A stretch of 64,000 nt of DNA from Pseudoalteromonas flavipulchra NCIMB 2033 = ATCC BAA-314 (GTDB lineage Bacteria; Pseudomonadota; Gammaproteobacteria; Enterobacterales; Alteromonadaceae): contig JWIH01000025.1 in the NCBI GenBank assembly GCA_000814665.1, positions 682,001 through 746,000 of the forward strand, given 5' to 3'. Below the pieces are notes generated by a model that saw only the letters and a program-made list of their open reading frames with translations, was not told the origin of the DNA and made no database searches. Positions 1-64,000 of this stretch are shown here, piece after piece. Each line of letters starts with the position of its first letter. Position 1 is the first letter of the stretch. The position numbers and the translations under genes are program-made.

Positions 1-575
1 GTATTGACGAAATTACGAATGATTTGCCGGATCTCGTTCACGATACGCTGCACGGCTGCGAGCGAATTAAAACCATAGTAAATGATTTAATGAATTTCTC
101 TCGCTCCAATAACGATAGTTTCGGTAGGGCGTCTCTAAAGTCTATTGTTGAAGACACACTTCGTTTACTTCATGGTCAACTCAAGGGATACGAGCTAACC
201 GTCGCGGTCGAAGATGTGCCAAATATCTATTGCAAGGAAGGGGCGCTAAAGCAAGCTATCATCAATCTGTTGGTGAATGCTAAATATGCGGTAGACATGA
301 GCCATAAATCGCATAAATCGATAGAAGTGTTACTCGCACCGGGTAACGATCAAGATATTATCTTAAGCGTTAGCGACAACGGAATTGGAATTGATGCTGA
401 TGTGCTTCCTAGATTGTTCGATCCTTTCTTTACGACTAAGCCTGTTGGCGAAGGTACGGGCATGGGACTTGCCGTTACTCATGCGATTGTAAAAGAGCAC
501 AAAGGGAAAATTGATGTTCAAAGTCAAGAAGGAGTGGGTAGTCAGTTTACTATTTCCTTTCCTCTGGAGCAGTGA
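1..575 (+). CDS. Sensor histidine kinase, C-terminal part (5' end outside window)
   Basis: The reading frame is open from base 3, so the gene starts before the window. What remains is the end of a dimerisation helix (ERIKTIVNDLMNFSR, typical of the segment after the H-box) and a complete HATPase_c domain. The N-box is seen in INLLVNAKYAV, the G1 box in DNGIGI, then the DPFFTTK segment and the G2 box GTGMGL. The phospho-accepting His lies upstream and is not visible. The DPFFTTKPVGEGTGMGL pattern is that of the NtrB/HydH-like kinase class. No response-regulator partner is in view, since the next gene is unrelated. Sure of the kinase domain, unsure of the signal sensed. Confidence 0.9.
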   Translation, partial: IDEITNDLPDLVHDTLHGCERIKTIVNDLMNFSRSNNDSFGRASLKSIVEDTLRLLHGQLKGYELTVAVEDVPNIYCKEGALKQAIINLLVNAKYAVDMSHKSHKSIEVLLAPGNDQDIILSVSDNGIGIDADVLPRLFDPFFTTKPVGEGTGMGLAVTHAIVKEHKGKIDVQSQEGVGSQFTISFPLEQ

Positions 576-700
576 GAAGCTTGCACCTGTCCCCACTTTG
601 TAATACGTTAATCGACTAAATTAGACATATTATCAGTGATTTTCATCTGAGGTTTTGAGCCTCATCTTTTAATTGGATACTTAAACGTAATAGGGAAATT

Positions 701-1723
701 ATGACGATTGAAATGAAAGTACCCGTGTTGCCTGAGTTAATAGATACTGCAAAAATTGCAACACTCTATGTGGCTGAAGGACATCAAGTTGCAAAAGATC
801 AAGTCTTATGTGATATCGAAACGAGTAAGGTCGTATTGGAGCTACGAGCGCCAGAAGCCAGCCGTATCGGTAAAATCGTGGTGAACGAAGGCGATGTTTT
901 GAAAGCTGATGCGCTTATTATGTCAATCACTCCGGATCCAGAATTAAACCACTTAGTTGCACTTGAATCGAAGAGAGTTCATCAGCTGCTCAGTAATGAA
1001 GACATCACTACTGAGCATGAGTTGAAAGGGAAAGGCAATATTGACGTGCAGATTGATGCATTACCCGACTTTGTAGATAGTGCGACAATTATTGAAATCT
1101 ATGTTAAAGAAGGAGATATGGTTGCTTGTGGCGATAGGCTTTGCGATGTTTATACTGACAAGGCCATCCTTGAAGTTTGTGCTCCCAATGATGGCATAGT
1201 GTGCGATTTTATCAAAAAGCTTGAGCAAGCAGTCGTTGCAAGTGAAACGATCGTCACTTTGTATCACCCCGAGTATATTGCGCCTGAGGCTACACTTCCT
1301 GAATCGGAAGAAGATAATACTGATACCTTAATAGCTCAAGTATTGTTAGATCCAGCTTTGGATAATGAACCTTCTACGCAGGTCGAGCTTAATAGGCCTT
1401 CTCATCAGGCTACATGTGATAGTTTAGAAGCGCATAAAGACATAGCGGCAGTCGAAGCAACCGATAGCACGGTTATTGACGCACAGCTTAAAAATGAATC
1501 TCCCTCTCTTAGTACTCAAACTGGCGATAGCTATGTTGATTTAACAAATGACCATGTTGGTCCAGCTTCAACGGTTTTACGATCGGAGTCTGCAGTGATT
1601 GCCCATGTAAGAGAAGATTGTAGCAAAGACAGTCAAGAAGGAGGTGCAAGCTCTGGCAAAGTGTTTACGTTTGTCGCCAGTGTAATCGTTATTGCGCTGG
1701 CAGGTTATTTTTTGCTGGTATAG
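701..1723 (+). CDS. Membrane-tethered protein with two lipoyl/biotinyl-type domains
   Basis: 340 residues. Residues 1-77 and about 114-188 each resemble the lipoyl domain of 2-oxoacid dehydrogenase E2 subunits. The first has ETSKVVLEL with candidate lipoyl-lysine K43, the second has TDKAILEV with K154. An acidic, Ser/Thr-rich linker follows (about 190-315), and the last 22 residues are a hydrophobic segment ending at the C-terminus, so the protein looks tail-anchored in the inner membrane. There is no E3-binding domain, no acyltransferase domain and no carboxylase partner nearby. It could carry a lipoyl or biotinyl group for a membrane reaction, or be a divergent scaffold that is no longer modified. 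Function not recognised; the domain call is by motif and hydropathy only. Confidence 0.7.
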   Translation: MTIEMKVPVLPELIDTAKIATLYVAEGHQVAKDQVLCDIETSKVVLELRAPEASRIGKIVVNEGDVLKADALIMSITPDPELNHLVALESKRVHQLLSNEDITTEHELKGKGNIDVQIDALPDFVDSATIIEIYVKEGDMVACGDRLCDVYTDKAILEVCAPNDGIVCDFIKKLEQAVVASETIVTLYHPEYIAPEATLPESEEDNTDTLIAQVLLDPALDNEPSTQVELNRPSHQATCDSLEAHKDIAAVEATDSTVIDAQLKNESPSLSTQTGDSYVDLTNDHVGPASTVLRSESAVIAHVREDCSKDSQEGGASSGKVFTFVASVIVIALAGYFLLV

Positions 1724-1786
1724 CTTCGCGCTTGTAGCAGCTGCAAAGAAGTTAGCCAGCTATTTTACTCAAAAAGGAGATTTTTA

Positions 1787-2302
1787 ATGAGTTATAATGT
1801 CATTGCATATCAAGTTGATGCAGAAAAAGTAAAAGCGGTGTGGGGAAGTAAAGATCAGCAATTTTTGGATAGGTTTTTATCCAAATATCGAGATGAAATT
1901 GCAGGGCAAGAAGAAGAGCTGGATGTTAAGGGATATGCCGCTTGCATGGCGAATATTATAAATGGAACGAGTATAGATGAGGACGACGAAGACAACTTTA
2001 TTTACGGTTATCTATATGAAATGCTGTGCCAAGAATTTGGTGAGATGGTTCGCCATGATGACTTTCTAGACATAATGGAAGATGTGACGCCATCTAATCA
2101 TAAAGCATTTATTCCTATCCCCAAAAATGATGATTGGCCTGAATTCTACAGTGTCCCTCTTGAAGAATTAGAGTCGGGTCGACAGGTTTTTCTTGGTAGT
2201 GACGAACCATATACGAAGGAAACTTCCTATATAGAAACGGTGAACTTCATTTTCGATACAGCAGTTCAAAACCACAAAGCTTTGGTTTTCTTTGGTTATT
2301 GA
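1787..2302 (+). CDS. Conserved hypothetical acidic protein
   Basis: 171 residues, soluble, with no signal peptide or membrane segment. A strong ribosome-binding site (AAAGGAG) lies 7 bases before the ATG. The protein is rich in Asp and Glu (for example the run DEDDED near residue 65) and has a regular pattern of aromatic residues. It begins MSYNVIAYQVDAEKV, reminiscent of small uncharacterised DUF families in marine gammaproteobacteria, but I cannot name the family with certainty. It follows the lipoyl-domain gene by 63 bases on the same strand and may share its transcript. It converges with the sensor kinase gene on the other side, with 62 bases between. Confidence 0.6.
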   Translation: MSYNVIAYQVDAEKVKAVWGSKDQQFLDRFLSKYRDEIAGQEEELDVKGYAACMANIINGTSIDEDDEDNFIYGYLYEMLCQEFGEMVRHDDFLDIMEDVTPSNHKAFIPIPKNDDWPEFYSVPLEELESGRQVFLGSDEPYTKETSYIETVNFIFDTAVQNHKALVFFGY

Positions 2303-2364
2303 TTTGAGGTCTCAATCTACCGACTAAAATTTTTGAAAATAAATACGGCGCTGTTTGGAGCTGG

Positions 2365-3717
2365 TCATTTAAATGTGACACAAAAGGTCGCACCACCCAT
2401 ATAATTTTGACAAGTAACATCTAATGTGGCGTGATGTAAATCGACTACCTCTTTTACAATAGCGAGACCAAGACCACTGCCAGTCATTGATGACTGCTCT
2501 TTGCGCCAAAAACGCTCGAAGATTTTTTCATAATTTTGGATATCGATCCCAGGGCCGCTATCCATAACTTCGATACATTTTCCAGAGGCCTTTACTTTAA
2601 TCTGAGCTTGCTCAGTACTGTGGCGTAGGGCATTTTCGATGAGATTCTTTATCATGATATGAATGGAGGACCGATCGCCTGTAATTACTTCTTCAGTATC
2701 ATCAATTTCCAGTTCTAGCTGTTTATCCATGGTGACAGATAATGGCGCCAGCATCATACAGGCTTCTTTCGCTAACGGTACAATACTGAGCGAATGCTTT
2801 TCGTAAGCGTTAAGGCTCTGCGCACGAGACAGGTCTAACAATTGCTGTACAACACGTGTCATATAACTTACATCCGCCAAAATACCAGAGTGGGTGTGTT
2901 TATCTAACTGGGCGAGTTCAACACGGGTATTGAGAATTGCAAGCGGGGTTTTTAACTCATGGGCTGCGTTAGCAACAAATCGCTTTTGTTCATCAAAACC
3001 TGTTTCGACTCTTGCCATCGCTTGATTCAACGAATGCACAATGGGAACGATTTCAACAGGGAGACCTTGCTCACTTAGCCTAAAATTAAGCTGTTCAGGT
3101 CTAATCCGTTGGAGTTGTTCTGCAACGCTTTTCACGGGTCGGACAATAGAGCGAATAGACAGATATCCAACAACCATAAATACTAAAAATGCTGCGCTAA
3201 TGATAAAAATAGAGACTTGACTCAGAGCCGGCATAACCGCTTCGTTGGCAAGCTCACCAATCAGATCATTTCTGCCCAAATCGATATTGACAGAAGTATT
3301 ATCGATGTTAGCGTGAAGACGGTAACGGTCTATGCCACTAAGATGCGAATATCCGACAGGGATGTCTTCAGTAGCAATCAATGCTTGCAAGGCTGCAGAG
3401 CTACTCTCATTGGCTGTGGACTGCAGCAAGACGGCACCAGTTTGGGCGTGTGTGACTCTAAATACTAGGTTGTTGTATAAAGCATCGTAACCCCATTTCT
3501 CAGCTACAACATCAGATTGATATATTAATTTATTGTTCTTATCAAAGTAGAGTTGCTCTTGAATATCTTCACTCATACCAACCATACTTTCTTCAACAGC
3601 CATATTGGCAAAATTGGTTGAAAAAAGGTACAAGGCAAACCCAATCAAGCTGAATACAGCAGATCCAATTATAAAAAAATGCAGAAATATCTTTTTCGCG
3701 AGAGAAAGTTGCTTCAT
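2365..3717 (-). CDS. Two-component sensor histidine kinase (QseC/PmrB-like)
   Basis: 450 residues. One membrane segment lies at about 10-32 and a second at about 168-188, enclosing a periplasmic sensor loop of about 135 residues. A HAMP linker follows (about 188-240), then HisKA with FVANAAHELKTPLA (phospho-acceptor H253), then HATPase_c with NLIENALRHS, DSGPGI and GSGLGLAIV. This is the classical OmpR-partner architecture. The start overlaps the stop of the response-regulator gene by 4 bases, so the two are translationally coupled. It is the last gene of an operon with an RND efflux pump and an OmpV/MipA-like outer-membrane protein, suggesting that it senses an envelope stress or pump substrate. 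The ligand is unknown. Confidence 0.92.
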   Translation of the reverse strand: MKQLSLAKKIFLHFFIIGSAVFSLIGFALYLFSTNFANMAVEESMVGMSEDIQEQLYFDKNNKLIYQSDVVAEKWGYDALYNNLVFRVTHAQTGAVLLQSTANESSSAALQALIATEDIPVGYSHLSGIDRYRLHANIDNTSVNIDLGRNDLIGELANEAVMPALSQVSIFIISAAFLVFMVVGYLSIRSIVRPVKSVAEQLQRIRPEQLNFRLSEQGLPVEIVPIVHSLNQAMARVETGFDEQKRFVANAAHELKTPLAILNTRVELAQLDKHTHSGILADVSYMTRVVQQLLDLSRAQSLNAYEKHSLSIVPLAKEACMMLAPLSVTMDKQLELEIDDTEEVITGDRSSIHIMIKNLIENALRHSTEQAQIKVKASGKCIEVMDSGPGIDIQNYEKIFERFWRKEQSSMTGSGLGLAIVKEVVDLHHATLDVTCQNYMGGATFCVTFK

Positions 3718-4379
3718 GTCAAAATATATCCTATACCGCGCAGTGTATTGATAGTTGTTTGTGCATTGGACGATTCTAGTTTTTTGCGGATCCTGTGCAC
3801 TGCAACTTGGATTGCATTATCCGTTACTTCGAAACCCATGGCATAGATAGCATCGTAAAGTGCATCTTTGCCCACGGTTAAACCTGCATTTCGGATCATA
3901 TATTCTAAAATGGCAACTTCCGTTTTCCCCATCGCTAAATTTTCACAGCCAACGGTGACACGACGTGCCTTTGTATCAATAGCAAGATTGTTATGTGATA
4001 ATAGGTTTCCGGTGTAGGTACTCGGGCGACGCAGCAATGCTCGAAGTCTTGCCTTAAGCTCGTCAATCGCGAAGGGTTTATTCAGGTAGTCATCTGCACC
4101 CAAATCAAGCCCTTTGATGCGATCATCGACACTGCCACGCGCGGTGAGGATCAAAATTGGTAATGCATTTTGTTGTTTTCGAATTGAGCGAATAACCTCT
4201 AAACCATCTTTATCTGGCAAGCCTAAATCTAGTATGAGGGCATCATACTGCCAGCTTTGCATTAACTGTTCATTTTGTGCAGCAGTTGCAGCAATATCAG
4301 CGGCGTGACCATCTTGAGTAATTGCTTGCTGTATAAATGTCGCAAGCTGCTGATTGTCTTCAGTGATTAGCACTCTCAT
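3714..4379 (-). CDS. OmpR/PhoB-family response regulator
   Basis: 221 residues. The receiver domain (1-115) has the acidic pair ED near residue 7, phospho-acceptor D51 in LILDLGLPDKDG, conserved T in LILTA and K in LNKPF. The C-terminal winged helix (about 125-220) ends in VAVHRIRKKLE...LRGIGYIL, typical of OmpR-type DNA-binding domains. It overlaps the pump gene upstream and the kinase gene downstream by 4 bases each. It presumably autoregulates the efflux operon from a promoter in the 9368-9656 gap. No binding site could be assigned by eye. Confidence 0.95.
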   Translation of the reverse strand: MRVLITEDNQQLATFIQQAITQDGHAADIAATAAQNEQLMQSWQYDALILDLGLPDKDGLEVIRSIRKQQNALPILILTARGSVDDRIKGLDLGADDYLNKPFAIDELKARLRALLRRPSTYTGNLLSHNNLAIDTKARRVTVGCENLAMGKTEVAILEYMIRNAGLTVGKDALYDAIYAMGFEVTDNAIQVAVHRIRKKLESSNAQTTINTLRGIGYILT

Positions 4380-7300
4380 TGAATTAATATTTCCTTATTT
4401 TCTGTTTCTAGTTGTGGTTTTTGAAAACGTTTACTTGATAGTAAAAACTTCAGTATAAGCGGCAATATCAGCATCGTAAGCAAAGTTGAAGTCAGCAAAC
4501 CTCCAATTACTGCAAAGGCTAATGGTGGCCACAAAGGGCTTGCACTGGAAGTTAGCGGCAACATGCCAACTATGGTTGTTAATGTAGTTACTATAACAGG
4601 ACGAAGACGCGTTTGTACCGATAAACAAATTGCCTGCGATAGCTCTGTGCCTTGATTTAAATGCTCAAGAGTATGCTCAATCAGCAAAATTGCGCTGTTC
4701 ACTACAATACCCATAAGCGCGAGCACACCTAATATTGACATAAAGCCAAAGGGTACTCCGACGATAGATGACATAGCTGGCGCTCCTACAACGCCGAGGG
4801 GAATAGTTAGCATCACCAATATTGCTAAACGATATGAATTAAACTGCAACATTAATGCCCCAAATAACAATGCGACTCCAAAAGGAAGTGTTTGTAGTAA
4901 AGCGCCATTAGCCTGTTCTGATTCTTCCAATTCCCCGCCAAACATTAACGTCACTTGATGTTGCTGCGCGATTTTTAGCAAGGTCGGATGTAACGCTTCG
5001 AGGATTTCTTCTTCGTCACTTCCCATAGCGACATCTGCTTTTATAGACATTACAAACTTGCCATCGCGCCTTTCAATAAATGGTGGTGTGCCAATAACCT
5101 CGGCATTCAAGACCGCAAATAGGGGGATGCTTAATTGGTTGGGTAGCATGATTTGAGTATTTAAAATATCAGTACTACTTTGATTAGAAGTAGTGTCAAC
5201 AATCATCAAATCTATCGGTTCGAAATTATAATCAAGAGTTGTTACTTTTAGTCCAGAGCTACGCCATGCGATATATTCGGCAATATCGCTGCGTGCTAAA
5301 CCCAAGGCTGATAAGGTAAGTTGCTGAGCTTCTAAGTTAATGGTAGGAGCGCCCAAACTATAATTACGATATGGGGAAGTGATTTTAGGGTGCTGTCTGA
5401 GGTGCATAAGCATAGCTTCAGCGCTTGCGAATAGAGCATTGTGGTCATTGCCACTCAACTTCAACTCAATCGGGCTCTCAATAGGAGGCCCTTGCCCGAG
5501 CTCACGGGCGTTGATTAAGATTTCAGGAAATTGCTTGTTTAAATTACTATCGATGAAGCGCGAAAATTCAGGCGGGTTAACATCATCCTGCAACGTTAGT
5601 ACAACTCGAGCAATATGGGATTCATTTGGTTTTTGCGCAAGGTTATAGTAGAACCTTGGACCTGAAAAGCCGCTAAATACCATCGCTTCGCTGACTTCAG
5701 GATACTGAAGGGCATACTCGGCGATTTGATTTGCTGTCTTGGTTGTAGCTTCTATGTGGCTAGCTAACGGCAATTGAACGTCAATATAAACCTGATTGCG
5801 GTTAGCATTTGGGAAGAACTTGCCGTTGGCATTGGGTAGCGACAGTAAAGTGCATAGCATGGCAGTAGCGGCCACAATCGTGTATACGGGATGTTGTAAT
5901 GTTTTATGAGCTAGCTGATAGCCAAATGTTGAAAGTTTCTGAGTAACGGTTTCCTGCCACCTTTCTAGCCAAGGGATGGAAATAGGGAAATAAACAAAAA
6001 GTACAGGAAGCAGTAGTAAAGCTGCAATATAGCTCAATGAGATGCAGATGATAACGAGCACTGGAATAGTAGCAATGAAATCAGCGACACTGCCTTTTGC
6101 CAACAGCATGGGAACGAAGGCTGCGATAGTAGTCATTGTTGCCGCGGCAAGCGGTTTTTTCAATTCGTTCACAGAGTGCGCCAAGGCAGATCTCATCGTA
6201 AACCCTTTGCTGCGTAAATAGCTCAGTCGCTCAGCTACGATAATGCAATTATCAACCATCAAGCCCAATGAGAGTACCAAGCCAGCAATGGTCATTTGGT
6301 GAATAACACCATCGAAAGTAGTAAATAACGCAAGTGACGAAAACACGATAGCGGGTACGGTTAAACTGATAACAATCGCACTTTGCACCGAGAGAAATAG
6401 TAATAAAACAACGCAAATAGCGATACAGCTTTGAATTAGAGAATTTACTAATCCTTCACGGCGTTTTTGAGACCAGTCGGGCTGGAAAATCTCAATTTTA
6501 ATGGGAGCATCTGTAAATCGTGCATTAATGTCGGCAATAGCTTGTCTGATAGTATCCCCTGCGTTAGCGATATTATGCTGGTTGGGCGGTAGAGATAATG
6601 CAATACCGATGACTCGTTGACCATTTTGCCAAAATTGCTCGCTTGAAGTTGGGGCAGTCCGGTAGCCAATATCAGCGAGAGTGCTGAGTGGGATTTTTGA
6701 CCCGTCAGGTGTTGTTATTTGTACGTCTTTTAACTGAGCATCGTTACGCAGGTGATTGACAGGCAATAGCGATAGCGCACTTAGATTTTGCGACAATACG
6801 CCAAGGCTATCTTGCTGATTGGCATCCCGTAGCTGTTTTGCAATCTCTGCTGGCGAGAGGCCAAAAGCGAGCATTCGCTCTTGAGAATAGGAAATAGCCA
6901 ATTCAAGCCCGGGGTCGCCTACTAGCGAGGCACTTCTCACAACGTCGAGATACTCAAGCTCATCACGTACTTCGAGGGCGAGCTTTCTATCTGCTGTTAA
7001 TCCTTTTCCCGAGCGCACGGTTAAGACTATCCCTTGAGTATCTTGTGCTCGATCTATTACATAGAATTGGCTATCAACTAAGCTTGCCCCCAATGGTGCT
7101 ACATCATCTTTGATGCGTTGCCAAACTAAAGCGGTATTATACACTTGCTCTTTAAGCTCAATATCGATAACAGCACTTCCAGCTTTTATCCGTGCATGAA
7201 TGGTATTAATCTCATCAATTTTTGCTAAACGTCGCTCAAGTGGCTTAACAACGACATCATTGAGTTGGGTGACGCTAGCACTTGGATTTACAATTTGAAT

Positions 7301-7441
7301 AAAGCCATTTCGATAGGGAAAACTGGGGTCCTCCTGACTTTTTGCTTTAAACCAGCCTACAATACCTGTGAATACAAGCAGCAGAGTGAGCCCGAGTACT
7401 AGACGTGGAGTGAGATAATTAGATGGGAGAAGCTTATCCAT
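4376..7441 (-). CDS. RND-family efflux transporter, inner-membrane pump
   Basis: 1021 residues from the start chosen here. The open frame extends 26 codons further upstream, but a strong Shine-Dalgarno (AGGAGGA) sits just before the ATG at 7441, and the protein then begins in family style with a short basic segment and the first membrane helix. About 12 membrane helices flank two large periplasmic loops, the RND plan. In the fourth helix the usual Asp-Asp proton pair reads GLMVDNCIIV, so the second Asp is Asn. The protein acts with the adaptor lipoprotein upstream and an unlinked outer-membrane channel. The downstream regulator pair suggests inducible export of a toxic amphiphile or antimicrobial; the substrate cannot be read from sequence. 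Confidence 0.93.
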   Translation of the reverse strand: MDKLLPSNYLTPRLVLGLTLLLVFTGIVGWFKAKSQEDPSFPYRNGFIQIVNPSASVTQLNDVVVKPLERRLAKIDEINTIHARIKAGSAVIDIELKEQVYNTALVWQRIKDDVAPLGASLVDSQFYVIDRAQDTQGIVLTVRSGKGLTADRKLALEVRDELEYLDVVRSASLVGDPGLELAISYSQERMLAFGLSPAEIAKQLRDANQQDSLGVLSQNLSALSLLPVNHLRNDAQLKDVQITTPDGSKIPLSTLADIGYRTAPTSSEQFWQNGQRVIGIALSLPPNQHNIANAGDTIRQAIADINARFTDAPIKIEIFQPDWSQKRREGLVNSLIQSCIAICVVLLLFLSVQSAIVISLTVPAIVFSSLALFTTFDGVIHQMTIAGLVLSLGLMVDNCIIVAERLSYLRSKGFTMRSALAHSVNELKKPLAAATMTTIAAFVPMLLAKGSVADFIATIPVLVIICISLSYIAALLLLPVLFVYFPISIPWLERWQETVTQKLSTFGYQLAHKTLQHPVYTIVAATAMLCTLLSLPNANGKFFPNANRNQVYIDVQLPLASHIEATTKTANQIAEYALQYPEVSEAMVFSGFSGPRFYYNLAQKPNESHIARVVLTLQDDVNPPEFSRFIDSNLNKQFPEILINARELGQGPPIESPIELKLSGNDHNALFASAEAMLMHLRQHPKITSPYRNYSLGAPTINLEAQQLTLSALGLARSDIAEYIAWRSSGLKVTTLDYNFEPIDLMIVDTTSNQSSTDILNTQIMLPNQLSIPLFAVLNAEVIGTPPFIERRDGKFVMSIKADVAMGSDEEEILEALHPTLLKIAQQHQVTLMFGGELEESEQANGALLQTLPFGVALLFGALMLQFNSYRLAILVMLTIPLGVVGAPAMSSIVGVPFGFMSILGVLALMGIVVNSAILLIEHTLEHLNQGTELSQAICLSVQTRLRPVIVTTLTTIVGMLPLTSSASPLWPPLAFAVIGGLLTSTLLTMLILPLILKFLLSSKRFQKPQLETENKEILIQ

Positions 7442-7545
7442 AAACTTCCTCCTGTAACCTATTGATAGGTCTGCCAGTAATGCTTGTAAATAAGCGCTGC
7501 TGAAGTCGGTTAAATACAAAGTGCGAGAATAGGACTGCTAAGCTT

Positions 7546-8625
7546 CTACTTTTGTTCATGAGACTCACCTGCCAATAGCGCCAAGTTAAAATTCAACTTG
7601 GCCTCCGATGTGATGAGCACGTTTTTACCCATCAGTTTTGGTGCTGTGACTACGACTTGGTTATCATCATTGTCAAAAATAGTCACATCGCGTCTTTGGA
7701 CCTTGGGTTCAGTAACCAGCACATAGGCTTGCCCCAAGGCATCATAGTGGATTGCGTTGCTTGGCACTTTAAAGAGTGGTGTATTGGTGATAGGGAGCTC
7801 AAGCCGACTGTGCAGGCCAACTAGTTCAGAGTCACTCACTTCCAAATCGACGATAAGTTTAAAAAGCTTACCAACGGCATTAGAGGGTAAACCTTTCTCT
7901 ATAATTTTACCGCTTAGGCTTTTGCTTAGCGAAGGAATGGCTATGCGAACGGTTTGGTTAAGTTGTAAAGCAATAAACTCTTGTTCAGGGAGCTGAAATT
8001 CAGCCTTTAGCGTAGATAATGTCTGGAGTTGGAAAATTGGCTGTCCCGCAGAGACAACATCACCTGAACGAGCGCAAATATTGGTGACGATACCTTCCTT
8101 TCGAGCGAATATTTTGTTCTCATTCAGTGCATTTTTTGCCTCTTCAACCTGGGCTTGTGCTGCTTGGACTTGCTGGGTTGCAATATTAAACGCAAGCCTT
8201 GCGGACTCAAACGCAGAATTTGCTATAAGCTTCTCCGTAAAGAGCTTTTTAGCTCGGTCGAAATCAATCTGTGTCTTTTGCTCAGTACGTTTAGAACTGG
8301 CTAGTAACGCTTGTTTTTCACGCAGCTGGGCGCTAAGTCTTGGAGAATAGAGTGACGCTAGCACGTCTCCTTTTTTAACTAATTGACCTGAGTAGGCATA
8401 TAAAGACTCTATTCTCCCTTGTGACAGGGAAGCAACATAGACAACATCACTGCCTGTAATTCGACTATAAAAATGCTTCGTCGGAATAGTTGTAGCTAAC
8501 TCTACAGGTACTGAAATAAGCGTCGTTGAGCGTTTTTCTGCAGTAGTCTCTAGGTTTGAAGGATCACCGCAGCCCTGAAGCGTTAAGGTGATCGTTATTA
8601 TTGCTAATCTAAAAAACATACACAT
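7546..8625 (-). CDS. RND efflux periplasmic adaptor lipoprotein (HlyD/MFP family)
   Basis: About 359 residues. The start is placed at the ATG at 8625 (8619 is an equal alternative), which yields a lipoprotein signal with lipobox LTLQGC and lipid-anchored Cys. The longer frame from 8658 would put 11 extra residues before the signal. A split biotinyl/lipoyl-like hairpin is seen (LYAYSGQLVKKGDVLASLYSP and FARKEGIVTNICARSGDVVSAGQPIFQL) around an alpha-helical coiled region (about 95-155), followed by beta-barrel and membrane-proximal domains. It bridges the RND pump and an outer-membrane channel. The 5' end overlaps the stop of the OmpV/MipA-like gene, implying translational coupling. Confidence 0.9.
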   Translation of the reverse strand: MCMFFRLAIITITLTLQGCGDPSNLETTAEKRSTTLISVPVELATTIPTKHFYSRITGSDVVYVASLSQGRIESLYAYSGQLVKKGDVLASLYSPRLSAQLREKQALLASSKRTEQKTQIDFDRAKKLFTEKLIANSAFESARLAFNIATQQVQAAQAQVEEAKNALNENKIFARKEGIVTNICARSGDVVSAGQPIFQLQTLSTLKAEFQLPEQEFIALQLNQTVRIAIPSLSKSLSGKIIEKGLPSNAVGKLFKLIVDLEVSDSELVGLHSRLELPITNTPLFKVPSNAIHYDALGQAYVLVTEPKVQRRDVTIFDNDDNQVVVTAPKLMGKNVLITSEAKLNFNLALLAGESHEQK

Positions 8626-9367
8626 ACCCAAGCAAAACTTGTACGTTGCCAGAGGCATCGATAAGGGGAGAATCTTTTATTTCATCACCGTAACTGGTGT
8701 AACTAACATCAGCTTTAAGCATATGATGTTTACCAAAAAACCAATCGCTTTGAATACCGACTTCGAGTGCAGTGCTGGATTCACCAAGGTAATAGGGTCG
8801 AGAACTTAATGCTTCGTTTACTCTGACACCATAGTAATAATCAACAAGGTCTTCACTTTGAAAGTTCGCAGCGATATACGGGTATACTCTGCCGTCAGCA
8901 AATCTAAATGGTACACCATAGCTTACGCTGGCTTCATAGCCTTCGTGTGTACTACTCACGTCATGCATAAACTCGAATCCAAATTCACCAAAGCTAGTAT
9001 CATATTCTGCTTCAAATCCAGCATCGAAACTCATATCTCTGTCTTCCATGCCAGTAAAGAACTTGCTATCAGCTGCCTCGAATCCATCTAACCGTAATTG
9101 AGCACCCACACTGATTTCAAATTGTTCGGCTTGATATAGTTTATAGGTTGCTCTTGGCCCTAGTAGGTTGAAGTCGCCATATTGTATGGCGATGGCCGGT
9201 ACAAACTCTGTTTCATTTCCAATATCTATATAACCTTGGTCCTGAGCAATAATAGCGCCGCCGATCCCCCATTTTAGCGCTTCTGATTGGGGCTGCTGTT
9301 CAGCAAACGCTGACGAACAACAAAAGAATGAAAGAGAAGTAGTGATCGTTAATAGTAATCTAGCCAT
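8609..9367 (-). CDS. MipA/OmpV-family outer-membrane protein
   Basis: 252 residues with a Sec signal peptide (cleavage after AFA, about residue 22). The mature part is all beta-like, with alternating hydrophobic and polar residues, many Tyr and Gly, and the C-terminal aromatic signature LLGYVYVF expected of an outer-membrane barrel. The N-terminal motif WGIGGAIIAQDQGYIDIGNET with a later FNLLGPRATYKL fits the MipA/OmpV family. It is the first gene of the five-gene efflux/two-component operon. MipA/OmpV genes often sit beside envelope-stress two-component systems. Here it could admit or sense the inducer, or aid export; the role is inferred from context. Confidence 0.85.
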   Translation of the reverse strand: MARLLLTITTSLSFFCCSSAFAEQQPQSEALKWGIGGAIIAQDQGYIDIGNETEFVPAIAIQYGDFNLLGPRATYKLYQAEQFEISVGAQLRLDGFEAADSKFFTGMEDRDMSFDAGFEAEYDTSFGEFGFEFMHDVSSTHEGYEASVSYGVPFRFADGRVYPYIAANFQSEDLVDYYYGVRVNEALSSRPYYLGESSTALEVGIQSDWFFGKHHMLKADVSYTSYGDEIKDSPLIDASGNVQVLLGYVYVF

Positions 9368-9656
9368 AGTCAGTATTCCTTGAGTTTAAGTAATCATGTT
9401 GATGTGGCTAGAATAGAAAAAGAAACTTTCTCGAAACTTACAGCTCAGTAATTAATCATATAAACTCAAAATTCCTTCGTTCGTATTGCCGTTATGACTG
9501 CAAAAGCTTAGTATCAGGTAACTTCGCAAGCGTTTGAATGCTTGGTGTATAAGAATCAAAACCGATTTGCTGGATAATTTGCTATGAAACGCACCGCGTA
9601 AATAACGATAAAGTAAAATGCTATTCGGTAATCTAAAAAGAATAAAAGGGTGAACA
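9368..9656. promoter_or_regulatory. Divergent intergenic region upstream of the efflux operon and DUF4826 gene
   Basis: 289 bases between two divergent genes, so it must hold the promoter of the leftward OmpV/MipA-RND-regulator operon and that of the rightward small gene. It is AT-rich. I could not assign a direct-repeat site for the OmpR-type regulator by eye. Confidence 0.5.
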
Positions 9657-10106
9657 ATGAGTGAAGAACAAAACCAACCGCAGCAAGAGACGTTAACACC
9701 AGAACAACAACAGCAAAGATCAATACAATGGCAGCGTAGCTGCGTACAAGCTGCACAAAAACATCTCGCGGATAAAGGGGTGTTACCGCAAAGTATAATT
9801 GAAAAAGAATGTCGCTACATTGAACCATTGGTTGCGCTTTGGAAAATTAAAGGTCAAAACGGCAAAAAGTATTGGGTGATCACAGGTAATCTACCGACGG
9901 ATCATATTGAGGCATCAGCAGCCGCTACAGCACGTGAAGCACTGCGCTATTTTTCATTCCATTGGCAGATGAAAGCGGAAGAAATTATGTCTGCGAAGCC
10001 AGTAGAAAAAACACAAGCCCAGTTTGCTAATCTACTGGTAAACCGAGCTCATGGTTTATATGACCTTTTCGCTAAAGATGAACTCTGGGCTAATGAAGCA
10101 TCGTAA
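9657..10106 (+). CDS. DUF4826 family protein
   Basis: 149 residues, soluble. The N-terminus is Gln-rich and disordered-looking (MSEEQNQPQQETLTPEQQ), then comes a compact domain beginning WQRSCVQAAQKHLADKGVLPQSI. I associate this with DUF4826, a small family of gammaproteobacteria of unknown function. An IPLVALWKIK-like strand (EPLVALWKIKG) and ITGNLPTDHI follow. The last 17 bases overlap the end of the opposing acetyltransferase gene. No function is proposed. Confidence 0.65.
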   Translation: MSEEQNQPQQETLTPEQQQQRSIQWQRSCVQAAQKHLADKGVLPQSIIEKECRYIEPLVALWKIKGQNGKKYWVITGNLPTDHIEASAAATAREALRYFSFHWQMKAEEIMSAKPVEKTQAQFANLLVNRAHGLYDLFAKDELWANEAS

Positions 10107-10548
10107 ACGGTTCCATCTTGAGTGATTGAATAGGGCATTTCAAGCGCTGTCTTGGAATGCCCGCTTCCATAAATACGTGCCCATGCGTGGAAAACCCCGA
10201 TTGTAAAAATTCGGGCACTTCATCCAAAATGCATTGGATAAAAACGTCTTCAAAGCCTTTGTCTTTTGCCAAGTCAACAAGCCCCCCGATCAACGAGGCG
10301 TAGGCATCTCGATTACGGTGAGATTTGAATATTGCGATACGGCTTAATAATCCGTCTTCACACAGTCGTCCTGTGCCAACTGGCCCATCGAATTCGTCAA
10401 TAATGATTAGGTGCTCAGCAGTGATATCCTGCTGATCAAATTCGACTTCTTTAGGAATGTGAAGCTCATACACAAATACGCGTTCGCGTATTGCTTTGAG
10501 CTCCAATTTTTTGGTTTGCCAAGTTACTCTACTGATCCTATAACTCAT
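10090..10548 (-). CDS. GNAT-family N-acetyltransferase (ElaA-like)
   Basis: 152 residues from the ATG at 10548, preceded closely by a GGGGG-type ribosome-binding site. An upstream ATG at 10578 is possible but has its purine run too close. The fold order fits GNAT: an N-terminal strand and helix (LELKAIRERVFVYEL), the central strands with VGTGRL, LLSRIAIFKSHRNR (acetyl-CoA site region) and a C-terminal QSGFSTHGHVFMEAGIPRQRL segment. The length and the last segment match ElaA-like acyltransferases (about 153 residues), whose substrate is unknown. The 3' end overlaps the DUF4826 gene tail on the other strand. Confidence 0.8.
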   Translation of the reverse strand: MSYRISRVTWQTKKLELKAIRERVFVYELHIPKEVEFDQQDITAEHLIIIDEFDGPVGTGRLCEDGLLSRIAIFKSHRNRDAYASLIGGLVDLAKDKGFEDVFIQCILDEVPEFLQSGFSTHGHVFMEAGIPRQRLKCPIQSLKMEPFTMLH

Positions 10549-10681
10549 ACTGCCCCCATCTACAGATTGCACCTGCATTCCCTGTTTAGCGACAAGCTAG
10601 AGCTTGCGAAAACCTTGAAGATCAAGGGTTTCGCGGCATATTGTTGTTTTTGTGAACGCGGCTATCTTGTTCTAACAGGCT

Positions 10682-11869
10682 CTACTCCCAGCCCTCATCG
10701 AAGTCAGCATCGGCTGGATCACTGTCTTCAACGAAGTAGGTCCCATCATTAATCAGTTTAGTTAACGTTTGTTTAAATTCCAAACTATTTAATGCAGGAA
10801 TTATTGCATTAAACTCAAACACAACATGATCGCTTAGCTGCTTTACGGCATCTAAACAATGATGGTCTAATTCATAGTTTTCACCATTAACACTGAACAA
10901 AATATGATCGTCACAGATTTGGTAAATAGCACGTACTCCACCAGCGCGATAAATCAATGGGTTATCTTTGGCGATCTCGAGAAGCTCCAGAGGATCAATT
11001 ATGGGGTCTAATGGTGCGAGATCCATCTCATGTTTTGGCTCACTGAGTGTTTTTCCAAGCCATTGACTGTATAGTGCCTTATCTTCAATTAAAGCATTGA
11101 GCAGAGACTTTATCTGCTGTTGGTCGTCGCAGGTTACTTCGCCAATAGACGCTCTGCGTAGTAATTCTGGATCGCTAAAACGGCGTTTACCAGCTTCCAT
11201 ATCAATAACGTGATCAGCAAAGCTAGACAGCAAGTCTTTTTGATCAGGCGCTCTAAAGCCAACTGAGTAGTTTAAAGCATCCTCAACTGCGTAACCTTCG
11301 TGAGGACAAGCCGGTGGAATATATAAGATATCACCTGGTTCAAGGACTGCATCAATGACTGCTTCGAATTGCTCTACTTGTAATAGGCTCTTGTTGCGCG
11401 CAAATTGCTTTAGGCTGTTGTCCTGTTTGCCAACTCGCCAATGACGTTTACCTTGTCCTTGAATTATAAAAACATCATATTGATCTAAGTGTGGGCCAAC
11501 GCCGCCACCAGGCGTCGAAAAGCTGATCATCAAATCGTCTATACGCCAATTTGGTATGAATCTAAACGCTTCTATTAATTGTGCGGCTTGTGGGTGCCAG
11601 TGATCAACGGCTTGGACCAATAGAGTGCTGTTGCTATCGGTGAGTAAGTCAAATTGTTCAAAAGGGCCGTGATGGGCTTCCCAGTTATCATTGTGATTAG
11701 TAACAATTCGAGATTCTATGCATTCTTCAGTTGCAAGGCCGGCAAGTTCTTCTGGCTCAATTGGGTCTTCAAAGTCTCGGAATCCTTGTTTGATGAGTAA
11801 TGGCTTCTTTTGCCAATACTGGGCAAGAAATTGTTCGAAGGTAAGGTCATTAATTTGCAGTTGATACAT
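10682..11869 (-). CDS. roxA: Ribosomal protein L16 arginine hydroxylase (JmjC/cupin ribosomal oxygenase)
   Basis: 395 residues, typical for bacterial ROX (YcfD). It is an Fe(II)/2-oxoglutarate oxygenase that hydroxylates an Arg of ribosomal protein L16. The JmjC core is visible: HLDQYDVFIIQGQGKRHWRVG supplies the HxD iron ligands, GDILYIPPACPHEGYAV supplies the distal His, followed by NYSVGFRAP. The C-terminal part (about 220-395) is the dimerisation and winged-helix region. The N-terminus (FLAQYWQKKPLLIKQGF) is the family signature. It lies just downstream of purB behind a hairpin that looks like the purB terminator, so it probably has its own promoter or relies on read-through. Confidence 0.93.
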   Translation of the reverse strand: MYQLQINDLTFEQFLAQYWQKKPLLIKQGFRDFEDPIEPEELAGLATEECIESRIVTNHNDNWEAHHGPFEQFDLLTDSNSTLLVQAVDHWHPQAAQLIEAFRFIPNWRIDDLMISFSTPGGGVGPHLDQYDVFIIQGQGKRHWRVGKQDNSLKQFARNKSLLQVEQFEAVIDAVLEPGDILYIPPACPHEGYAVEDALNYSVGFRAPDQKDLLSSFADHVIDMEAGKRRFSDPELLRRASIGEVTCDDQQQIKSLLNALIEDKALYSQWLGKTLSEPKHEMDLAPLDPIIDPLELLEIAKDNPLIYRAGGVRAIYQICDDHILFSVNGENYELDHHCLDAVKQLSDHVVFEFNAIIPALNSLEFKQTLTKLINDGTYFVEDSDPADADFDEGWE

Positions 11870-11884
11870 AGGGAAATTCCAGTA

Positions 11885-11916
11885 ATAAAAAAGCGAAAGA
11901 GTGCACTCTTTCGCTT
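11885..11916 (-). terminator. Rho-independent terminator after purB
   Basis: A perfect inverted repeat AAGCGAAAGAGTG/CACTCTTTCGCTT occupies 11891-11916. Read on the minus strand it is followed by a short T-rich run (complement of 11885-11890). It sits between the purB stop and the roxA start, pointing in the purB direction. Confidence 0.8.
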
Positions 11917-11956
11917 ATTCTATACCAAGTAGTAAAAAGCTGGTGTCGCTTTATAC

Positions 11957-13339
<1,383 letters not shown>

Positions 13340-13392
13340 CTATTTGTTTTTGAACGATACTTAGATAGTGGTATTTGAACCACTACGAATTT

Positions 13393-13601
13393 TATACCAA
13401 CTTGATTAATTAAGTGGTCTACTTTGAGGCGATAAAATCTAGTTGATAACACCGCTTCCGCATCCTGCTCACGCCAAGGTACCTACATCCATCTAGGCAA
13501 GGCAAAATTTTGCTATTTAGTGTTCTAAATAAAAAATTTTTAACGCTGTTAGCGTCAGACTTGCTCCTTCAAATTGAGCAAGTATTAAGACAAATTGGTA
13601 T
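13393..13601. repeat. MITE-like intergenic repeat with TATACCAA ends
   Basis: About 209 bases with imperfect terminal inverted repeats: TATACCAACTTG at the left end and CAAATTGGTAT at the right. No coding capacity was seen. An internal perfect hairpin TATTTAG-tgtt-CTAAATA sits at 13514-13531. The right end runs into the stop codon of hflD (13601-13603). The size, termini and AT-rich hairpins fit a miniature inverted-repeat element. Related short termini appear in the clpA-infA repeats of this window. Confidence 0.7.
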
Positions 13602-14203
13602 TACATATAACTTTTTGCAGCAGTAATGATTTTCTTTTTCGCAAAAAAGAAATGACGACGTTTACCGCCGAGTTGGCGCCACAGTACTGCACTACGGATC
13701 CCCGCGAGTAATAGCGCCCGAATTTTTTGTTGTGTTGCTGTTTGTTTTAATAACTCAGGCTTACCGAATACTTGGATCTTAGGACCAAGAGGGCTTATCA
13801 CTTGACCGTAAATGTCGGCAAGTGCGGCAACAACTTGGCTTTCACAGATATCAAAGTGTAATAACTGGCGCTCAACTTGCTGAATTTTTTGTGCTAACAA
13901 ATCAAGAGATTTGCTATCGTTACTTAGCACTCGCTCTAATTGCATCATCGCGCCAACATATTTAACCATTTCAACGTCTTTTTCGCCGCCAGCCGAAAGC
14001 TGCTCAATTAGCGTTCGACAGCCTGTTTTGATGGCAAATTTGTCTGGGTAAACGTCCTCTGGGCGTTCAGGAGAAGTGTTAATAATGCTTTTTAAAAAGC
14101 CCTCAACTTCGTTTTCATTGAAGGTGCCGTAACGCGCACATTTTTGTACCAGTTTACTGATCTGACACATTGCCGCCAGAGGCATTACGTATTGGTTTTG
14201 CAT
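13601..14203 (-). CDS. hflD: High-frequency lysogenization protein HflD homolog
   Basis: 200 residues, all helical in appearance, close to the E. coli length (213). The pattern AAMCQISKLVQKCARYGTFNE near the N-terminus and LLAGIRSAVLWRQLGGKRRHFFF near the C-terminus are the family hallmarks. In E. coli HflD is a peripheral membrane protein that binds lambda CII; its normal cell role is unclear. It starts one base inside the mnmA stop (TAATG-type overlap), so it is coupled to mnmA as in E. coli. Its stop codon coincides with the edge of the MITE-like repeat, which may have set the exact C-terminal residues. Confidence 0.92.
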   Translation of the reverse strand: MQNQYVMPLAAMCQISKLVQKCARYGTFNENEVEGFLKSIINTSPERPEDVYPDKFAIKTGCRTLIEQLSAGGEKDVEMVKYVGAMMQLERVLSNDSKSLDLLAQKIQQVERQLLHFDICESQVVAALADIYGQVISPLGPKIQVFGKPELLKQTATQQKIRALLLAGIRSAVLWRQLGGKRRHFFFAKKKIITAAKSYM

Positions 14204-15303
14204 TATTTAATCACCGACTCAATAATACCGCCGCCAAGGCACACGTCATTTGCGTAGAATACCGCAGATTGTCCAGGAGTTACGGCTTTTTGTGGCTCAT
14301 CGAATAGCACACGTGCCATACCATCTTGGCCAACTAATAACGTACAAGGAATGTCGGTTTGGCGATAACGTGTTTTTACCGTACAGCGAGTGGTACCTTG
14401 CGGACCTACGCGGTCGACCCAATGTAGTTGATTTGCGTTTAAACCGTTGCTGAACAGGCGAGGGTGGTTTTTACCTTGACCAACAACCAGTACATTACGT
14501 TCGATATCTTTATCTACCACATACCAAGGTTCTCCGTTGCCTTCTTTAGAACCACCAATTAATAGACCCTTACGTTGACCTAGCGTGTGGTACATCAAGC
14601 CTTCATGCTCACCAACATGATTACCTTCACAATCTTCAATCACACCAGGCTGCGCGGGCAAAAATTTGGCAAGGAAGTCTTTAAATTTGCGCTCACCGAT
14701 AAAACAGATCCCGGTTGAATCTTTTTTATCGTGCGTGATTAAGCCTTGATCTTCTGCAATTTTACGCACTTCTGGCTTTTCAATTTCACCGACAGGGAAG
14801 AGTGTTTGCGCAATATGTTCATGGCTTAATGTGTAAAGGAAGTAGCTTTGATCTTTGTTCTCGTCATCTCCACGAAGCATAACGAATTTACCGTCACGTT
14901 CCGCGCGACGAACATAGTGGCCAGTTGCGATATAGTCCGCGCCCAACGCTTCTGCTGCAAATTGTAAAAATGCTTTAAATTTGATTTCTTTGTTGCACAT
15001 GATGTCTGGGTTTGGTGTACGGCCAGCCTTGTATTCTTCAAGGAAGTGTTCAAACACATTGTCCCAGTATTCAGCAGCAAAGTTCACTGTGTGTAGCTCA
15101 ATACCTAACTTATCACACACTGCCTGAGCATCTTTTAGATCTTCAGCTGCTGCACAATACTCATCATTGTCATCTTCTTCCCAGTTCTTCATAAACAGGC
15201 CTTCAACTTGATAGCCTTGTTGTTTTAAAAGGTAGGCAGATACAGAAGAATCTACACCGCCGGACATTCCGACAATGACTTTAATGTGACTATTATCGCT
15301 CAT
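14203..15303 (-). CDS. mnmA: tRNA-specific 2-thiouridylase
   Basis: 366 residues from the ATG at 15303, which gives the usual N-terminus just before the P-loop. A longer frame from 15354 adds 17 residues of no family likeness. The enzyme adenylates and thiolates U34 of Lys, Glu and Gln tRNAs with sulfur from the IscS/Tus relay. The PP-loop [10 protein letters not shown] is at the N-terminus. Catalytic cysteines lie in [14 protein letters not shown] and TGICFIGER, and GHYVRR and [10 protein letters not shown] are further signatures. It overlaps hflD by one base. Confidence 0.97.
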
Positions 15304-15417
15304 AATTTCGCTATTAATCTTAATGCTCAGATAGAAAGCGCTTATTATACTCAAATCTCTTTAAATTGCACGTCCGTGAGGCGTTCAAGCGCAGGAGAAA
15401 AGTCCTAGTAGGAAATG

Positions 15418-16086
15418 CTAAAGCACTCGATATTCACCGTTTTTAAGATCGCCCAGACTATATTTGCCTATTTGTGCGCGAATAAGTCTAAGCGTGGGAT
15501 GACCAATATGCGCCGTCATACGACGAACTTGTCTATTACGTCCTTCTTTGATGGAAATAGAAAGCCAGGTTGTCGGGATATTTTTGCGTTCTCTAATCGG
15601 CGGGTTACGTGGCCAAACATTGGGCTCAGTTATTACTTCTACTTTGGCAGGAAAAGTTGGACCATCTTTTAGTTCTACACCGTTTCTAAGCGCATTTAGG
15701 CTTTCGCTACTTGGCTCTCCTTCGACCTGAACCCAGTAGGTTTTATAGGTCGATTTTTTAGGAGAAGTCAGGGTGTTTTGTAATTTACCGCAGTTGGTCA
15801 GTAGCAATAGTCCCTCACTATCTCTATCCAAGCGACCTGCTGCATACACATCTTTGATATCAATAAAGTCAGCCAATGTTTGACGATTTTGATCATCAGT
15901 AAACTGACACAAAACATCAAAAGGTTTATTAAATAGAACGACTTTTACTTGCTCTGGCGGTAAGGCGGGTTTTGACTGCCGGTTAGTTATTGGCTTTTTC
16001 CGCGTTGTGGTGTGTCTAGAGAATGCGGGCTTGTTAGCATGTGATTTTCTTTTGTTATTTGTGCTGGCTCTACTACTTGTGTTCAT
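15418..16086 (-). CDS. rluE: 23S rRNA pseudouridine synthase, RluE-type
   Basis: 222 residues from the ATG at 16086, which is preceded by AGGA at suitable spacing; 17 more codons are open upstream. A basic, low-complexity N-terminal tail of about 45 residues (rich in K, R, S, T) precedes the RsuA/RluE catalytic domain. The active-site motif is [16 protein letters not shown], whose first Asp is the catalytic residue. KTYWVQVEG and [22 protein letters not shown] are the C-terminal signatures. RluE makes pseudouridine at position 2457 of E. coli 23S rRNA. No S4 domain is present, as expected. It lies downstream of icd on the same strand behind a terminator. Confidence 0.93.
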
Positions 16087-16154
16087 CGCCACATTCCTAA
16101 GGTTCACGAAAAATGGCATTTTAGCGTAATTGCTCACGAGTGTCGCCTGAAAGC

Positions 16155-16181
16155 AAAAAAGCGACCCTCGGGCCGCTTTTT
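16155..16181 (-). terminator. Terminator after icd
   Basis: A GC-rich stem, GCGACC-ctcg-ggccgc type with one mismatch at 16161-16176, is flanked by A and T runs on both sides (AAAAAA before, TTTTT after). It could stop transcripts either way; in context it serves the leftward icd gene. Confidence 0.75.
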
Positions 16182-16197
16182 GACTGTTATCCGAAGA

Positions 16198-18908
<2,711 letters not shown>

Positions 18909-19127
18909 TTATACAACATCTTCCGTAATTGGAGCGATGTTGGTTGCGTGTAGACCCTTAGGTCCTTGTTGTAGCTCGAATGATACATCCTGACCAGCTT
19001 TAAGCGTCTTGTATCCATCCATTACAATCGTTGAGTAATGAGCAAAGATATCTTCGTCACTGCCGTCTTCTACGATGAAACCAAACCCTTTGGCGTTATT
19101 GAACCATTTGACTTTTCCGCAAGCCAT
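18909..19127 (-). CDS. cspD: Cold-shock-like protein CspD
   Basis: 72 residues forming a single cold-shock domain. Both RNA-binding motifs are intact: KGFGFI (RNP1) and EDIFAHYS (RNP2 variant with Ala-His in place of Val-His). The C-terminus HATNIAPITEDVV is CspD-like. In E. coli CspD is induced in stationary phase, inhibits replication and lies divergently next to clpS, exactly as here. The 199-base gap to clpS carries both promoters and is very T-rich on the plus strand. Confidence 0.93.
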   Translation of the reverse strand: MACGKVKWFNNAKGFGFIVEDGSDEDIFAHYSTIVMDGYKTLKAGQDVSFELQQGPKGLHATNIAPITEDVV

Positions 19128-19326
19128 ACTTCTACATCCTTCTATAAGTTGACTAAATTAAAGTTAATCTACTCTTTTAATTTTGCTAAACTGCCCATAG
19201 ATTAGACAGTCATGTAAGACTGTAGTTTATATGAGCAAGCAGTCAAGTTTTTTGCTCTTTTTTTTAACATTTTATTTATTTCTCAAATCTATTTGCTTGA
19301 GTATATAAGACAAGACTATATTTATT

Positions 19327-19644
19327 ATGAGTGGGACAAAAGATTCTGGTGTATTGGACGCCGTTCGCGAGGAACAGAAGCAGCAGCTTCAACCGCCGCG
19401 AAAATATAAAGTGATTTTGAATAATGATGATTACACGCCCATGGATTTTGTTGTCGAGGTATTGACGACATTCTTCAATATGGATAGCGAGAGAGCAACT
19501 GAGGTGATGCTTGAAGTGCATCACAAGGGAAAAGCGGTATGTGGAGTATACCCTGCTGACATAGCCCATACTAAGGCTGAGCAGGTAAACCGATATGCTC
19601 GTGACAACGAGCACCCGCTGCTCTGTAGTTGTGAGCAGGAATGA
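19327..19644 (+). CDS. clpS: ClpAP adaptor ClpS
   Basis: 105 residues (E. coli 106). ClpS recognises N-degrons (Leu, Phe, Trp, Tyr at the N-terminus) and hands substrates to ClpAP. The core [20 protein letters not shown] contains the NDDYTPM loop that binds the substrate amino group. [23 protein letters not shown] completes the pocket. It is followed 28 bases later by clpA, with which it forms an operon. The genes that attach Leu or Phe N-degrons (bpt and aat) lie within 5 kb. Confidence 0.97.
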
Positions 19645-19672
19645 CCTATAAATTTCTTGTTGGGGGTTGCCA

Positions 19673-21937
19673 ATGCTAAACAAAGACTTAGAACTTACTC
19701 TTAATGCCGCGTTTCGCGAGGCTCGTTCTCGCCGTCACGAATTTATGACGGTTGAGCATTTATTACTTGCATTGATCGATAACCCTTCTGCTAGTGAGGC
19801 GCTAGATGCCTGTGGTGTCGATATGGATACCTTGAAGCGCGAGTTATCAGAGTTTATTGATGAAACTACGCCTGTTATTCCTGATTTAGAGGAAGACAGA
19901 GAAACACAACCGACACTTGGTTTTCAACGTGTGCTACAACGCGCTGTATTCCATGTTCAATCCTCTGGTCGCTCAGAAGTGACTGGGGTAAATGTACTTG
20001 TTGCTATTTTTTCTGAGCAAGAAAGCCAGGCTGTTTATTTACTTAAAAAGGCTGACGTGAGCCGCTTGGATATCGTTAATTTCATTAGTCATGGTATCTC
20101 TAAGATTGAAGATGATCACGAGCAAGAAGATCATGAAGAAATGCAAGACGATAGCGGTGAAATGCAACAGGAAGAGAAAACCAAGCTGGAAAATTTCACT
20201 TCTAATCTAAATATTCAAGCGGAATCTGGACGCATTGATCCGCTGGTTGGTCGTGATGAGGAAGTTGAGCGTACGGTTCAGGTACTGTGCCGTCGTAAGA
20301 AAAATAACCCATTACTCGTTGGTGAAGCGGGGGTTGGTAAAACCGCGATTGCTGAAGGTTTAGCGTATCGCATAGTCAATAATCAGGTACCCGATGTAAT
20401 TGCCGATGCAGTGGTTTACTCACTGGATATGGGGGCATTACTTGCGGGTACAAAATATCGCGGCGACTTTGAGAAGCGCTTTAAAGCGCTACTAAAAGAA
20501 CTTCAATCGAAACCTCATGCGATATTATTTATTGATGAAATCCATACCATTATCGGCGCTGGCGCTGCTTCAGGTGGTGTGATGGATGCGTCTAATCTAA
20601 TTAAGCCACTATTATCGAGTGGACAGCTTCGCTGTATGGGCTCAACAACATATTCTGAATTCAAGAATATTTTTGAGAAAGACAGAGCGTTAGTGCGCCG
20701 CTTCCAAAAAATTGATGTGGTTGAACCAAGCGTCGAAGATACCACTAAGATTTTACATGGTTTGAAAGAGCGTTATGAAGAGCACCACGGTATTCGTTAC
20801 ACGCAAAAAGCGTTAAAAGCGGCAGCTGAGCTGAGCGCTAAATATATCAATGAGCGCCATTTGCCTGACAAAGCAATCGATGTCATTGATGAAGCGGGCG
20901 CCAGTCAAAGGCTACAGCCAACTTCAAGACGTAAGAAAACGATTAATGTGTCGGACATTGAAGCGATTGTGTCTAAAATGGCGCGTATTCCACAGCAAAG
21001 CGTGTCATCTAGTGATAAAGAAACGCTCAAGAATCTTGATCGTAACTTGAAGATGTTGGTGTTTGGCCAAGATGAGTCGATTGACGCGTTAACATCAGCA
21101 ATTCGCTTATCACGCTCTGGTCTTGCTAATGAAGACAAGCCTGTAGGTTCATTCTTGTTTGCAGGTCCTACAGGGGTCGGTAAAACCGAAGTAACCAAGC
21201 AACTTGCTAAGTGTATGGGCATAGAGTTTATTCGCTTCGATATGTCTGAGTACTCTGAGCGCCATGCTGTTAGCCGACTAATAGGTGCGCCTCCGGGATA
21301 CGTTGGCTTTGAGCAAGGTGGACTGTTGACCGAGGCTGCAATCAAGCATCCTCATGCAGTGGTGTTGCTCGATGAAATAGAGAAAGCGCACCCAGACATC
21401 TACAACATTCTGTTGCAGGTTATGGATCATGGTACACTAACAGACAACAATGGTCGTAAGGCAGACTTTAGAAACATTGTGTTGGTGATGACAACAAATG
21501 CGGGTGTGCAAGAGACTGTTCGTCAATCGATTGGATTCCAGCAGCAAGACTACTCTCATGATGCCATGGTAGAAATCAATAAGGTGTTTACACCAGAGTT
21601 TAGAAACCGCTTGGATAACATCATTTGGTTCAACCACCTAGAGAAAGAAGTTATCTTGCAAGTTGTTGATAAATTCATTGTTGAATTGCAAGCGCAGCTT
21701 GATAAGAAATCGGTTAACCTGGAACTTACGGCGCAAGCACGAGATTGGCTGGCAGATCTGGGTTACGACAAGGCAATGGGGGCTCGTCCAATGGCGAGGG
21801 TTATTCAGGACAACCTGAAAAAGCCACTTGCCAATGAAATCTTGTTTGGTCATTTGTCTGATGGTGGGACAGTGAAAGTTACAGTGAAAGACAACAAGTT
21901 GTCCTTTGATTACCAAACGGAAGCGGTGTCAGCATAA
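19673..21937 (+). CDS. clpA: ATP-dependent Clp protease ATP-binding subunit ClpA
   Basis: 754 residues (E. coli 758). The start is the ATG at 19673, six bases after a GGGGG ribosome-binding site; a TTG two codons earlier also keeps frame. Order: Clp_N repeats (1-140) that dock ClpS, an acidic linker, first AAA+ module with Walker [14 protein letters not shown] and Walker [10 protein letters not shown], and second module with [13 protein letters not shown] and [13 protein letters not shown]. The IGF-type loop that docks ClpP is present as QSIGFQQ. It unfolds substrates for ClpP. Downstream it meets infA tail to tail across a triplicated spacer. Confidence 0.98.
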
Positions 21938-21960
21938 AACCTCTGAAGTATTTATAAAAG

Positions 21961-22226
21961 GCCCAGCGTTGCTGGGCTTTTTGTTATCACTCAGTTTGAT
22001 GCGGTATTATCGTCTCTCAAACTCAGTGCTAGTCGTTCGTGTATACTAATTGCTTGAATGAACTTGGTATACCTAAGTAACATCAGCATTTTGAAGTCGC
22101 TTGGGTATCAACGAGTTTACGGCATCAACTTAGTATAAATCTACACACGCAGATTAACGAGCACGGAAGACGATGATGCTCCCTTTGAACGTTGGGGTTA
22201 AAATAAAAAGCTTCAAACGACAAAAA
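21961..22226. repeat. Tandem direct repeat in clpA-infA spacer, copy 1
   Basis: 266 bases, almost identical to copies 2 and 3. The unit starts with a bidirectional terminator hairpin (GCCCAGC-gtt-GCTGGGC, 21961-21977, flanked by A and T runs). It includes a 96-base stretch bounded by TATACTAATTG and CAACTTAGTATA (22042-22137) and ends with a decayed copy of the infA 3' end (AGATTAACGAGCACGGAAGAC). It looks like a duplication of the segment that carries the real infA tail. Confidence 0.92.
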
Positions 22227-22493
22227 GCCCAGCGTCGCTGGGCTTTTTGTTATCACTCAGTTTGATGCGGCATAATCGTCTCTCAAACTCAGTGCTAGTC
22301 GTTCGTGTATACTAATTGCTTGAATGAACTTGGTATACCTAAGTAACATCAGCATTTTGAAGTCGCTTGGGTATCAACGAGTTTACGGCATCAACTTAGT
22401 ATAAATCTACACACGCAGATTAACGAGCACGGAAGACGATGATGCTCCCTTTGAACGGGTGGGGTTAGAATAAAAAGTTTCACACGACAAAAA
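22227..22493. repeat. Tandem direct repeat in clpA-infA spacer, copy 2
   Basis: 267 bases. It begins with the terminator hairpin GCCCAGC-gtc-GCTGGGC (22227-22243) and repeats copy 1 with only a few substitutions, including the same altered infA-tail remnant (GACGATGATGCTCCC). Copies 1 and 2 share that remnant against the functional infA end, so they are each other's closest relatives. Confidence 0.92.
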
Positions 22494-23209
<716 letters not shown>

Positions 23210-23941
23210 TTAAGCACAAGGTTGTGAGACATCCGGATCAATATCTTGCCAAATATCTTTAACTAGCTTTTGTGCTGGAACAAATTGGGTTTTGTAACGC
23301 ATTTTCTTGCAGTCGTCGATTTGATAACCCAAGTACAAGTACGGTTTATTCTGTTTCGCTGCCTGTTCGAGCTGAGCCATGATCATGATAGTGCCGATAC
23401 TTAGTGATTCATACTTAGGATCGAAAAAGGTATAAATAGCAGACAATGAATAAGGCATTGAATCAGTGACAGCTACTGCAATTAACTTATCTTTGTGCCA
23501 TAGCTCGATAAAGATAATGTTCATCCAACGACAAAATAAGAAGCTTTCGTACTGGAGACGGTTAGGTGGGTACATAGAGCCATCGCTGTGACGTAGACTG
23601 ATATATTTTTCGTATAGCGGATAGTATTCAGGACGCTCCTGGTGGCTAATAATTAGCTGATAATCTTGCTTTAATTTATTGCGTTTGCGTTTTTGAGATT
23701 TACTCGGTTTAAATTCTTGAGTTAATACTCTTACTGATTGACAAGCTGAGCATGCGGGACAGTGTGGACGATAAATCTGGTCTCCACTGCGGCGAAACCC
23801 TAATGCTAACAATTGTTCAAATCTATCTGGGCTGTAACAATTTGGGTCTAGAATAACCAGTAACTGTTCCTTCTGCTCAGGTAAATAACTACAACTAAAT
23901 TGTTGGCTCAGTCCGATTTTAGAAGGAAAGTGTTCATTCAT
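23210..23941 (-). CDS. bpt: Aspartate/glutamate leucyltransferase (Bpt)
   Basis: 243 residues. The enzyme transfers Leu from Leu-tRNA to proteins with N-terminal Asp or Glu, making an N-degron. Family marks are the N-terminal cysteine cluster with HCPACSACQSVRVL, the LRHSDGSMYP region and YLYLGYQIDDCKKMRYK near the C-terminus. It overlaps aat by 8 bases, so the two aminoacyl-transferases are translated as a pair. With clpS and clpA close by, the locus encodes tagging, recognition and unfolding steps of the bacterial N-end rule. Confidence 0.96.
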   Translation of the reverse strand: MNEHFPSKIGLSQQFSCSYLPEQKEQLLVILDPNCYSPDRFEQLLALGFRRSGDQIYRPHCPACSACQSVRVLTQEFKPSKSQKRKRNKLKQDYQLIISHQERPEYYPLYEKYISLRHSDGSMYPPNRLQYESFLFCRWMNIIFIELWHKDKLIAVAVTDSMPYSLSAIYTFFDPKYESLSIGTIMIMAQLEQAAKQNKPYLYLGYQIDDCKKMRYKTQFVPAQKLVKDIWQDIDPDVSQPCA

Positions 23942-24650
23942 AGATAGCTTTCAACTCCTGAGGCTGCCACATTGATGATGGGATCTCAAATCGATCCGCC
24001 AATTTAAGTCTAGTCAAAAACTTGCTCCTTGGTACAACTTTTAATCCCAAACTTGTTAAATAAGGATTTTCGAGTTGGCAATCAATAAAATGTGCCTGAT
24101 GGGCTTTGAGCCAATTTACCAGTGCCCACATCGCCATTTTGGACGTATTAGGTAAGGTGTGGAACATAGATTCACCACAAAATACACCAGACTGCATGAT
24201 GCCATAGAGCCCGCCAACTAGGTTACCTTGATCCCATATCTCCACACTATGTGCTAACCCCTGAATGTGCGCTTGCTGATACGCAGCCAACATCGCATTT
24301 GTGATCCAAGTTCCTTCAGCGGCCATTCGTTGATTTCTACAAGCTTCAATCACTTGTGAAAAGGCGGTATTGATAGTGACGGTTGGGTTGAGTTTACGTT
24401 GCGCTTTTCTTAGTGTTTTACCACAGTGAAAATCTTGAAGCTCCAAAATGCCGCGCTCGCTTGGGCTCCACCACATAATTGGCTCACCTTCATTAAACCA
24501 AGGAAAGATCCCATTGGCATAAGCGTTTTTCAGGCGTTTTACTTGTAAACAACCACCAATAGCAAGCAGTCCATCTGGTTCAGACAAGGCATAGTGATTT
24601 GGCGGAAAACGAAAGTCATCGCGGGCGAGGTGGAACAGTTGTTGGATCAT
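23934..24650 (-). CDS. aat: Leucyl/phenylalanyl-tRNA--protein transferase
   Basis: 238 residues (E. coli 234). It adds Leu or Phe to the N-terminus of proteins that begin with Lys or Arg, making ClpS substrates. Motifs are FPPNHYALSEPDGLLAIGG, GIFPWFNEGEPIMWWSPSERG, GTWITNAMLAAYQQAH and GGLYGIMQSGVFCGESMFH, all highly conserved in the family. It precedes and overlaps bpt. Confidence 0.97.
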   Translation of the reverse strand: MIQQLFHLARDDFRFPPNHYALSEPDGLLAIGGCLQVKRLKNAYANGIFPWFNEGEPIMWWSPSERGILELQDFHCGKTLRKAQRKLNPTVTINTAFSQVIEACRNQRMAAEGTWITNAMLAAYQQAHIQGLAHSVEIWDQGNLVGGLYGIMQSGVFCGESMFHTLPNTSKMAMWALVNWLKAHQAHFIDCQLENPYLTSLGLKVVPRSKFLTRLKLADRFEIPSSMWQPQELKAIYE

Positions 24651-24710
24651 TGAACAAACTACAAGATTGTTATTTATTTCAATATAGCAAATTAAGGCAA
24701 GGAGGGAAGA

Positions 24711-24730
24711 GGGTCAGTCAAGACCGACCC
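24711..24730 (-). terminator. Hairpin after trxB
   Basis: On the minus strand, GGGTCGGTC-tt-GACTGACCC forms a 9-bp stem with one G-T pair, 9 bases past the trxB stop. A pyrimidine-rich run follows (CTCTTCCCTCC), so it is a plausible though weak intrinsic terminator before the aat gene. Confidence 0.6.
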
Positions 24731-24739
24731 ATTTATCTA

Positions 24740-25702
<963 letters not shown>

Positions 25703-25940
25703 CTAACTAAATTCTAAAAAATGCTATTAAGCAAAAGTTTGTTCGATTCTATGTAATTCAATAGGGAAGTAAATAAAAAACCGTAATCCGATTTGGTATA
25801 AATTGGCAAGTTGTCAAAAAATTTGTACTGTTTTGTTTTAAATCGACTACAGATTGAGCAATCTTGTTCTGGACTAGCAAAAAACAGCAGTATTTCATGA
25901 CCTCAGGTTTTTTTTTTGATATGTTTTAGAGAATTTTGTT

Positions 25941-27305
25941 TTGCTATCAAGAGTTGATAGCCTAATTGAAAAGGTACATATGGCATTTTGGCAGAATACC
26001 CCAGGCTTTGGGTTAGGTGCACAAGATTGTGAGGTGTTAACTGATGCTAAGCAATATCATCAGACGCTTTTACAACTGATCTCACAGGCAAAAACGCGTA
26101 TTTATATCACCGCACTTTATCTTCAAGATGATGAGGCGGGTCGCGAGATATTGCACGCATTGCACGAGGCTGCACAGCAAAATCCAGACTTAACGGTAAA
26201 AGTGTTGGTTGATTTTCACCGTGCGCAACGCGGCCTCATTGGTGCTGAAAAGTCAGAAGGCAACGCCAAGCTATATTGTGATTTAAAAGAGCAGCTGGGC
26301 ACTCAAGTTAAAGTGTATGGTGTGCCGGTAAAAGCAAAAGAGCTTTTTGGCGTGTTGCATTTAAAAGGCTTTGTTATTGACGACATCCTGCTTTATAGCG
26401 GCGCTAGTTTAAATAATGTCTACTTGCATCAAGATGAAAAATACCGCCTAGACCGCTATTTTGTGATTAAACAAGCACAGCTCGCGGATAGCTTTTGCCA
26501 CTTTACCGATCAAGTGCTGATAGCGTCTGACGCAGTACCTAGACTCGACATCCGCCCATTACCTACTTTATTCGACATTCGTACTGAGCAAAAACAGCTG
26601 ATGAAACAGTTGAAAAAGGCCAGCTATGATATTTCAAAGGCGAACAGTCGAGAAGGTCTAACGGTTCGTCCATTTTTAGGTTTTGGTCGTAGAACTAATA
26701 AGCTAAACCGTCTTATTAAGGCGCTTTTCGATACCACAGAACAAGAGTTAGTACTTTACACTCCTTACTTCAATTTTCCGGCTCCTCTACTGCGCTCGCT
26801 ACGTCGTTTACTGAAAACAGGTAAAAAGGTGACAATAGTGGTGGGGGATAAAACGGCAAATGATTTCTATATCAGTCCAGAGCAGCCATTTAGCCGAATT
26901 GGTGCGCTTCCTTATTTGTACGAAACCATTTTGTATAAATTTATCAAGTCGCAACGCCGCTTCATAACTGCCGGATTGCTGGATGTGTATCTGTGGCAAG
27001 ATGGCAATAACTCGTTTCACTTGAAGGGAGTGAGCAAAGATGGCGATACGCATTTAATGAGTGGTCATAACCTCAACCCAAGGGCGTGGGGGTTAGATAT
27101 TGAAAATGGCATTCTAATAGAAGATCCCGACAAAGTATTGTTGCCTCAAATTGAGTTAGAAAAGCAAGAGATCTTAAAACATTGCCGTCGCATCGAAAGC
27201 CACGATGATCTCGAGACACTAGCGGATTATCCAGCACCGGTGAAAAAACTCCTTGGTCAGGCCAAGCGTGTGAAAGTCGACTTTATCATCAAGCGTTTTA
27301 TTTAA
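25941..27305 (+). CDS. pssA: CDP-diacylglycerol--serine O-phosphatidyltransferase
   Basis: 454 residues with a TTG start, which gives the family length (E. coli 451) and an MLS N-terminus. The first ATG is 13 codons later and would trim it. The enzyme makes phosphatidylserine from CDP-diacylglycerol and serine, the first step to phosphatidylethanolamine. It belongs to the phospholipase D superfamily: two HKD motifs are seen, HLKGFVIDD (first) and HLKGVSKDGD followed by SGHNLNPRAW (second). VLVDFHRAQRGLIGA and VVGDKTANDFYI are further signatures. An intrinsic terminator follows immediately. Confidence 0.93.
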   Translation: MLSRVDSLIEKVHMAFWQNTPGFGLGAQDCEVLTDAKQYHQTLLQLISQAKTRIYITALYLQDDEAGREILHALHEAAQQNPDLTVKVLVDFHRAQRGLIGAEKSEGNAKLYCDLKEQLGTQVKVYGVPVKAKELFGVLHLKGFVIDDILLYSGASLNNVYLHQDEKYRLDRYFVIKQAQLADSFCHFTDQVLIASDAVPRLDIRPLPTLFDIRTEQKQLMKQLKKASYDISKANSREGLTVRPFLGFGRRTNKLNRLIKALFDTTEQELVLYTPYFNFPAPLLRSLRRLLKTGKKVTIVVGDKTANDFYISPEQPFSRIGALPYLYETILYKFIKSQRRFITAGLLDVYLWQDGNNSFHLKGVSKDGDTHLMSGHNLNPRAWGLDIENGILIEDPDKVLLPQIELEKQEILKHCRRIESHDDLETLADYPAPVKKLLGQAKRVKVDFIIKRFI

Positions 27306-27315
27306 CGCAAGAACT

Positions 27316-27339
27316 GAAAGGGACGAGCGTCCCTTTTTT
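27316..27339 (+). terminator. Terminator after pssA
   Basis: AAAGGGAC-gagc-GTCCCTTT stem followed by TTTTT, starting 11 bases past the pssA stop. The flanking A run lets it also work for the opposing asnB transcript. Confidence 0.85.
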
Positions 27340-27345
27340 ACTTTC

Positions 27346-29016
27346 TTATTTTTGATTATACGCTTCGTTGTGTGAGCTCGCTGCGCGACCTGATGGATCG
27401 GCATTGCGCTGGAAAGACTCGTCCCAAGCAAGCGCTTCAGGCGTTGAACACGCCACAGACTTGCCGTGAGGAACACACTTAGCTGCCGCTTCTCCTGGGA
27501 AATGCGACTCAAAAATGGTGCGATAATAATAGGCTTCTTTGCTATCAGGTGTATTGATTGGATAGCGGTAGTGGGCGTTTTCAAGATCCGAGTCGCTCAC
27601 TTGCTGACTAACATACTCTTTTAGTGAATCGATCCAGCTATAGCCTACGCCATCAGAAAATTGCTCTTTTTGGCGCCACAATACGTCATCGGGTAAATAG
27701 CCATCAAACGCCTCACGGATAATGTGTTTTTCGATACGGCCATCTTTACACATTTTGTAGTCCGGGTTAGTACGCATGGCAATATCGACAAATTCTTTAT
27801 CTAAGAAAGGAACACGTGCTTCAACCCCCCAAGCTGCCATCGACTTATTTGCACGTAAGCAATCAAACATATGCAGTTTTGAGACCTTTCGGTTTAGCTC
27901 GTTGTGAAACTCCTCAGCATTTGGTGCTTTGTGGAAATACAAATAGCCGCCAAATAGTTCATCGGCCCCTTCACCCGATAACACCATTTTAATGCCCATA
28001 GCTTTGATGTAGCGTGCCATAAGGTACATAGGAGTAGAAGCGCGAATGGTTGTGACATCGTAGGTCTCTAGGTGATAGACCACTTCTTTAAGGGCATCAA
28101 TCCCTTGTTGCACGGTAAAGTGAATGGGATGATGAACTGTGCCGATTTTATCCGCTACTTTTTGTGCTGCAGCGAGATCGGGTGAACCTTCCAAGCCAAT
28201 GGAAAATGAGTGAAGTTTTGGCCACCAAGCATCGGAAGCATCATCATCTTCGATACGCTTTGCAGCAAACTTTTGTGTGATAGCGGAAATTACAGAAGAA
28301 TCTAAACCACCAGACAGCAACACGCCATACGGCACATCGCACATCAATTGGCGTTTTACTGCGGCTTCTAGCCCATTTTTAACCGCTTCGGGGCTGGCCT
28401 CATTGTTTTTTACTGCACTAAATGCTTGCCAGTCGCGTTGGTAATACTCTCTTGGACCCCCTTCTTTTGAATACCAATAATGGCCAGGAGGAAACTCTTC
28501 AATTTGTGTACAAATAGGTGTGAGCGCCTTCATTTCGCTGGCGACATAGAGGTTACCGCTTTGATCACGGCCTGTGTAAAGTGGAATGATACCGATATGA
28601 TCACGACCAATTAAAAAGGCATCTTCCGTTTCATCGTACAAACAAAATGCAAAAATTCCATTGAGATCATCTAAAAACTCAGGGCCTTTTTGCTTGTATA
28701 GCGCCAAGATCACTTCACAGTCAGACTCTGTTTGAAATTCAAATGGAACGGTCAGTGCTTTTGCAAGCTCTTTATGATTATAAATTTCACCATTTACCGC
28801 CAAAATATGTGTTTTTTCAGGGTTAAATAATGGTTGTGCGCCGCTGGAAACGCCGACAATTGCCAAACGTTCATGAACTAGAATGGCTTTTTCACTTGAA
28901 TATACCCCTGACCAGTCGGGGCCACGGTGTCTTAATTTTTTTGACATTTCGATCGCTTGCTCGCGAAGTGCAAGGGGATCGGTCTTGATGTCAAGTACGC
29001 CGAAAATTGAACACAT
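27346..29016 (-). CDS. asnB: Asparagine synthetase B (glutamine-hydrolysing)
   Basis: 556 residues (E. coli 554). The N-terminal glutaminase domain begins MCSIFGVLD, with Cys2 as nucleophile after Met removal; RHRGPDWSG and NGEIYNH are its signatures. The C-terminal synthetase domain has the ATP PP-loop LLSGGLDSSVISA (about 230) and LSGEGADELFGGY. It converts aspartate, glutamine and ATP to asparagine. It meets pssA tail to tail with a shared terminator and is transcribed alone. Confidence 0.97.
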   Translation of the reverse strand: MCSIFGVLDIKTDPLALREQAIEMSKKLRHRGPDWSGVYSSEKAILVHERLAIVGVSSGAQPLFNPEKTHILAVNGEIYNHKELAKALTVPFEFQTESDCEVILALYKQKGPEFLDDLNGIFAFCLYDETEDAFLIGRDHIGIIPLYTGRDQSGNLYVASEMKALTPICTQIEEFPPGHYWYSKEGGPREYYQRDWQAFSAVKNNEASPEAVKNGLEAAVKRQLMCDVPYGVLLSGGLDSSVISAITQKFAAKRIEDDDASDAWWPKLHSFSIGLEGSPDLAAAQKVADKIGTVHHPIHFTVQQGIDALKEVVYHLETYDVTTIRASTPMYLMARYIKAMGIKMVLSGEGADELFGGYLYFHKAPNAEEFHNELNRKVSKLHMFDCLRANKSMAAWGVEARVPFLDKEFVDIAMRTNPDYKMCKDGRIEKHIIREAFDGYLPDDVLWRQKEQFSDGVGYSWIDSLKEYVSQQVSDSDLENAHYRYPINTPDSKEAYYYRTIFESHFPGEAAAKCVPHGKSVACSTPEALAWDESFQRNADPSGRAASSHNEAYNQK

Positions 29017-29166
29017 ATTTCCTCATTCCTATTGATGTGTTGATAATATCAACAAATTATTATTGCTCATGGAAGCATAGCTACCATGAGATAGTTTAAG
29101 TTCTACCAAAAATAATTTGATAAGTCACACAATGAAATAGAGAAAATGTGAATTTTTTGTGATGTG

Positions 29167-29190
29167 CAATGGTGCAATTCTGCACCATTG
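29167..29190. other. Perfect 10-bp hairpin between pcp and asnB
   Basis: CAATGGTGCA-attc-TGCACCATTG, a perfect stem of 10 bp lying 15 bases past the pcp stop and upstream of nothing else. It probably ends or protects the pyroglutamate operon transcript. No T run follows on the minus strand, so an intrinsic terminator is not certain. Confidence 0.6.
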
Positions 29191-29204
29191 TAGGGCATTG
29201 CTTA

Positions 29205-29867
29205 TTAGTGTGTCGTTCCTGCGACAAGCTTAATATCTTGCTTTTGTGTAATGGCACTGGTTAATAGGATTTTTATTCCTTTAACTAGGGTGTCAATGTC
29301 CATACTGGGTGCACCAGAGTGGTGCGTCGCTTGGGAGGGCAAGTATGGGATATGTACAAATCCACCACGGCACGCTAAGTCATGTGTACTAAGATAGTGC
29401 AGTAATCCATACATCACATGGTTGCACACGTAAGTGCCCGCAGTATTAGAAATACTTGCAGGAACTCCCGCTTGAAGCGCACTATTTAGCATACTTTTTA
29501 TTGGTAAAGAGGCAAAGTAAGCATCGGGTCCGTGTGTAACGACTGGTGTATCTATCGGCTGGTTTCCTGTGTTGTCGGCTATTCTGGCATCGTTAACGTT
29601 AATCGCGATACGTTCGATGGAGATATCACAGCGTCCACCAGCCTGGCCTAAACAGATCACGATGCTTGGGTGATACTTATCTATCGCTTGTGTTAAAGAC
29701 TCAATACTTTTGTCAAATTCACAAGGTAACTCTTTTGTGTGGATCAGGTGACCTTCAATGGTCTCACCTTCTAATAGCTGAGCTAATTGCCATGAAGGGT
29801 TGATGGACTCACCACCAAATGGGGTGAACCCAGTCACGAGGACACAAGGTTTACTGTAACTGGACAT
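29205..29867 (-). CDS. pcp: Pyroglutamyl-peptidase I
   Basis: 220 residues. It is a cytosolic Cys peptidase (family C15) that removes N-terminal 5-oxoproline from peptides. The start VLVTGFTPFGGESINPSW is the family signature. GRCDISIERIAINVNDARI carries the catalytic Glu, NTAGTYVCNHVMYGLLHY carries the catalytic Cys, and GGFVHIPYLP carries the His. It is the last gene of the pxpB-pxpC-DUF969-DUF979-pcp operon, starting on the last base of DUF979. It would release 5-oxoproline that the Pxp enzymes could open to glutamate. Confidence 0.96.
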   Translation of the reverse strand: MSSYSKPCVLVTGFTPFGGESINPSWQLAQLLEGETIEGHLIHTKELPCEFDKSIESLTQAIDKYHPSIVICLGQAGGRCDISIERIAINVNDARIADNTGNQPIDTPVVTHGPDAYFASLPIKSMLNSALQAGVPASISNTAGTYVCNHVMYGLLHYLSTHDLACRGGFVHIPYLPSQATHHSGAPSMDIDTLVKGIKILLTSAITQKQDIKLVAGTTH

Positions 29868-30877
29868 TAAAAAACGACTCCGTACATAAGAAAAATATTA
29901 ATCACCAATAACGTTATAGCGGTTGGTATTTGCACTTTAATGACTTGGTACTTATCTTTTAAATCTAACAGTGCCGCCGGCACTATGTTGAAGTTAGCAG
30001 CCATCGGCGTCATCAGTGTTCCACAATAACCCGAATACATGCCAATTGCGACGAGCGGTGCAGGATCAGCGCCATGCCCCTGGATCAAAAATGGCAGCGC
30101 AATACCCGCCGTCATTACCGGAAATGCGGCAAAAGCATTGCCCATAATCATGGTAAAGAGTGCCATGCCCACACAGTACAGTACAACGAGCATAAAACGG
30201 TTATCTGGCGAAATAAATAATGTCACTAAGTCTTGAATTGCGGTGCCTGTGTTGGCGACGATAAATACGCCGCCAAGCATTGCAAGCATCTGTGGCAATA
30301 TTGCTGCCCAGCCTATTGAGTCGACCAAGCGACGAGACTCAGAAAGTGCTTGTAGTGGACTGCCTTTGGTTATTTTCCAGCTCACCAGTAATGCGATGGT
30401 GCAAGCGAGTGTCAGTGCTGAAAGCGTCACGTGATCCTGATCGAATAGATAAAAGTCGCCGAGCTGGATCTCACTTAAGATGATAGTACAGATCACGGTA
30501 ACTATTGGAATAAGTACAGCAGGAACAAACAATTTATTACCAAACCGATTTGCGTCTTCTGTTTTGGCTCGTTCGCACGGCATGTCGTAATTTCCCATGG
30601 AAACCATATTCATACCTGCAAGCAGTGCGATGATCACCACGTTGATGCCAATCCATAAATATGTATTTCGCTCACCAATCAATGCGATAGAAGCATCGCC
30701 AAAGATAAAAACAGAGCCAAATAAAAACCAAAATAGTGCCGTAGTGAGACGCTTAGGATGGGCCTTATCTTGTAGCGTTTTTACCACCAGAAACATCACG
30801 ATAAAACCAATCAATAAATAGATGTTGTCAATTGAAAGTAGGCTAGATTGCGCGTCAGAAGTGTTCATTAAGCTCAT
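29867..30877 (-). CDS. DUF979 family membrane protein
   Basis: 336 residues with about 9-10 hydrophobic helices. Motifs include MGNAFAAFPVMTAGIALPFLI and MYSGYCGTLMTPMAANFNIVPAALL, the DUF979 signature. DUF979 and DUF969 are always neighbours and together resemble two halves of an ion-coupled transporter; neither has a proven substrate that I know of. Here they lie between 5-oxoprolinase genes and pyroglutamyl peptidase, so uptake of 5-oxoproline or a pyroglutamyl peptide is the natural guess. The start ATG overlaps the DUF969 stop (ATGA, 30874-30877). Confidence 0.88.
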   Translation of the reverse strand: MSLMNTSDAQSSLLSIDNIYLLIGFIVMFLVVKTLQDKAHPKRLTTALFWFLFGSVFIFGDASIALIGERNTYLWIGINVVIIALLAGMNMVSMGNYDMPCERAKTEDANRFGNKLFVPAVLIPIVTVICTIILSEIQLGDFYLFDQDHVTLSALTLACTIALLVSWKITKGSPLQALSESRRLVDSIGWAAILPQMLAMLGGVFIVANTGTAIQDLVTLFISPDNRFMLVVLYCVGMALFTMIMGNAFAAFPVMTAGIALPFLIQGHGADPAPLVAIGMYSGYCGTLMTPMAANFNIVPAALLDLKDKYQVIKVQIPTAITLLVINIFLMYGVVF

Positions 30878-31632
30878 AATGACTCCTCCTTAAGCGCTGA
30901 ATTTGTGTTGCTAGGTGTTTGCTCTTCTTCGCTTTGTTGCTGCTGACAGCGCGCAATTTCTGCCCGGATTCTTGCTTCAAATCGCGCTAAACGGAAGAGG
31001 TGAACAATGAGCGCGGCAATTGCAGTTGGTATTGCCCAAAGTCCGATATGTAGCGGTTCAATCCCGGCAATGCCGTTTTCTTTTAGAAATGCATCCATCA
31101 GTAGTACAGCACCAAAGGCGATAAAAATATCCTCGCCAAAGAACACGGCGATGTTATCGCAGGCCGCAGCATGTGCGCCTATCATGTCTTTTACATCTTG
31201 TGGCAGGTCGCCGTATTGGTTTGCCGCAGCGCCTATCGCCATCGGAGCGAGCAGTGGTCTAACGGTTTGCGCTTGGCCCGCTAAATTGATTAACCCCAGC
31301 GCAGCGGAGCACTCACGGACCACAAAATACATACTTAAAATTCGAGAAGTGGTCGCCCCTTTTATGCCCGCAACCCAAGCTTTAGCGCGTTGCTGTAAAC
31401 CGTAACGCTCTAAAATTGCAATCACGGGTAAGATAAGTAAAAAGCTCGCAAGCTGGCGAGAGTTCATAAACTTTTCGCCAAAGGTGGCAATTAAGTCGAC
31501 AAAGTCTATTCCAACGGCAAAACCAGTAACTAGACCTGCCGAGGTGACAACCAATAAGGGATTAAACCTCAGAGCAAAGCCAATAACAATCACGGCAATG
31601 CCCGAAAGGGGAAGGAGATTTAGCTCAGTCAT
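30874..31632 (-). CDS. DUF969 family membrane protein
   Basis: 252 residues with about 5-6 membrane helices and a charged C-terminal tail rich in Gln and Glu. GIAVIVIGFALRFNPLLVV and YFVVRECSAALGLINLAGQAQTVRPL are DUF969 signatures. It overlaps pxpC upstream by 8 bases and DUF979 downstream by 4 bases, so it is coupled to both. It probably forms a heteromeric transporter with the DUF979 protein. The link to pyroglutamate is from gene context only. Confidence 0.88.
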   Translation of the reverse strand: MTELNLLPLSGIAVIVIGFALRFNPLLVVTSAGLVTGFAVGIDFVDLIATFGEKFMNSRQLASFLLILPVIAILERYGLQQRAKAWVAGIKGATTSRILSMYFVVRECSAALGLINLAGQAQTVRPLLAPMAIGAAANQYGDLPQDVKDMIGAHAAACDNIAVFFGEDIFIAFGAVLLMDAFLKENGIAGIEPLHIGLWAIPTAIAALIVHLFRLARFEARIRAEIARCQQQQSEEEQTPSNTNSALKEESL

Positions 31633-32563
31633 TTTGTTGTTCTTTATTTTTAAGCGCTAACCTTAGCTGATTGAGATGCGCTTGTACTCGGTGAGACTCC
31701 TTTGCTGCATCTATAAGGGATGTTGATTTTAAATGAATACAATCACCCGCGCCCAATTGGCTCAAGTGGCGCATATCGGCTTGAATGATGGTACCAATAA
31801 TTGGATAACCGCCTGTGGTTTGGCAGTCATTCAATAGGATAATGGGCTCGCCACTGGGGGGCAGCTGAATAACGCCTGGGTGGACGGCTTGGGTTGCAAT
31901 ATTATGTGTATGTATTAGGCTGCTATGGCCACTTAGGCGAATGCCCATACGATTACTGCTGGGGTTTACTTTCCAAATGGTGTCGTTTAATACACTCAGT
32001 GTCTGTTTGGAAATTAACTCGAGATGCGGGCCTGGGATAAAGTGAATGAGTTTTTCATAACCGGGCTGTAGACCACCAACGGCGCTTTTGGCAGTGCTTG
32101 GCGTGTAGCTTAGTTTGTCCCCTTGTTTAAGAGCTCGGCCGCTTACTCCTCCAAAGCCTGCCATGAGATCGGTTGAATAACTCCCAAGCAGCTTGTCTAT
32201 GTTGGTAAATCCACCTTCAACCACCAAATAAGCGCGTAAACCATCGCGATTTTGTTTAAATGTCAGCTTATCTCCAGCTTTAGCACTGTAGCGCCAGCAA
32301 GGGTATATCGCTTCATCGTTTAAAGCTGCATTGAGATCTGCCCCCGCGATAACAAAGTTAGTGGGGGCGTGGAAGTGAAACTCGCATAAGCCAATGGTCA
32401 CTTCAATAGCTGCACTATCGTCGTCATTTGACAAGAGTGTATTTGCAAGTTTAAGCGCAACAGGGTCGATGACACCTGCTTGACTTACTCCTAAGTGGCG
32501 AAGTCCTTGACGGCCAATGTCTTGAATAGTTGAAAGTGGCCCAGGTTTAATAACTTCTAGCAT
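31625..32563 (-). CDS. pxpC: 5-oxoprolinase subunit C
   Basis: 312 residues (E. coli PxpC/YbgK 310). With PxpA and PxpB it hydrolyses 5-oxoproline to glutamate using ATP. The N-terminus LEVIKPGPLSTIQDIGRQGLRHLGVSQAGVID is the diagnostic sequence of the allophanate hydrolase C-domain family. RMGIRLSG and QLPPSGEPIILLNDCQTTGGYP are further signatures. It overlaps pxpB by 7 bases. The third subunit, PxpA (LamB/YcsF), is not in this window. Confidence 0.95.
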   Translation of the reverse strand: MLEVIKPGPLSTIQDIGRQGLRHLGVSQAGVIDPVALKLANTLLSNDDDSAAIEVTIGLCEFHFHAPTNFVIAGADLNAALNDEAIYPCWRYSAKAGDKLTFKQNRDGLRAYLVVEGGFTNIDKLLGSYSTDLMAGFGGVSGRALKQGDKLSYTPSTAKSAVGGLQPGYEKLIHFIPGPHLELISKQTLSVLNDTIWKVNPSSNRMGIRLSGHSSLIHTHNIATQAVHPGVIQLPPSGEPIILLNDCQTTGGYPIIGTIIQADMRHLSQLGAGDCIHLKSTSLIDAAKESHRVQAHLNQLRLALKNKEQQND

Positions 32564-33207
32564 GATTTCTCCACAAAACGCACGATATCTCCTGGTTGTA
32601 GCAAGCTTGCTGACGCAGAATTTGGGTCAAATAGCGTAGTATTGGTTTGTCCAAGTAAATGCCAGCCACCGGGAGATTGGCTCGGGTAAATTGCACTGTA
32701 ACTGTCTGCGATGGCAATGCTGCCTTTGGGGACCTTGGTAATTGGTGTGGATTTTCGGGGTAATTGAAGTGCGGTTGGTAACCCTGATAAGTAAGCAAAA
32801 CCGGGTAAGAAGCCAATAAATTGTACTTGATAATCAACGCTTGAGTGCAGCTCGATAAGCTGTTTTGGTGTCAGTTGTAATTCGTGGGCTATACGTTCAA
32901 AATCCTGTCCGAATTCTTTGCCATAAAACACCTCAATATGATGGTGTGTTGGCTTTACCTCTGCTACTTCTAGGTCTTGCCAATGTGCTTGGATTTTGTG
33001 TTGCCACGCATCGGCTTTACGGGGGTCTTTTAGATAGGCAGTAACGGAAGACTTAGCAGGCACCACATCAATAAAGTCACCGCTATTATCAAGCCATTTC
33101 TTGAGGGCGAACAATTGTTGATTAATTGGACTTTTGCTATCAGGCAAACATGTTGCATTTACAACAATTGCTTGCTCACCTAATAGATAACAACTCACAT
33201 CGGACAT
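32557..33207 (-). CDS. pxpB: 5-oxoprolinase subunit B
   Basis: 216 residues from the ATG at 33207 (E. coli 218). A GTG at 33258 would add 17 residues unlike the family, so it is rejected. It belongs to the KipI/allophanate hydrolase subunit 1 family, seen in HHIEVFYGKEFGQDFERIA, FIGFLPGFAYLSGLP and VPKGSIAIADSYSAIYPSQSPGGWHLLGQT. It is the first gene of the five-gene leftward pyroglutamate operon, with the promoter presumably in 33208-33349. Confidence 0.94.
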   Translation of the reverse strand: MSDVSCYLLGEQAIVVNATCLPDSKSPINQQLFALKKWLDNSGDFIDVVPAKSSVTAYLKDPRKADAWQHKIQAHWQDLEVAEVKPTHHHIEVFYGKEFGQDFERIAHELQLTPKQLIELHSSVDYQVQFIGFLPGFAYLSGLPTALQLPRKSTPITKVPKGSIAIADSYSAIYPSQSPGGWHLLGQTNTTLFDPNSASASLLQPGDIVRFVEKSC

Positions 33208-33310
33208 AGGCAATAACAGTTGGTTGCTTTGGTAAACGTTATAATTCTTATAACACACCTCGCAATTGAAACGAAGTTATTGCTATCAGTTGCCGTTTTG
33301 TTGCAGTTAC

Positions 33311-33340
33311 AAAAAAGCCGTGCTTAAACACGGCTTAAAA
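33311..33340 (-). terminator. Terminator after leucyl aminopeptidase gene
   Basis: AAGCCGTG-cttaaa-CACGGCTT (33315-33336) followed on the minus strand by TTTTTTG. It is a clear intrinsic terminator that insulates the aminopeptidase gene from the pyroglutamate operon. Confidence 0.85.
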
Positions 33341-33349
33341 TCTGAGGAT

Positions 33350-34864
33350 TTATTTAGCAGTTAATAGCCATTGACTTAGAAGGCGAACGCCATAGCCTGT
33401 ACCACCAGTTGGTACTTCGTCTTTGGCTGAGCTTGAAAGTGCGTTACCGGCAATATCGATATGAACCCAACGGGTGTCACCAGCAAATTGTTGCAGGAAA
33501 GTCGCAGCAGTTGTTGCACCAGGACCACCTGAACCTACGTTTTGGAAATCGGCGATGTCTGATTTTAGCTTGTCTTTATAGCCAAGCGGTAGACGCCATA
33601 CGTTTTCGTTCACAACTTTACCTGCGTTGGTAAATTCTGTAATTAAGCTATCATCTTCAGAGAAAATTGCTGAATACTCGTTACCAACAGCACCAATTTT
33701 AGAGCCTGTTAATGTCGCAACGTCAATCATGATCTCAGGGCTATAATGTTTACGTGCATACCACATCGCATCAGACAGCACCAAACGGCCTTCAGCATCT
33801 GTGTTGACAACTTCTACGCTAATGCCTTCTGCGGTGCGCAGTACATCCCCCGGTGCGATTGCATACTGAGACACCATATTTGCTGCCATCCCCATCACAG
33901 CGACCACGTTTACGTCTGCTTTGCTCAGTGCCATTGCTTTTACTGTACCAAGCACGGCAGCCGCGCCCGCCATGTCAGATTTCATGCGTGCAATCGAAGC
34001 GCCGGTTTTGATGCTATAACCACCAGAATCAAACGTAATACCTTTACCGATCAGAGCAATCGGTGTCTCGCTGTTGCCTTTATAGTGTGCTACAACTAAA
34101 CGAGAGCCGTGCTCACTACCACGGCCAACGCCCTCAAGTGCGCCCATGCCAAGCTCTTTAAGTTCAGCTGGTGCTAATACTTTTACTTCAACGCCATATT
34201 GTTCAAGTTCCTTTGCTGCTTTTGCAAAGTCTACTGGGGTCATTTCTGTTGCGACTTCAGAGGTCAAGTCACGCGCTAAAAACACGCCAGCTTGAATGTG
34301 TTGTAGTGCTTTATACTGAGCCTGTGTTGCTTGCTTATCGGCAACGTCGAAGTGATAGCTTACGTTAAAAGTGTTTGGTTCTTTTTTATATACTTCGAAG
34401 GTGTGGTCACGAAGGTTTGCACCGTGTGCAAATTGTGCTGCTAGTTCTGCATTTGAGAGCGCTCCCTCAACGTCTTCGAATGCAACTGCAACACTCTCCA
34501 GCTTTTTACCTTCAAATTTAGCGTGTAAGTTACCGCCAAGTTTGGTCATTTTGCTCGCATTGAGTGCGCCTGTTTCACCTAAACCAACAATGAAGATACG
34601 CTTATAATCAGAGTCTACTGGCGCTAATACTTCAACTGTTTTGCCATATGCTCCTTTAAAGTCTTCAGCAGCAATTGCGCGCTCCAATTGTTTGCGAGTG
34701 TCTTTATCAAGGAACTTTAGGTTACTTTGGCTTTCACCAGCTTGAAAAATTACCAGTGCATCAGCGTCTGCAAGCTTGGTATTGAACTCAAAGTCAGCGG
34801 CATTTGCAGAAGTCATGCTGGCAACCGCCAGCGCTAAAGCAGAAAAACGCGTAGTCAATGACAT
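33350..34864 (-). CDS. Exported leucyl aminopeptidase (M17)
   Basis: 504 residues. The catalytic C-terminal domain carries the M17 signature NTDAEGRLVLSDA and two-metal ligands in LIGKGITFDSGGYSIK and SDMAGAAAVLGT. Unlike cytosolic PepA it starts with a Sec signal peptide (MSLTTRFSALALAVASMTSANA, cleaved before DFEF), so it should act in the periplasm or outside. M17 peptidases are hexamers that remove N-terminal Leu and other residues. It may feed peptide catabolism together with the neighbouring pyroglutamate operon. The regulatory gap to the MFS gene is only 86 bases. Confidence 0.9.
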   Translation of the reverse strand: MSLTTRFSALALAVASMTSANAADFEFNTKLADADALVIFQAGESQSNLKFLDKDTRKQLERAIAAEDFKGAYGKTVEVLAPVDSDYKRIFIVGLGETGALNASKMTKLGGNLHAKFEGKKLESVAVAFEDVEGALSNAELAAQFAHGANLRDHTFEVYKKEPNTFNVSYHFDVADKQATQAQYKALQHIQAGVFLARDLTSEVATEMTPVDFAKAAKELEQYGVEVKVLAPAELKELGMGALEGVGRGSEHGSRLVVAHYKGNSETPIALIGKGITFDSGGYSIKTGASIARMKSDMAGAAAVLGTVKAMALSKADVNVVAVMGMAANMVSQYAIAPGDVLRTAEGISVEVVNTDAEGRLVLSDAMWYARKHYSPEIMIDVATLTGSKIGAVGNEYSAIFSEDDSLITEFTNAGKVVNENVWRLPLGYKDKLKSDIADFQNVGSGGPGATTAATFLQQFAGDTRWVHIDIAGNALSSSAKDEVPTGGTGYGVRLLSQWLLTAK

Positions 34865-34950
34865 AATCTTATCCTCAGATAACTAAAATTGCGGCGTTTT
34901 TACCTTAATCAGAGAAATTTAGACACAATTTGTCGGTGAAGTAACAGGTT

Positions 34951-36261
34951 TTACCGTTCAGTGACATTAGGTAAGCGGCTTGTCAGCACAATGCCTAATA
35001 TCGTGATCATAATGTAGAGTGCAAGTAACACTGTAATTGAAAATGCCGAGGCAATGACACCAAGTGCACTTGTTAATAAAAGCACAATACCGATAATTGT
35101 GTTACTGAGCGTGACGTAACTGGTGCGTTTGTTTCCTTCAGCCATATCGACCACGTAGGTTTTGCGGCCCACGCGCACGCCTTGATGGGCGATAGCAATA
35201 ACAAAATAGCAAAGTGGAATGAACCAGATTCTTTCTAGCAGTGAAGAATAAAATAAAGAAGTTGCCAGTAGTATTGCAGTGATAGCAACGGTGATTGTAG
35301 CGCCATACATCATCACGCGTTTACTTGATTGGTCGGCAAGACGGCCCCAAAAAGCCCCACTGACTAAACTGGCAAGCCCAGACACCGCTAACAAAGCTGC
35401 CAACACCCATGCTCCGTTGCCGATATTCTGCTGCGCCAGCACGGTGAAATAGGGCGGAATAAGCGCGGAACTTAACAAAAGCCCACGCGCAAAAATAAAT
35501 TTTTTCAGTGTTGGGTCTGTTTTTAACAGCGCGAAATCTTGCTTTATTTTGTCTAATCCGTTTTCACCGCCTTCGGTGGCGCCTCCATATTCTTTGATTT
35601 GTGAGAACGTTAGCGCACCAATCAACCAAAAGGTTGCAGCTAGTACCAGTGTGATCACAAAATTGAGGTTGTTTACTTGAGTGGCAGCGATAAAAAGCCC
35701 AACACCAAATGTAACGGTTATGAGTCCACTTATAGAGGCGGCTTGGCCGCTAAGCTGGCCGCGCTTTTGTTTAGGGATAGTTTTACCTATGACATCTTTT
35801 GACGACACGGAACTTAAGCTGCGGGCGATGCTAAAAATCGCCAGTAATCCAAGTACCAACCAAGCGTATAATTGATTTTCAGTTTGTTGCCATGCAAGTA
35901 GCGCCATAAGCAGTACACAAATAGCTTGAGTGAGTGCGCCGAGAGACCAAAGGTGCTTTCGTTTAGCATGCTTACGCACCCATTGACCAATAAACAATTG
36001 TGGGATCAGTGAACCAGACTCGCGAATGGGGACTAGAGCCGATATCAAATAAGCAGGAGCACCGAGTGATTGCATCAGCCAAGGTAGCGTGATCTTTGGG
36101 TTGAGTAGGGCATCTCCCAATTTACTAAATAGTTGACTCAATAAAATAAGCACGTAGTTACCGGGAACTTCTTTACACGCCTTATCGTCAATTGCCTTAC
36201 AGGCACGCGCTTCGTCATCATTGGTTAGCTTTTGATAGAGATTCTCACTTATTTTACTCAC
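34951..36261 (-). CDS. MFS transporter
   Basis: 436 residues with about 12 membrane helices and a cytosolic N-terminal tail of some 35 residues. The loop between helices 2 and 3 reads GQWVRKHAKRKHLW, and GRLADQSSKRVMM follows helix 8, both variants of the MFS motif A. The substrate is not readable from sequence. It is divergent from the methionine sulfoxide reductase gene across 180 bases. Confidence 0.85.
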   Translation of the reverse strand: MSKISENLYQKLTNDDEARACKAIDDKACKEVPGNYVLILLSQLFSKLGDALLNPKITLPWLMQSLGAPAYLISALVPIRESGSLIPQLFIGQWVRKHAKRKHLWSLGALTQAICVLLMALLAWQQTENQLYAWLVLGLLAIFSIARSLSSVSSKDVIGKTIPKQKRGQLSGQAASISGLITVTFGVGLFIAATQVNNLNFVITLVLAATFWLIGALTFSQIKEYGGATEGGENGLDKIKQDFALLKTDPTLKKFIFARGLLLSSALIPPYFTVLAQQNIGNGAWVLAALLAVSGLASLVSGAFWGRLADQSSKRVMMYGATITVAITAILLATSLFYSSLLERIWFIPLCYFVIAIAHQGVRVGRKTYVVDMAEGNKRTSYVTLSNTIIGIVLLLTSALGVIASAFSITVLLALYIMITILGIVLTSRLPNVTER

Positions 36262-36441
36262 ACCTATTCCTTTATTTTGCAGTTTTGCAGACAGTACTAC
36301 TTCACTATCATGAACGACTTTAGATGAAATGATAATTAACCTTAGACGGTCTCATTTAATACGCAGTAAATCATATTAAGTTCAATAAGTATGAAGTGAT
36401 AATCATACTTAGTTGTGACGTACAGCATTGAGAGGGTAGTG

Positions 36442-37734
36442 ATGAGAACATTACAGGTAGCCGCATCGATAGGATTTAGCATGATGTTAGGTGTAGGCGT
36501 ATCGGCGCTCGCGGGGACAGATATGCCCAAGCCTAAAGTTGATGGTGCAAGTAACCATATTAAAACGTTAGTGTTAGGCTCCGGTTGTTTCTGGGGTCCC
36601 GAAAAACGCTACGAGAAAATGACGGGCGTGATAGATGCTGAGTCTGGCTATGCCGACGGTAAAGGGTTTAAGCCAAGTTATAGAGAAATTATTAAATCGA
36701 GCCGACGCTTTGATGAAGACAACTATGCGGAAGTGGTAAAGGTAACTTACAACGCAAATCTTATCACCACCGATGCGCTGCTAAAGTACTACTTTGAAAG
36801 TCATGATCCAACCCAAAAAAACCGTCAGGGTAATGACGTTGGAACGCAGTATCGCTCGATCATTCTATACACAGATGAGCAGCAAAGTGACAAGGCCCAC
36901 ACATTAAAAGCGCAGTATCAACATTTATTATCTGAGCAAGGCTATGGCGACATTCAAACCAAGATCAAGCCACTTAGAAAATTCTATCCAGCGGAAGAGT
37001 ATCATCAAAACTACTTAACCAAGAACCCTAAGGGATACTGCCCAGATCACAGCACGGGAGTGACCTTTGAAAAGGTGGCGAAAGATAAAGCTGATAACAC
37101 TATGCTAGCCCAAGGTAAGCATATTGTGATTGTTGATGCTAAAAGCTATTGCCCTTATTGTGAAAAGCTAAAAAAAGAGGTGTTAAACGACTATCAAGGT
37201 GATATCCCACTTCATTTTCGCTATGCAGATCAACTCGAGGGGCTAATGATAAAAACCGCGACTTGGGCGACGCCAACGATCTTATTTATTGAAAATGGTG
37301 TTGAGTCCCTTGGCTTTCAAGGTTTTATGGCGAGAGAAGAGTTTTATAAGGCACTCGGTGCTTTTAAGCTGGGTCGTTCAGAAGCTTTTGACATTGCCTT
37401 TCAAAAAGGCACAGAAAGACCATTTTGCAAGCAGTATGATATCTTTAAAAACACACCAGATGGCGTATTTATCGATAAATTAAGCGGCAAGATTCTTTTT
37501 GACACCCGAGATAGATTTAACTCAGGCACTGGGTGGCTGTCGTTTACTCACCCAGTAAAAGACAGCGTGACCTATCACAAAGATTTAAGCCACGGAATGG
37601 TAAGAACCGAAATACGCTCAAAAAGCAGCGGCATTCATTTAGGCCATGTATTTAAAAATGAAGGGCCAAAGGGTCAAGACCGCTATTGTATCAATGCCCA
37701 AGTGCTTGAGTTTAAAGCGAGAGAGGCGCTTTAG
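36442..37734 (+). CDS. msrAB: Periplasmic MsrA-thioredoxin-like-MsrB fusion, methionine sulfoxide reductase
   Basis: 430 residues from the ATG at 36442, preceded by GAGGG; a GTG 27 bases earlier also keeps frame. The signal peptide is cut near SALA. MsrA (about 40-200) has GSGCFWGPEKRYEK with catalytic C49 and reduces methionine-S-sulfoxide. A thioredoxin-fold insert (about 220-310) has a glutaredoxin-like CPYC centre (AKSYCPYCEKL) and cis-Pro in ATPTILF. MsrB (about 320-430) has FNSGTGWLSF, HLGHVF and the catalytic Cys in RYCINAQ; the usual zinc-binding CxxC pairs are absent. Neisseria PilB has the order Trx-MsrA-MsrB, so the order here differs. It probably repairs oxidised periplasmic proteins. 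Confidence 0.92.
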   Translation: MRTLQVAASIGFSMMLGVGVSALAGTDMPKPKVDGASNHIKTLVLGSGCFWGPEKRYEKMTGVIDAESGYADGKGFKPSYREIIKSSRRFDEDNYAEVVKVTYNANLITTDALLKYYFESHDPTQKNRQGNDVGTQYRSIILYTDEQQSDKAHTLKAQYQHLLSEQGYGDIQTKIKPLRKFYPAEEYHQNYLTKNPKGYCPDHSTGVTFEKVAKDKADNTMLAQGKHIVIVDAKSYCPYCEKLKKEVLNDYQGDIPLHFRYADQLEGLMIKTATWATPTILFIENGVESLGFQGFMAREEFYKALGAFKLGRSEAFDIAFQKGTERPFCKQYDIFKNTPDGVFIDKLSGKILFDTRDRFNSGTGWLSFTHPVKDSVTYHKDLSHGMVRTEIRSKSSGIHLGHVFKNEGPKGQDRYCINAQVLEFKAREAL

Positions 37735-37995
37735 GTATTACTCCTAAAGTCACTTTTTGCTAAGGAGGCAGACATAAACCAAAGTCGAAGTTACTTTTGT
37801 GTATTAAGAGAACAGATTTACTTGTTAACTTTTCAAAGTGGTGCTTTGGTTGCTTCCTCCTAAAATTCGATCTGCCGTTCATGTGGCCATTTATACTAAT
37901 TTGGCTCTAGACTAATATGGTAACAGGTTGATTTTTATTAAATATCCAGTTAGCTTCGGCAATACTTATATATAAAATACGCAAAAGGAATTCTT

Positions 37996-38952
37996 ATGCA
38001 CCGTATACATATTCTGTGTCTAATTTGTTTGTGGTGGTTCATTACGTCACTGACAGCGGCTGCCAATGAAACTCCTCACCAAGTCAAAGCACTCAAAATC
38101 ACTACGCTGTCGACCATGCTTGCGGATAGTGGCATTGGCGAGTGGGGATATGCAGCACTAGTTGAAGTGGACGGCCGAAAAATTCTTTTTGATACTGGTA
38201 ATCGGCCGCAAACAGTACTGCAAAATGCGCGAGACTTGCGGATCGATTTGTCTGATGTAGAAGATGTAATTTTAAGCCATAATCATGGCGACCACACCGG
38301 TGGACTAGAAACATTAAGGACCGAGCTGAGTAAAAAGAATGCAAAAGCGATGTCTCGCGTTCATGTTGGTCACGGTATTTTCGCAAAACGTGCAGGTAGA
38401 GAAAACCGCATGCACACGATGAAGCTCGCGCTTGAAAAACAAGGTGTGATTTTCAAACAATACAGTGAGGCGCAAGAAATTTACCCAGGTGTTTGGTTAA
38501 CAGGCAATGTTGAGCGCGTTCACCCCGAACATAACTGGAGTGGAAATAGCAAAATTGAAGGTAAGCACGGCTATATAGAAGATAACATTCCAGAAGATAT
38601 GTCACTGGTGATAAATACCAAAGATGGCTTTGTATTAATAGCTGGTTGCGGGCTCGCGGGTATCATCAACACGATGGAACACACAGTAAAAACGATCCAC
38701 CCCGCAGATATTACGACGGCGATAGGCGGATTCCATTTAATGAATGCGGATGATAAACACTTGGCATGGACAGCAGGTAAATTACAGCAGTTTGGCTTAA
38801 AGAATATGATGGGTGCACATTGTACCGGTATTAACTCGCTATACGTGCTGCGTGAATTGATGAAGTCAAACCGTAAGCAAATGGTGGTGGGCTCTGTGGG
38901 GGACAGCTTTACTTTAAGTGAGGGCGTAAAGGCTGGCTATATCGCCCGTTGA
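37996..38952 (+). CDS. Exported metallo-beta-lactamase-fold hydrolase (COG1237-like)
   Basis: 318 residues. A signal peptide covers about 1-23 (ILCLICLWWFITSLTAAA). The metal motif is HNHGDH (H95, H97, D99, H100) within VILSHNHGDHTGGLE. Later ligands may be H in GAHCTG. The order EWGYAALVEVDGRKILFDTG then HNHGDHTGG resembles the COG1237 family, related to the dihydropterin ribofuranosyl-aminobenzene phosphate synthase of archaea, whose bacterial members have unknown substrates. It stands alone between msrAB and a non-coding stretch; the upstream 261-base gap should hold its promoter. Confidence 0.85.
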   Translation: MHRIHILCLICLWWFITSLTAAANETPHQVKALKITTLSTMLADSGIGEWGYAALVEVDGRKILFDTGNRPQTVLQNARDLRIDLSDVEDVILSHNHGDHTGGLETLRTELSKKNAKAMSRVHVGHGIFAKRAGRENRMHTMKLALEKQGVIFKQYSEAQEIYPGVWLTGNVERVHPEHNWSGNSKIEGKHGYIEDNIPEDMSLVINTKDGFVLIAGCGLAGIINTMEHTVKTIHPADITTAIGGFHLMNADDKHLAWTAGKLQQFGLKNMMGAHCTGINSLYVLRELMKSNRKQMVVGSVGDSFTLSEGVKAGYIAR

Positions 38953-39273
38953 GCCATTTGGATTTATTCCGCTATTTGGCTTTTTCAGCTACTGGCGTTG
39001 GTGATTTTGGTTATCACTTTCGTTAAACATAGGAAAGTTAAGTACACGGACAAGTGAAGCGAATTTAGTCCAATCAGTAATGTAATCACTGACATTGCGG
39101 GATTACACCGACAGAGATAGATGAGCTTGACCTGAATTATTATCATGGAAATATCTTTCAGAGTGGTTTTTTATCGCACTACATTTTTGTACTTTGTCAA
39201 AGATATTGATGATTTAGTTAGGGTATTCAGCGAAAAGATAATGTGAAGGCTGAATTTAGCCTTCGTAAAGTGT
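38953..39273. other. Intergenic region, no gene seen
   Basis: 321 bases between the convergent hydrolase and lipoprotein genes. No credible coding frame, repeat or strong hairpin was found by eye. Confidence 0.5.
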
Positions 39274-39882
39274 TTAGTGTAGGCACCTTTTTTCACCCAT
39301 GCATAATATTGCAATGACAGGGACTGCTAATAAGAAAATAGCGCCTTCTGCGATATCTCTTAGTGGTGTCGTAATCGCTGCTGATGCCTTTTCTGAAAAA
39401 CTTTGTGCAACGCTAAAGTGGATTACGAGTGGGTGCTCAAATTGTTTGAAGTGATCAAAGTTCAGGTCCCGATTATCATATCTATCACCAACAAGTTTGA
39501 CAGAAACACGACCAGACTTAAAACCATAGTCTTGGGCTTTTGCTTCTATCTCGTTCGGTGTATTAGGACTTAATAGAATATCAACCTTTCCTTCTACGCT
39601 TCGCATTGAACTGATGTGAAAGTCATTTCTTTCAAGAGAGATAAATGCTAAAAGCGGGCTATCGAGTAGCTTGGCTAAGGTGGGATCAGTACGCAGTATG
39701 TAATGATGCTCTTTTCCAACAAAGATGACATGTTTACCGTCTTCAGTTTTTAAAAAGGTCGAGATTTCATCTTGATAAGACGTGGTTTTAGTGATCTCAT
39801 GATAGGTTGAACATGCCGTTGAAAAGCAGAACAATATCGTTGTGAGTAGAGCTAATTTGAGGGTGTGTATCAGTTTTGTCAT
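39274..39882 (-). CDS. Putative lipoprotein of unknown function
   Basis: 202 residues. The N-terminus is a lipoprotein signal with lipobox FSTAC (anchored Cys about residue 24). The mature part is mostly polar, with repeated beta-like strands (KHVIFVGKEHHYILR, DVLLSPNTPNE-type). A hydrophobic segment near residues 175-195 (AIFLLAVPVIAILCMG) could span the inner membrane, followed by a short basic Cys-containing tail. The family was not recognised. It is divergent from the CNNM-type gene. Confidence 0.6.
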   Translation of the reverse strand: MTKLIHTLKLALLTTILFCFSTACSTYHEITKTTSYQDEISTFLKTEDGKHVIFVGKEHHYILRTDPTLAKLLDSPLLAFISLERNDFHISSMRSVEGKVDILLSPNTPNEIEAKAQDYGFKSGRVSVKLVGDRYDNRDLNFDHFKQFEHPLVIHFSVAQSFSEKASAAITTPLRDIAEGAIFLLAVPVIAILCMGEKRCLH

Positions 39883-40043
39883 TTTCCTTCCTTGACGTAC
39901 TTTTTTATTCGTCGCGAACAGTACGATAATCGGTACGAGATTGGCAACAAAAATTTAATTATTTGACGCGAATTACATTGCTAAAGTCATAAAATAGGCG
40001 TATACATCGCGTCGAATTCTCGCTTTCTTTTTTAGGTGTATCT

Positions 40044-41348
40044 GTGGACTTTTTTTGGGTGTTGTTACTCATTAGCTTGAGTGCAGTTTTCGCGCTGTGT
40101 GAAATATCATTGGCAGCGGCACGCAAAGTTAAATTACAAACCTTATTTGACCTTGGTGATGTTAGAGCCAAGAAAGTATTGTATTTGCAGGCCAATGCGC
40201 ATCAGTTTTTTGCTGCGGTACAGGTGGTACTCAATGCCTTGGCAATTGTTGCGGGTATGATAGGCGAGTCGGTGTTTACCCCTTATGTATTGCAACTACT
40301 AAACTGGGTTGCAAGTTTTATGTTTGCCGATGTTGCGGCACATGCCTCGATGTTATTGCAAATATCCACTGTGGTGTCGTTTTTACTGATCACATCGTTA
40401 TTTGTATTGTTTGCTGATCTATTGCCAAAACGAATAGCCATGGTTATCCCTGAAACTATCGCGATGCGATTTATCCATCTAATGCTCGCCAGTGTATGGA
40501 TTTTTAAGCCTATTATCTGGCTATTTAACGTGTTCGCTGATTGGATAATAAAGCTATTCAATTTACCAAATGAACGTGACGAACAGGTAACCCGTGATGA
40601 TATTTATGCGGTGGTTGATCAAAGTGCTGAGCAGGGTGAGCTGTGCGAGCATGAGTACAATATCATTGGCAATGTGCTCGACCTTAACCAGACTAATATT
40701 ACCCAAGCGATGATCAATCGCGATGCAATCGTGTGGTTAGACATTCAAGAATCAGAAGAAAACCTGAGCACGTTAATTCAAGCGCACAGTTTTCAACAAT
40801 ATTTGCTGTGTGACGGCTCGCTCGACAAAGTGATAGCTGCACCTGAAGCCAAACAACTGCTTAGTAATATTTTGGCTAAAAAGCCGTTATTGGATGGTCA
40901 ACAACAAGAATTTCATAAGCCGGTCATTTTACTAGATACACTAAGTCTTTCTGACGCGCTAGATGGGCTGAAAAGTCATGAAAGCAACTGTGCGGTGGTG
41001 ATCAATGAATTCTCAACAGTGGTTGGGATGGTAACGTTATCCAGTATCTTGAATTTAATTGCACTGAAAGACGACCAAGCAATAGAAGCCCAATTTCGGC
41101 AAAAGGATAACACCCGATGGCTAGTACAGGGTGATATGTCGATTAAGGACTTTCAAGCTTCGGTGATTGAGTACGAGTTTGAACCGATTGAAGCCATAGA
41201 AACCTTAGCCGGTTTTGTGATCCACAGGCTAAAGCATTTTCCTGCCGAAGGAGAGTCGTTAGAAGTTGATGGCTTTAAGTTTAAAGTCATAGAAATTCAA
41301 GGATTAGCCATTAGGCAAATTGAAGTAACTAAAGAGCCCCAACTATAA
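40044..41348 (+). CDS. CNNM/CorC-family membrane protein with CBS domains (HlyC/CorC type)
   Basis: 434 residues with a GTG start, AGG ribosome-binding site 6-9 bases upstream. The N-terminal DUF21/CNNM domain has about four membrane helices (1-165). A CBS pair follows (about 200-330), then a CorC_HlyC transporter-associated domain (about 345-430, TRWLVQGDMSIKDF...FPAEGESLEVDGFKFKVIEI). This family includes Mg/Co efflux-type proteins and is often mislabelled hemolysin. Its last 6 bases overlap the end of the PTM thioesterase gene on the other strand, marking the left border of the biosynthetic operon. Confidence 0.9.
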   Translation: MDFFWVLLLISLSAVFALCEISLAAARKVKLQTLFDLGDVRAKKVLYLQANAHQFFAAVQVVLNALAIVAGMIGESVFTPYVLQLLNWVASFMFADVAAHASMLLQISTVVSFLLITSLFVLFADLLPKRIAMVIPETIAMRFIHLMLASVWIFKPIIWLFNVFADWIIKLFNLPNERDEQVTRDDIYAVVDQSAEQGELCEHEYNIIGNVLDLNQTNITQAMINRDAIVWLDIQESEENLSTLIQAHSFQQYLLCDGSLDKVIAAPEAKQLLSNILAKKPLLDGQQQEFHKPVILLDTLSLSDALDGLKSHESNCAVVINEFSTVVGMVTLSSILNLIALKDDQAIEAQFRQKDNTRWLVQGDMSIKDFQASVIEYEFEPIEAIETLAGFVIHRLKHFPAEGESLEVDGFKFKVIEIQGLAIRQIEVTKEPQL

Positions 41349-42134
41349 GGGGCTCAGTGTTTCTAACACCGCGTTAATTTCTTTTAGCACCAAAGCCGAG
41401 GAATCCTGCATAAAAAAGTGCCGACCAGGTATCGCTTTAGGCGTGATACCTTGTGTAAAGCAACTTTCCCAATGGTGCATATCCGTCCCCGTAGCTGCTT
41501 TATCCCGTGTACCATATAACACGGTTGCAGGCACGTCGAGTTTACAAGCCGAGTCGTATTGATAGGTCTCTCCCAGCTTAAAGTCCGCTTTTAACGTTGG
41601 CAGCATCAGTTGTTGCAGTTCGATATCATTGAGCAAAGCCGGTGGTAAACCGCCCATTAAATTTACCGCCGCAATGAACTTCTTATCGTCAAGAGTATGG
41701 TAGGGGGATTTTCTTATCGCATATTGTGGTGCCTTCCTTGCTGCAATAAACAGGTGTTTAACGATATTGCAGCTGCTATGTTGAAGTGCTAAGGCAAGCT
41801 CATACGCAATATAAGCGCCATTGCTATGACCGTAAAAAACGCTGGGTAATGGCGTTGCTTTGCTCAAAATAGATGCTATTGCTGCGACCAAGGTATGAAT
41901 ATTATCAATGGCAGCTTCATGACTTCGCTCCTTTCTCCCGGGTGCTTGGAGAGCATATAAAGCGACATCTTCAGGCAGTTTTCCTGCCCAGTTTTGATAA
42001 ACAGCTGCATCTGCGCCAGCAAAAGGAAAGCAAATGAGTTGTTTGCGAATGGTGTTAGGCTTATTGAGTAAGGAAAACCATTTGGAAGTAGAAAGCTGGT
42101 GGTTTATGCGCTCTTCTATTTTATTGGTAATCAC
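41343..42134 (-). CDS. Type II thioesterase of the PTM cluster
   Basis: 263 residues, alpha/beta hydrolase. ICFPFAGADAAVYQNWA at the N-terminus and the nucleophile elbow YGHSNGAYIAYELA (Ser104) are the signatures of external NRPS/PKS thioesterases. The acid may be Asp in YGTRDKAATG and the base His in IPGRHFFMQ. Such enzymes clear stalled or wrong acyl groups from carrier domains. It is the last gene of the eight-gene operon, overlapping the MATE gene by 4 bases. The carrier domains it would edit are the ACP and PCP of the large synthetase. Confidence 0.92.
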   Translation of the reverse strand: MITNKIEERINHQLSTSKWFSLLNKPNTIRKQLICFPFAGADAAVYQNWAGKLPEDVALYALQAPGRKERSHEAAIDNIHTLVAAIASILSKATPLPSVFYGHSNGAYIAYELALALQHSSCNIVKHLFIAARKAPQYAIRKSPYHTLDDKKFIAAVNLMGGLPPALLNDIELQQLMLPTLKADFKLGETYQYDSACKLDVPATVLYGTRDKAATGTDMHHWESCFTQGITPKAIPGRHFFMQDSSALVLKEINAVLETLSPL

Positions 42135-43522
42135 GATACCTCCTTCACGGAGTAATCGGTAGCACTTATTTTGCTAGCAATGAGCCCTAAATGATTTCTA
42201 GCTAAATACAAGCTTAAAGCAGCTTGAATAAGCACAGTTATCACAGACAGATGCCATAGTAACTCTACGGAAACTCGTTGTGTAAGTACGAGCCAGATAA
42301 CAGGTAAAACAAAAGTGAATAGTCTGGAAGCATTGCTTATAAGAGAGGGGAAAGTATTACCTGTAGCCTGAAATATTCCCGAGCAACTATAAACGATACC
42401 AGTGGCGATGAAGTTAAATGCAACAATCTCCAAAAAGTACTGCGTTTGATCGATGACATTTGCATCATTTGAGAAAGGAGTGGCAAGCAGGGAGCCGCAG
42501 TTTATTGCGATAACAGACATGAGCAACATAATGATTGAAACACAGCACATTACCCAAAAAAAAGCATATTTAAATCGTGCTAAGTTATTTGCACCGAAGT
42601 TTTGCCCTGCAACTGCAGGAAGCGAAAAGACAACAGCCATCATGGGTAGAGAAAGTCCTTGAATTATCTTTGAACCGATACTGAGTGCTGCTTGGACATC
42701 CATTGTGAGATCTTTGATTGCCCAAAACGTCAGTGAAATGTAGCAAAAGGTTAGCGTTAACTCGAGCCCAACGGGTCCGCCTATAACGAGTAGTTTTTTG
42801 ATGGTAGAACGATCAATTTTCCATGCTTTTAGATCAATTCTTAGATAACCATCTGCTTTTCTGAAATATAAAAGGGTAACGACAATAGCTAATATCATGG
42901 AAATTGAACTTGCAAGTCCAGCCCCCGAGATCCCCATGGAAGGGATGAAACCCCAACCGGTTATAAGTAAAGGGGATAGCAAGATATTGAGAAGGAGAGA
43001 TCCGAGCTGAGCAAACATCATAGGTTTAACTATTCCTATACCTCGCATCGCTGCTCCCAAAGTAATAAATAAAAATTGCATTGCGAGACAAGGAATAAAC
43101 CACTTAGTGTAAATCATAGCCGCTTCTCGAACTGCCAAGTCTGTAGTGGTATGTTGAAGGTAAAATTGGATCACAAATAGCCCAAAAGATAGCACCACCA
43201 ATCCTAATATGCAGGACAATAAAATCGCTTGATTGAAGATTGAGTTTGATTCAGCTTGGTTTTTCTTGCCCACGGAGTTCGCAATTAACGTAGCGGTTCC
43301 AACGTTTAAAATCTGGCTAATCGCAAAAATAAAAAAGAGTACATTGCCAACTAAGCTGAGAGCCGTCGTTTCTGCATCACCTAGCTGAGATACAAAATAG
43401 AGGTCGGTAAACATATAAAGTGTATGGACAAGCATACCGATAGCCAGTGGCAAGGCCATAGATATGATATGTTTTGGAATTGAGCCTTGAGTTAAATCTT
43501 TCACACTATCATCCAATATCAT
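42131..43522 (-). CDS. MATE-family multidrug exporter of the PTM cluster
   Basis: 463 residues from the ATG at 43522, which overlaps the hydroxylase stop by 14 bases. A TTG at 43570 would extend it, but family likeness begins at MILDDSVKDLTQGSIPKHI. It has 12 membrane helices with MATE features: LYMFTDLYFVSQLGD in helix 2 and PAVAGQNFGANNLARF near the middle. MATE proteins export small molecules with Na+ or H+. Being within the operon, it is the likely exporter or self-protection factor for the product. Confidence 0.9.
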   Translation of the reverse strand: MILDDSVKDLTQGSIPKHIISMALPLAIGMLVHTLYMFTDLYFVSQLGDAETTALSLVGNVLFFIFAISQILNVGTATLIANSVGKKNQAESNSIFNQAILLSCILGLVVLSFGLFVIQFYLQHTTTDLAVREAAMIYTKWFIPCLAMQFLFITLGAAMRGIGIVKPMMFAQLGSLLLNILLSPLLITGWGFIPSMGISGAGLASSISMILAIVVTLLYFRKADGYLRIDLKAWKIDRSTIKKLLVIGGPVGLELTLTFCYISLTFWAIKDLTMDVQAALSIGSKIIQGLSLPMMAVVFSLPAVAGQNFGANNLARFKYAFFWVMCCVSIIMLLMSVIAINCGSLLATPFSNDANVIDQTQYFLEIVAFNFIATGIVYSCSGIFQATGNTFPSLISNASRLFTFVLPVIWLVLTQRVSVELLWHLSVITVLIQAALSLYLARNHLGLIASKISATDYSVKEVS

Positions 43523-44474
43523 GGGTTGTTGATGGCACTTTTTTCGGCCTATTTGCCGTGCGTTTAGCAATATTGCTGTAATTTGGACGTTTGCCTTTTG
43601 AACTTATAAACCACTTAAAAGGGTGCAAAATACCAAGTCCAATGGCTGAAGGGGCAGGGAACAAATGTGGTTTAGTAACACCAATTTCCTGAGGTGAGCG
43701 CTCGGGGTGGTACTGGAAACTGTTAAAGGCTTTATCCCAAATGCTTAGTTCAGAGCCGTAGTTTCCAGCTTCTTGTAAGTTGGTGCTGTGGTGAAACCGG
43801 TGCAACTCGGGGGTTGCAATAAGATGATTTAGCCATCCCATTTTGACATTGATATTGGCGTGTATGAAGTACCCTTGCAATACCGTAAATTGACCGGCAA
43901 TAAATACGCTTTCGGCAGAAAAGCCTAAGAGTAGAAAGATAAGTTGAATAGTAACTGCGCTTATAATTACTTCAAATAGATGTACAACAACATTATTACT
44001 TGTTGTGACCTTGTTCGGAGTATGGTGAATACCATGAAAGCTCCACAAAGATAGGTACTTGTGTTGCAATCTATGAAGCCAATATCCCGTAAATGAACTA
44101 ACGAGAATTGCTAGTAACACATTTTGTGACAGTGTTAGTGCATTTTCTTGAGGTGCCAAATAAATGGAGATGGTGCGAATGATGCCCGCGCCAATCGCGC
44201 CATAAATCATCACTAAAATGAAATAACGTCCATCTCTTTGCCATTCCTTTTTGCTTGGATGCCAGCTATGTCGAAAAGGATTTATTCTTTCCATCACAAC
44301 GAAGTAAAAAATAACGAATAAAACGGTGAAAAAAGTAGTGATACCAAGTTCAAGTTTTTCTGTAATCGCAAGTAAACTAATTGCACTAACTATTAAGAAA
44401 ATGATTGGGTAGCAGAGTATACTCATAGCTTGAGTGACCCTATTTTTTGTCGCTAAGTTATGCATATTGCTCAT
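43509..44474 (-). CDS. Sterol desaturase/fatty acid hydroxylase-family enzyme (PTM C-hydroxylase candidate)
   Basis: About 321 residues; ATG codons at 44474 and 44465 are both plausible, and each overlaps the upstream gene. It is an integral membrane di-iron protein with several hydrophobic helices and the family His clusters: LHRLQHKYLSLWSFHGIHH (HxxxH and HxxHH types) and a later LHRFHHS. In the HSAF and related clusters a sterol-desaturase homolog hydroxylates C3 of the tetramate macrolactam, so the same step is proposed here. Its reductant is not defined; the flavodoxin of this operon is a candidate. Confidence 0.88.
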   Translation of the reverse strand: MSNMHNLATKNRVTQAMSILCYPIIFLIVSAISLLAITEKLELGITTFFTVLFVIFYFVVMERINPFRHSWHPSKKEWQRDGRYFILVMIYGAIGAGIIRTISIYLAPQENALTLSQNVLLAILVSSFTGYWLHRLQHKYLSLWSFHGIHHTPNKVTTSNNVVVHLFEVIISAVTIQLIFLLLGFSAESVFIAGQFTVLQGYFIHANINVKMGWLNHLIATPELHRFHHSTNLQEAGNYGSELSIWDKAFNSFQYHPERSPQEIGVTKPHLFPAPSAIGLGILHPFKWFISSKGKRPNYSNIAKRTANRPKKVPSTTHDIG

Positions 44475-46122
44475 TCTCTTTTGGTTGCGTTGCAGTGTTG
44501 GCATGGCTTAACAAGGGCGTGACTCGAAACCTTTTGCTATCTTGTAGACAAAGATATTGGGCTATATGTCTGCCGCTGGCCACGGCCTGAGCTACACCAT
44601 TTGATGTTCCCCAGTGACCGGAAAAATAGAAATTATCTAAGTGAGGTAAAGTGGGCCCATGTCTGTTGATGTATTTTTCAAACTCTTCAGAGTAAGGAGA
44701 GAATGGGTCCCAACCTAATACTGTGCCATTGTAGTTTTTGGTATATCGTTCACAAGTAAGCGGTGTGACAACATCTATAAACTCAACGTTGTTCTCTAAT
44801 TCCTCAAAGTGCTGAGAAAGAAATTGTAGTATCTTGGAGCCAACGTCTTTCTTGGCGACTTTATATTCTACAGAGCGTCTTCGACGGGTGTGACTATTTC
44901 GTCCAATACTGATATGTTCGGATTGAACACTGTTTGCGTTTAAATTTTGCCATGGTTGACTGTCAGTAAGGTAAGTAATGTAGAGCACTGACTTACCTTC
45001 AGGAGCCTGCTTTGGTAATAGAGTGCTTCTAACTTGTACAGCTATTCCGCCGTGGCTAATACCTATCAACTCTGATTTCAGTTTATCGTCTATTAGATAG
45101 GTTGAATAAGGATCATGATCAGTGTAATCCTTATTAACGGCAATAAATACGGCAACTAAGCTAGGAAAAATGATGCCCTTTGGATCGTTATGCAATTGGC
45201 TATACATTTTATCCATTACAGGGTGAGGGTAAGCACTCTTTAATAAGTGTTGTGTTGTGTTGTAACTATCGCTTGCGCTGATCACGTAATCTGCAAAGTG
45301 TTCTTGTCCGTTGCTTAGTCGTACCCCAATAGCTTTATTGTTTTCAACCAAAATTTGGTCGACTTTCGCTTTATAGTGGATTTTTCCACCTAGTTTTTCC
45401 ACTCTGCTAGCCAACTTTTTAGCCAATCCTAATGAGCCGACATCCGGAACTCCTATCGTTTTATCAGCGGCATTAGCAATATTAAAAGCGAAGGGCATAA
45501 CTGGAAAGTTCCCAAGTCTGTCATAAATTATCCAGTTAAGAGATTCAGCTAAAATAGGATTATTAAAGCGTTTTGAGTAGTCTTCTATACTGATAGACAT
45601 TGTGTTCATCAATGTTTTCATGTAGGGAAGCAACTTCCACATCATTTTAGCTTTTTCCCACCATGTCATGAGTCCAGTATTTTTTAGAAATGGAAAGTGG
45701 GGACTACAACCAGCTAGTTTTCTAATATAGCCGCAAAACTCTTTAATATGCTTGGTATCTTCAGGAAATTGTTCGATTAAACTTAACTCGAGCTTATCGG
45801 GATCTGCGTGGAAGGTAACTTTTTGTCCATCTGGAAAAATTACGGTGTTGAATGTTTTAATATGGTAGATTGAAACGTCATCGAGGCAACCAAGTTCATT
45901 CCAAATTAATGACATCTCATCTTTGTGACCTGTACCTTTTAACCAACTCAAGCACCAATCAAAAGTAAAGTCCTTTCGCTGCCAAGAAGTACAGCATCCT
46001 CCGGGAGTTTCATGTAGCTCAAATGTTGTCGTTTCGTAACCATTCATCTGGCTGTATGCTGCGGTGCTTAGACCTGACATGCCAGCTCCGATAATAATGA
46101 CTGATTTTGTATTTTTTGACAT
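44458..46122 (-). CDS. Phytoene-dehydrogenase-like FAD oxidoreductase, first copy (PTM ring formation candidate)
   Basis: 554 residues, with AAGGAA before the ATG. The Rossmann FAD motif is IIIGAGMSGLSTAAYSQMNGY (residues about 9-29), then ETPGGCCTSW. The C-terminal FAD segment is FYFSGHWGTSNGVAQAVASGRHIA. It belongs to the CrtI/CrtISO-like amine-oxidase superfamily. In PTM clusters such enzymes reductively cyclise the polyene chains to fused five-membered rings. It is clearly paralogous to the gene at 46754-48409 (shared GGCCTSW, FDWC-SWL, and C-terminal plan). There are no carotenoid genes nearby, so a carotenoid role is unlikely. Confidence 0.9.
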   Translation of the reverse strand: MSKNTKSVIIIGAGMSGLSTAAYSQMNGYETTTFELHETPGGCCTSWQRKDFTFDWCLSWLKGTGHKDEMSLIWNELGCLDDVSIYHIKTFNTVIFPDGQKVTFHADPDKLELSLIEQFPEDTKHIKEFCGYIRKLAGCSPHFPFLKNTGLMTWWEKAKMMWKLLPYMKTLMNTMSISIEDYSKRFNNPILAESLNWIIYDRLGNFPVMPFAFNIANAADKTIGVPDVGSLGLAKKLASRVEKLGGKIHYKAKVDQILVENNKAIGVRLSNGQEHFADYVISASDSYNTTQHLLKSAYPHPVMDKMYSQLHNDPKGIIFPSLVAVFIAVNKDYTDHDPYSTYLIDDKLKSELIGISHGGIAVQVRSTLLPKQAPEGKSVLYITYLTDSQPWQNLNANSVQSEHISIGRNSHTRRRRSVEYKVAKKDVGSKILQFLSQHFEELENNVEFIDVVTPLTCERYTKNYNGTVLGWDPFSPYSEEFEKYINRHGPTLPHLDNFYFSGHWGTSNGVAQAVASGRHIAQYLCLQDSKRFRVTPLLSHANTATQPKENEQYA

Positions 46123-46192
46123 TGTTATTCCTTGTCATATTCGGCGTGCATGTAATACAGCTAAGCATCGCCGAATAGTTATCTTGATGGCC

Positions 46193-46729
46193 TTAAGCTG
46201 TTTCGCAGGTAAGTTCTTGAAGCACGGCTGCAATCTCTTGGCACCAGTCGTTGATGCGCTGCTCGGTGAGTTCTGGTTGGTTATCATCATCAAGCGACAA
46301 GCCGAGAAACTCACTGCCGTCTTCATTTAGACCTTTCGACTTGGTGAAGTGGTAACCTGAATTTGGCCAGTAACCAATTGCAGTGGCGCCTTGTTCGGTT
46401 AGTTTATCGTGTAAGATGCCGATACCGTCTTGAAACCACTCGTCATAACCAACTTGATCGCCCTGACCGAAGATAGCCACGATTTTTCCGCTGAAATCCT
46501 GTTGTGCTAGGCTCTCCCAACGTGATTCCCAATCATCTTGTAAACCACCGTATTCCCACGTTGAAATCCCAAAAATCAAAAATTCATAGTTCTCGGTTAA
46601 GGTTAATTCGGTGTCTGCTATATCAAAGAGGTCGATGGTAAACTGGTTTAGGTTTGCTTTTATTAATTCTGCTGCGGCTTCAGTGTTACCTGTTGTGCTG
46701 CCATAAAATAGGCCAATACGAGTACTCAT
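46193..46729 (-). CDS. FldB-like long-chain flavodoxin in the PTM cluster
   Basis: 178 residues with AAGGAAA before the ATG. The FMN phosphate loop is GSTTGNTE near the N-terminus; STWEYGGLQDDWE and FGQGDQVGYDEWFQDGIG are the two isoalloxazine-binding segments. The sequence is closer to E. coli FldB than FldA in these places. It sits between the two FAD oxidoreductases, so it may pass electrons to one or both or to the di-iron hydroxylase. A flavodoxin is not a standard member of the PTM clusters I know. No flavodoxin reductase is in the operon; a housekeeping one would have to serve. Confidence 0.93.
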   Translation of the reverse strand: MSTRIGLFYGSTTGNTEAAAELIKANLNQFTIDLFDIADTELTLTENYEFLIFGISTWEYGGLQDDWESRWESLAQQDFSGKIVAIFGQGDQVGYDEWFQDGIGILHDKLTEQGATAIGYWPNSGYHFTKSKGLNEDGSEFLGLSLDDDNQPELTEQRINDWCQEIAAVLQELTCETA

Positions 46730-46753
46730 AATATTTCCTTTTAATTCTCTTGG

Positions 46754-48409
46754 TTAAGCAACATGCTGCTTTTGTTCGCTATAAGATTGAGGTTGGTGTA
46801 GTGGGTTTTCACCGATCCAAGCCTGAAACGGCTTGTCATCATCACGGCATACAAAGTGCAGAACATGTCTGCCTGTAGCTGCTGCACGGATCAATCCGCC
46901 GGTTGTCACCCAGTGACCAGCCATATAAAAGTTACTAAGGCCAGGCAGCCCCGTTGTCCCGTTGGCATTTATTTCGTCTTCTAAACTCTCACCACTTTCC
47001 AAAAATGGCTGCCACGCCAATACCGTTCCTTTGCTGTTGCGGGTATAGCGAACTTGGGTCAAAGGGGTCGCGATGTCGATATATTCGATATGCTCTTTTA
47101 GTCCCTCAAAATGAGTGGAGAGCTTATCGATTATAAATTCACCTAAGGTCTTTTTAGCGAGGCGATATTGAACGCTACGCTTGACCCTAGTGTGATGGCG
47201 TTTAGTCGCCGTTGTTTCTTGGAAATTATTTAATTCAGCCCACGGCTCATAAGTTGAGAAGTAGGTGATATAAAGCACGGATTTGCCTTCTGGGGCGATA
47301 TGCGGGTAGTGTACATTGCGCACCTGCACATTGATCCCCGGGTGCGTCATACCAGGGCAGTGGACCAGATCTTGTTGGTCTAACAAGTGGGTGCGGCAAT
47401 GAGGTTGATGGGTATAGTCCTTGTTTACCCCCAAAAATACAGAGACGTATCCTGGGAACATTTGACCATCGGTCTCCCTTAACTCGTCGTATAGCTTGTC
47501 TAACACAGGGCTGGAATACTGGCCATCAAGCATGTTTTTTACCACATCCGTACCGTCACATGCTGAGATCACGATATCGGCATACATTTTTTGGCCGTCG
47601 CTGAGTTCAACACCGATGGCTTTGTTGTCTTCGACCAAGATCTTGTGTACTCGGGTGTTGTATATGATGTCACCCCCCAACTTTTTATATCTTGCTTCCA
47701 TCGATTGCGCGAGACCTAACGAGCCACCCTCGGGCACACCTGCATTTTTTTTCGCCGCGCAGGCCAGATTAAAATAGAAAGGTAATAGCGGGAAACTGGG
47801 ATGTTGCTCATAAAAGATAACGTTAAATGCCTTTTGCAGCAGCGGATGTGAAAACTTAGCGGCAAAGTCCGACATCAATGTCGCCATGGATTTGCGGATT
47901 AAATTAAATTTTTTGATGAACGGCCACATCATCTTTAGCTTTTGCCAGCGTGACATAATGCCCACTGGCACTAGAAAGGGATAAGCGTCTATCATTTTGA
48001 CGAATTCACGAATGCCATCGCAAAATTGTTTGATGAGTTTCTTGTCTGCGGGAGAAATGCTTAAAAGGTGGGCTTCGAGTTTATCTGGATCTGCGTAGAA
48101 ATGTACTTCTCCTAATTCCTCATCAATAACTGAATTGAAGATTTCAAAGTCTCTAATTTCTTTATCATCCAGCGCACCTAACTCTTGCCAGATTTGATTC
48201 ATGCCGTTGCCTGAGCCACTACCCAGTAGCCAGCTAATACACCAATCAAAAATATAATCTCTACGTTCCCACGATGTGCAGCAGCCGCCGGGAATATCGT
48301 GCAGCTCTAAGATCACGCTCTTGTAGCCGTTCATTTGTGCATAGCTACCGGTTGAGAGTCCACCCATACCGGCACCTATGATGATCATAGATTGTCTTTG
48401 TGTGGTCAT
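46754..48409 (-). CDS. Phytoene-dehydrogenase-like FAD oxidoreductase, second copy (PTM ring formation candidate)
   Basis: 551 residues from the ATG at 48409, which has AAGGAC at good spacing; the longer frame from 48442 lacks one. FAD motif IIIGAGMGGLSTGSYAQMNGY, then DIPGGCCTSWERRDYIFDWC. The C-terminal segment FYMAGHWVTTGGLIRAAATGRHV replaces the GTSNG of its paralog with VTTGG, a difference near the flavin that could mark a different ring closure. It follows the large synthetase by 56 bases, across a strong hairpin. PTM clusters for bicyclic products typically carry two such enzymes. Confidence 0.9.
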   Translation of the reverse strand: MTTQRQSMIIIGAGMGGLSTGSYAQMNGYKSVILELHDIPGGCCTSWERRDYIFDWCISWLLGSGSGNGMNQIWQELGALDDKEIRDFEIFNSVIDEELGEVHFYADPDKLEAHLLSISPADKKLIKQFCDGIREFVKMIDAYPFLVPVGIMSRWQKLKMMWPFIKKFNLIRKSMATLMSDFAAKFSHPLLQKAFNVIFYEQHPSFPLLPFYFNLACAAKKNAGVPEGGSLGLAQSMEARYKKLGGDIIYNTRVHKILVEDNKAIGVELSDGQKMYADIVISACDGTDVVKNMLDGQYSSPVLDKLYDELRETDGQMFPGYVSVFLGVNKDYTHQPHCRTHLLDQQDLVHCPGMTHPGINVQVRNVHYPHIAPEGKSVLYITYFSTYEPWAELNNFQETTATKRHHTRVKRSVQYRLAKKTLGEFIIDKLSTHFEGLKEHIEYIDIATPLTQVRYTRNSKGTVLAWQPFLESGESLEDEINANGTTGLPGLSNFYMAGHWVTTGGLIRAAATGRHVLHFVCRDDDKPFQAWIGENPLHQPQSYSEQKQHVA

Positions 48410-48435
48410 AATTCTGTCCTTAAAGTCGTTAGAAA

Positions 48436-48459
48436 GCCCCAAAGCGATGGCTTTGGGGC
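48436..48459 (-). terminator. Strong intercistronic hairpin between synthetase and tailoring genes
   Basis: GCCCCAAAGC-gatg-GCTTTGGGGC, a perfect 10-bp GC-rich stem with 4-base loop, 6 bases past the synthetase stop. On the minus strand it is followed by TTTCTAACGACTTT, a weak T run. It could act as a partial terminator, reducing tailoring-gene expression relative to the synthetase, or as a 3' stabilising structure after mRNA cleavage. Confidence 0.7.
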
Positions 48460-48465
48460 GAGCTG

Positions 48466-51400
48466 TTACTCCACGTTTGTTGCTATTACCGCTCGGCTTT
48501 GGGTATCCTGTAGAATACTTTGCATAATTGCGCCGTTGCCTGCCTGCATCATATCGGGCATCAACATTTCCTCATGTTTACCAACTCCCTGATAGGTAAT
48601 GACTTCGGCGTCTGATGCTGCATCCCAACTGGTTAGACGAGCAGCTTCTGCATGTGCATTTTGCTCGACGATAAAGTGCAGTTTTGCGTGAACCTGACCT
48701 AGGTTTTTCACTTCATAACACCAATCGATATAGTCTCTCGCTTGTGCCAGTGTATGCTGGTGTACCGTATTTGAGCCGGTGTGGCGGGCGAAATGTGCTT
48801 TTAACTCTTGCTCAAAGTGCGCGAAGTCTTGCTCCCGCATTTTGACTGTTTCGGTGATCCTGAATGAGTCTAAGATCACCACATCCCCGACACGTTGACC
48901 TCGGCTTTCCAGTTCCTTAGCAATCTCAAAGGCTAAATTACCACCAAGGGAGTATCCAAATAGGGTATAGGGGCCATGAGGTTGAATTTGCATAATTTGG
49001 TCGGCATAGTCGCTAACCTTAGTGTCACTTTCGAGGTAGTTAAAAGAGATCACTTCAGTGTTAGGCAATGCGTCGGCAAATGCCTTGTAAACGATGCTGT
49101 AACCACCCGCTGGTGGTAGCGCAAATAAACGAGTAGATTGACCCGCATTGAAGATAAGGTAAGGGGACGCGCCCGTTTCTTTTCCTGTTACTACATCTTC
49201 AATTGCACTCGCCATGCCATGTAAGGTTGTAAATCTAAATAGCTGATTAACTTCCATTTTGATGCTGAAGGCTGATTGGATCCTGACCATTAGCTCAATC
49301 AAATATAAAGAGTTACCGCCAAGGGCAAAAAAATCATCATGAAGACTAATGGATTTTTGCCCTAGCATATTGGACCAAATCTCAGCGAGCTGCTGCTCAA
49401 ATAAGGTGGCAGGCGCTACGAATGCTCTTACCAACTCGGCGAGTTCAACCTGTGGTAATGCCGCTGCATCGATTTTACCGTTACTCAGTAATGGAAATTG
49501 ATCAATAGCAACCAGCTTACTAGGTACCATATAGCTTGGTAACTGGTTCTCTAACTGCTCGAGGACAAACTCAGTACCGACCGCAAGCTCCGACTCAAAG
49601 TAGGCAATTAATTGGGTTTGCCCATGTACTTCTATCCCTTTGACATAGCTTCGCTTAATTCCTGGGATCTGGTTGATGCTAGACTCAATTTCTCCAAGCT
49701 CAACGCGGTGACCTCGTATTTTTACTTGGTTGTCGATACGTTGCAGAATATGTAGGTTGCCGTGTTTGTCCCACTTACCTAAATCACCCGTTTTATATAC
49801 CCGTAGGGTGCAATTTTCTGACACGGGAAGTTGGATAAATTGGCTGGCATTTTTCTCTGGATTATTGAGATAGCCAAGACTTACGCCTTGTCCCGCAATT
49901 GCAATTTCGCCGACTGCGTTACTGGATACTAATTGGTTTTGCTTATCGAGCAAGATAAGTTGCGTTGCATTGAAAGGCTTGCCGATTGGCACTGTCGCGC
50001 TGGTTTCCAGGTACTGTTCTGATTCCTCAAAGAAGCTACTGTCTATGGTTGCTTCAGATGTACCGTAGGAGCTAAATAGTCGAGCATCTTCTTGTAGCAA
50101 TCCTTTGAGTGCGCGGTATTCAGCGATTTGCCATTGCTCAGAGCCAACAATCACTCTACGTAAGCTGGTAAATCCAACCTGACTTTGCTTTGCGAATAAG
50201 ATGAGATTACGAACCACAGAGGGCACAAACTCAACCGTATCAATCTGCTGTGTCTCAATGAGGTCATACAACACCGGCATGTTCAGCATCATATTTTTAG
50301 GACACAACACTAAGTGCTTCGCATTGTAAAATGCGCGCGCAAGATCGCCACAAAACACATCAAAGGTTGGGCTAGCCAATTGTAAATGATGAGAAGTAGG
50401 TGCTAAATCAAATTGGGCTAACCAGTCCACAGCGATCGTAGCCCAGTTTTGATGGCTAACCTGGACAGCTTTTGGCGTACCTGTAGAGCCAGAAGTAAAG
50501 ACAATATACGCGATGTCATTTGGCTGATGATTTAACGCCAAATTGTGCTCGCTGATTTCATCTCGTTGGCTTTGGAAGCTTTCCCAAAGTAGTGTAGGGT
50601 GATCTGATGTTAGCGCTTCTTCGCAAAGTAGTAACGCGCAGCGACTTTGCTCAAGCAACAGTTGCTTGCGTTCATTGGGTTGCTGCGGGTCAATTACCAC
50701 AAAATGATGACCTGCTTTTAACGTAGCGATACAAGCAACAACTAATGCGATAGATTTTTCAAAATGTAAGGCAATCGTTTGACTAGGTTGGTTATCTAGC
50801 TGCGAATTAATTAGTCGCGCCAACTGATTTGCCTGACCATTCAGTTCGCAATAGCTCAAAGTAGCAGCCAATTCTCCGGCATTTGTTCCACAGGCTATGC
50901 TGAGGGCAGGAAGCTCAGGACTATGTTGCGCCGCATTTTCTATTTGGCTGACCAAAGTCGGTAATGCAGGTGCGTTTTGTTGACTTTCAGCAAATGTCGC
51001 CAAGGCATCTATTGCGTCTGGACTTGTTAAGGCAAGCTCCGAAAGTGGCCGATTTGGACTATCAACGACCATTCGCGTCAGTGCGATATAGTCCCGAGCC
51101 AGCTGCGCTATCGTTTCGGTTTCGAATAGATCGGTATTATATTTTAATGTACCTTTGAACACGCCATTTTCTTCATAGGTCGAAAGCGTAATGTCAAATT
51201 GACCTTCTTCTTCAGGCAGTTCCATGAATTGCATAGGAAAGCCCTTATAGTACGCGACATTATTTTCATCCATATGCGATTGCTCAACGCGGTGATTGAG
51301 CATTACAAACATGACCTGAAATACCGTAGAGCGGCTGGCATCATGTTCAATACCAAGCTTATCCACTAACAGCGCAAACGGATATTCTTGGTGATCTAGT

Positions 51401-54400
51401 GCGTTGAGGGTAATGTCTTTCACCTGCGCTAAAAGCGAAGTAAAGTGCGTTTCAGGATCAAACCTTGCGCATAGCGGTAGGGGATTCACAAAGTAACCAT
51501 AGACGTTTGAAAACTCTGGATTTGTACGACCGGCCACGGGACTGCCAATAATGATCTCATCCTGCTGAGTATATTTATGCATGACCGCGTAATAGATGCT
51601 AAGCAACGCCATGAACATGGTGGACCCTTGTGCCTTTGCAAGGGTATTCAATGAAGACGTGAGGGCTTTATCCAACTCAAAATGATATGAATCACCAACG
51701 TTGGTGAGTACCGCAGGTCTAGGTTTGTCGGTTGCAAGGTCTAATACGGGGATCTCTGCAGGTAAGTGATTCTGCCAAAACTTATAGTTTGCCGCGCCGC
51801 GTGGAGAGTGAACAAAGCGTGTTTCCCAATCGACAAATTTTTCATAGCTTGACGTTATCTCGCTGAGTGCTAACGGTTCACTTTTTGCAAAATGCGCATA
51901 CAGTGACTGCATTTCATCGATAAACATGTAATTTGACCATGCATCTGAGATGATGTGATAAATCGTCACTGCAAAGTAGTAGCTTTGATCATTCTGCTTA
52001 TACAAATACAGTCTAAACAGCGGGTCGTGCTCAAGGTCGAAAGGCTGTTCATTGCCTGCAATCATCATAGGTTGAATATCTTCCCAAGACTTACCATGTA
52101 CATCAATGACTTGCAGTGCATCCTCGCGATGAGTCCAAACTCTTTGATAGGGTTCGCCATCTTTAAAGAAGAAGTTTGTTCTTAACATTGGGTGGCGAGC
52201 AACTACAGCACTAAGGGCTTTTTTCAGCGCGTCGATATTCAGGGCACTAGGAATGTGCATCGCGCCGCCGATATTGTAGGAAGCGCTACTTGGGTTGAGT
52301 TGATTGATAAACCAAATCGCTTTTTGTCCATAGGAAAGTGGGAATTCAGCTTCCACATTGGCATCAGATACGATAATAGAGTTAACCTTGGTCTCGGAAA
52401 CCGGCTGAACCTGCGATGTTTCTGTGGTTATGACTTCAAAGCCAAGCGACTCAACGAGTTTGTCATTAAGCTCTATACTTAATTCGTTGATAGATGCACC
52501 ACTTAGTAGGCGTACAATCGTTAGGGTTTCACCAAAATGGGTGGTGATCTTATTTCTCAGTTCTGTCGCCATAATAGAGTCAATACCGAGATTACCGAGC
52601 GATAGATCTAATTCCACTTGCTCTCGTTTACAGCGTAATACTTGGCTGACAGCATTAGCGAGATGATCGGCAACAAGCGGTAACCGAAGCGCGCTGTCTG
52701 TTTGCTGGTATAAAGGAGCAAACTCTTGCTCTTGGTGGCTTTGCGTGTCGTTTTCTTGGGTAGCCAAGTGACTAAATAAACTCGGCTTTCCTGCATACCA
52801 ATTGGTTACTTTGGACCAATCGGCGTCACACACTAAGAGTTGAGGTTGCTCTTGGTCTAGAATACGTTCAAGCACAGCCATCCCCGCACTTGGTGAGATG
52901 CAGTTCATGCCCCTTTGGTTCTTGTAATGTTCGGCGAGACCCAACTCTTCAATCATACCAATAGCCCAAGGACCCCAGTTGATACTCAGCGCCGGAAGAC
53001 CCTGATTGCGACGGTAGTGGGCGAGGGCATCTAAGAAAGCATTGCCAGAAGCATAGTTTGTTTGTCCTGCGGTAGTGACTTGAGCCGCGACAGAGGAGAA
53101 GAGTACAAAGTGTTCGAGGTCAACTTTACTGAGTGCTTTGTGAAGCATCAACGCACCAATCGCTTTGGTGTCAAACACACCGTCAAATGCTCTGGTATCC
53201 ATATTGCCAAGTAAGGTGTCATTGACGATACCAGCACAGAAAAATAATCCGTTGATCGGTGCTTGTGCACTTAGATGATAAGACTCAAGGGCCGCGTGAA
53301 GTTCACGCTCTCGAGTTAAGTCTGTCTGCCATAACGAGACATTAACGCCCTGACTCTCAAGGTGTTGAATAAACCGAACGCGATCATAGTTATGGTCGCT
53401 TGAGGTAAGTTCTGACCAACTCTTACGCTCAGGTAATTGACTCCTACCAAGCAAAATGAGGTTTCGTGCACCTCTATCGACGAGTAGCTGACAAACTAAC
53501 TGACCGATTGAACCAAATGCACCCGTGATCAATTGTGCTTTATGGCTTTGCACGCGAGTTGGGAAGGCGGGTTGAAGTGACGTTGCCTGCTCTAAACGAG
53601 CAACATAGGCCTGATTTTCCCTAAAAGCAACTTCCCCTTCTTGGCGGTCACTTAACAATCTAGCTGTGATATGTTCGGCATCATTTTGGCCATCAACATC
53701 GATGAGGCCACCCCAATTATCAACCAGTTCTTGCTGTGCGAGCACTCGGCTAAATCCTGTTAACGAAGCGGACATCACCGCGGTAAGTTGCTCACTATTA
53801 ACGAGGCTGGCGTTGCGTGTTACCACGTAAAGCGGGAATTTACAGTCTTGTTCAATTACGGTTTTGGCTAGATTTAACAATGAATGTAGCGACTGACGTT
53901 TTTCTCTTTGCAGTTGAGCAAGGGTCAGTGATTCTATCGCGCTGTTATCTAGACTAAAGCAATGCACAACGCCACGAATTTCTTGTTTGCCCAAAGTCTC
54001 GATAAGTTGTGACAGGTGATCCCGTGAATCGGGAACTAGCCATGCATGACAATGGTCTCTGTCGATATCAAAGTATTCTCCAGATTTAACGATACAGCTA
54101 GAGTGGCCAAGCTTTGCTAAACGGTCAGCTACCTGTTCGGCTGTTCCTGATTGATCTGCGAGGAGCACCCAACGACCCGATGTGTCAGTTTCTTGTATTT
54201 CCTGATCAGGCTCTGCAAGCCAATTGACTTGGTAAAGCCAGCTATCTATGGTTCTGGTGGTGATCCCACTTGCAGCGGAGTCAACGCTTTGTGCAATAAA
54301 GTTTTTGATAACACCAAAGACTTGACCAGACTCATCACAGAGGTATAAATCACCGACCGTTTTTTCGTCGTCACGATGAGTGATTTGGGTATAACACCAA

Positions 54401-57400
54401 AAGTCAGTATTGTTCTGCCCGCAAAGCAGGATCTGCTCTAGCATCACTGGTAAGCGGATAGAGAATTGCTGAGCATTAGCACTTGCAAGCTCTGTAAATA
54501 CTAACGTCTGGAAGCACGCATCTAGTAGACTTGGGTGTAGGGTAAATTGTGTTGTTCGCTCAAGTTGAGTAGGCCAAGAGATTTTGGCAAGCACGCCGTT
54601 GTCTGTTGCCCAGATCTGTTCAATGGCTCTAAAACATGGACCATATTCGTAACCAAACTCTTTTAGGTGTGCATAAAACTCATCGTGCTGCTGCGCGCTG
54701 GTAGCGGCACTACGAATAGCATTGAGATCAATAGGCTCAGCAAGGTTGGCGCTTTGTACTCGGCGGATTGTCCCTTGAACATGGCGGGTCGTTTTACCAT
54801 CTTCGAGGCTTACCACTTTAAAATTCGGTTCATCATGGTGCAAAATGAATTGCACATTGGGAGCGTGTTCATTATTCAAAAATAACGCTTTATCGATGAC
54901 AAAGTGGTCGAGTGCATAGCTGCCATTGCCCCAAGTCTCTTTGGCTGCAGCATACGCCATTTCAATAAAGCCAGCAGCGGGGAAGAGGGTATTGCCTTGG
55001 ATTTGATGACAGCTTAAAAAACTATCGCGATTTGTGTCGGTTACCGCGTTCCAAACATGTTCAGCTTCACTGCGTTTACGGCCCAAGAAAGCATGGTTAC
55101 TTTGCCCTAAACGCACTTGATTAAAGTACTCAGGCTCGGTCCAAAAGCGTTCTTGCAAGAACGGGTAAGTTGGCAACGTAGTGAACTTACCTCGACCATT
55201 TATGGCTGACCAATTTAATTCAAAGCCTAAACCAAACAGTTGAGCTACGGCGTGGTAATAGGTGTGTTGCTCGTCGGATTTACGGCGCATACTCGAGACG
55301 ACAACGCTTGAGCAACTTTGTTCTTCTGCGGTTTCGGCAATAGATGCGCCAAGCACAGGGTGTGGACCTAGTTCCAAAAATGCTTGGTAACCTTGTTGTA
55401 ATATTGCACGGGTGGCATCAACAAAACGCACGGCTTGGCGGACGTTGAGCCACCAGTAGTTAGCATCAAGCTCAGGCCCCGCTGCAAGTGTTCCTGTTAC
55501 CGTTGAATACAATGGAGTATGTGCGGTGTTAGCTTGAATACCAGCTAAACACTCGAGCAATTCGGTCTTAATCGGTTCCATAAACTGGCTGTGATAGGGC
55601 ACTTCAACGCGGAGAAACTTGCAAAACACACCAGCTTCGCTCAGTTGTGTTTCGATACTGTGTAACGCATTTTCTTCACCAGCTAGGGTGACAGAGTTTG
55701 GACTGTTTACCGCTGCAATTTCAACTTGGTCGTTGAGATAAGGTGTGACGTCACTGTCAGAGAGTCCTACCGCCATCATTTTACCTGTGTTGCGGCATTG
55801 ATGCTGTAAACGGCTACGATGGACTACGATGGTGCAAGCATCTTTTAATGAGTAGACCCCGGCTTCATAAAATGCCGCCGCTTCACCGGTACTATGGCCA
55901 ACAATGACATCAGGGGAAATGCCGTGTTGACGCCACATTGCTGCAAGTGCAACTTGCACGGCAAAGTTTGCCGTTTGAGCAAGCCAAGTATATTGCATGT
56001 TTGACGCTGATTCATCGGCAAGCATTTCATCAACCAATGACCAATCTGTAAGCGCTGACATATAGCTATCACACTCATCGATCATCGCTTTAAAAGTTGG
56101 CTCTGATTGGTACAGCTCACGGCCCATTGCCCACCATTGTGGCCCCATGCCGGTGAAAACCCACACGAGTTTTTGCTCATCTTTTTTCAGTGTGCGCAGA
56201 GTGTTGGCCACAGCAAATTCAGCATCATGACTTAATGTTTGTAGTTGTTGTTGCAGATCCTCTGCATTTTTGAAACAAATTGCATGACGATATTGGTGAT
56301 GTTCACGGCGCTCACCCAGTGTGTAGATAATATCACTGAGTGATGCATCGCTGTCTTGCAAAAATTCATTATGCGCTTTGGCAAAGCGATGGATCCCGTG
56401 TTGATCTCTTGCACTCAATGGATAAAGTTTTAGGCCATTCTCATTTGCTGGAGGTATTGATGGTACTTCTGGCGCAACGTATTCTTGAATAACCGCGTGG
56501 GAATTGGTTCCACCGAAACCAAAGGAGTTTACCCCCGCAACGGCTAAACCTTCATGCTTAGGCCAAGGTGTAAGTTTAGTGGGGATCTCATACGGCGCGT
56601 TGGCGTAATCAATCTTAGGATTAATTGATTTTAAGTGTAAATGCGGTGGGATCTGTTTGTTTTGAATGGCTTTGACCGCCTTGAACAAACCAGCCATACC
56701 AGCGGCTGCCTCGGTATGGCCAATATTGGTTTTTACTGAGCCAATGTAGCATTTATCGTCTTGATCACGGTTGATCCCAAGTAATGTTCCAACTGACTTT
56801 GCTTCAATAGGGTCGCCAACAGGTGTGCCTGTGCCGTGCATTTCAATGTACTGCACTTTACCGGGGTCAATATTCGCTTTGGCATAGGTTTCCTTCATCA
56901 AGCGCAATTGGGCATCCCCATTCGGCACCGTGATCCCTTGTGTTTTACCGTCTTGGTTTACACCGGTGGCTAAGATCACCGCATGAATTGGGTCGCCATC
57001 CTTAATCGCATCATCTAAGCGCTTGAGCACAACGACGCCAGCGCCTTCAGCGCGGACATAACCGTTTGCGGAGTCGTCAAAAGCATGAGAAAAACCAGTC
57101 GGAGATAAGAAACCGCCTTTAGACTCGGATACTGTATATTGTGGTGCTAAATGTAATAGCACACCACCTGCGAGTGCCATATTACTTGCCCCGGTCTGTA
57201 GGCTTTTACAGGCCATATCTAATGCGACAATAGAGGAGCTACAAGCAGTATCGATGGACATGCTGGGGCCATTAAAGTCAAAAGTATGAGAGATGCGATT
57301 AGAAAGCATCGTCATCATAACACCCGTCGCAGTGTGAGCATCAATGTTGTCAAAATCTGGGTTAGTGAATTGCATGATTTTATAATCAAGCGTAAACCCA

Positions 57401-57807
57401 CCCATGAAAACGCCGACCGACTCTCCTGCGAGTTCAGATGGCTTTTGCCCACCATCTTCCAACGCTTCCCAAGTTACCTCCAGCAGTTTACGTTGTTGAG
57501 GGTCCATAAACTCGGCTTCACGAGGCGTGATCCCAAAAAATGCTGGATCAAACTTATCGATATCATCGATATAGCCACCCCATTTTGAGCTCAACTTGCC
57601 TTTATTCGCTTTTACAGACGAATAATGAGTATCGATATTCCATCTCGATTCTGGGGTTTCTATGATGCAATCGACACCATGTTTAATATTTTCCCAAAAC
57701 AATTCAGGACTATTCGCGTGACCTGGGAAACGACAACCCATGCCAATAATTGCTATCGGTAGCGTGTCGTTTGCGGGGCGAACAGAGCGTTCATTTTCGA
57801 TTGCCAT
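48466..57807 (-). CDS. Hybrid iterative PKS-NRPS, polycyclic tetramate macrolactam synthetase
   Basis: 3113 residues; AAGGA precedes the ATG. Domains: KS 15-440 (C189 in DTACSSS, H324, H364); AT 545-860 (GHSTGE, S639; VPYHS at 736-740); DH 905-1180 (H934 in HQIQGNTLFP, D1096 in HPSLLDACFQ); KR 1420-1620 (TGAFGSIG, Y1585, N1589); ACP (S1744 in GIDS); C 1820-2260 (YHIISDAW, H1951); A 2285-2785; PCP (S2833 in GGNS); TE 2890-3110 (S2953 in GYSLGG). No ER. The A pocket residues D2483 V2484 G2487 E2526 I2553 G2555 S2580 I2588 D2589 K2778 spell the ornithine code as I recall it. One PKS module must work iteratively to make two polyene chains, joined to both ornithine amines, with TE-linked tetramate release, as in HSAF and ikarugamycin. 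Confidence 0.95.
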   Translation of the reverse strand: MAIENERSVRPANDTLPIAIIGMGCRFPGHANSPELFWENIKHGVDCIIETPESRWNIDTHYSSVKANKGKLSSKWGGYIDDIDKFDPAFFGITPREAEFMDPQQRKLLEVTWEALEDGGQKPSELAGESVGVFMGGFTLDYKIMQFTNPDFDNIDAHTATGVMMTMLSNRISHTFDFNGPSMSIDTACSSSIVALDMACKSLQTGASNMALAGGVLLHLAPQYTVSESKGGFLSPTGFSHAFDDSANGYVRAEGAGVVVLKRLDDAIKDGDPIHAVILATGVNQDGKTQGITVPNGDAQLRLMKETYAKANIDPGKVQYIEMHGTGTPVGDPIEAKSVGTLLGINRDQDDKCYIGSVKTNIGHTEAAAGMAGLFKAVKAIQNKQIPPHLHLKSINPKIDYANAPYEIPTKLTPWPKHEGLAVAGVNSFGFGGTNSHAVIQEYVAPEVPSIPPANENGLKLYPLSARDQHGIHRFAKAHNEFLQDSDASLSDIIYTLGERREHHQYRHAICFKNAEDLQQQLQTLSHDAEFAVANTLRTLKKDEQKLVWVFTGMGPQWWAMGRELYQSEPTFKAMIDECDSYMSALTDWSLVDEMLADESASNMQYTWLAQTANFAVQVALAAMWRQHGISPDVIVGHSTGEAAAFYEAGVYSLKDACTIVVHRSRLQHQCRNTGKMMAVGLSDSDVTPYLNDQVEIAAVNSPNSVTLAGEENALHSIETQLSEAGVFCKFLRVEVPYHSQFMEPIKTELLECLAGIQANTAHTPLYSTVTGTLAAGPELDANYWWLNVRQAVRFVDATRAILQQGYQAFLELGPHPVLGASIAETAEEQSCSSVVVSSMRRKSDEQHTYYHAVAQLFGLGFELNWSAINGRGKFTTLPTYPFLQERFWTEPEYFNQVRLGQSNHAFLGRKRSEAEHVWNAVTDTNRDSFLSCHQIQGNTLFPAAGFIEMAYAAAKETWGNGSYALDHFVIDKALFLNNEHAPNVQFILHHDEPNFKVVSLEDGKTTRHVQGTIRRVQSANLAEPIDLNAIRSAATSAQQHDEFYAHLKEFGYEYGPCFRAIEQIWATDNGVLAKISWPTQLERTTQFTLHPSLLDACFQTLVFTELASANAQQFSIRLPVMLEQILLCGQNNTDFWCYTQITHRDDEKTVGDLYLCDESGQVFGVIKNFIAQSVDSAASGITTRTIDSWLYQVNWLAEPDQEIQETDTSGRWVLLADQSGTAEQVADRLAKLGHSSCIVKSGEYFDIDRDHCHAWLVPDSRDHLSQLIETLGKQEIRGVVHCFSLDNSAIESLTLAQLQREKRQSLHSLLNLAKTVIEQDCKFPLYVVTRNASLVNSEQLTAVMSASLTGFSRVLAQQELVDNWGGLIDVDGQNDAEHITARLLSDRQEGEVAFRENQAYVARLEQATSLQPAFPTRVQSHKAQLITGAFGSIGQLVCQLLVDRGARNLILLGRSQLPERKSWSELTSSDHNYDRVRFIQHLESQGVNVSLWQTDLTRERELHAALESYHLSAQAPINGLFFCAGIVNDTLLGNMDTRAFDGVFDTKAIGALMLHKALSKVDLEHFVLFSSVAAQVTTAGQTNYASGNAFLDALAHYRRNQGLPALSINWGPWAIGMIEELGLAEHYKNQRGMNCISPSAGMAVLERILDQEQPQLLVCDADWSKVTNWYAGKPSLFSHLATQENDTQSHQEQEFAPLYQQTDSALRLPLVADHLANAVSQVLRCKREQVELDLSLGNLGIDSIMATELRNKITTHFGETLTIVRLLSGASINELSIELNDKLVESLGFEVITTETSQVQPVSETKVNSIIVSDANVEAEFPLSYGQKAIWFINQLNPSSASYNIGGAMHIPSALNIDALKKALSAVVARHPMLRTNFFFKDGEPYQRVWTHREDALQVIDVHGKSWEDIQPMMIAGNEQPFDLEHDPLFRLYLYKQNDQSYYFAVTIYHIISDAWSNYMFIDEMQSLYAHFAKSEPLALSEITSSYEKFVDWETRFVHSPRGAANYKFWQNHLPAEIPVLDLATDKPRPAVLTNVGDSYHFELDKALTSSLNTLAKAQGSTMFMALLSIYYAVMHKYTQQDEIIIGSPVAGRTNPEFSNVYGYFVNPLPLCARFDPETHFTSLLAQVKDITLNALDHQEYPFALLVDKLGIEHDASRSTVFQVMFVMLNHRVEQSHMDENNVAYYKGFPMQFMELPEEEGQFDITLSTYEENGVFKGTLKYNTDLFETETIAQLARDYIALTRMVVDSPNRPLSELALTSPDAIDALATFAESQQNAPALPTLVSQIENAAQHSPELPALSIACGTNAGELAATLSYCELNGQANQLARLINSQLDNQPSQTIALHFEKSIALVVACIATLKAGHHFVVIDPQQPNERKQLLLEQSRCALLLCEEALTSDHPTLLWESFQSQRDEISEHNLALNHQPNDIAYIVFTSGSTGTPKAVQVSHQNWATIAVDWLAQFDLAPTSHHLQLASPTFDVFCGDLARAFYNAKHLVLCPKNMMLNMPVLYDLIETQQIDTVEFVPSVVRNLILFAKQSQVGFTSLRRVIVGSEQWQIAEYRALKGLLQEDARLFSSYGTSEATIDSSFFEESEQYLETSATVPIGKPFNATQLILLDKQNQLVSSNAVGEIAIAGQGVSLGYLNNPEKNASQFIQLPVSENCTLRVYKTGDLGKWDKHGNLHILQRIDNQVKIRGHRVELGEIESSINQIPGIKRSYVKGIEVHGQTQLIAYFESELAVGTEFVLEQLENQLPSYMVPSKLVAIDQFPLLSNGKIDAAALPQVELAELVRAFVAPATLFEQQLAEIWSNMLGQKSISLHDDFFALGGNSLYLIELMVRIQSAFSIKMEVNQLFRFTTLHGMASAIEDVVTGKETGASPYLIFNAGQSTRLFALPPAGGYSIVYKAFADALPNTEVISFNYLESDTKVSDYADQIMQIQPHGPYTLFGYSLGGNLAFEIAKELESRGQRVGDVVILDSFRITETVKMREQDFAHFEQELKAHFARHTGSNTVHQHTLAQARDYIDWCYEVKNLGQVHAKLHFIVEQNAHAEAARLTSWDAASDAEVITYQGVGKHEEMLMPDMMQAGNGAIMQSILQDTQSRAVIATNVE

Positions 57808-57841
57808 AATGCATTCCTTGAAGTTATCTATTTTCTGTTAA

Positions 57842-59146
57842 TTAGCGAAGTTGCAGCAGTTCATCTTGAGTGGTTGAGTGAACATGAAGCGTAGGGTAGA
57901 GCAGGCGTTTATAGATGCCGTAGTAAAGTTGTTGAAGCTGGATTAAGTCGGATGTTGTTGTGTGTTCATCTATTTGATGAATGGTTTTGTTCACCAATCC
58001 AAGTTCTAATACTGAGGTTGATATTTCAGCAATAAAGCGACCATCCGATGTTCCCCCTGCGGTCGATAGTTTTGGTGTGAAATGACATTGGTTGTTGATT
58101 TCATCGCAGACGATAGCGAGGGATGGAGAAGGGATCTCATCATTATTTACGCAGTAATAGGGTTTACAGGAGTTATTGGTCGTTAATGCATAATTGAGTG
58201 TATGTTTTTCGATGGTTTCTCTGACCAGCTGGACCAATTCATATTCGTTGTATGCGGGTGTATAACGGATATTAAAATTTAGCTGACATTGGCTTGGAAT
58301 GATGTTGTCAACAAAATCGCCAGAATTTACATGAGTGAATTGTAGTGTGGTCGAGTCAAAGTTATCACAGTGCTTAGGCCAATCTACTGACAATAATGCT
58401 TGCATAATATTTTGTGCTAGATGGATGGCATTGGTCGCTTTTTGAGGGTAAGCCACATGTCCACTTTTACCATGTAAATTAATGGTAAAAGACAAAGCAC
58501 CACGGCGACCGACTTTCAGTGTATCTGCTACTTGCGCTTCAGAGCTTGGCTCTCCGACCAAGGTAAAATCAAATGTGATACGCTGCTGTTTTAAAAACTG
58601 AGTGATCCGCTTGGTTCCGTGTTCCGCTTCGCCTTCCTCGTCGCTAGTGAGTAGCAACCAAAGCTCTTTTTCCGGTATTCCAAAGTCTGTCACTAGAGCC
58701 TCAATTGCACAGAAAAAGGCGGCAATAGCGCCTTTCATATCAACAATACCTCTGGCGAAGAGACAGCCATTGTGTTCTGTCAGCTTAAAAGGGTTAAACT
58801 GCCAATCTTGTGTACTTCCGGCTGGTACTACATCGGTATGACCAAGAAAAGCAAACCTAGCGTCACTATTGTTACCTATGCTCGCTATTAAGTTACTCAC
58901 ATCACGAACAGGCAAGTGCTTGATTGAAAAACCCAAAGTCCGCAGCTCTTGTGCTAACCACAGTTGGCACCCAACATCATCCGGCGTGATTGATTTGAAT
59001 GCGACTAACTGCCGTGCAATGTCAACAACGCGGTGGCTGGCATGTTCATCCTCTTCAACACCTTGAAACTCCTCATGTAGAGCCTCGATATCCTCTAGCG
59101 CTTCAGAGACAAGTTCGTAACAAGTGTTTGAAGAAAAGCCATTCAT
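57842..59146 (-). CDS. DapE-like M20 amidohydrolase, first gene of PTM operon
   Basis: 434 residues. M20 di-zinc ligands are visible: GHTDVVP (H103, D105), ARGIVDMKGA (D136, bridging), TSDEEGEAEHGT (E170/E171), VGEPSS (E199) and TIHQIDEH near the C-terminus. GGTSDGRFIAE and LGLVNKTIHQIDE are close to succinyl-diaminopimelate desuccinylase rather than general peptidases. It has an extra acidic N-terminal segment of about 38 residues before the normal DapE start. It lies 34 bases before the synthetase on the same strand, so it is in the operon. ArgE, N-acetylornithine deacetylase, is a close relative, so it might supply or free ornithine or deacylate a protected product; this is inference. Confidence 0.88.
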   Translation of the reverse strand: MNGFSSNTCYELVSEALEDIEALHEEFQGVEEDEHASHRVVDIARQLVAFKSITPDDVGCQLWLAQELRTLGFSIKHLPVRDVSNLIASIGNNSDARFAFLGHTDVVPAGSTQDWQFNPFKLTEHNGCLFARGIVDMKGAIAAFFCAIEALVTDFGIPEKELWLLLTSDEEGEAEHGTKRITQFLKQQRITFDFTLVGEPSSEAQVADTLKVGRRGALSFTINLHGKSGHVAYPQKATNAIHLAQNIMQALLSVDWPKHCDNFDSTTLQFTHVNSGDFVDNIIPSQCQLNFNIRYTPAYNEYELVQLVRETIEKHTLNYALTTNNSCKPYYCVNNDEIPSPSLAIVCDEINNQCHFTPKLSTAGGTSDGRFIAEISTSVLELGLVNKTIHQIDEHTTTSDLIQLQQLYYGIYKRLLYPTLHVHSTTQDELLQLR

Positions 59147-59874
59147 CTCAAAAAAACCTTAATGCAGAAGTATGATAAATAGGCAATTAAAAGTGATGCT
59201 GTACACATTTTAATTACACCTCGTTCACAAGTTGCGTATTCAAACATTGAAATTATTTTGATGCTAATGATTTTATTTTGACTAAATTAACCTAAATAAT
59301 TTCATTGTTGTTTTTTATGAAGTAATAAAGTTTGTTATTTTTAATGCTGTTTGTCTAATTTTGATATTTGAGTTTTATTGAATTAATTTTGGTGTAAATG
59401 CTCTATGTACTAATATTCTAAATGTATGAAAAATAATTTCTCTTAATAATCAGTGTTGGATTTTTATTGTTTGAGTTATGTCTTGTGTTATTCGGAATTA
59501 AGAAAATCATGGTGTTTAGGTTAATGGAATTGTGAATTTTTAAACTGTGCGAGTTTGTTGTGTAAAGTGCGCTATTAAGATAAATGGAATTAATTTCACT
59601 TATTTCTTTTTGTTATTTAATTTGCGTCTAATATGTTTATTTAATCTAAATGAGAAGAGAGCCAAAGTATGTGCCTTGACGTATTAAGGTGAGTTTTCTT
59701 GATGAGGCTTTAATGTTGAAATTGTTTTTGTAAATTTAATAAATTTATTCTTGAGTTGTCATATTTAATGAATAAAATAGCAAGCGCTATAGAGTTTTTA
59801 TTCAATATTTTGATTTCTGTTACAGTATTTTGCTGTTTTTTATCTATAGCGCTGACTTAAATTAAGGATGAAAA
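59147..59874. promoter_or_regulatory. AT-rich divergent regulatory region of the PTM operon
   Basis: 728 bases with visibly lower GC than the flanks and no credible gene. It separates the leftward PTM operon from a rightward small secreted protein, so it must hold both promoters. The unusual length suggests several regulator sites or silencing by an AT-binding protein such as H-NS. No lux-type box was recognised. A perfect inverted repeat lies at its right end. Confidence 0.6.
59783..59853. promoter_or_regulatory. Perfect 11-bp inverted repeat, candidate operator pair
   Basis: AGCGCTATAGA at 59783-59793 and TCTATAGCGCT at 59843-59853, spaced by 49 bases (60 bases start to start). Each arm contains the self-palindrome AGCGCT. 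The second arm ends 22 bases before the small secreted protein start. Two matched sites about six helical turns apart could bind a regulator and form a loop; a long-stem hairpin in the leader is an alternative. Confidence 0.55.
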
Positions 59875-60189
59875 ATGAAAAAGCTAATCACCGCACTCGT
59901 TGCATTCACTGTATTGTCTGTATCTGCTCAAGAAGTAGAAGAGGCGAAAGCACTCGTTACTCAACAAAACATTAAAATTGTTGCTATTGGCCAAAGCGGC
60001 TGGGATCCAATTTGGAGAGAGCCTACCTGTAGCATTCAAAAAACGGATGAAGATGCTGTAGGTAATGCTTACATGATCAGTCATTATGACATGTGTTTAT
60101 GCCAAAACAGTAAAAAAGCGAGCTATCTGATTGAAGATACACAAAGCAACCCTAAGCAAGCAGCGGTTATTTGTTACCTAGAGCAGTAA
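59875..60189 (+). CDS. Small secreted protein of unknown function
   Basis: 104 residues with a ribosome-binding site (AAGGATG) 7 bases upstream. Signal peptide MKKLITALVAFTVLSVSA, cleaved near residue 18. The mature part is about 85 residues with four Cys (in PTCSI, MCLC and VICYL), enough for two disulfides, and no domain I recognise. It is divergent from the PTM operon and has its own regulatory region. It could be unrelated to the cluster. Confidence 0.7.
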   Translation: MKKLITALVAFTVLSVSAQEVEEAKALVTQQNIKIVAIGQSGWDPIWREPTCSIQKTDEDAVGNAYMISHYDMCLCQNSKKASYLIEDTQSNPKQAAVICYLEQ

Positions 60190-60357
60190 GCTAGTCAACA
60201 GCAGCAGAGCAAAGTACTTGCACTTTACTCTGCTTTTATCACTGGTGTTTCCTTTAAGTTCAAATTAGCTAAATTAACTGATTTTTTGCTTTGGTGTGCT
60301 AAATAACCTGAGCTGCGGATAATTAATGCCTTTCTAGCAGCCAGTTTTAGCGCTAAC

Positions 60358-60406
60358 TGCGTTGAATTCACTTCCAATAGCCAGCTATTGGTGCGTAAAT
60401 TCGCCT
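60358..60406. repeat. Large imperfect palindrome (REP-like)
   Basis: Centre CCAATAGC-ca-GCTATTGG (60374-60391) is perfect; outer arms GCGTTGAATTCAC and GTGCGTAAATTCGC pair imperfectly, giving a stem of about 22 bp. It lies in the 292-base gap between the convergent secreted protein and EamA genes. It has the look of a genome-dispersed palindromic repeat and could end transcripts from either side. Confidence 0.6.
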
Positions 60407-60481
60407 TGTTTTCCCTAAAACTCTCTGGCTAGACAAGGAAAAACTAAGTTGTGCTTTAGCAACAATGAGTTGGAACACTCC

Positions 60482-61399
60482 TTATCCAAACCTCAGGTTA
60501 AATAGCTTGCCTAACTTCCAATCGAACTTTACAGCGCTGACGGCTGTTAAGATTAAAACAATCCCAAGCGTTTGTAGCATCGAAATCGTGTGCTCGAATG
60601 CAATAAAATCTACTAACAGCGCCACGACCGGATAAATAAAAGAAAGAATAGCAATTAATGTGGTGCTTAAGCGTTGAAACGCATCATACATGATCACATA
60701 CATAAACCCTGTGTTGACGACGCCTAAGAATAAGATATTACCCCAGCTCGATGAAGTCACTGGGAAGTGTGAAAAATCAACCCAAGGCAACAAAAATAAG
60801 CCACCAAAAAAGATTTGGATCACAGCAACTACACCGGATGGCACTTGGCTTACCTTTTTCGTCATCAGCGTTGTAATGGTATACAGAAATGCAGCTCCAA
60901 GTGCTAGTAGCAGACCAAAAACGGCTTGGTTACTCTCTTGTGCAAAAATCACCGCGACTATTTCTTGATACGGGATCCCCACAACCAACCATAATCCCAC
61001 CACGGCGATGGCCAACCATAAAAGGATTGCCTTACTTGGATACTGACGATAAAACACCGCGCTTAATAATACCAACATCAAAGGTTGTAGATGGTATGCG
61101 ATGATTGAAATTGAAAAAGGAATATAGTCAAACGAGGCGAATAATAGCACCCAGTTTCCGACCAGCGCGATACCGCCGAGCAAGATGGTCATAAAAACGG
61201 GACCTTTAAACACCTCTTTTGTCAGTTGCTTTGTTACGAGCACGTATCCAAGAAGGCACAATGCGCCAATAACACAACGTAAAAATACCACATTCCAATA
61301 GGATTGTTCTGCACTGACGACAAAGTATCCTATGGTGCCGGACAGCACCATAGCTATTATCATCTCTATTGAACCTTTTTCTTTATCTGAGCCAAACAT
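60482..61399 (-). CDS. EamA/DMT-family transporter
   Basis: 305 residues with 10 membrane helices in two EamA halves (about 10-135 and 150-290). SIIAYHLQPLMLVLLSAVFYRQ and STTLIAILSFIYPVVALLVDFIAFEHTIS are the repeated EamA-type segments. The family exports amino acids or metabolites. It is divergent from an Lrp-type regulator with a 114-base gap, the usual arrangement for amino-acid-responsive control. The substrate is unknown. Confidence 0.9.
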   Translation of the reverse strand: MFGSDKEKGSIEMIIAMVLSGTIGYFVVSAEQSYWNVVFLRCVIGALCLLGYVLVTKQLTKEVFKGPVFMTILLGGIALVGNWVLLFASFDYIPFSISIIAYHLQPLMLVLLSAVFYRQYPSKAILLWLAIAVVGLWLVVGIPYQEIVAVIFAQESNQAVFGLLLALGAAFLYTITTLMTKKVSQVPSGVVAVIQIFFGGLFLLPWVDFSHFPVTSSSWGNILFLGVVNTGFMYVIMYDAFQRLSTTLIAILSFIYPVVALLVDFIAFEHTISMLQTLGIVLILTAVSAVKFDWKLGKLFNLRFG

Positions 61400-61513
61400 T
61401 GTTCACACCTTGTCATATTCAATTCTATACTTGCATATTATTTAGGGTTTGCCGTATTACTAATAGACAATAAAAGGCTAATTTTTCTAATTTCCTAAAA
61501 ATGAAAGGCAAAA

Positions 61514-61993
61514 ATGCGAAAACTAATTAATAATGAAAAATGGTCGCTTGATGCGATAGATAGCAAGCTTATAAAGCTGTTAGAAAACAACAGCCGAGTG
61601 TCCGTTGCTGAAATGGCCCGGGCAGTGAATATGTCTTCACCGAGTGTGAATGAGCGCATGAAACGTATGGAAGAGTATGGGGTAATTAGTAAATACAGTA
61701 TTGAATTAGACCCAGAAAGCTTTGATTACCCGCTGACAGCGATTGTGCGTATTCGTCAGCATCCCGGTAAACTAAAACAACTTGAAGCGATGATCCAAAA
61801 CATTCCTGAAGTGATTGAATGTGACAAAGTGACGGGAGAGGATTGTTTTTATGTGAGGTTGTGTTTTGAGAGTATGCCTAAGCTAGACGAAATTTTGGAT
61901 AAGATCTCGACGCTAGGTGATACCCACACATCGGTGGTGAAATCAACAATAGTCAAACGTAGAAACGTGCCATATCAGATCCGCAAAAGGTAA
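61514..61993 (+). CDS. Lrp/AsnC-family transcriptional regulator
   Basis: 159 residues. The N-terminal helix-turn-helix is seen in VSVAEMARAVNMSSPSVNERMKRMEEYGVISKY. The C-terminal RAM (AsnC_trans_reg) ligand domain follows, with DYPLTAIVRIRQHPGKL and IPEVIECDKVTGEDCFYVRL. It probably represses or activates the divergent EamA exporter in response to an amino acid. It has a slightly longer N-terminal tail than E. coli AsnC. Confidence 0.94.
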   Translation: MRKLINNEKWSLDAIDSKLIKLLENNSRVSVAEMARAVNMSSPSVNERMKRMEEYGVISKYSIELDPESFDYPLTAIVRIRQHPGKLKQLEAMIQNIPEVIECDKVTGEDCFYVRLCFESMPKLDEILDKISTLGDTHTSVVKSTIVKRRNVPYQIRKR

Positions 61994-62151
61994 TCGCTAA
62001 GTATGGCGAGTAGTAACGTTTTGACGGGATCAGCAATGCACAGCTAAACGTCAACAAATTTATAGTTTGTCACACTTTTTATAGCAATCCTACCATCAAT
62101 CTGGTTTTGAGTATGTTAGTATCCGTGCAGCAGTTTTTTACGAGATAGATT

Positions 62152-63351
62152 ATGTTTCAACCAGTTAGCCTCTTTGTTGGGTTAAGATATAGCCGTGCTG
62201 CGAAAGGCAATGCATTTATATCGTTTATCTCATTTTTCTCAATTGCGGGTATCGCCCTTGGCTTGATGAGTTTGATCACCGTCAGCTCAGTGATGAATGG
62301 CTTTGAGCAAACCTTAAAAGCCGCCATGCTTGATTTGATCCCGCATGTGCAAATTAAGGAAAATGAGCAACTTGATCAAAATAAATTACAAGCCATTGAA
62401 AATCATCCTTTGGTTAAGCAAGTTTCGCCATATGTTGCAAGTGACGTAATTCTACAAACCAATCAAGATTTGGTGGGTGTGCAACTTCAAGGACTATTTC
62501 AAGGGTATGAAACAGCGTTAGATGACGCCGTACGCGCAGGTAGCTTAACTCGATTGTATGAGCAAAAATACCAAGTGGCGCTGAGTCGCTATTTAGCCAA
62601 TAAACTTGGCGTAAGCGTTGGTCAGCAACTCCGCGTGATCATGCCTGAATTCACCACATACACACCGCTTGGCCGCACACCGACGCAGCGCTTATTCACC
62701 GTAGCTGCCATATATGATGGCCAAAGCGAAGCTGACACTTATTTGGCATTTGCCGACGGGAAGAGTTTACAGCGGTTAATGCGCAAGAAGCCAGAGCAAT
62801 ACGACCTTAACATTCATTTATATGATGCCTTTAGTCTGCCTGATTTTTATCAGCAAGCGGACAGCTTGTTACAAGGGCTCGAGATACAGGATTGGCAAAC
62901 TCAGCAAGGCACATTGTTTGCGGCGGTTGCAATGGAAAAGCGCATTATGTCGCTATTACTTGGCCTTATTGTGATAGTGGCTGTATTTAATATCATTTCA
63001 GCGCTATCTATGATGGTGAGTGAAAAGCAAGGGGAAGTGGCTATTTTGCAAACGCTTGGCTTTACACCACAAATGATAGCTAAAGTGTTTATGGCGCAAG
63101 GGATGTATAACGGCATTTTTGGCACACTCATTGGTGTTGCTGGTGGATTATTGCTTTCGAACAATATTAATGAGGTGCTCCACCTCGCAGGCCTTCAGTT
63201 GCTTGGTGGCGCTGAACTTCCGGTCAAAATAGAACTAACAGATTTAACGATTATGGCAGTGGGCAGCATATTGCTAAGCTTTTTAGCAACCTTGTATCCA
63301 GCTAAACGCGCGTCGAGTGTGCTGCCAGCAGAGGTATTAAGATATGAGTGA
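62152..63351 (+). CDS. lolC: Lipoprotein-releasing ABC transporter permease LolC
   Basis: 399 residues (E. coli LolC 399). N-terminal LFVGLRYSRAAKGNAFISFISFFSIAGIALG is the LolC/E signature with the first membrane helix. A periplasmic MacB-like domain follows (about 50-260), then three further helices of the FtsX type (about 265-395). With LolD and LolE it extracts outer-membrane lipoproteins from the inner membrane to LolA. It overlaps lolD by 8 bases. Confidence 0.95.
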   Translation: MFQPVSLFVGLRYSRAAKGNAFISFISFFSIAGIALGLMSLITVSSVMNGFEQTLKAAMLDLIPHVQIKENEQLDQNKLQAIENHPLVKQVSPYVASDVILQTNQDLVGVQLQGLFQGYETALDDAVRAGSLTRLYEQKYQVALSRYLANKLGVSVGQQLRVIMPEFTTYTPLGRTPTQRLFTVAAIYDGQSEADTYLAFADGKSLQRLMRKKPEQYDLNIHLYDAFSLPDFYQQADSLLQGLEIQDWQTQQGTLFAAVAMEKRIMSLLLGLIVIVAVFNIISALSMMVSEKQGEVAILQTLGFTPQMIAKVFMAQGMYNGIFGTLIGVAGGLLLSNNINEVLHLAGLQLLGGAELPVKIELTDLTIMAVGSILLSFLATLYPAKRASSVLPAEVLRYE

Positions 63352-64000
63352 TTTAGTCATTGACTGCCAGGACTTGGTCAAAAGCTACCAAGATGGTAAA
63401 GCCGAAGTAACGGTATTAAAAGGCGTTGATTTATCTGTAACCCAAGGTGAAATGCTTGCGATTGTGGGTAGCTCGGGCTCAGGTAAAAGTACTTTACTGC
63501 ATATTCTCGGTACCTTGGATAAAGCATCCACTGGCAGTGTAAAGATCAAAGGTGTGGAAGTTGGCAAGCTGTCACGTAAAAAGCAGGCGAAATTTAGAAA
63601 TAAGCATTTGGGTTTTATCTATCAGTTTCATCATCTGTTGATGGAGTTTAGCGCGGTTGAAAATGTGGCGATGCCGTTATTAATTGCCGGTAATAAAGCA
63701 AAACAAGCCCGAGAAAAAGCGTTACACATGCTCGATAAAGTTGGCTTGAGTCATCGTGCTGATCATAAGCCTTCAGAGCTTTCTGGGGGGGAGAGACAGC
63801 GTGTTGCGATAGCAAGAGCGTTAGTAACAGAACCTGATTTGGTGCTAGCTGATGAACCAACCGGCAATCTTGATAAGCATAATGCACTGCGAATTTATGA
63901 CTTGCTGGCTGAACTCAATCAGCAGCTAAAAACCAGCTTTGTTGTTGTAACACACGACTTAGAGTTGGCAGATAAGCTTGGTCGTGCAGTGCAACTGGAC
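63344..64000 (+). CDS. lolD: Lipoprotein-releasing ABC transporter ATPase LolD (3' end outside window)
   Basis: 219 codons are present, open to the window edge. The ATG at 63344 lies inside the lolC end (8-base overlap). Walker [15 protein letters not shown]-loop FIYQFHHLL, signature [15 protein letters not shown], Walker [13 protein letters not shown] and switch His in [11 protein letters not shown] are all present. E. coli LolD has 233 residues, so only about a dozen codons are missing. lolE would be expected next. Confidence 0.95.

Follow-up and report, generated by a model that had tools for sequence, protein, structure and literature searches.

The inserted operon and its genes

The window, a 64,000-nucleotide stretch of Pseudoalteromonas flavipulchra NCIMB 2033 DNA, carries a real and complete eight-gene polycyclic tetramate macrolactam (PTM) operon on its minus strand. 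Eight open reading frames run from 59146 to 41343 with short gaps or overlaps between them. An earlier note on this DNA had read a complete one-strand operon at 41343..59146, which was borne out by these frames together with Pfam and NCBIfam matches, as was its accessory set of two FAD enzymes, a sterol-desaturase homolog, a MATE exporter, a thioesterase, a flavodoxin, and a DapE-like hydrolase.

41339..59861, minus strand: whole inserted unit, the operon plus an AT-rich leader (59147-59861); empty sites in four relatives (L150, L151, L152, and L153)
57842..59146, minus strand: M20 metallohydrolase, DapE-like, the operon's first gene (Pfam M20, two NCBIfam DapE models)
48466..57807, minus strand: predicted iterative PKS-NRPS synthetase, 3113 amino acids (Pfam domain order, motifs, A-pocket, tree)
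46754..48442, minus strand: OX1, FAD-dependent phytoene-dehydrogenase-like cyclase placed in the PtmB2/OX3 clade (trees)
46193..46729, minus strand: long-chain flavodoxin, FldB type, between OX1 and OX2 (Pfam, NCBIfam)
44458..46122, minus strand: OX2, second FAD cyclase, placed in a third clade (trees, AU test); first gene of the exchanged block
43509..44504, minus strand: SD, sterol-desaturase/fatty-acid-hydroxylase family (Pfam FA_hydroxylase; start codon uncertain); second gene of the exchanged block
42131..43570, minus strand: MATE exporter (Pfam MatE and NCBIfam matE above cut-off; start codon uncertain); third gene of the exchanged block
41343..42134, minus strand: stand-alone type II thioesterase (Pfam Thioesterase), its first ~16 codons in the exchanged block

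The unit lies between a paeA-like gene and a gene for a small secreted protein. The paeA-like gene occurs in 18 of 108 genomes of the genus, 12 of which lack the cluster, and all four of these cluster-free relatives that were examined have an empty site, with 167-249 bases between the positions corresponding to window 41338 and 59862. These junctions define the inserted unit as 41339-59861, slightly more than the interval read earlier because the upstream leader is counted in. The operon genes are the only frames of at least 120 amino acids listed within it, and the unit therefore holds no regulator gene of such size. No tRNA or structured RNA marks the insertion site: ARAGORN detected no tRNA in the window, and Rfam returned nothing at gathering score in 38000-62000. 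No direct or inverted repeats of at least 9 bases were shared by the unit ends within 150 bases either side of 41338 and 59862. Promoter scanning returned 3 sites versus 5.1 in shuffled sequence (terminators, 1 versus 0.9), and as promoter sites did not exceed the shuffles, no promoter is claimed. The gene set was found again in five other genomes of the genus, and all eight families are present again in Colwellia; because synthetase, gene set, and Colwellia families all recur, a chance arrangement is excluded. The possibility of a chance match or an ordinary NRPS was likewise dropped, given this recurrence and the far lower scores of unrelated NRPSs.

Among the accessory genes, SD has an FA_hydroxylase domain (93.8 bits) with the histidine boxes HRLQH, HGIHH, and HRFHH, and is 39-43% identical to the SD adjoining three plasmid PTM synthetases. 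It is an SD-type FA_hydroxylase, as in C-3 hydroxylated PTMs (HSAF and alteramide A), and is predicted to be the C-3 hydroxylase. The DapE-like protein scored over the cut-off of two NCBIfam DapE models, aligned along its length with a solved DapE, and was 48% identical to its counterpart in the Colwellia operon. The same genome has three more M20 matches, two of them DapE-like, and alignment showed GRRGA and VDN in the operon protein versus GRRGS and AGN in the genome's DapE-type copy. A housekeeping DapE role for the operon hydrolase is unlikely, since a copy with the solved-DapE residues at GRRGS is encoded elsewhere in the genome. The neighborhoods of two stand-alone paralogues gave no clue to substrate. 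A search of 83 PTM loci found the flavodoxin in 4, each belonging to the marine branch described below, and none of the papers searched paired a tetramate macrolactam with a flavodoxin. Roles for these two proteins are guesses from context: the flavodoxin might be an electron source for SD, for which Lysobacter has a ferredoxin reductase, or hold the flavin of a cyclase in reduced form, whereas the DapE-like enzyme might release an acylated amino acid, ornithine for example, neither with direct precedent.

The synthetase and its relatives

The earlier note had described one 3113-residue KS-AT-DH-KR-ACP-C-A-PCP-TE protein, and Pfam places ketoacyl-synthase, acyltransferase, PS-DH, KR, ACP, Condensation, AMP-binding, PP-binding, and Thioesterase domains in that order. 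This is the PTM synthetase plan in a single protein, with iteration predicted. In an alignment against 16 PTM synthetases, several of them truncated at the end of a contig or locus, all catalytic motifs examined were intact. The proposed ornithine specificity held up as well, as the A-pocket matches those of other PTM synthetases: of 17 rows, 15 extend to these columns, and all of them have D235, V236, G239, E278, and D331; at position 322, 14 rows have S and one (Colwellia) has T, and at position 330, 13 have I and 2 have V. We take both this pocket numbering and its tie to ornithine as given, and on that assumption the pocket is of the ornithine type.

With the C-terminal 1544 residues as query, the synthetase was found at 98% identity or more in 6 of 108 genomes of the genus, its own included. 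Against plasmids, tblastn with the same query returned three PTM loci covering 98-99% at 39-41% identity, followed by a next-best match of 31% over 82%. The nearest full-length relatives found beyond the genus were PTM loci, in agreement with the alteramide-type PTM identity proposed earlier; best matches outside the PTM clade, named beforehand as the contrary outcome, were not what the searches showed. Loci with an OX relative in genome contigs were retained in 80 of 225 cases, and a synthetase match at 1e-8 was present in 81 of 83 loci.

In the synthetase tree, which has no outgroup and from which three truncated synthetases were dropped while other truncated rows were kept, the window, Colwellia, and two MAGs form a marine group apart from all others. 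Identity is 49-66% inside this group and 40-44% between it and the rest. Judged by tree and identity, the Pseudoalteromonas window and Colwellia share a deep marine branch of PTM operons. The PTM locus of Colwellia psychrerythraea GAB14E (L048/L145/L146) has the same eight gene families on one strand, with synthetase 65%, OX1 77%, and OX2 58% identical to those of the window, but the order of thioesterase and MATE is reversed, and the window's flanking genes had no match in 39 kb of that locus.

Clusters farther away share the core and differ around it. The Streptomyces pactamide, frontalamide, and ikarugamycin clusters have the same synthetase plan and A pocket, and OX1 corresponds to their PtmB2 (51-54% to four Streptomyces loci). 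In contrast, the window's eight genes include no PtmB1 orthologue, no PtmC/IkaC-type alcohol dehydrogenase (ADH), and no P450; its C-domain motif is YHI.SDAW rather than HHI.SDA(I/V), and SD lies downstream rather than upstream. The Lysobacter HSAF/dihydromaltophilin cluster resembles the window in synthetase plan, SD hydroxylase, and PhyDH cyclases, and is itself a source of alteramides, although the Lysobacter antibioticus synthetase is just 41% identical to the window's. For L. enzymogenes, the literature describes a 5/5 system that uses three oxidoreductases, along with OX4 and a ferredoxin reductase, whereas the window has two cyclases, of which the second belongs to another clade, together with a flavodoxin, no ADH, and SD downstream of the synthetase.

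The cyclases and the predicted product

Both cyclases match Pfam Amino_oxidase/NAD_binding_8 and are CrtI/CrtISO-like. Trees were built from 26 loci and then 18, out of 84 with extracted cyclases, and OX1 fell in the PtmB2/OX3 clade in both (support 98/91 and 99/95). OX1 is therefore predicted to be a PtmB2/OX3-type cyclase forming the first five-membered ring, the function given for that type in PMC6950151. OX2 fell outside the PtmB1 clade in a third clade of its own, grouping with PtmB2/OX3 at 100/96 when six outgroup rows were included (one from 369 genomes of the class, five from plasmid records). A search of 299 phylum genomes for further outgroups yielded the window's own genome as the sole match at E 1e-30. 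A tree joining OX2 to PtmB1 was rejected by the AU test (p-AU 0.0057), a value weakened by the tested group having been named after the first tree was seen. Among the loci printed, OX2 was 41-45% identical to PtmB2-type and 32-37% to PtmB1-type cyclases by tblastn. Of 147 positions conserved across the other PTM cyclase rows (two rows of at most 450 amino acids and the L032 row set aside), 28 are altered in both OX2 alleles described below. The idea that OX2 arose by recent tandem duplication of OX1 was dropped, the two being 47% identical and in separate clades.

Alternatively, OX2 may be orthologous to PtmB1/Lysobacter OX2 after all, having diverged along with the marine branch, its third clade reflecting rooting or long-branch attraction. 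Without an outgroup, three clades allow one unrooted arrangement, so that the root depends on distant outgroups; several branches are long (L049_b, L099_b, and the outgroups), a situation in which, as the tree tool cautions, joins may be false. The synthetases, moreover, show an equally deep split between marine and canonical forms. The 100/96 grouping, the rejected uniting tree, and the higher identity to PtmB2-type cyclases all speak against orthology, and we consider it unlikely. We thus read OX2, by its tree placement and with the long-branch caveat, as not being a PtmB1-type second-ring cyclase.

This reading bears on the 5-5 bicyclic product that the earlier note had predicted from two FAD cyclases and no ADH. 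That prediction presumes a Streptomyces-like pair of PtmB2 and PtmB1; its OX1 half stands, but as OX2 does not resemble PtmB1, orthology does not reveal the second ring, and the prediction is weaker than stated. A 5-5 alteramide nevertheless remains the most likely guess for the window strain, favored by the alteramide production of Pseudoalteromonas strains that carry a cluster of this kind. Published work confirms the link between genus and compound that the earlier note had drawn: alteramide A (m/z 511.28) was obtained from P. elyakovii M044, in which the cluster includes SD, an FAD oxidoreductase, and a PKS-NRPS, and other reported producers are OT59, P. piscicida S2040, and P. flavipulchra S16. 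The window's cluster comes from the same genus, shares the three genes of the M044 list, and is most probably the published Pseudoalteromonas alteramide A cluster; as such, it is not new.

By analogy with family chemistry, the synthetase would couple two polyene chains to ornithine, OX1 would close the first five-membered ring and OX2 the second, SD would add the C-3 hydroxyl, and MATE would export the product. A degenerate or silent cluster that makes no product is very unlikely. PMC12819058 does report that the alteramide genes of P. flavipulchra S16 were silent until promoter replacement, but all eight frames are open in each of the five genomes tabulated (G071 left out), operon genes in the same set have dN/dS of 0.02-0.22 in pairs with finite dS, and production of alteramide A has been reported for other strains.

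The OX2-SD-MATE block

Synthetase, OX1, and flavodoxin are 96.6-99.5% identical to those of the five other cluster-bearing genomes, and identity over a 10-kb stretch beyond the cluster is 95-97% to each of the five. OX2, SD, and MATE, in contrast, are 97-98% identical in G044 and 54-61% identical in the other four (OX2, 58-61%; SD, 57-59%; MATE, 54-56%), defining two alleles of a block that, in windowed identity and alignments, ends abruptly at the stop codon of the flavodoxin gene on one side and near the start of the thioesterase gene on the other.

42085..46192, minus strand: exchanged block OX2-SD-MATE, one of two alleles (windowed identity, junction alignments, GC)
47507..47509, no strand: recombination breakpoint in OX1, G075-like upstream and G044-like downstream (maximum chi-square, 88.7)
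58696..58718, no strand: second recombination breakpoint, in the DapE-like gene (maximum chi-square, 75.0)

Thioesterase matches in strains with the other allele start at residue 17, and GC content is 39.7-40.6% in the window-type block versus 41.5-45.0% in the other. Neither breakpoint chi-square was reached in any of 500 permutations. A breakpoint past the block, on the thioesterase and paeA-like side, was not located (informative sites split 51/92). These identity patterns indicate that close relatives have swapped OX2-SD-MATE as a block, and the flanking sites mark the window as a recombinant. We propose that two old alleles have passed from one close species to another through homologous recombination in conserved flanks, which would exchange product-finishing enzymes and exporter jointly on a constant assembly line. 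A literature search aimed at a recombining cassette gave mostly unrelated papers among the ten listed of 1,181; an earlier description of the alleles is possible.

The direction of exchange could also be the reverse, with an old replacement in the lineage of G075, G072, G071, and G083 instead of import into that of the window and G044. The other allele's SD and MATE are nearer to Colwellia (63 and 57%, versus 55 and 50% for the window's), so both alleles have kin elsewhere, but GC in the window block is below that of the remaining operon, to which the other allele is the better fit, and OX1 turns from G075-like to G044-like just ahead of the block, which suggests that the window received a G044-like segment. 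Replacement in the G075 lineage thus appears doubtful, and import into the window and G044 lineage is preferred. No donor beyond G044 was found for the window-type block; OX2 matches at E 1e-80 among 395 family genomes were limited to three, namely, its own genome, G075, and Colwellia.

Whether the alleles differ in function is finely balanced. There is about an even chance that they are functionally equal, with the same alteramide in all six strains and the exchange neutral or otherwise driven, e.g., by the exporter. Gene set and order are alike, SD histidine boxes are kept in both, and both share the altered cyclase positions noted above. Against equal function, window and G075 blocks differ by dN of 0.32-0.38 with saturated dS, the divergence is as large as that between Pseudoalteromonas and Colwellia OX2 (58%), and the exporter travels with both product-shaping enzymes. 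Within each allele, dN/dS is 0.08-0.22 for the three genes, which indicates that both are maintained. Because OX2 and the hydroxylase lie in the exchanged block, the product of the window strain should not be presumed from published alteramide producers. More tentatively, and with somewhat less than even probability, OX2-SD-MATE may be a natural chemotype-switch cassette and the marine second-ring cyclase may have arisen separately from the Streptomyces/Lysobacter PtmB1 cyclases. If so, a single 4.1-kb swap would replace second-ring cyclase, hydroxylase, and matching exporter on a shared synthetase and first-ring intermediate, and sister species with the same assembly line would put out different PTMs.

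In sum, the locus very probably represents a distinct marine gammaproteobacterial PTM operon with an exchanged OX2-SD-MATE block, with alteramide A or a near relative, an antifungal compound, as the most likely product. The marine branch, the third-clade placement of OX2, and the two-allele block, as indicated by sequence comparison, go beyond the first reading of this DNA. How many cyclase genes a cluster has, and of which types, normally serves to predict the ring pattern of its PTM. In the marine branch, the alteramide class appears to be attained by means of a second cyclase unlike the known second-ring enzyme, which would make the cyclase-count rule unreliable for marine clusters and would provide an independent enzyme for comparing second-ring formation. 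Two finishing-block alleles in near-identical operons may serve as a natural experiment in which a product difference would be traceable to three genes, and an exporter that moves together with tailoring enzymes would support the matching of export to the finished molecule.

An inserted PTM operon

An earlier note had read 41343..59146 as a complete polycyclic tetramate macrolactam (PTM) operon, and its completeness was borne out: eight open frames run on the minus strand from 59146 to 41343, separated by short gaps or overlaps, and Pfam recovered the full synthetase domain set.

Genes of the operon (41343..59146), with Pfam assignments
minus strand, 3113-aa synthetase: KS-AT-DH-KR-ACP-C-A-PCP-TE, in that order
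minus strand, DapE-like enzyme: M20 hydrolase
minus strand, OX1 and OX2, FAD cyclases: both Amino_oxidase/NAD_binding_8 (phytoene-dehydrogenase-like)
minus strand, flavodoxin
minus strand, SD, hydroxylase: FA_hydroxylase
minus strand, MATE: MatE
minus strand, free thioesterase
42085..46192, block OX2-SD-MATE

A paeA-like flanking gene was found in 18 of 108 genus genomes (E 1e-100) and the synthetase in 6, leaving 12 genomes with the flank and without the cluster. At the cluster-free sites of four of these 12 (G045, G018, G046, and G039), the equivalents of window positions 41338 and 59862 are separated by 167, 167, 168, and 249 bases, respectively. Since the flanks are joined at these empty sites, we infer that the inserted unit is 41339-59861, comprising the operon and an AT-rich leader. 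Its neighbors are the 3' end of the paeA-like gene on one side and the gene 59875-60189 on the other, and no repeat of 9 or more bases common to both unit ends was found.

The plus-strand gene 59875-60189, which starts just outside the operon insertion point, is small and encodes a secreted-looking protein of ~104 aa; its DNA has a match at the empty site in each of the four relatives examined. Upstream of the operon, an EamA-type transporter gene (60482-61399) has two tandem matches in one other carrier genome (G044, locus L043) and none in the stretch from another (G071). In the latter, a draft genome (loci L039/L040), an Lrp-type regulator and the thioesterase both have matches broken into pieces, reflecting either damage or sequencing error.

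Two alleles of the OX2-SD-MATE block

At the protein level, the synthetase, OX1, and flavodoxin share 96.6-99.5% identity with their counterparts in the five other Pseudoalteromonas genomes that carry the operon. Over 10 kb outside the cluster, identity to G044, G075, G072, G071, and G083 is 97, 96, 96, 96, and 95%, respectively. OX2, SD, and MATE are 97-98% identical to those of G044, while against the remaining four genomes identity is 58-61% for OX2, 57-59% for SD, and 54-56% for MATE. DNA identity to these four drops from 92-96% to 53-69% directly after the flavodoxin stop codon and returns ~16 codons into the thioesterase gene. At sites where the window matches just one of G044 and G075, agreement switches at 58718/58696 (G044 matched at 37/40 sites upstream versus 102/398 downstream) and again at 47509/47507 (65/354 before versus 37/44 after, as far as the block); for each switch, 0 of 500 permutations reached the observed value. 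Past the block, G044 was matched at 51 of 92 sites, and the breakpoint on that side was not located by these sites. The window is thus a mosaic: a G044-like segment runs from late in OX1 through the flavodoxin and across the block.

Both alleles are old and maintained, judging from their divergence, dN/dS, and relation to Colwellia. For the three block genes, comparison of the window with G075 gives a dN of 0.32-0.38 and a saturated dS. Within alleles, these three have a dN/dS of 0.08-0.22 and the remaining five genes one of 0.02-0.16 (G071 left out). GC content is 39.7-40.6% in the window-type allele, 41.5-45.0% in the other, and 43.2-47.0% in the rest of the genes. The two alleles pair to the exclusion of Colwellia in the OX2 tree (99/94). 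By contrast, the non-window allele has SD and MATE proteins closer to those of Colwellia (63 and 57%) than are the window's (55 and 50%). The window allele more probably derives from a lower-GC source than otherwise; no lower-GC donor for it was found.

A marine synthetase branch with a second cyclase outside the PtmB1 clade

All active-site motifs examined in the synthetase (KS, AT, DH, KR, ACP, C, A, PCP, and TE) are present. Of 17 aligned synthetases, 15 extend to the adenylation pocket, and in every one of these five columns read D, V, G, E, and D; two further columns vary, in one and two rows, respectively; we take this pocket to be ornithine specific. The condensation motif starts with Y in all four marine rows (YHI.SDAW, with SDAR in one MAG) versus HHI.SDA(I/V) in the others. 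In a midpoint-rooted tree of 14 synthetases (three truncated sequences left out, no outgroup), the window, Colwellia psychrerythraea GAB14E, a Methylococcaceae MAG, and a gammaproteobacterial MAG form one group and the other ten a second. Pairwise identity is 49-66% inside the marine group and 40-44% across groups; the five other sequences that were tabulated share 53-75%. All eight gene families also occur on a single strand at the Colwellia locus, there with thioesterase and MATE in reversed order.

Accessory genes were sought in 83 PTM loci, of which 3 were plasmid-borne and 80 had been retained from 225 in genome_contigs. Within 10 kb or less of the cyclase (15 kb of the match in plasmid loci, some loci being shorter), flavodoxin matched in 4/83 and the DapE-like gene, thioesterase, and MATE each in 3/83, all in the marine branch. 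When 395 genomes of the family were searched with OX2, 3 gave a match at E 1e-80, namely its own, G075, and Colwellia; this sample did not include the other four carriers. The Methylococcaceae MAG locus (L147) has no DapE-like match in the 17 kb covered; upstream of its synthetase, on the same strand, lie two similar frames of 537-558 aa (2169-5455) that look export-ABC-like by eye.

In a tree of 57 cyclases, OX1 groups with the second PhyDH encoded in Streptomyces and Lysobacter clusters (98/91); the enzymes of the loci were matched to PtmB1 and PtmB2 by gene order rather than by the PtmB1/PtmB2 sequences themselves. PMC6950151 describes this PtmB2/OX3 type as closing the first five-membered ring. 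OX2 forms a clade with Colwellia and MAG enzymes (100/99) that attaches to the PtmB2/OX3 side (95/95), likewise with six outgroup rows (100/96). Forcing OX2 together with PtmB1 was rejected (p-AU 0.0057), although the group had been chosen once the first tree was known and long branches drew a tool warning. Among 147 positions conserved in 163 other PTM cyclase rows, 35 are altered in the window OX2 allele, 40 in the other, and 28 in both; some of these shared changes fall in the GGLIRAA stretch close to the C terminus. The cluster thus combines a first-ring enzyme of known type (OX1) with a second cyclase of another lineage (OX2). The 5-5 product earlier predicted from the number of cyclases may still be correct in outcome, but the reasoning fails, as OX2 does not group with PtmB1. 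A distant PTM-cyclase relative (31%), an FAD oxidoreductase, lies between an SDR/PKS-like gene and a condensation-domain gene on Staphylococcus epidermidis pIVK83 (L156, 2992-4494).

Proposed pathway and significance

In published accounts, the synthetase couples two polyketide chains to ornithine, giving a common polyene tetramate precursor; after a PtmB2-type enzyme has formed the first ring, a second PhyDH closes the next ring, coupled with C-14 oxidation; and SD installs the C-3 hydroxyl, assisted in Lysobacter by a ferredoxin reductase. Here, OX1 would form the first ring, OX2 the second, and SD the hydroxyl, with MATE serving export and the thioesterase editing. The flavodoxin may carry electrons, and the DapE-like enzyme may hydrolyze an N-acyl compound, possibly to supply ornithine; two NCBIfam models would call the latter gene plain DapE, which counts against this role. 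A stand-alone DapE-like paralogue in the window's own genome (G000:C2:217802-218917, in L148) has the same GRRGA/VDN residues as the cluster enzyme. At G000:C10:91500-92216 and other places, that genome also encodes a second large frame with a ketosynthase (3331 aa) and, on contigs C1 and C24, frames resembling NRPSs; additional natural-product clusters in the strain are therefore probable.

The cluster itself is already known from published Pseudoalteromonas producers and gene sets. PMC13101523 reports alteramide A from P. elyakovii M044, whose cluster includes SD, an FAD oxidoreductase, and a PKS-NRPS; other sources note a PTM-type gene set in P. flavipulchra JG1, cite P. piscicida S2040 and coral strain OT59 as producers, and describe cyclized alteramides from P. 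flavipulchra S16 following promoter replacement. PMC13101523 also reports alteramide A masses for Flocculibacter collagenilyticus M601 without an annotated cluster, and the divergence of the marine branch might explain why such a cluster was missed there. Among the top matches of a literature search, neither the exchanged block nor the flavodoxin is described. Ordinary as a cluster, the operon appears new for its second cyclase and accessory genes, and most of all for its two-allele finishing block, whose exchange could conceivably act as a chemotype switch, a reading we hold only tentatively.
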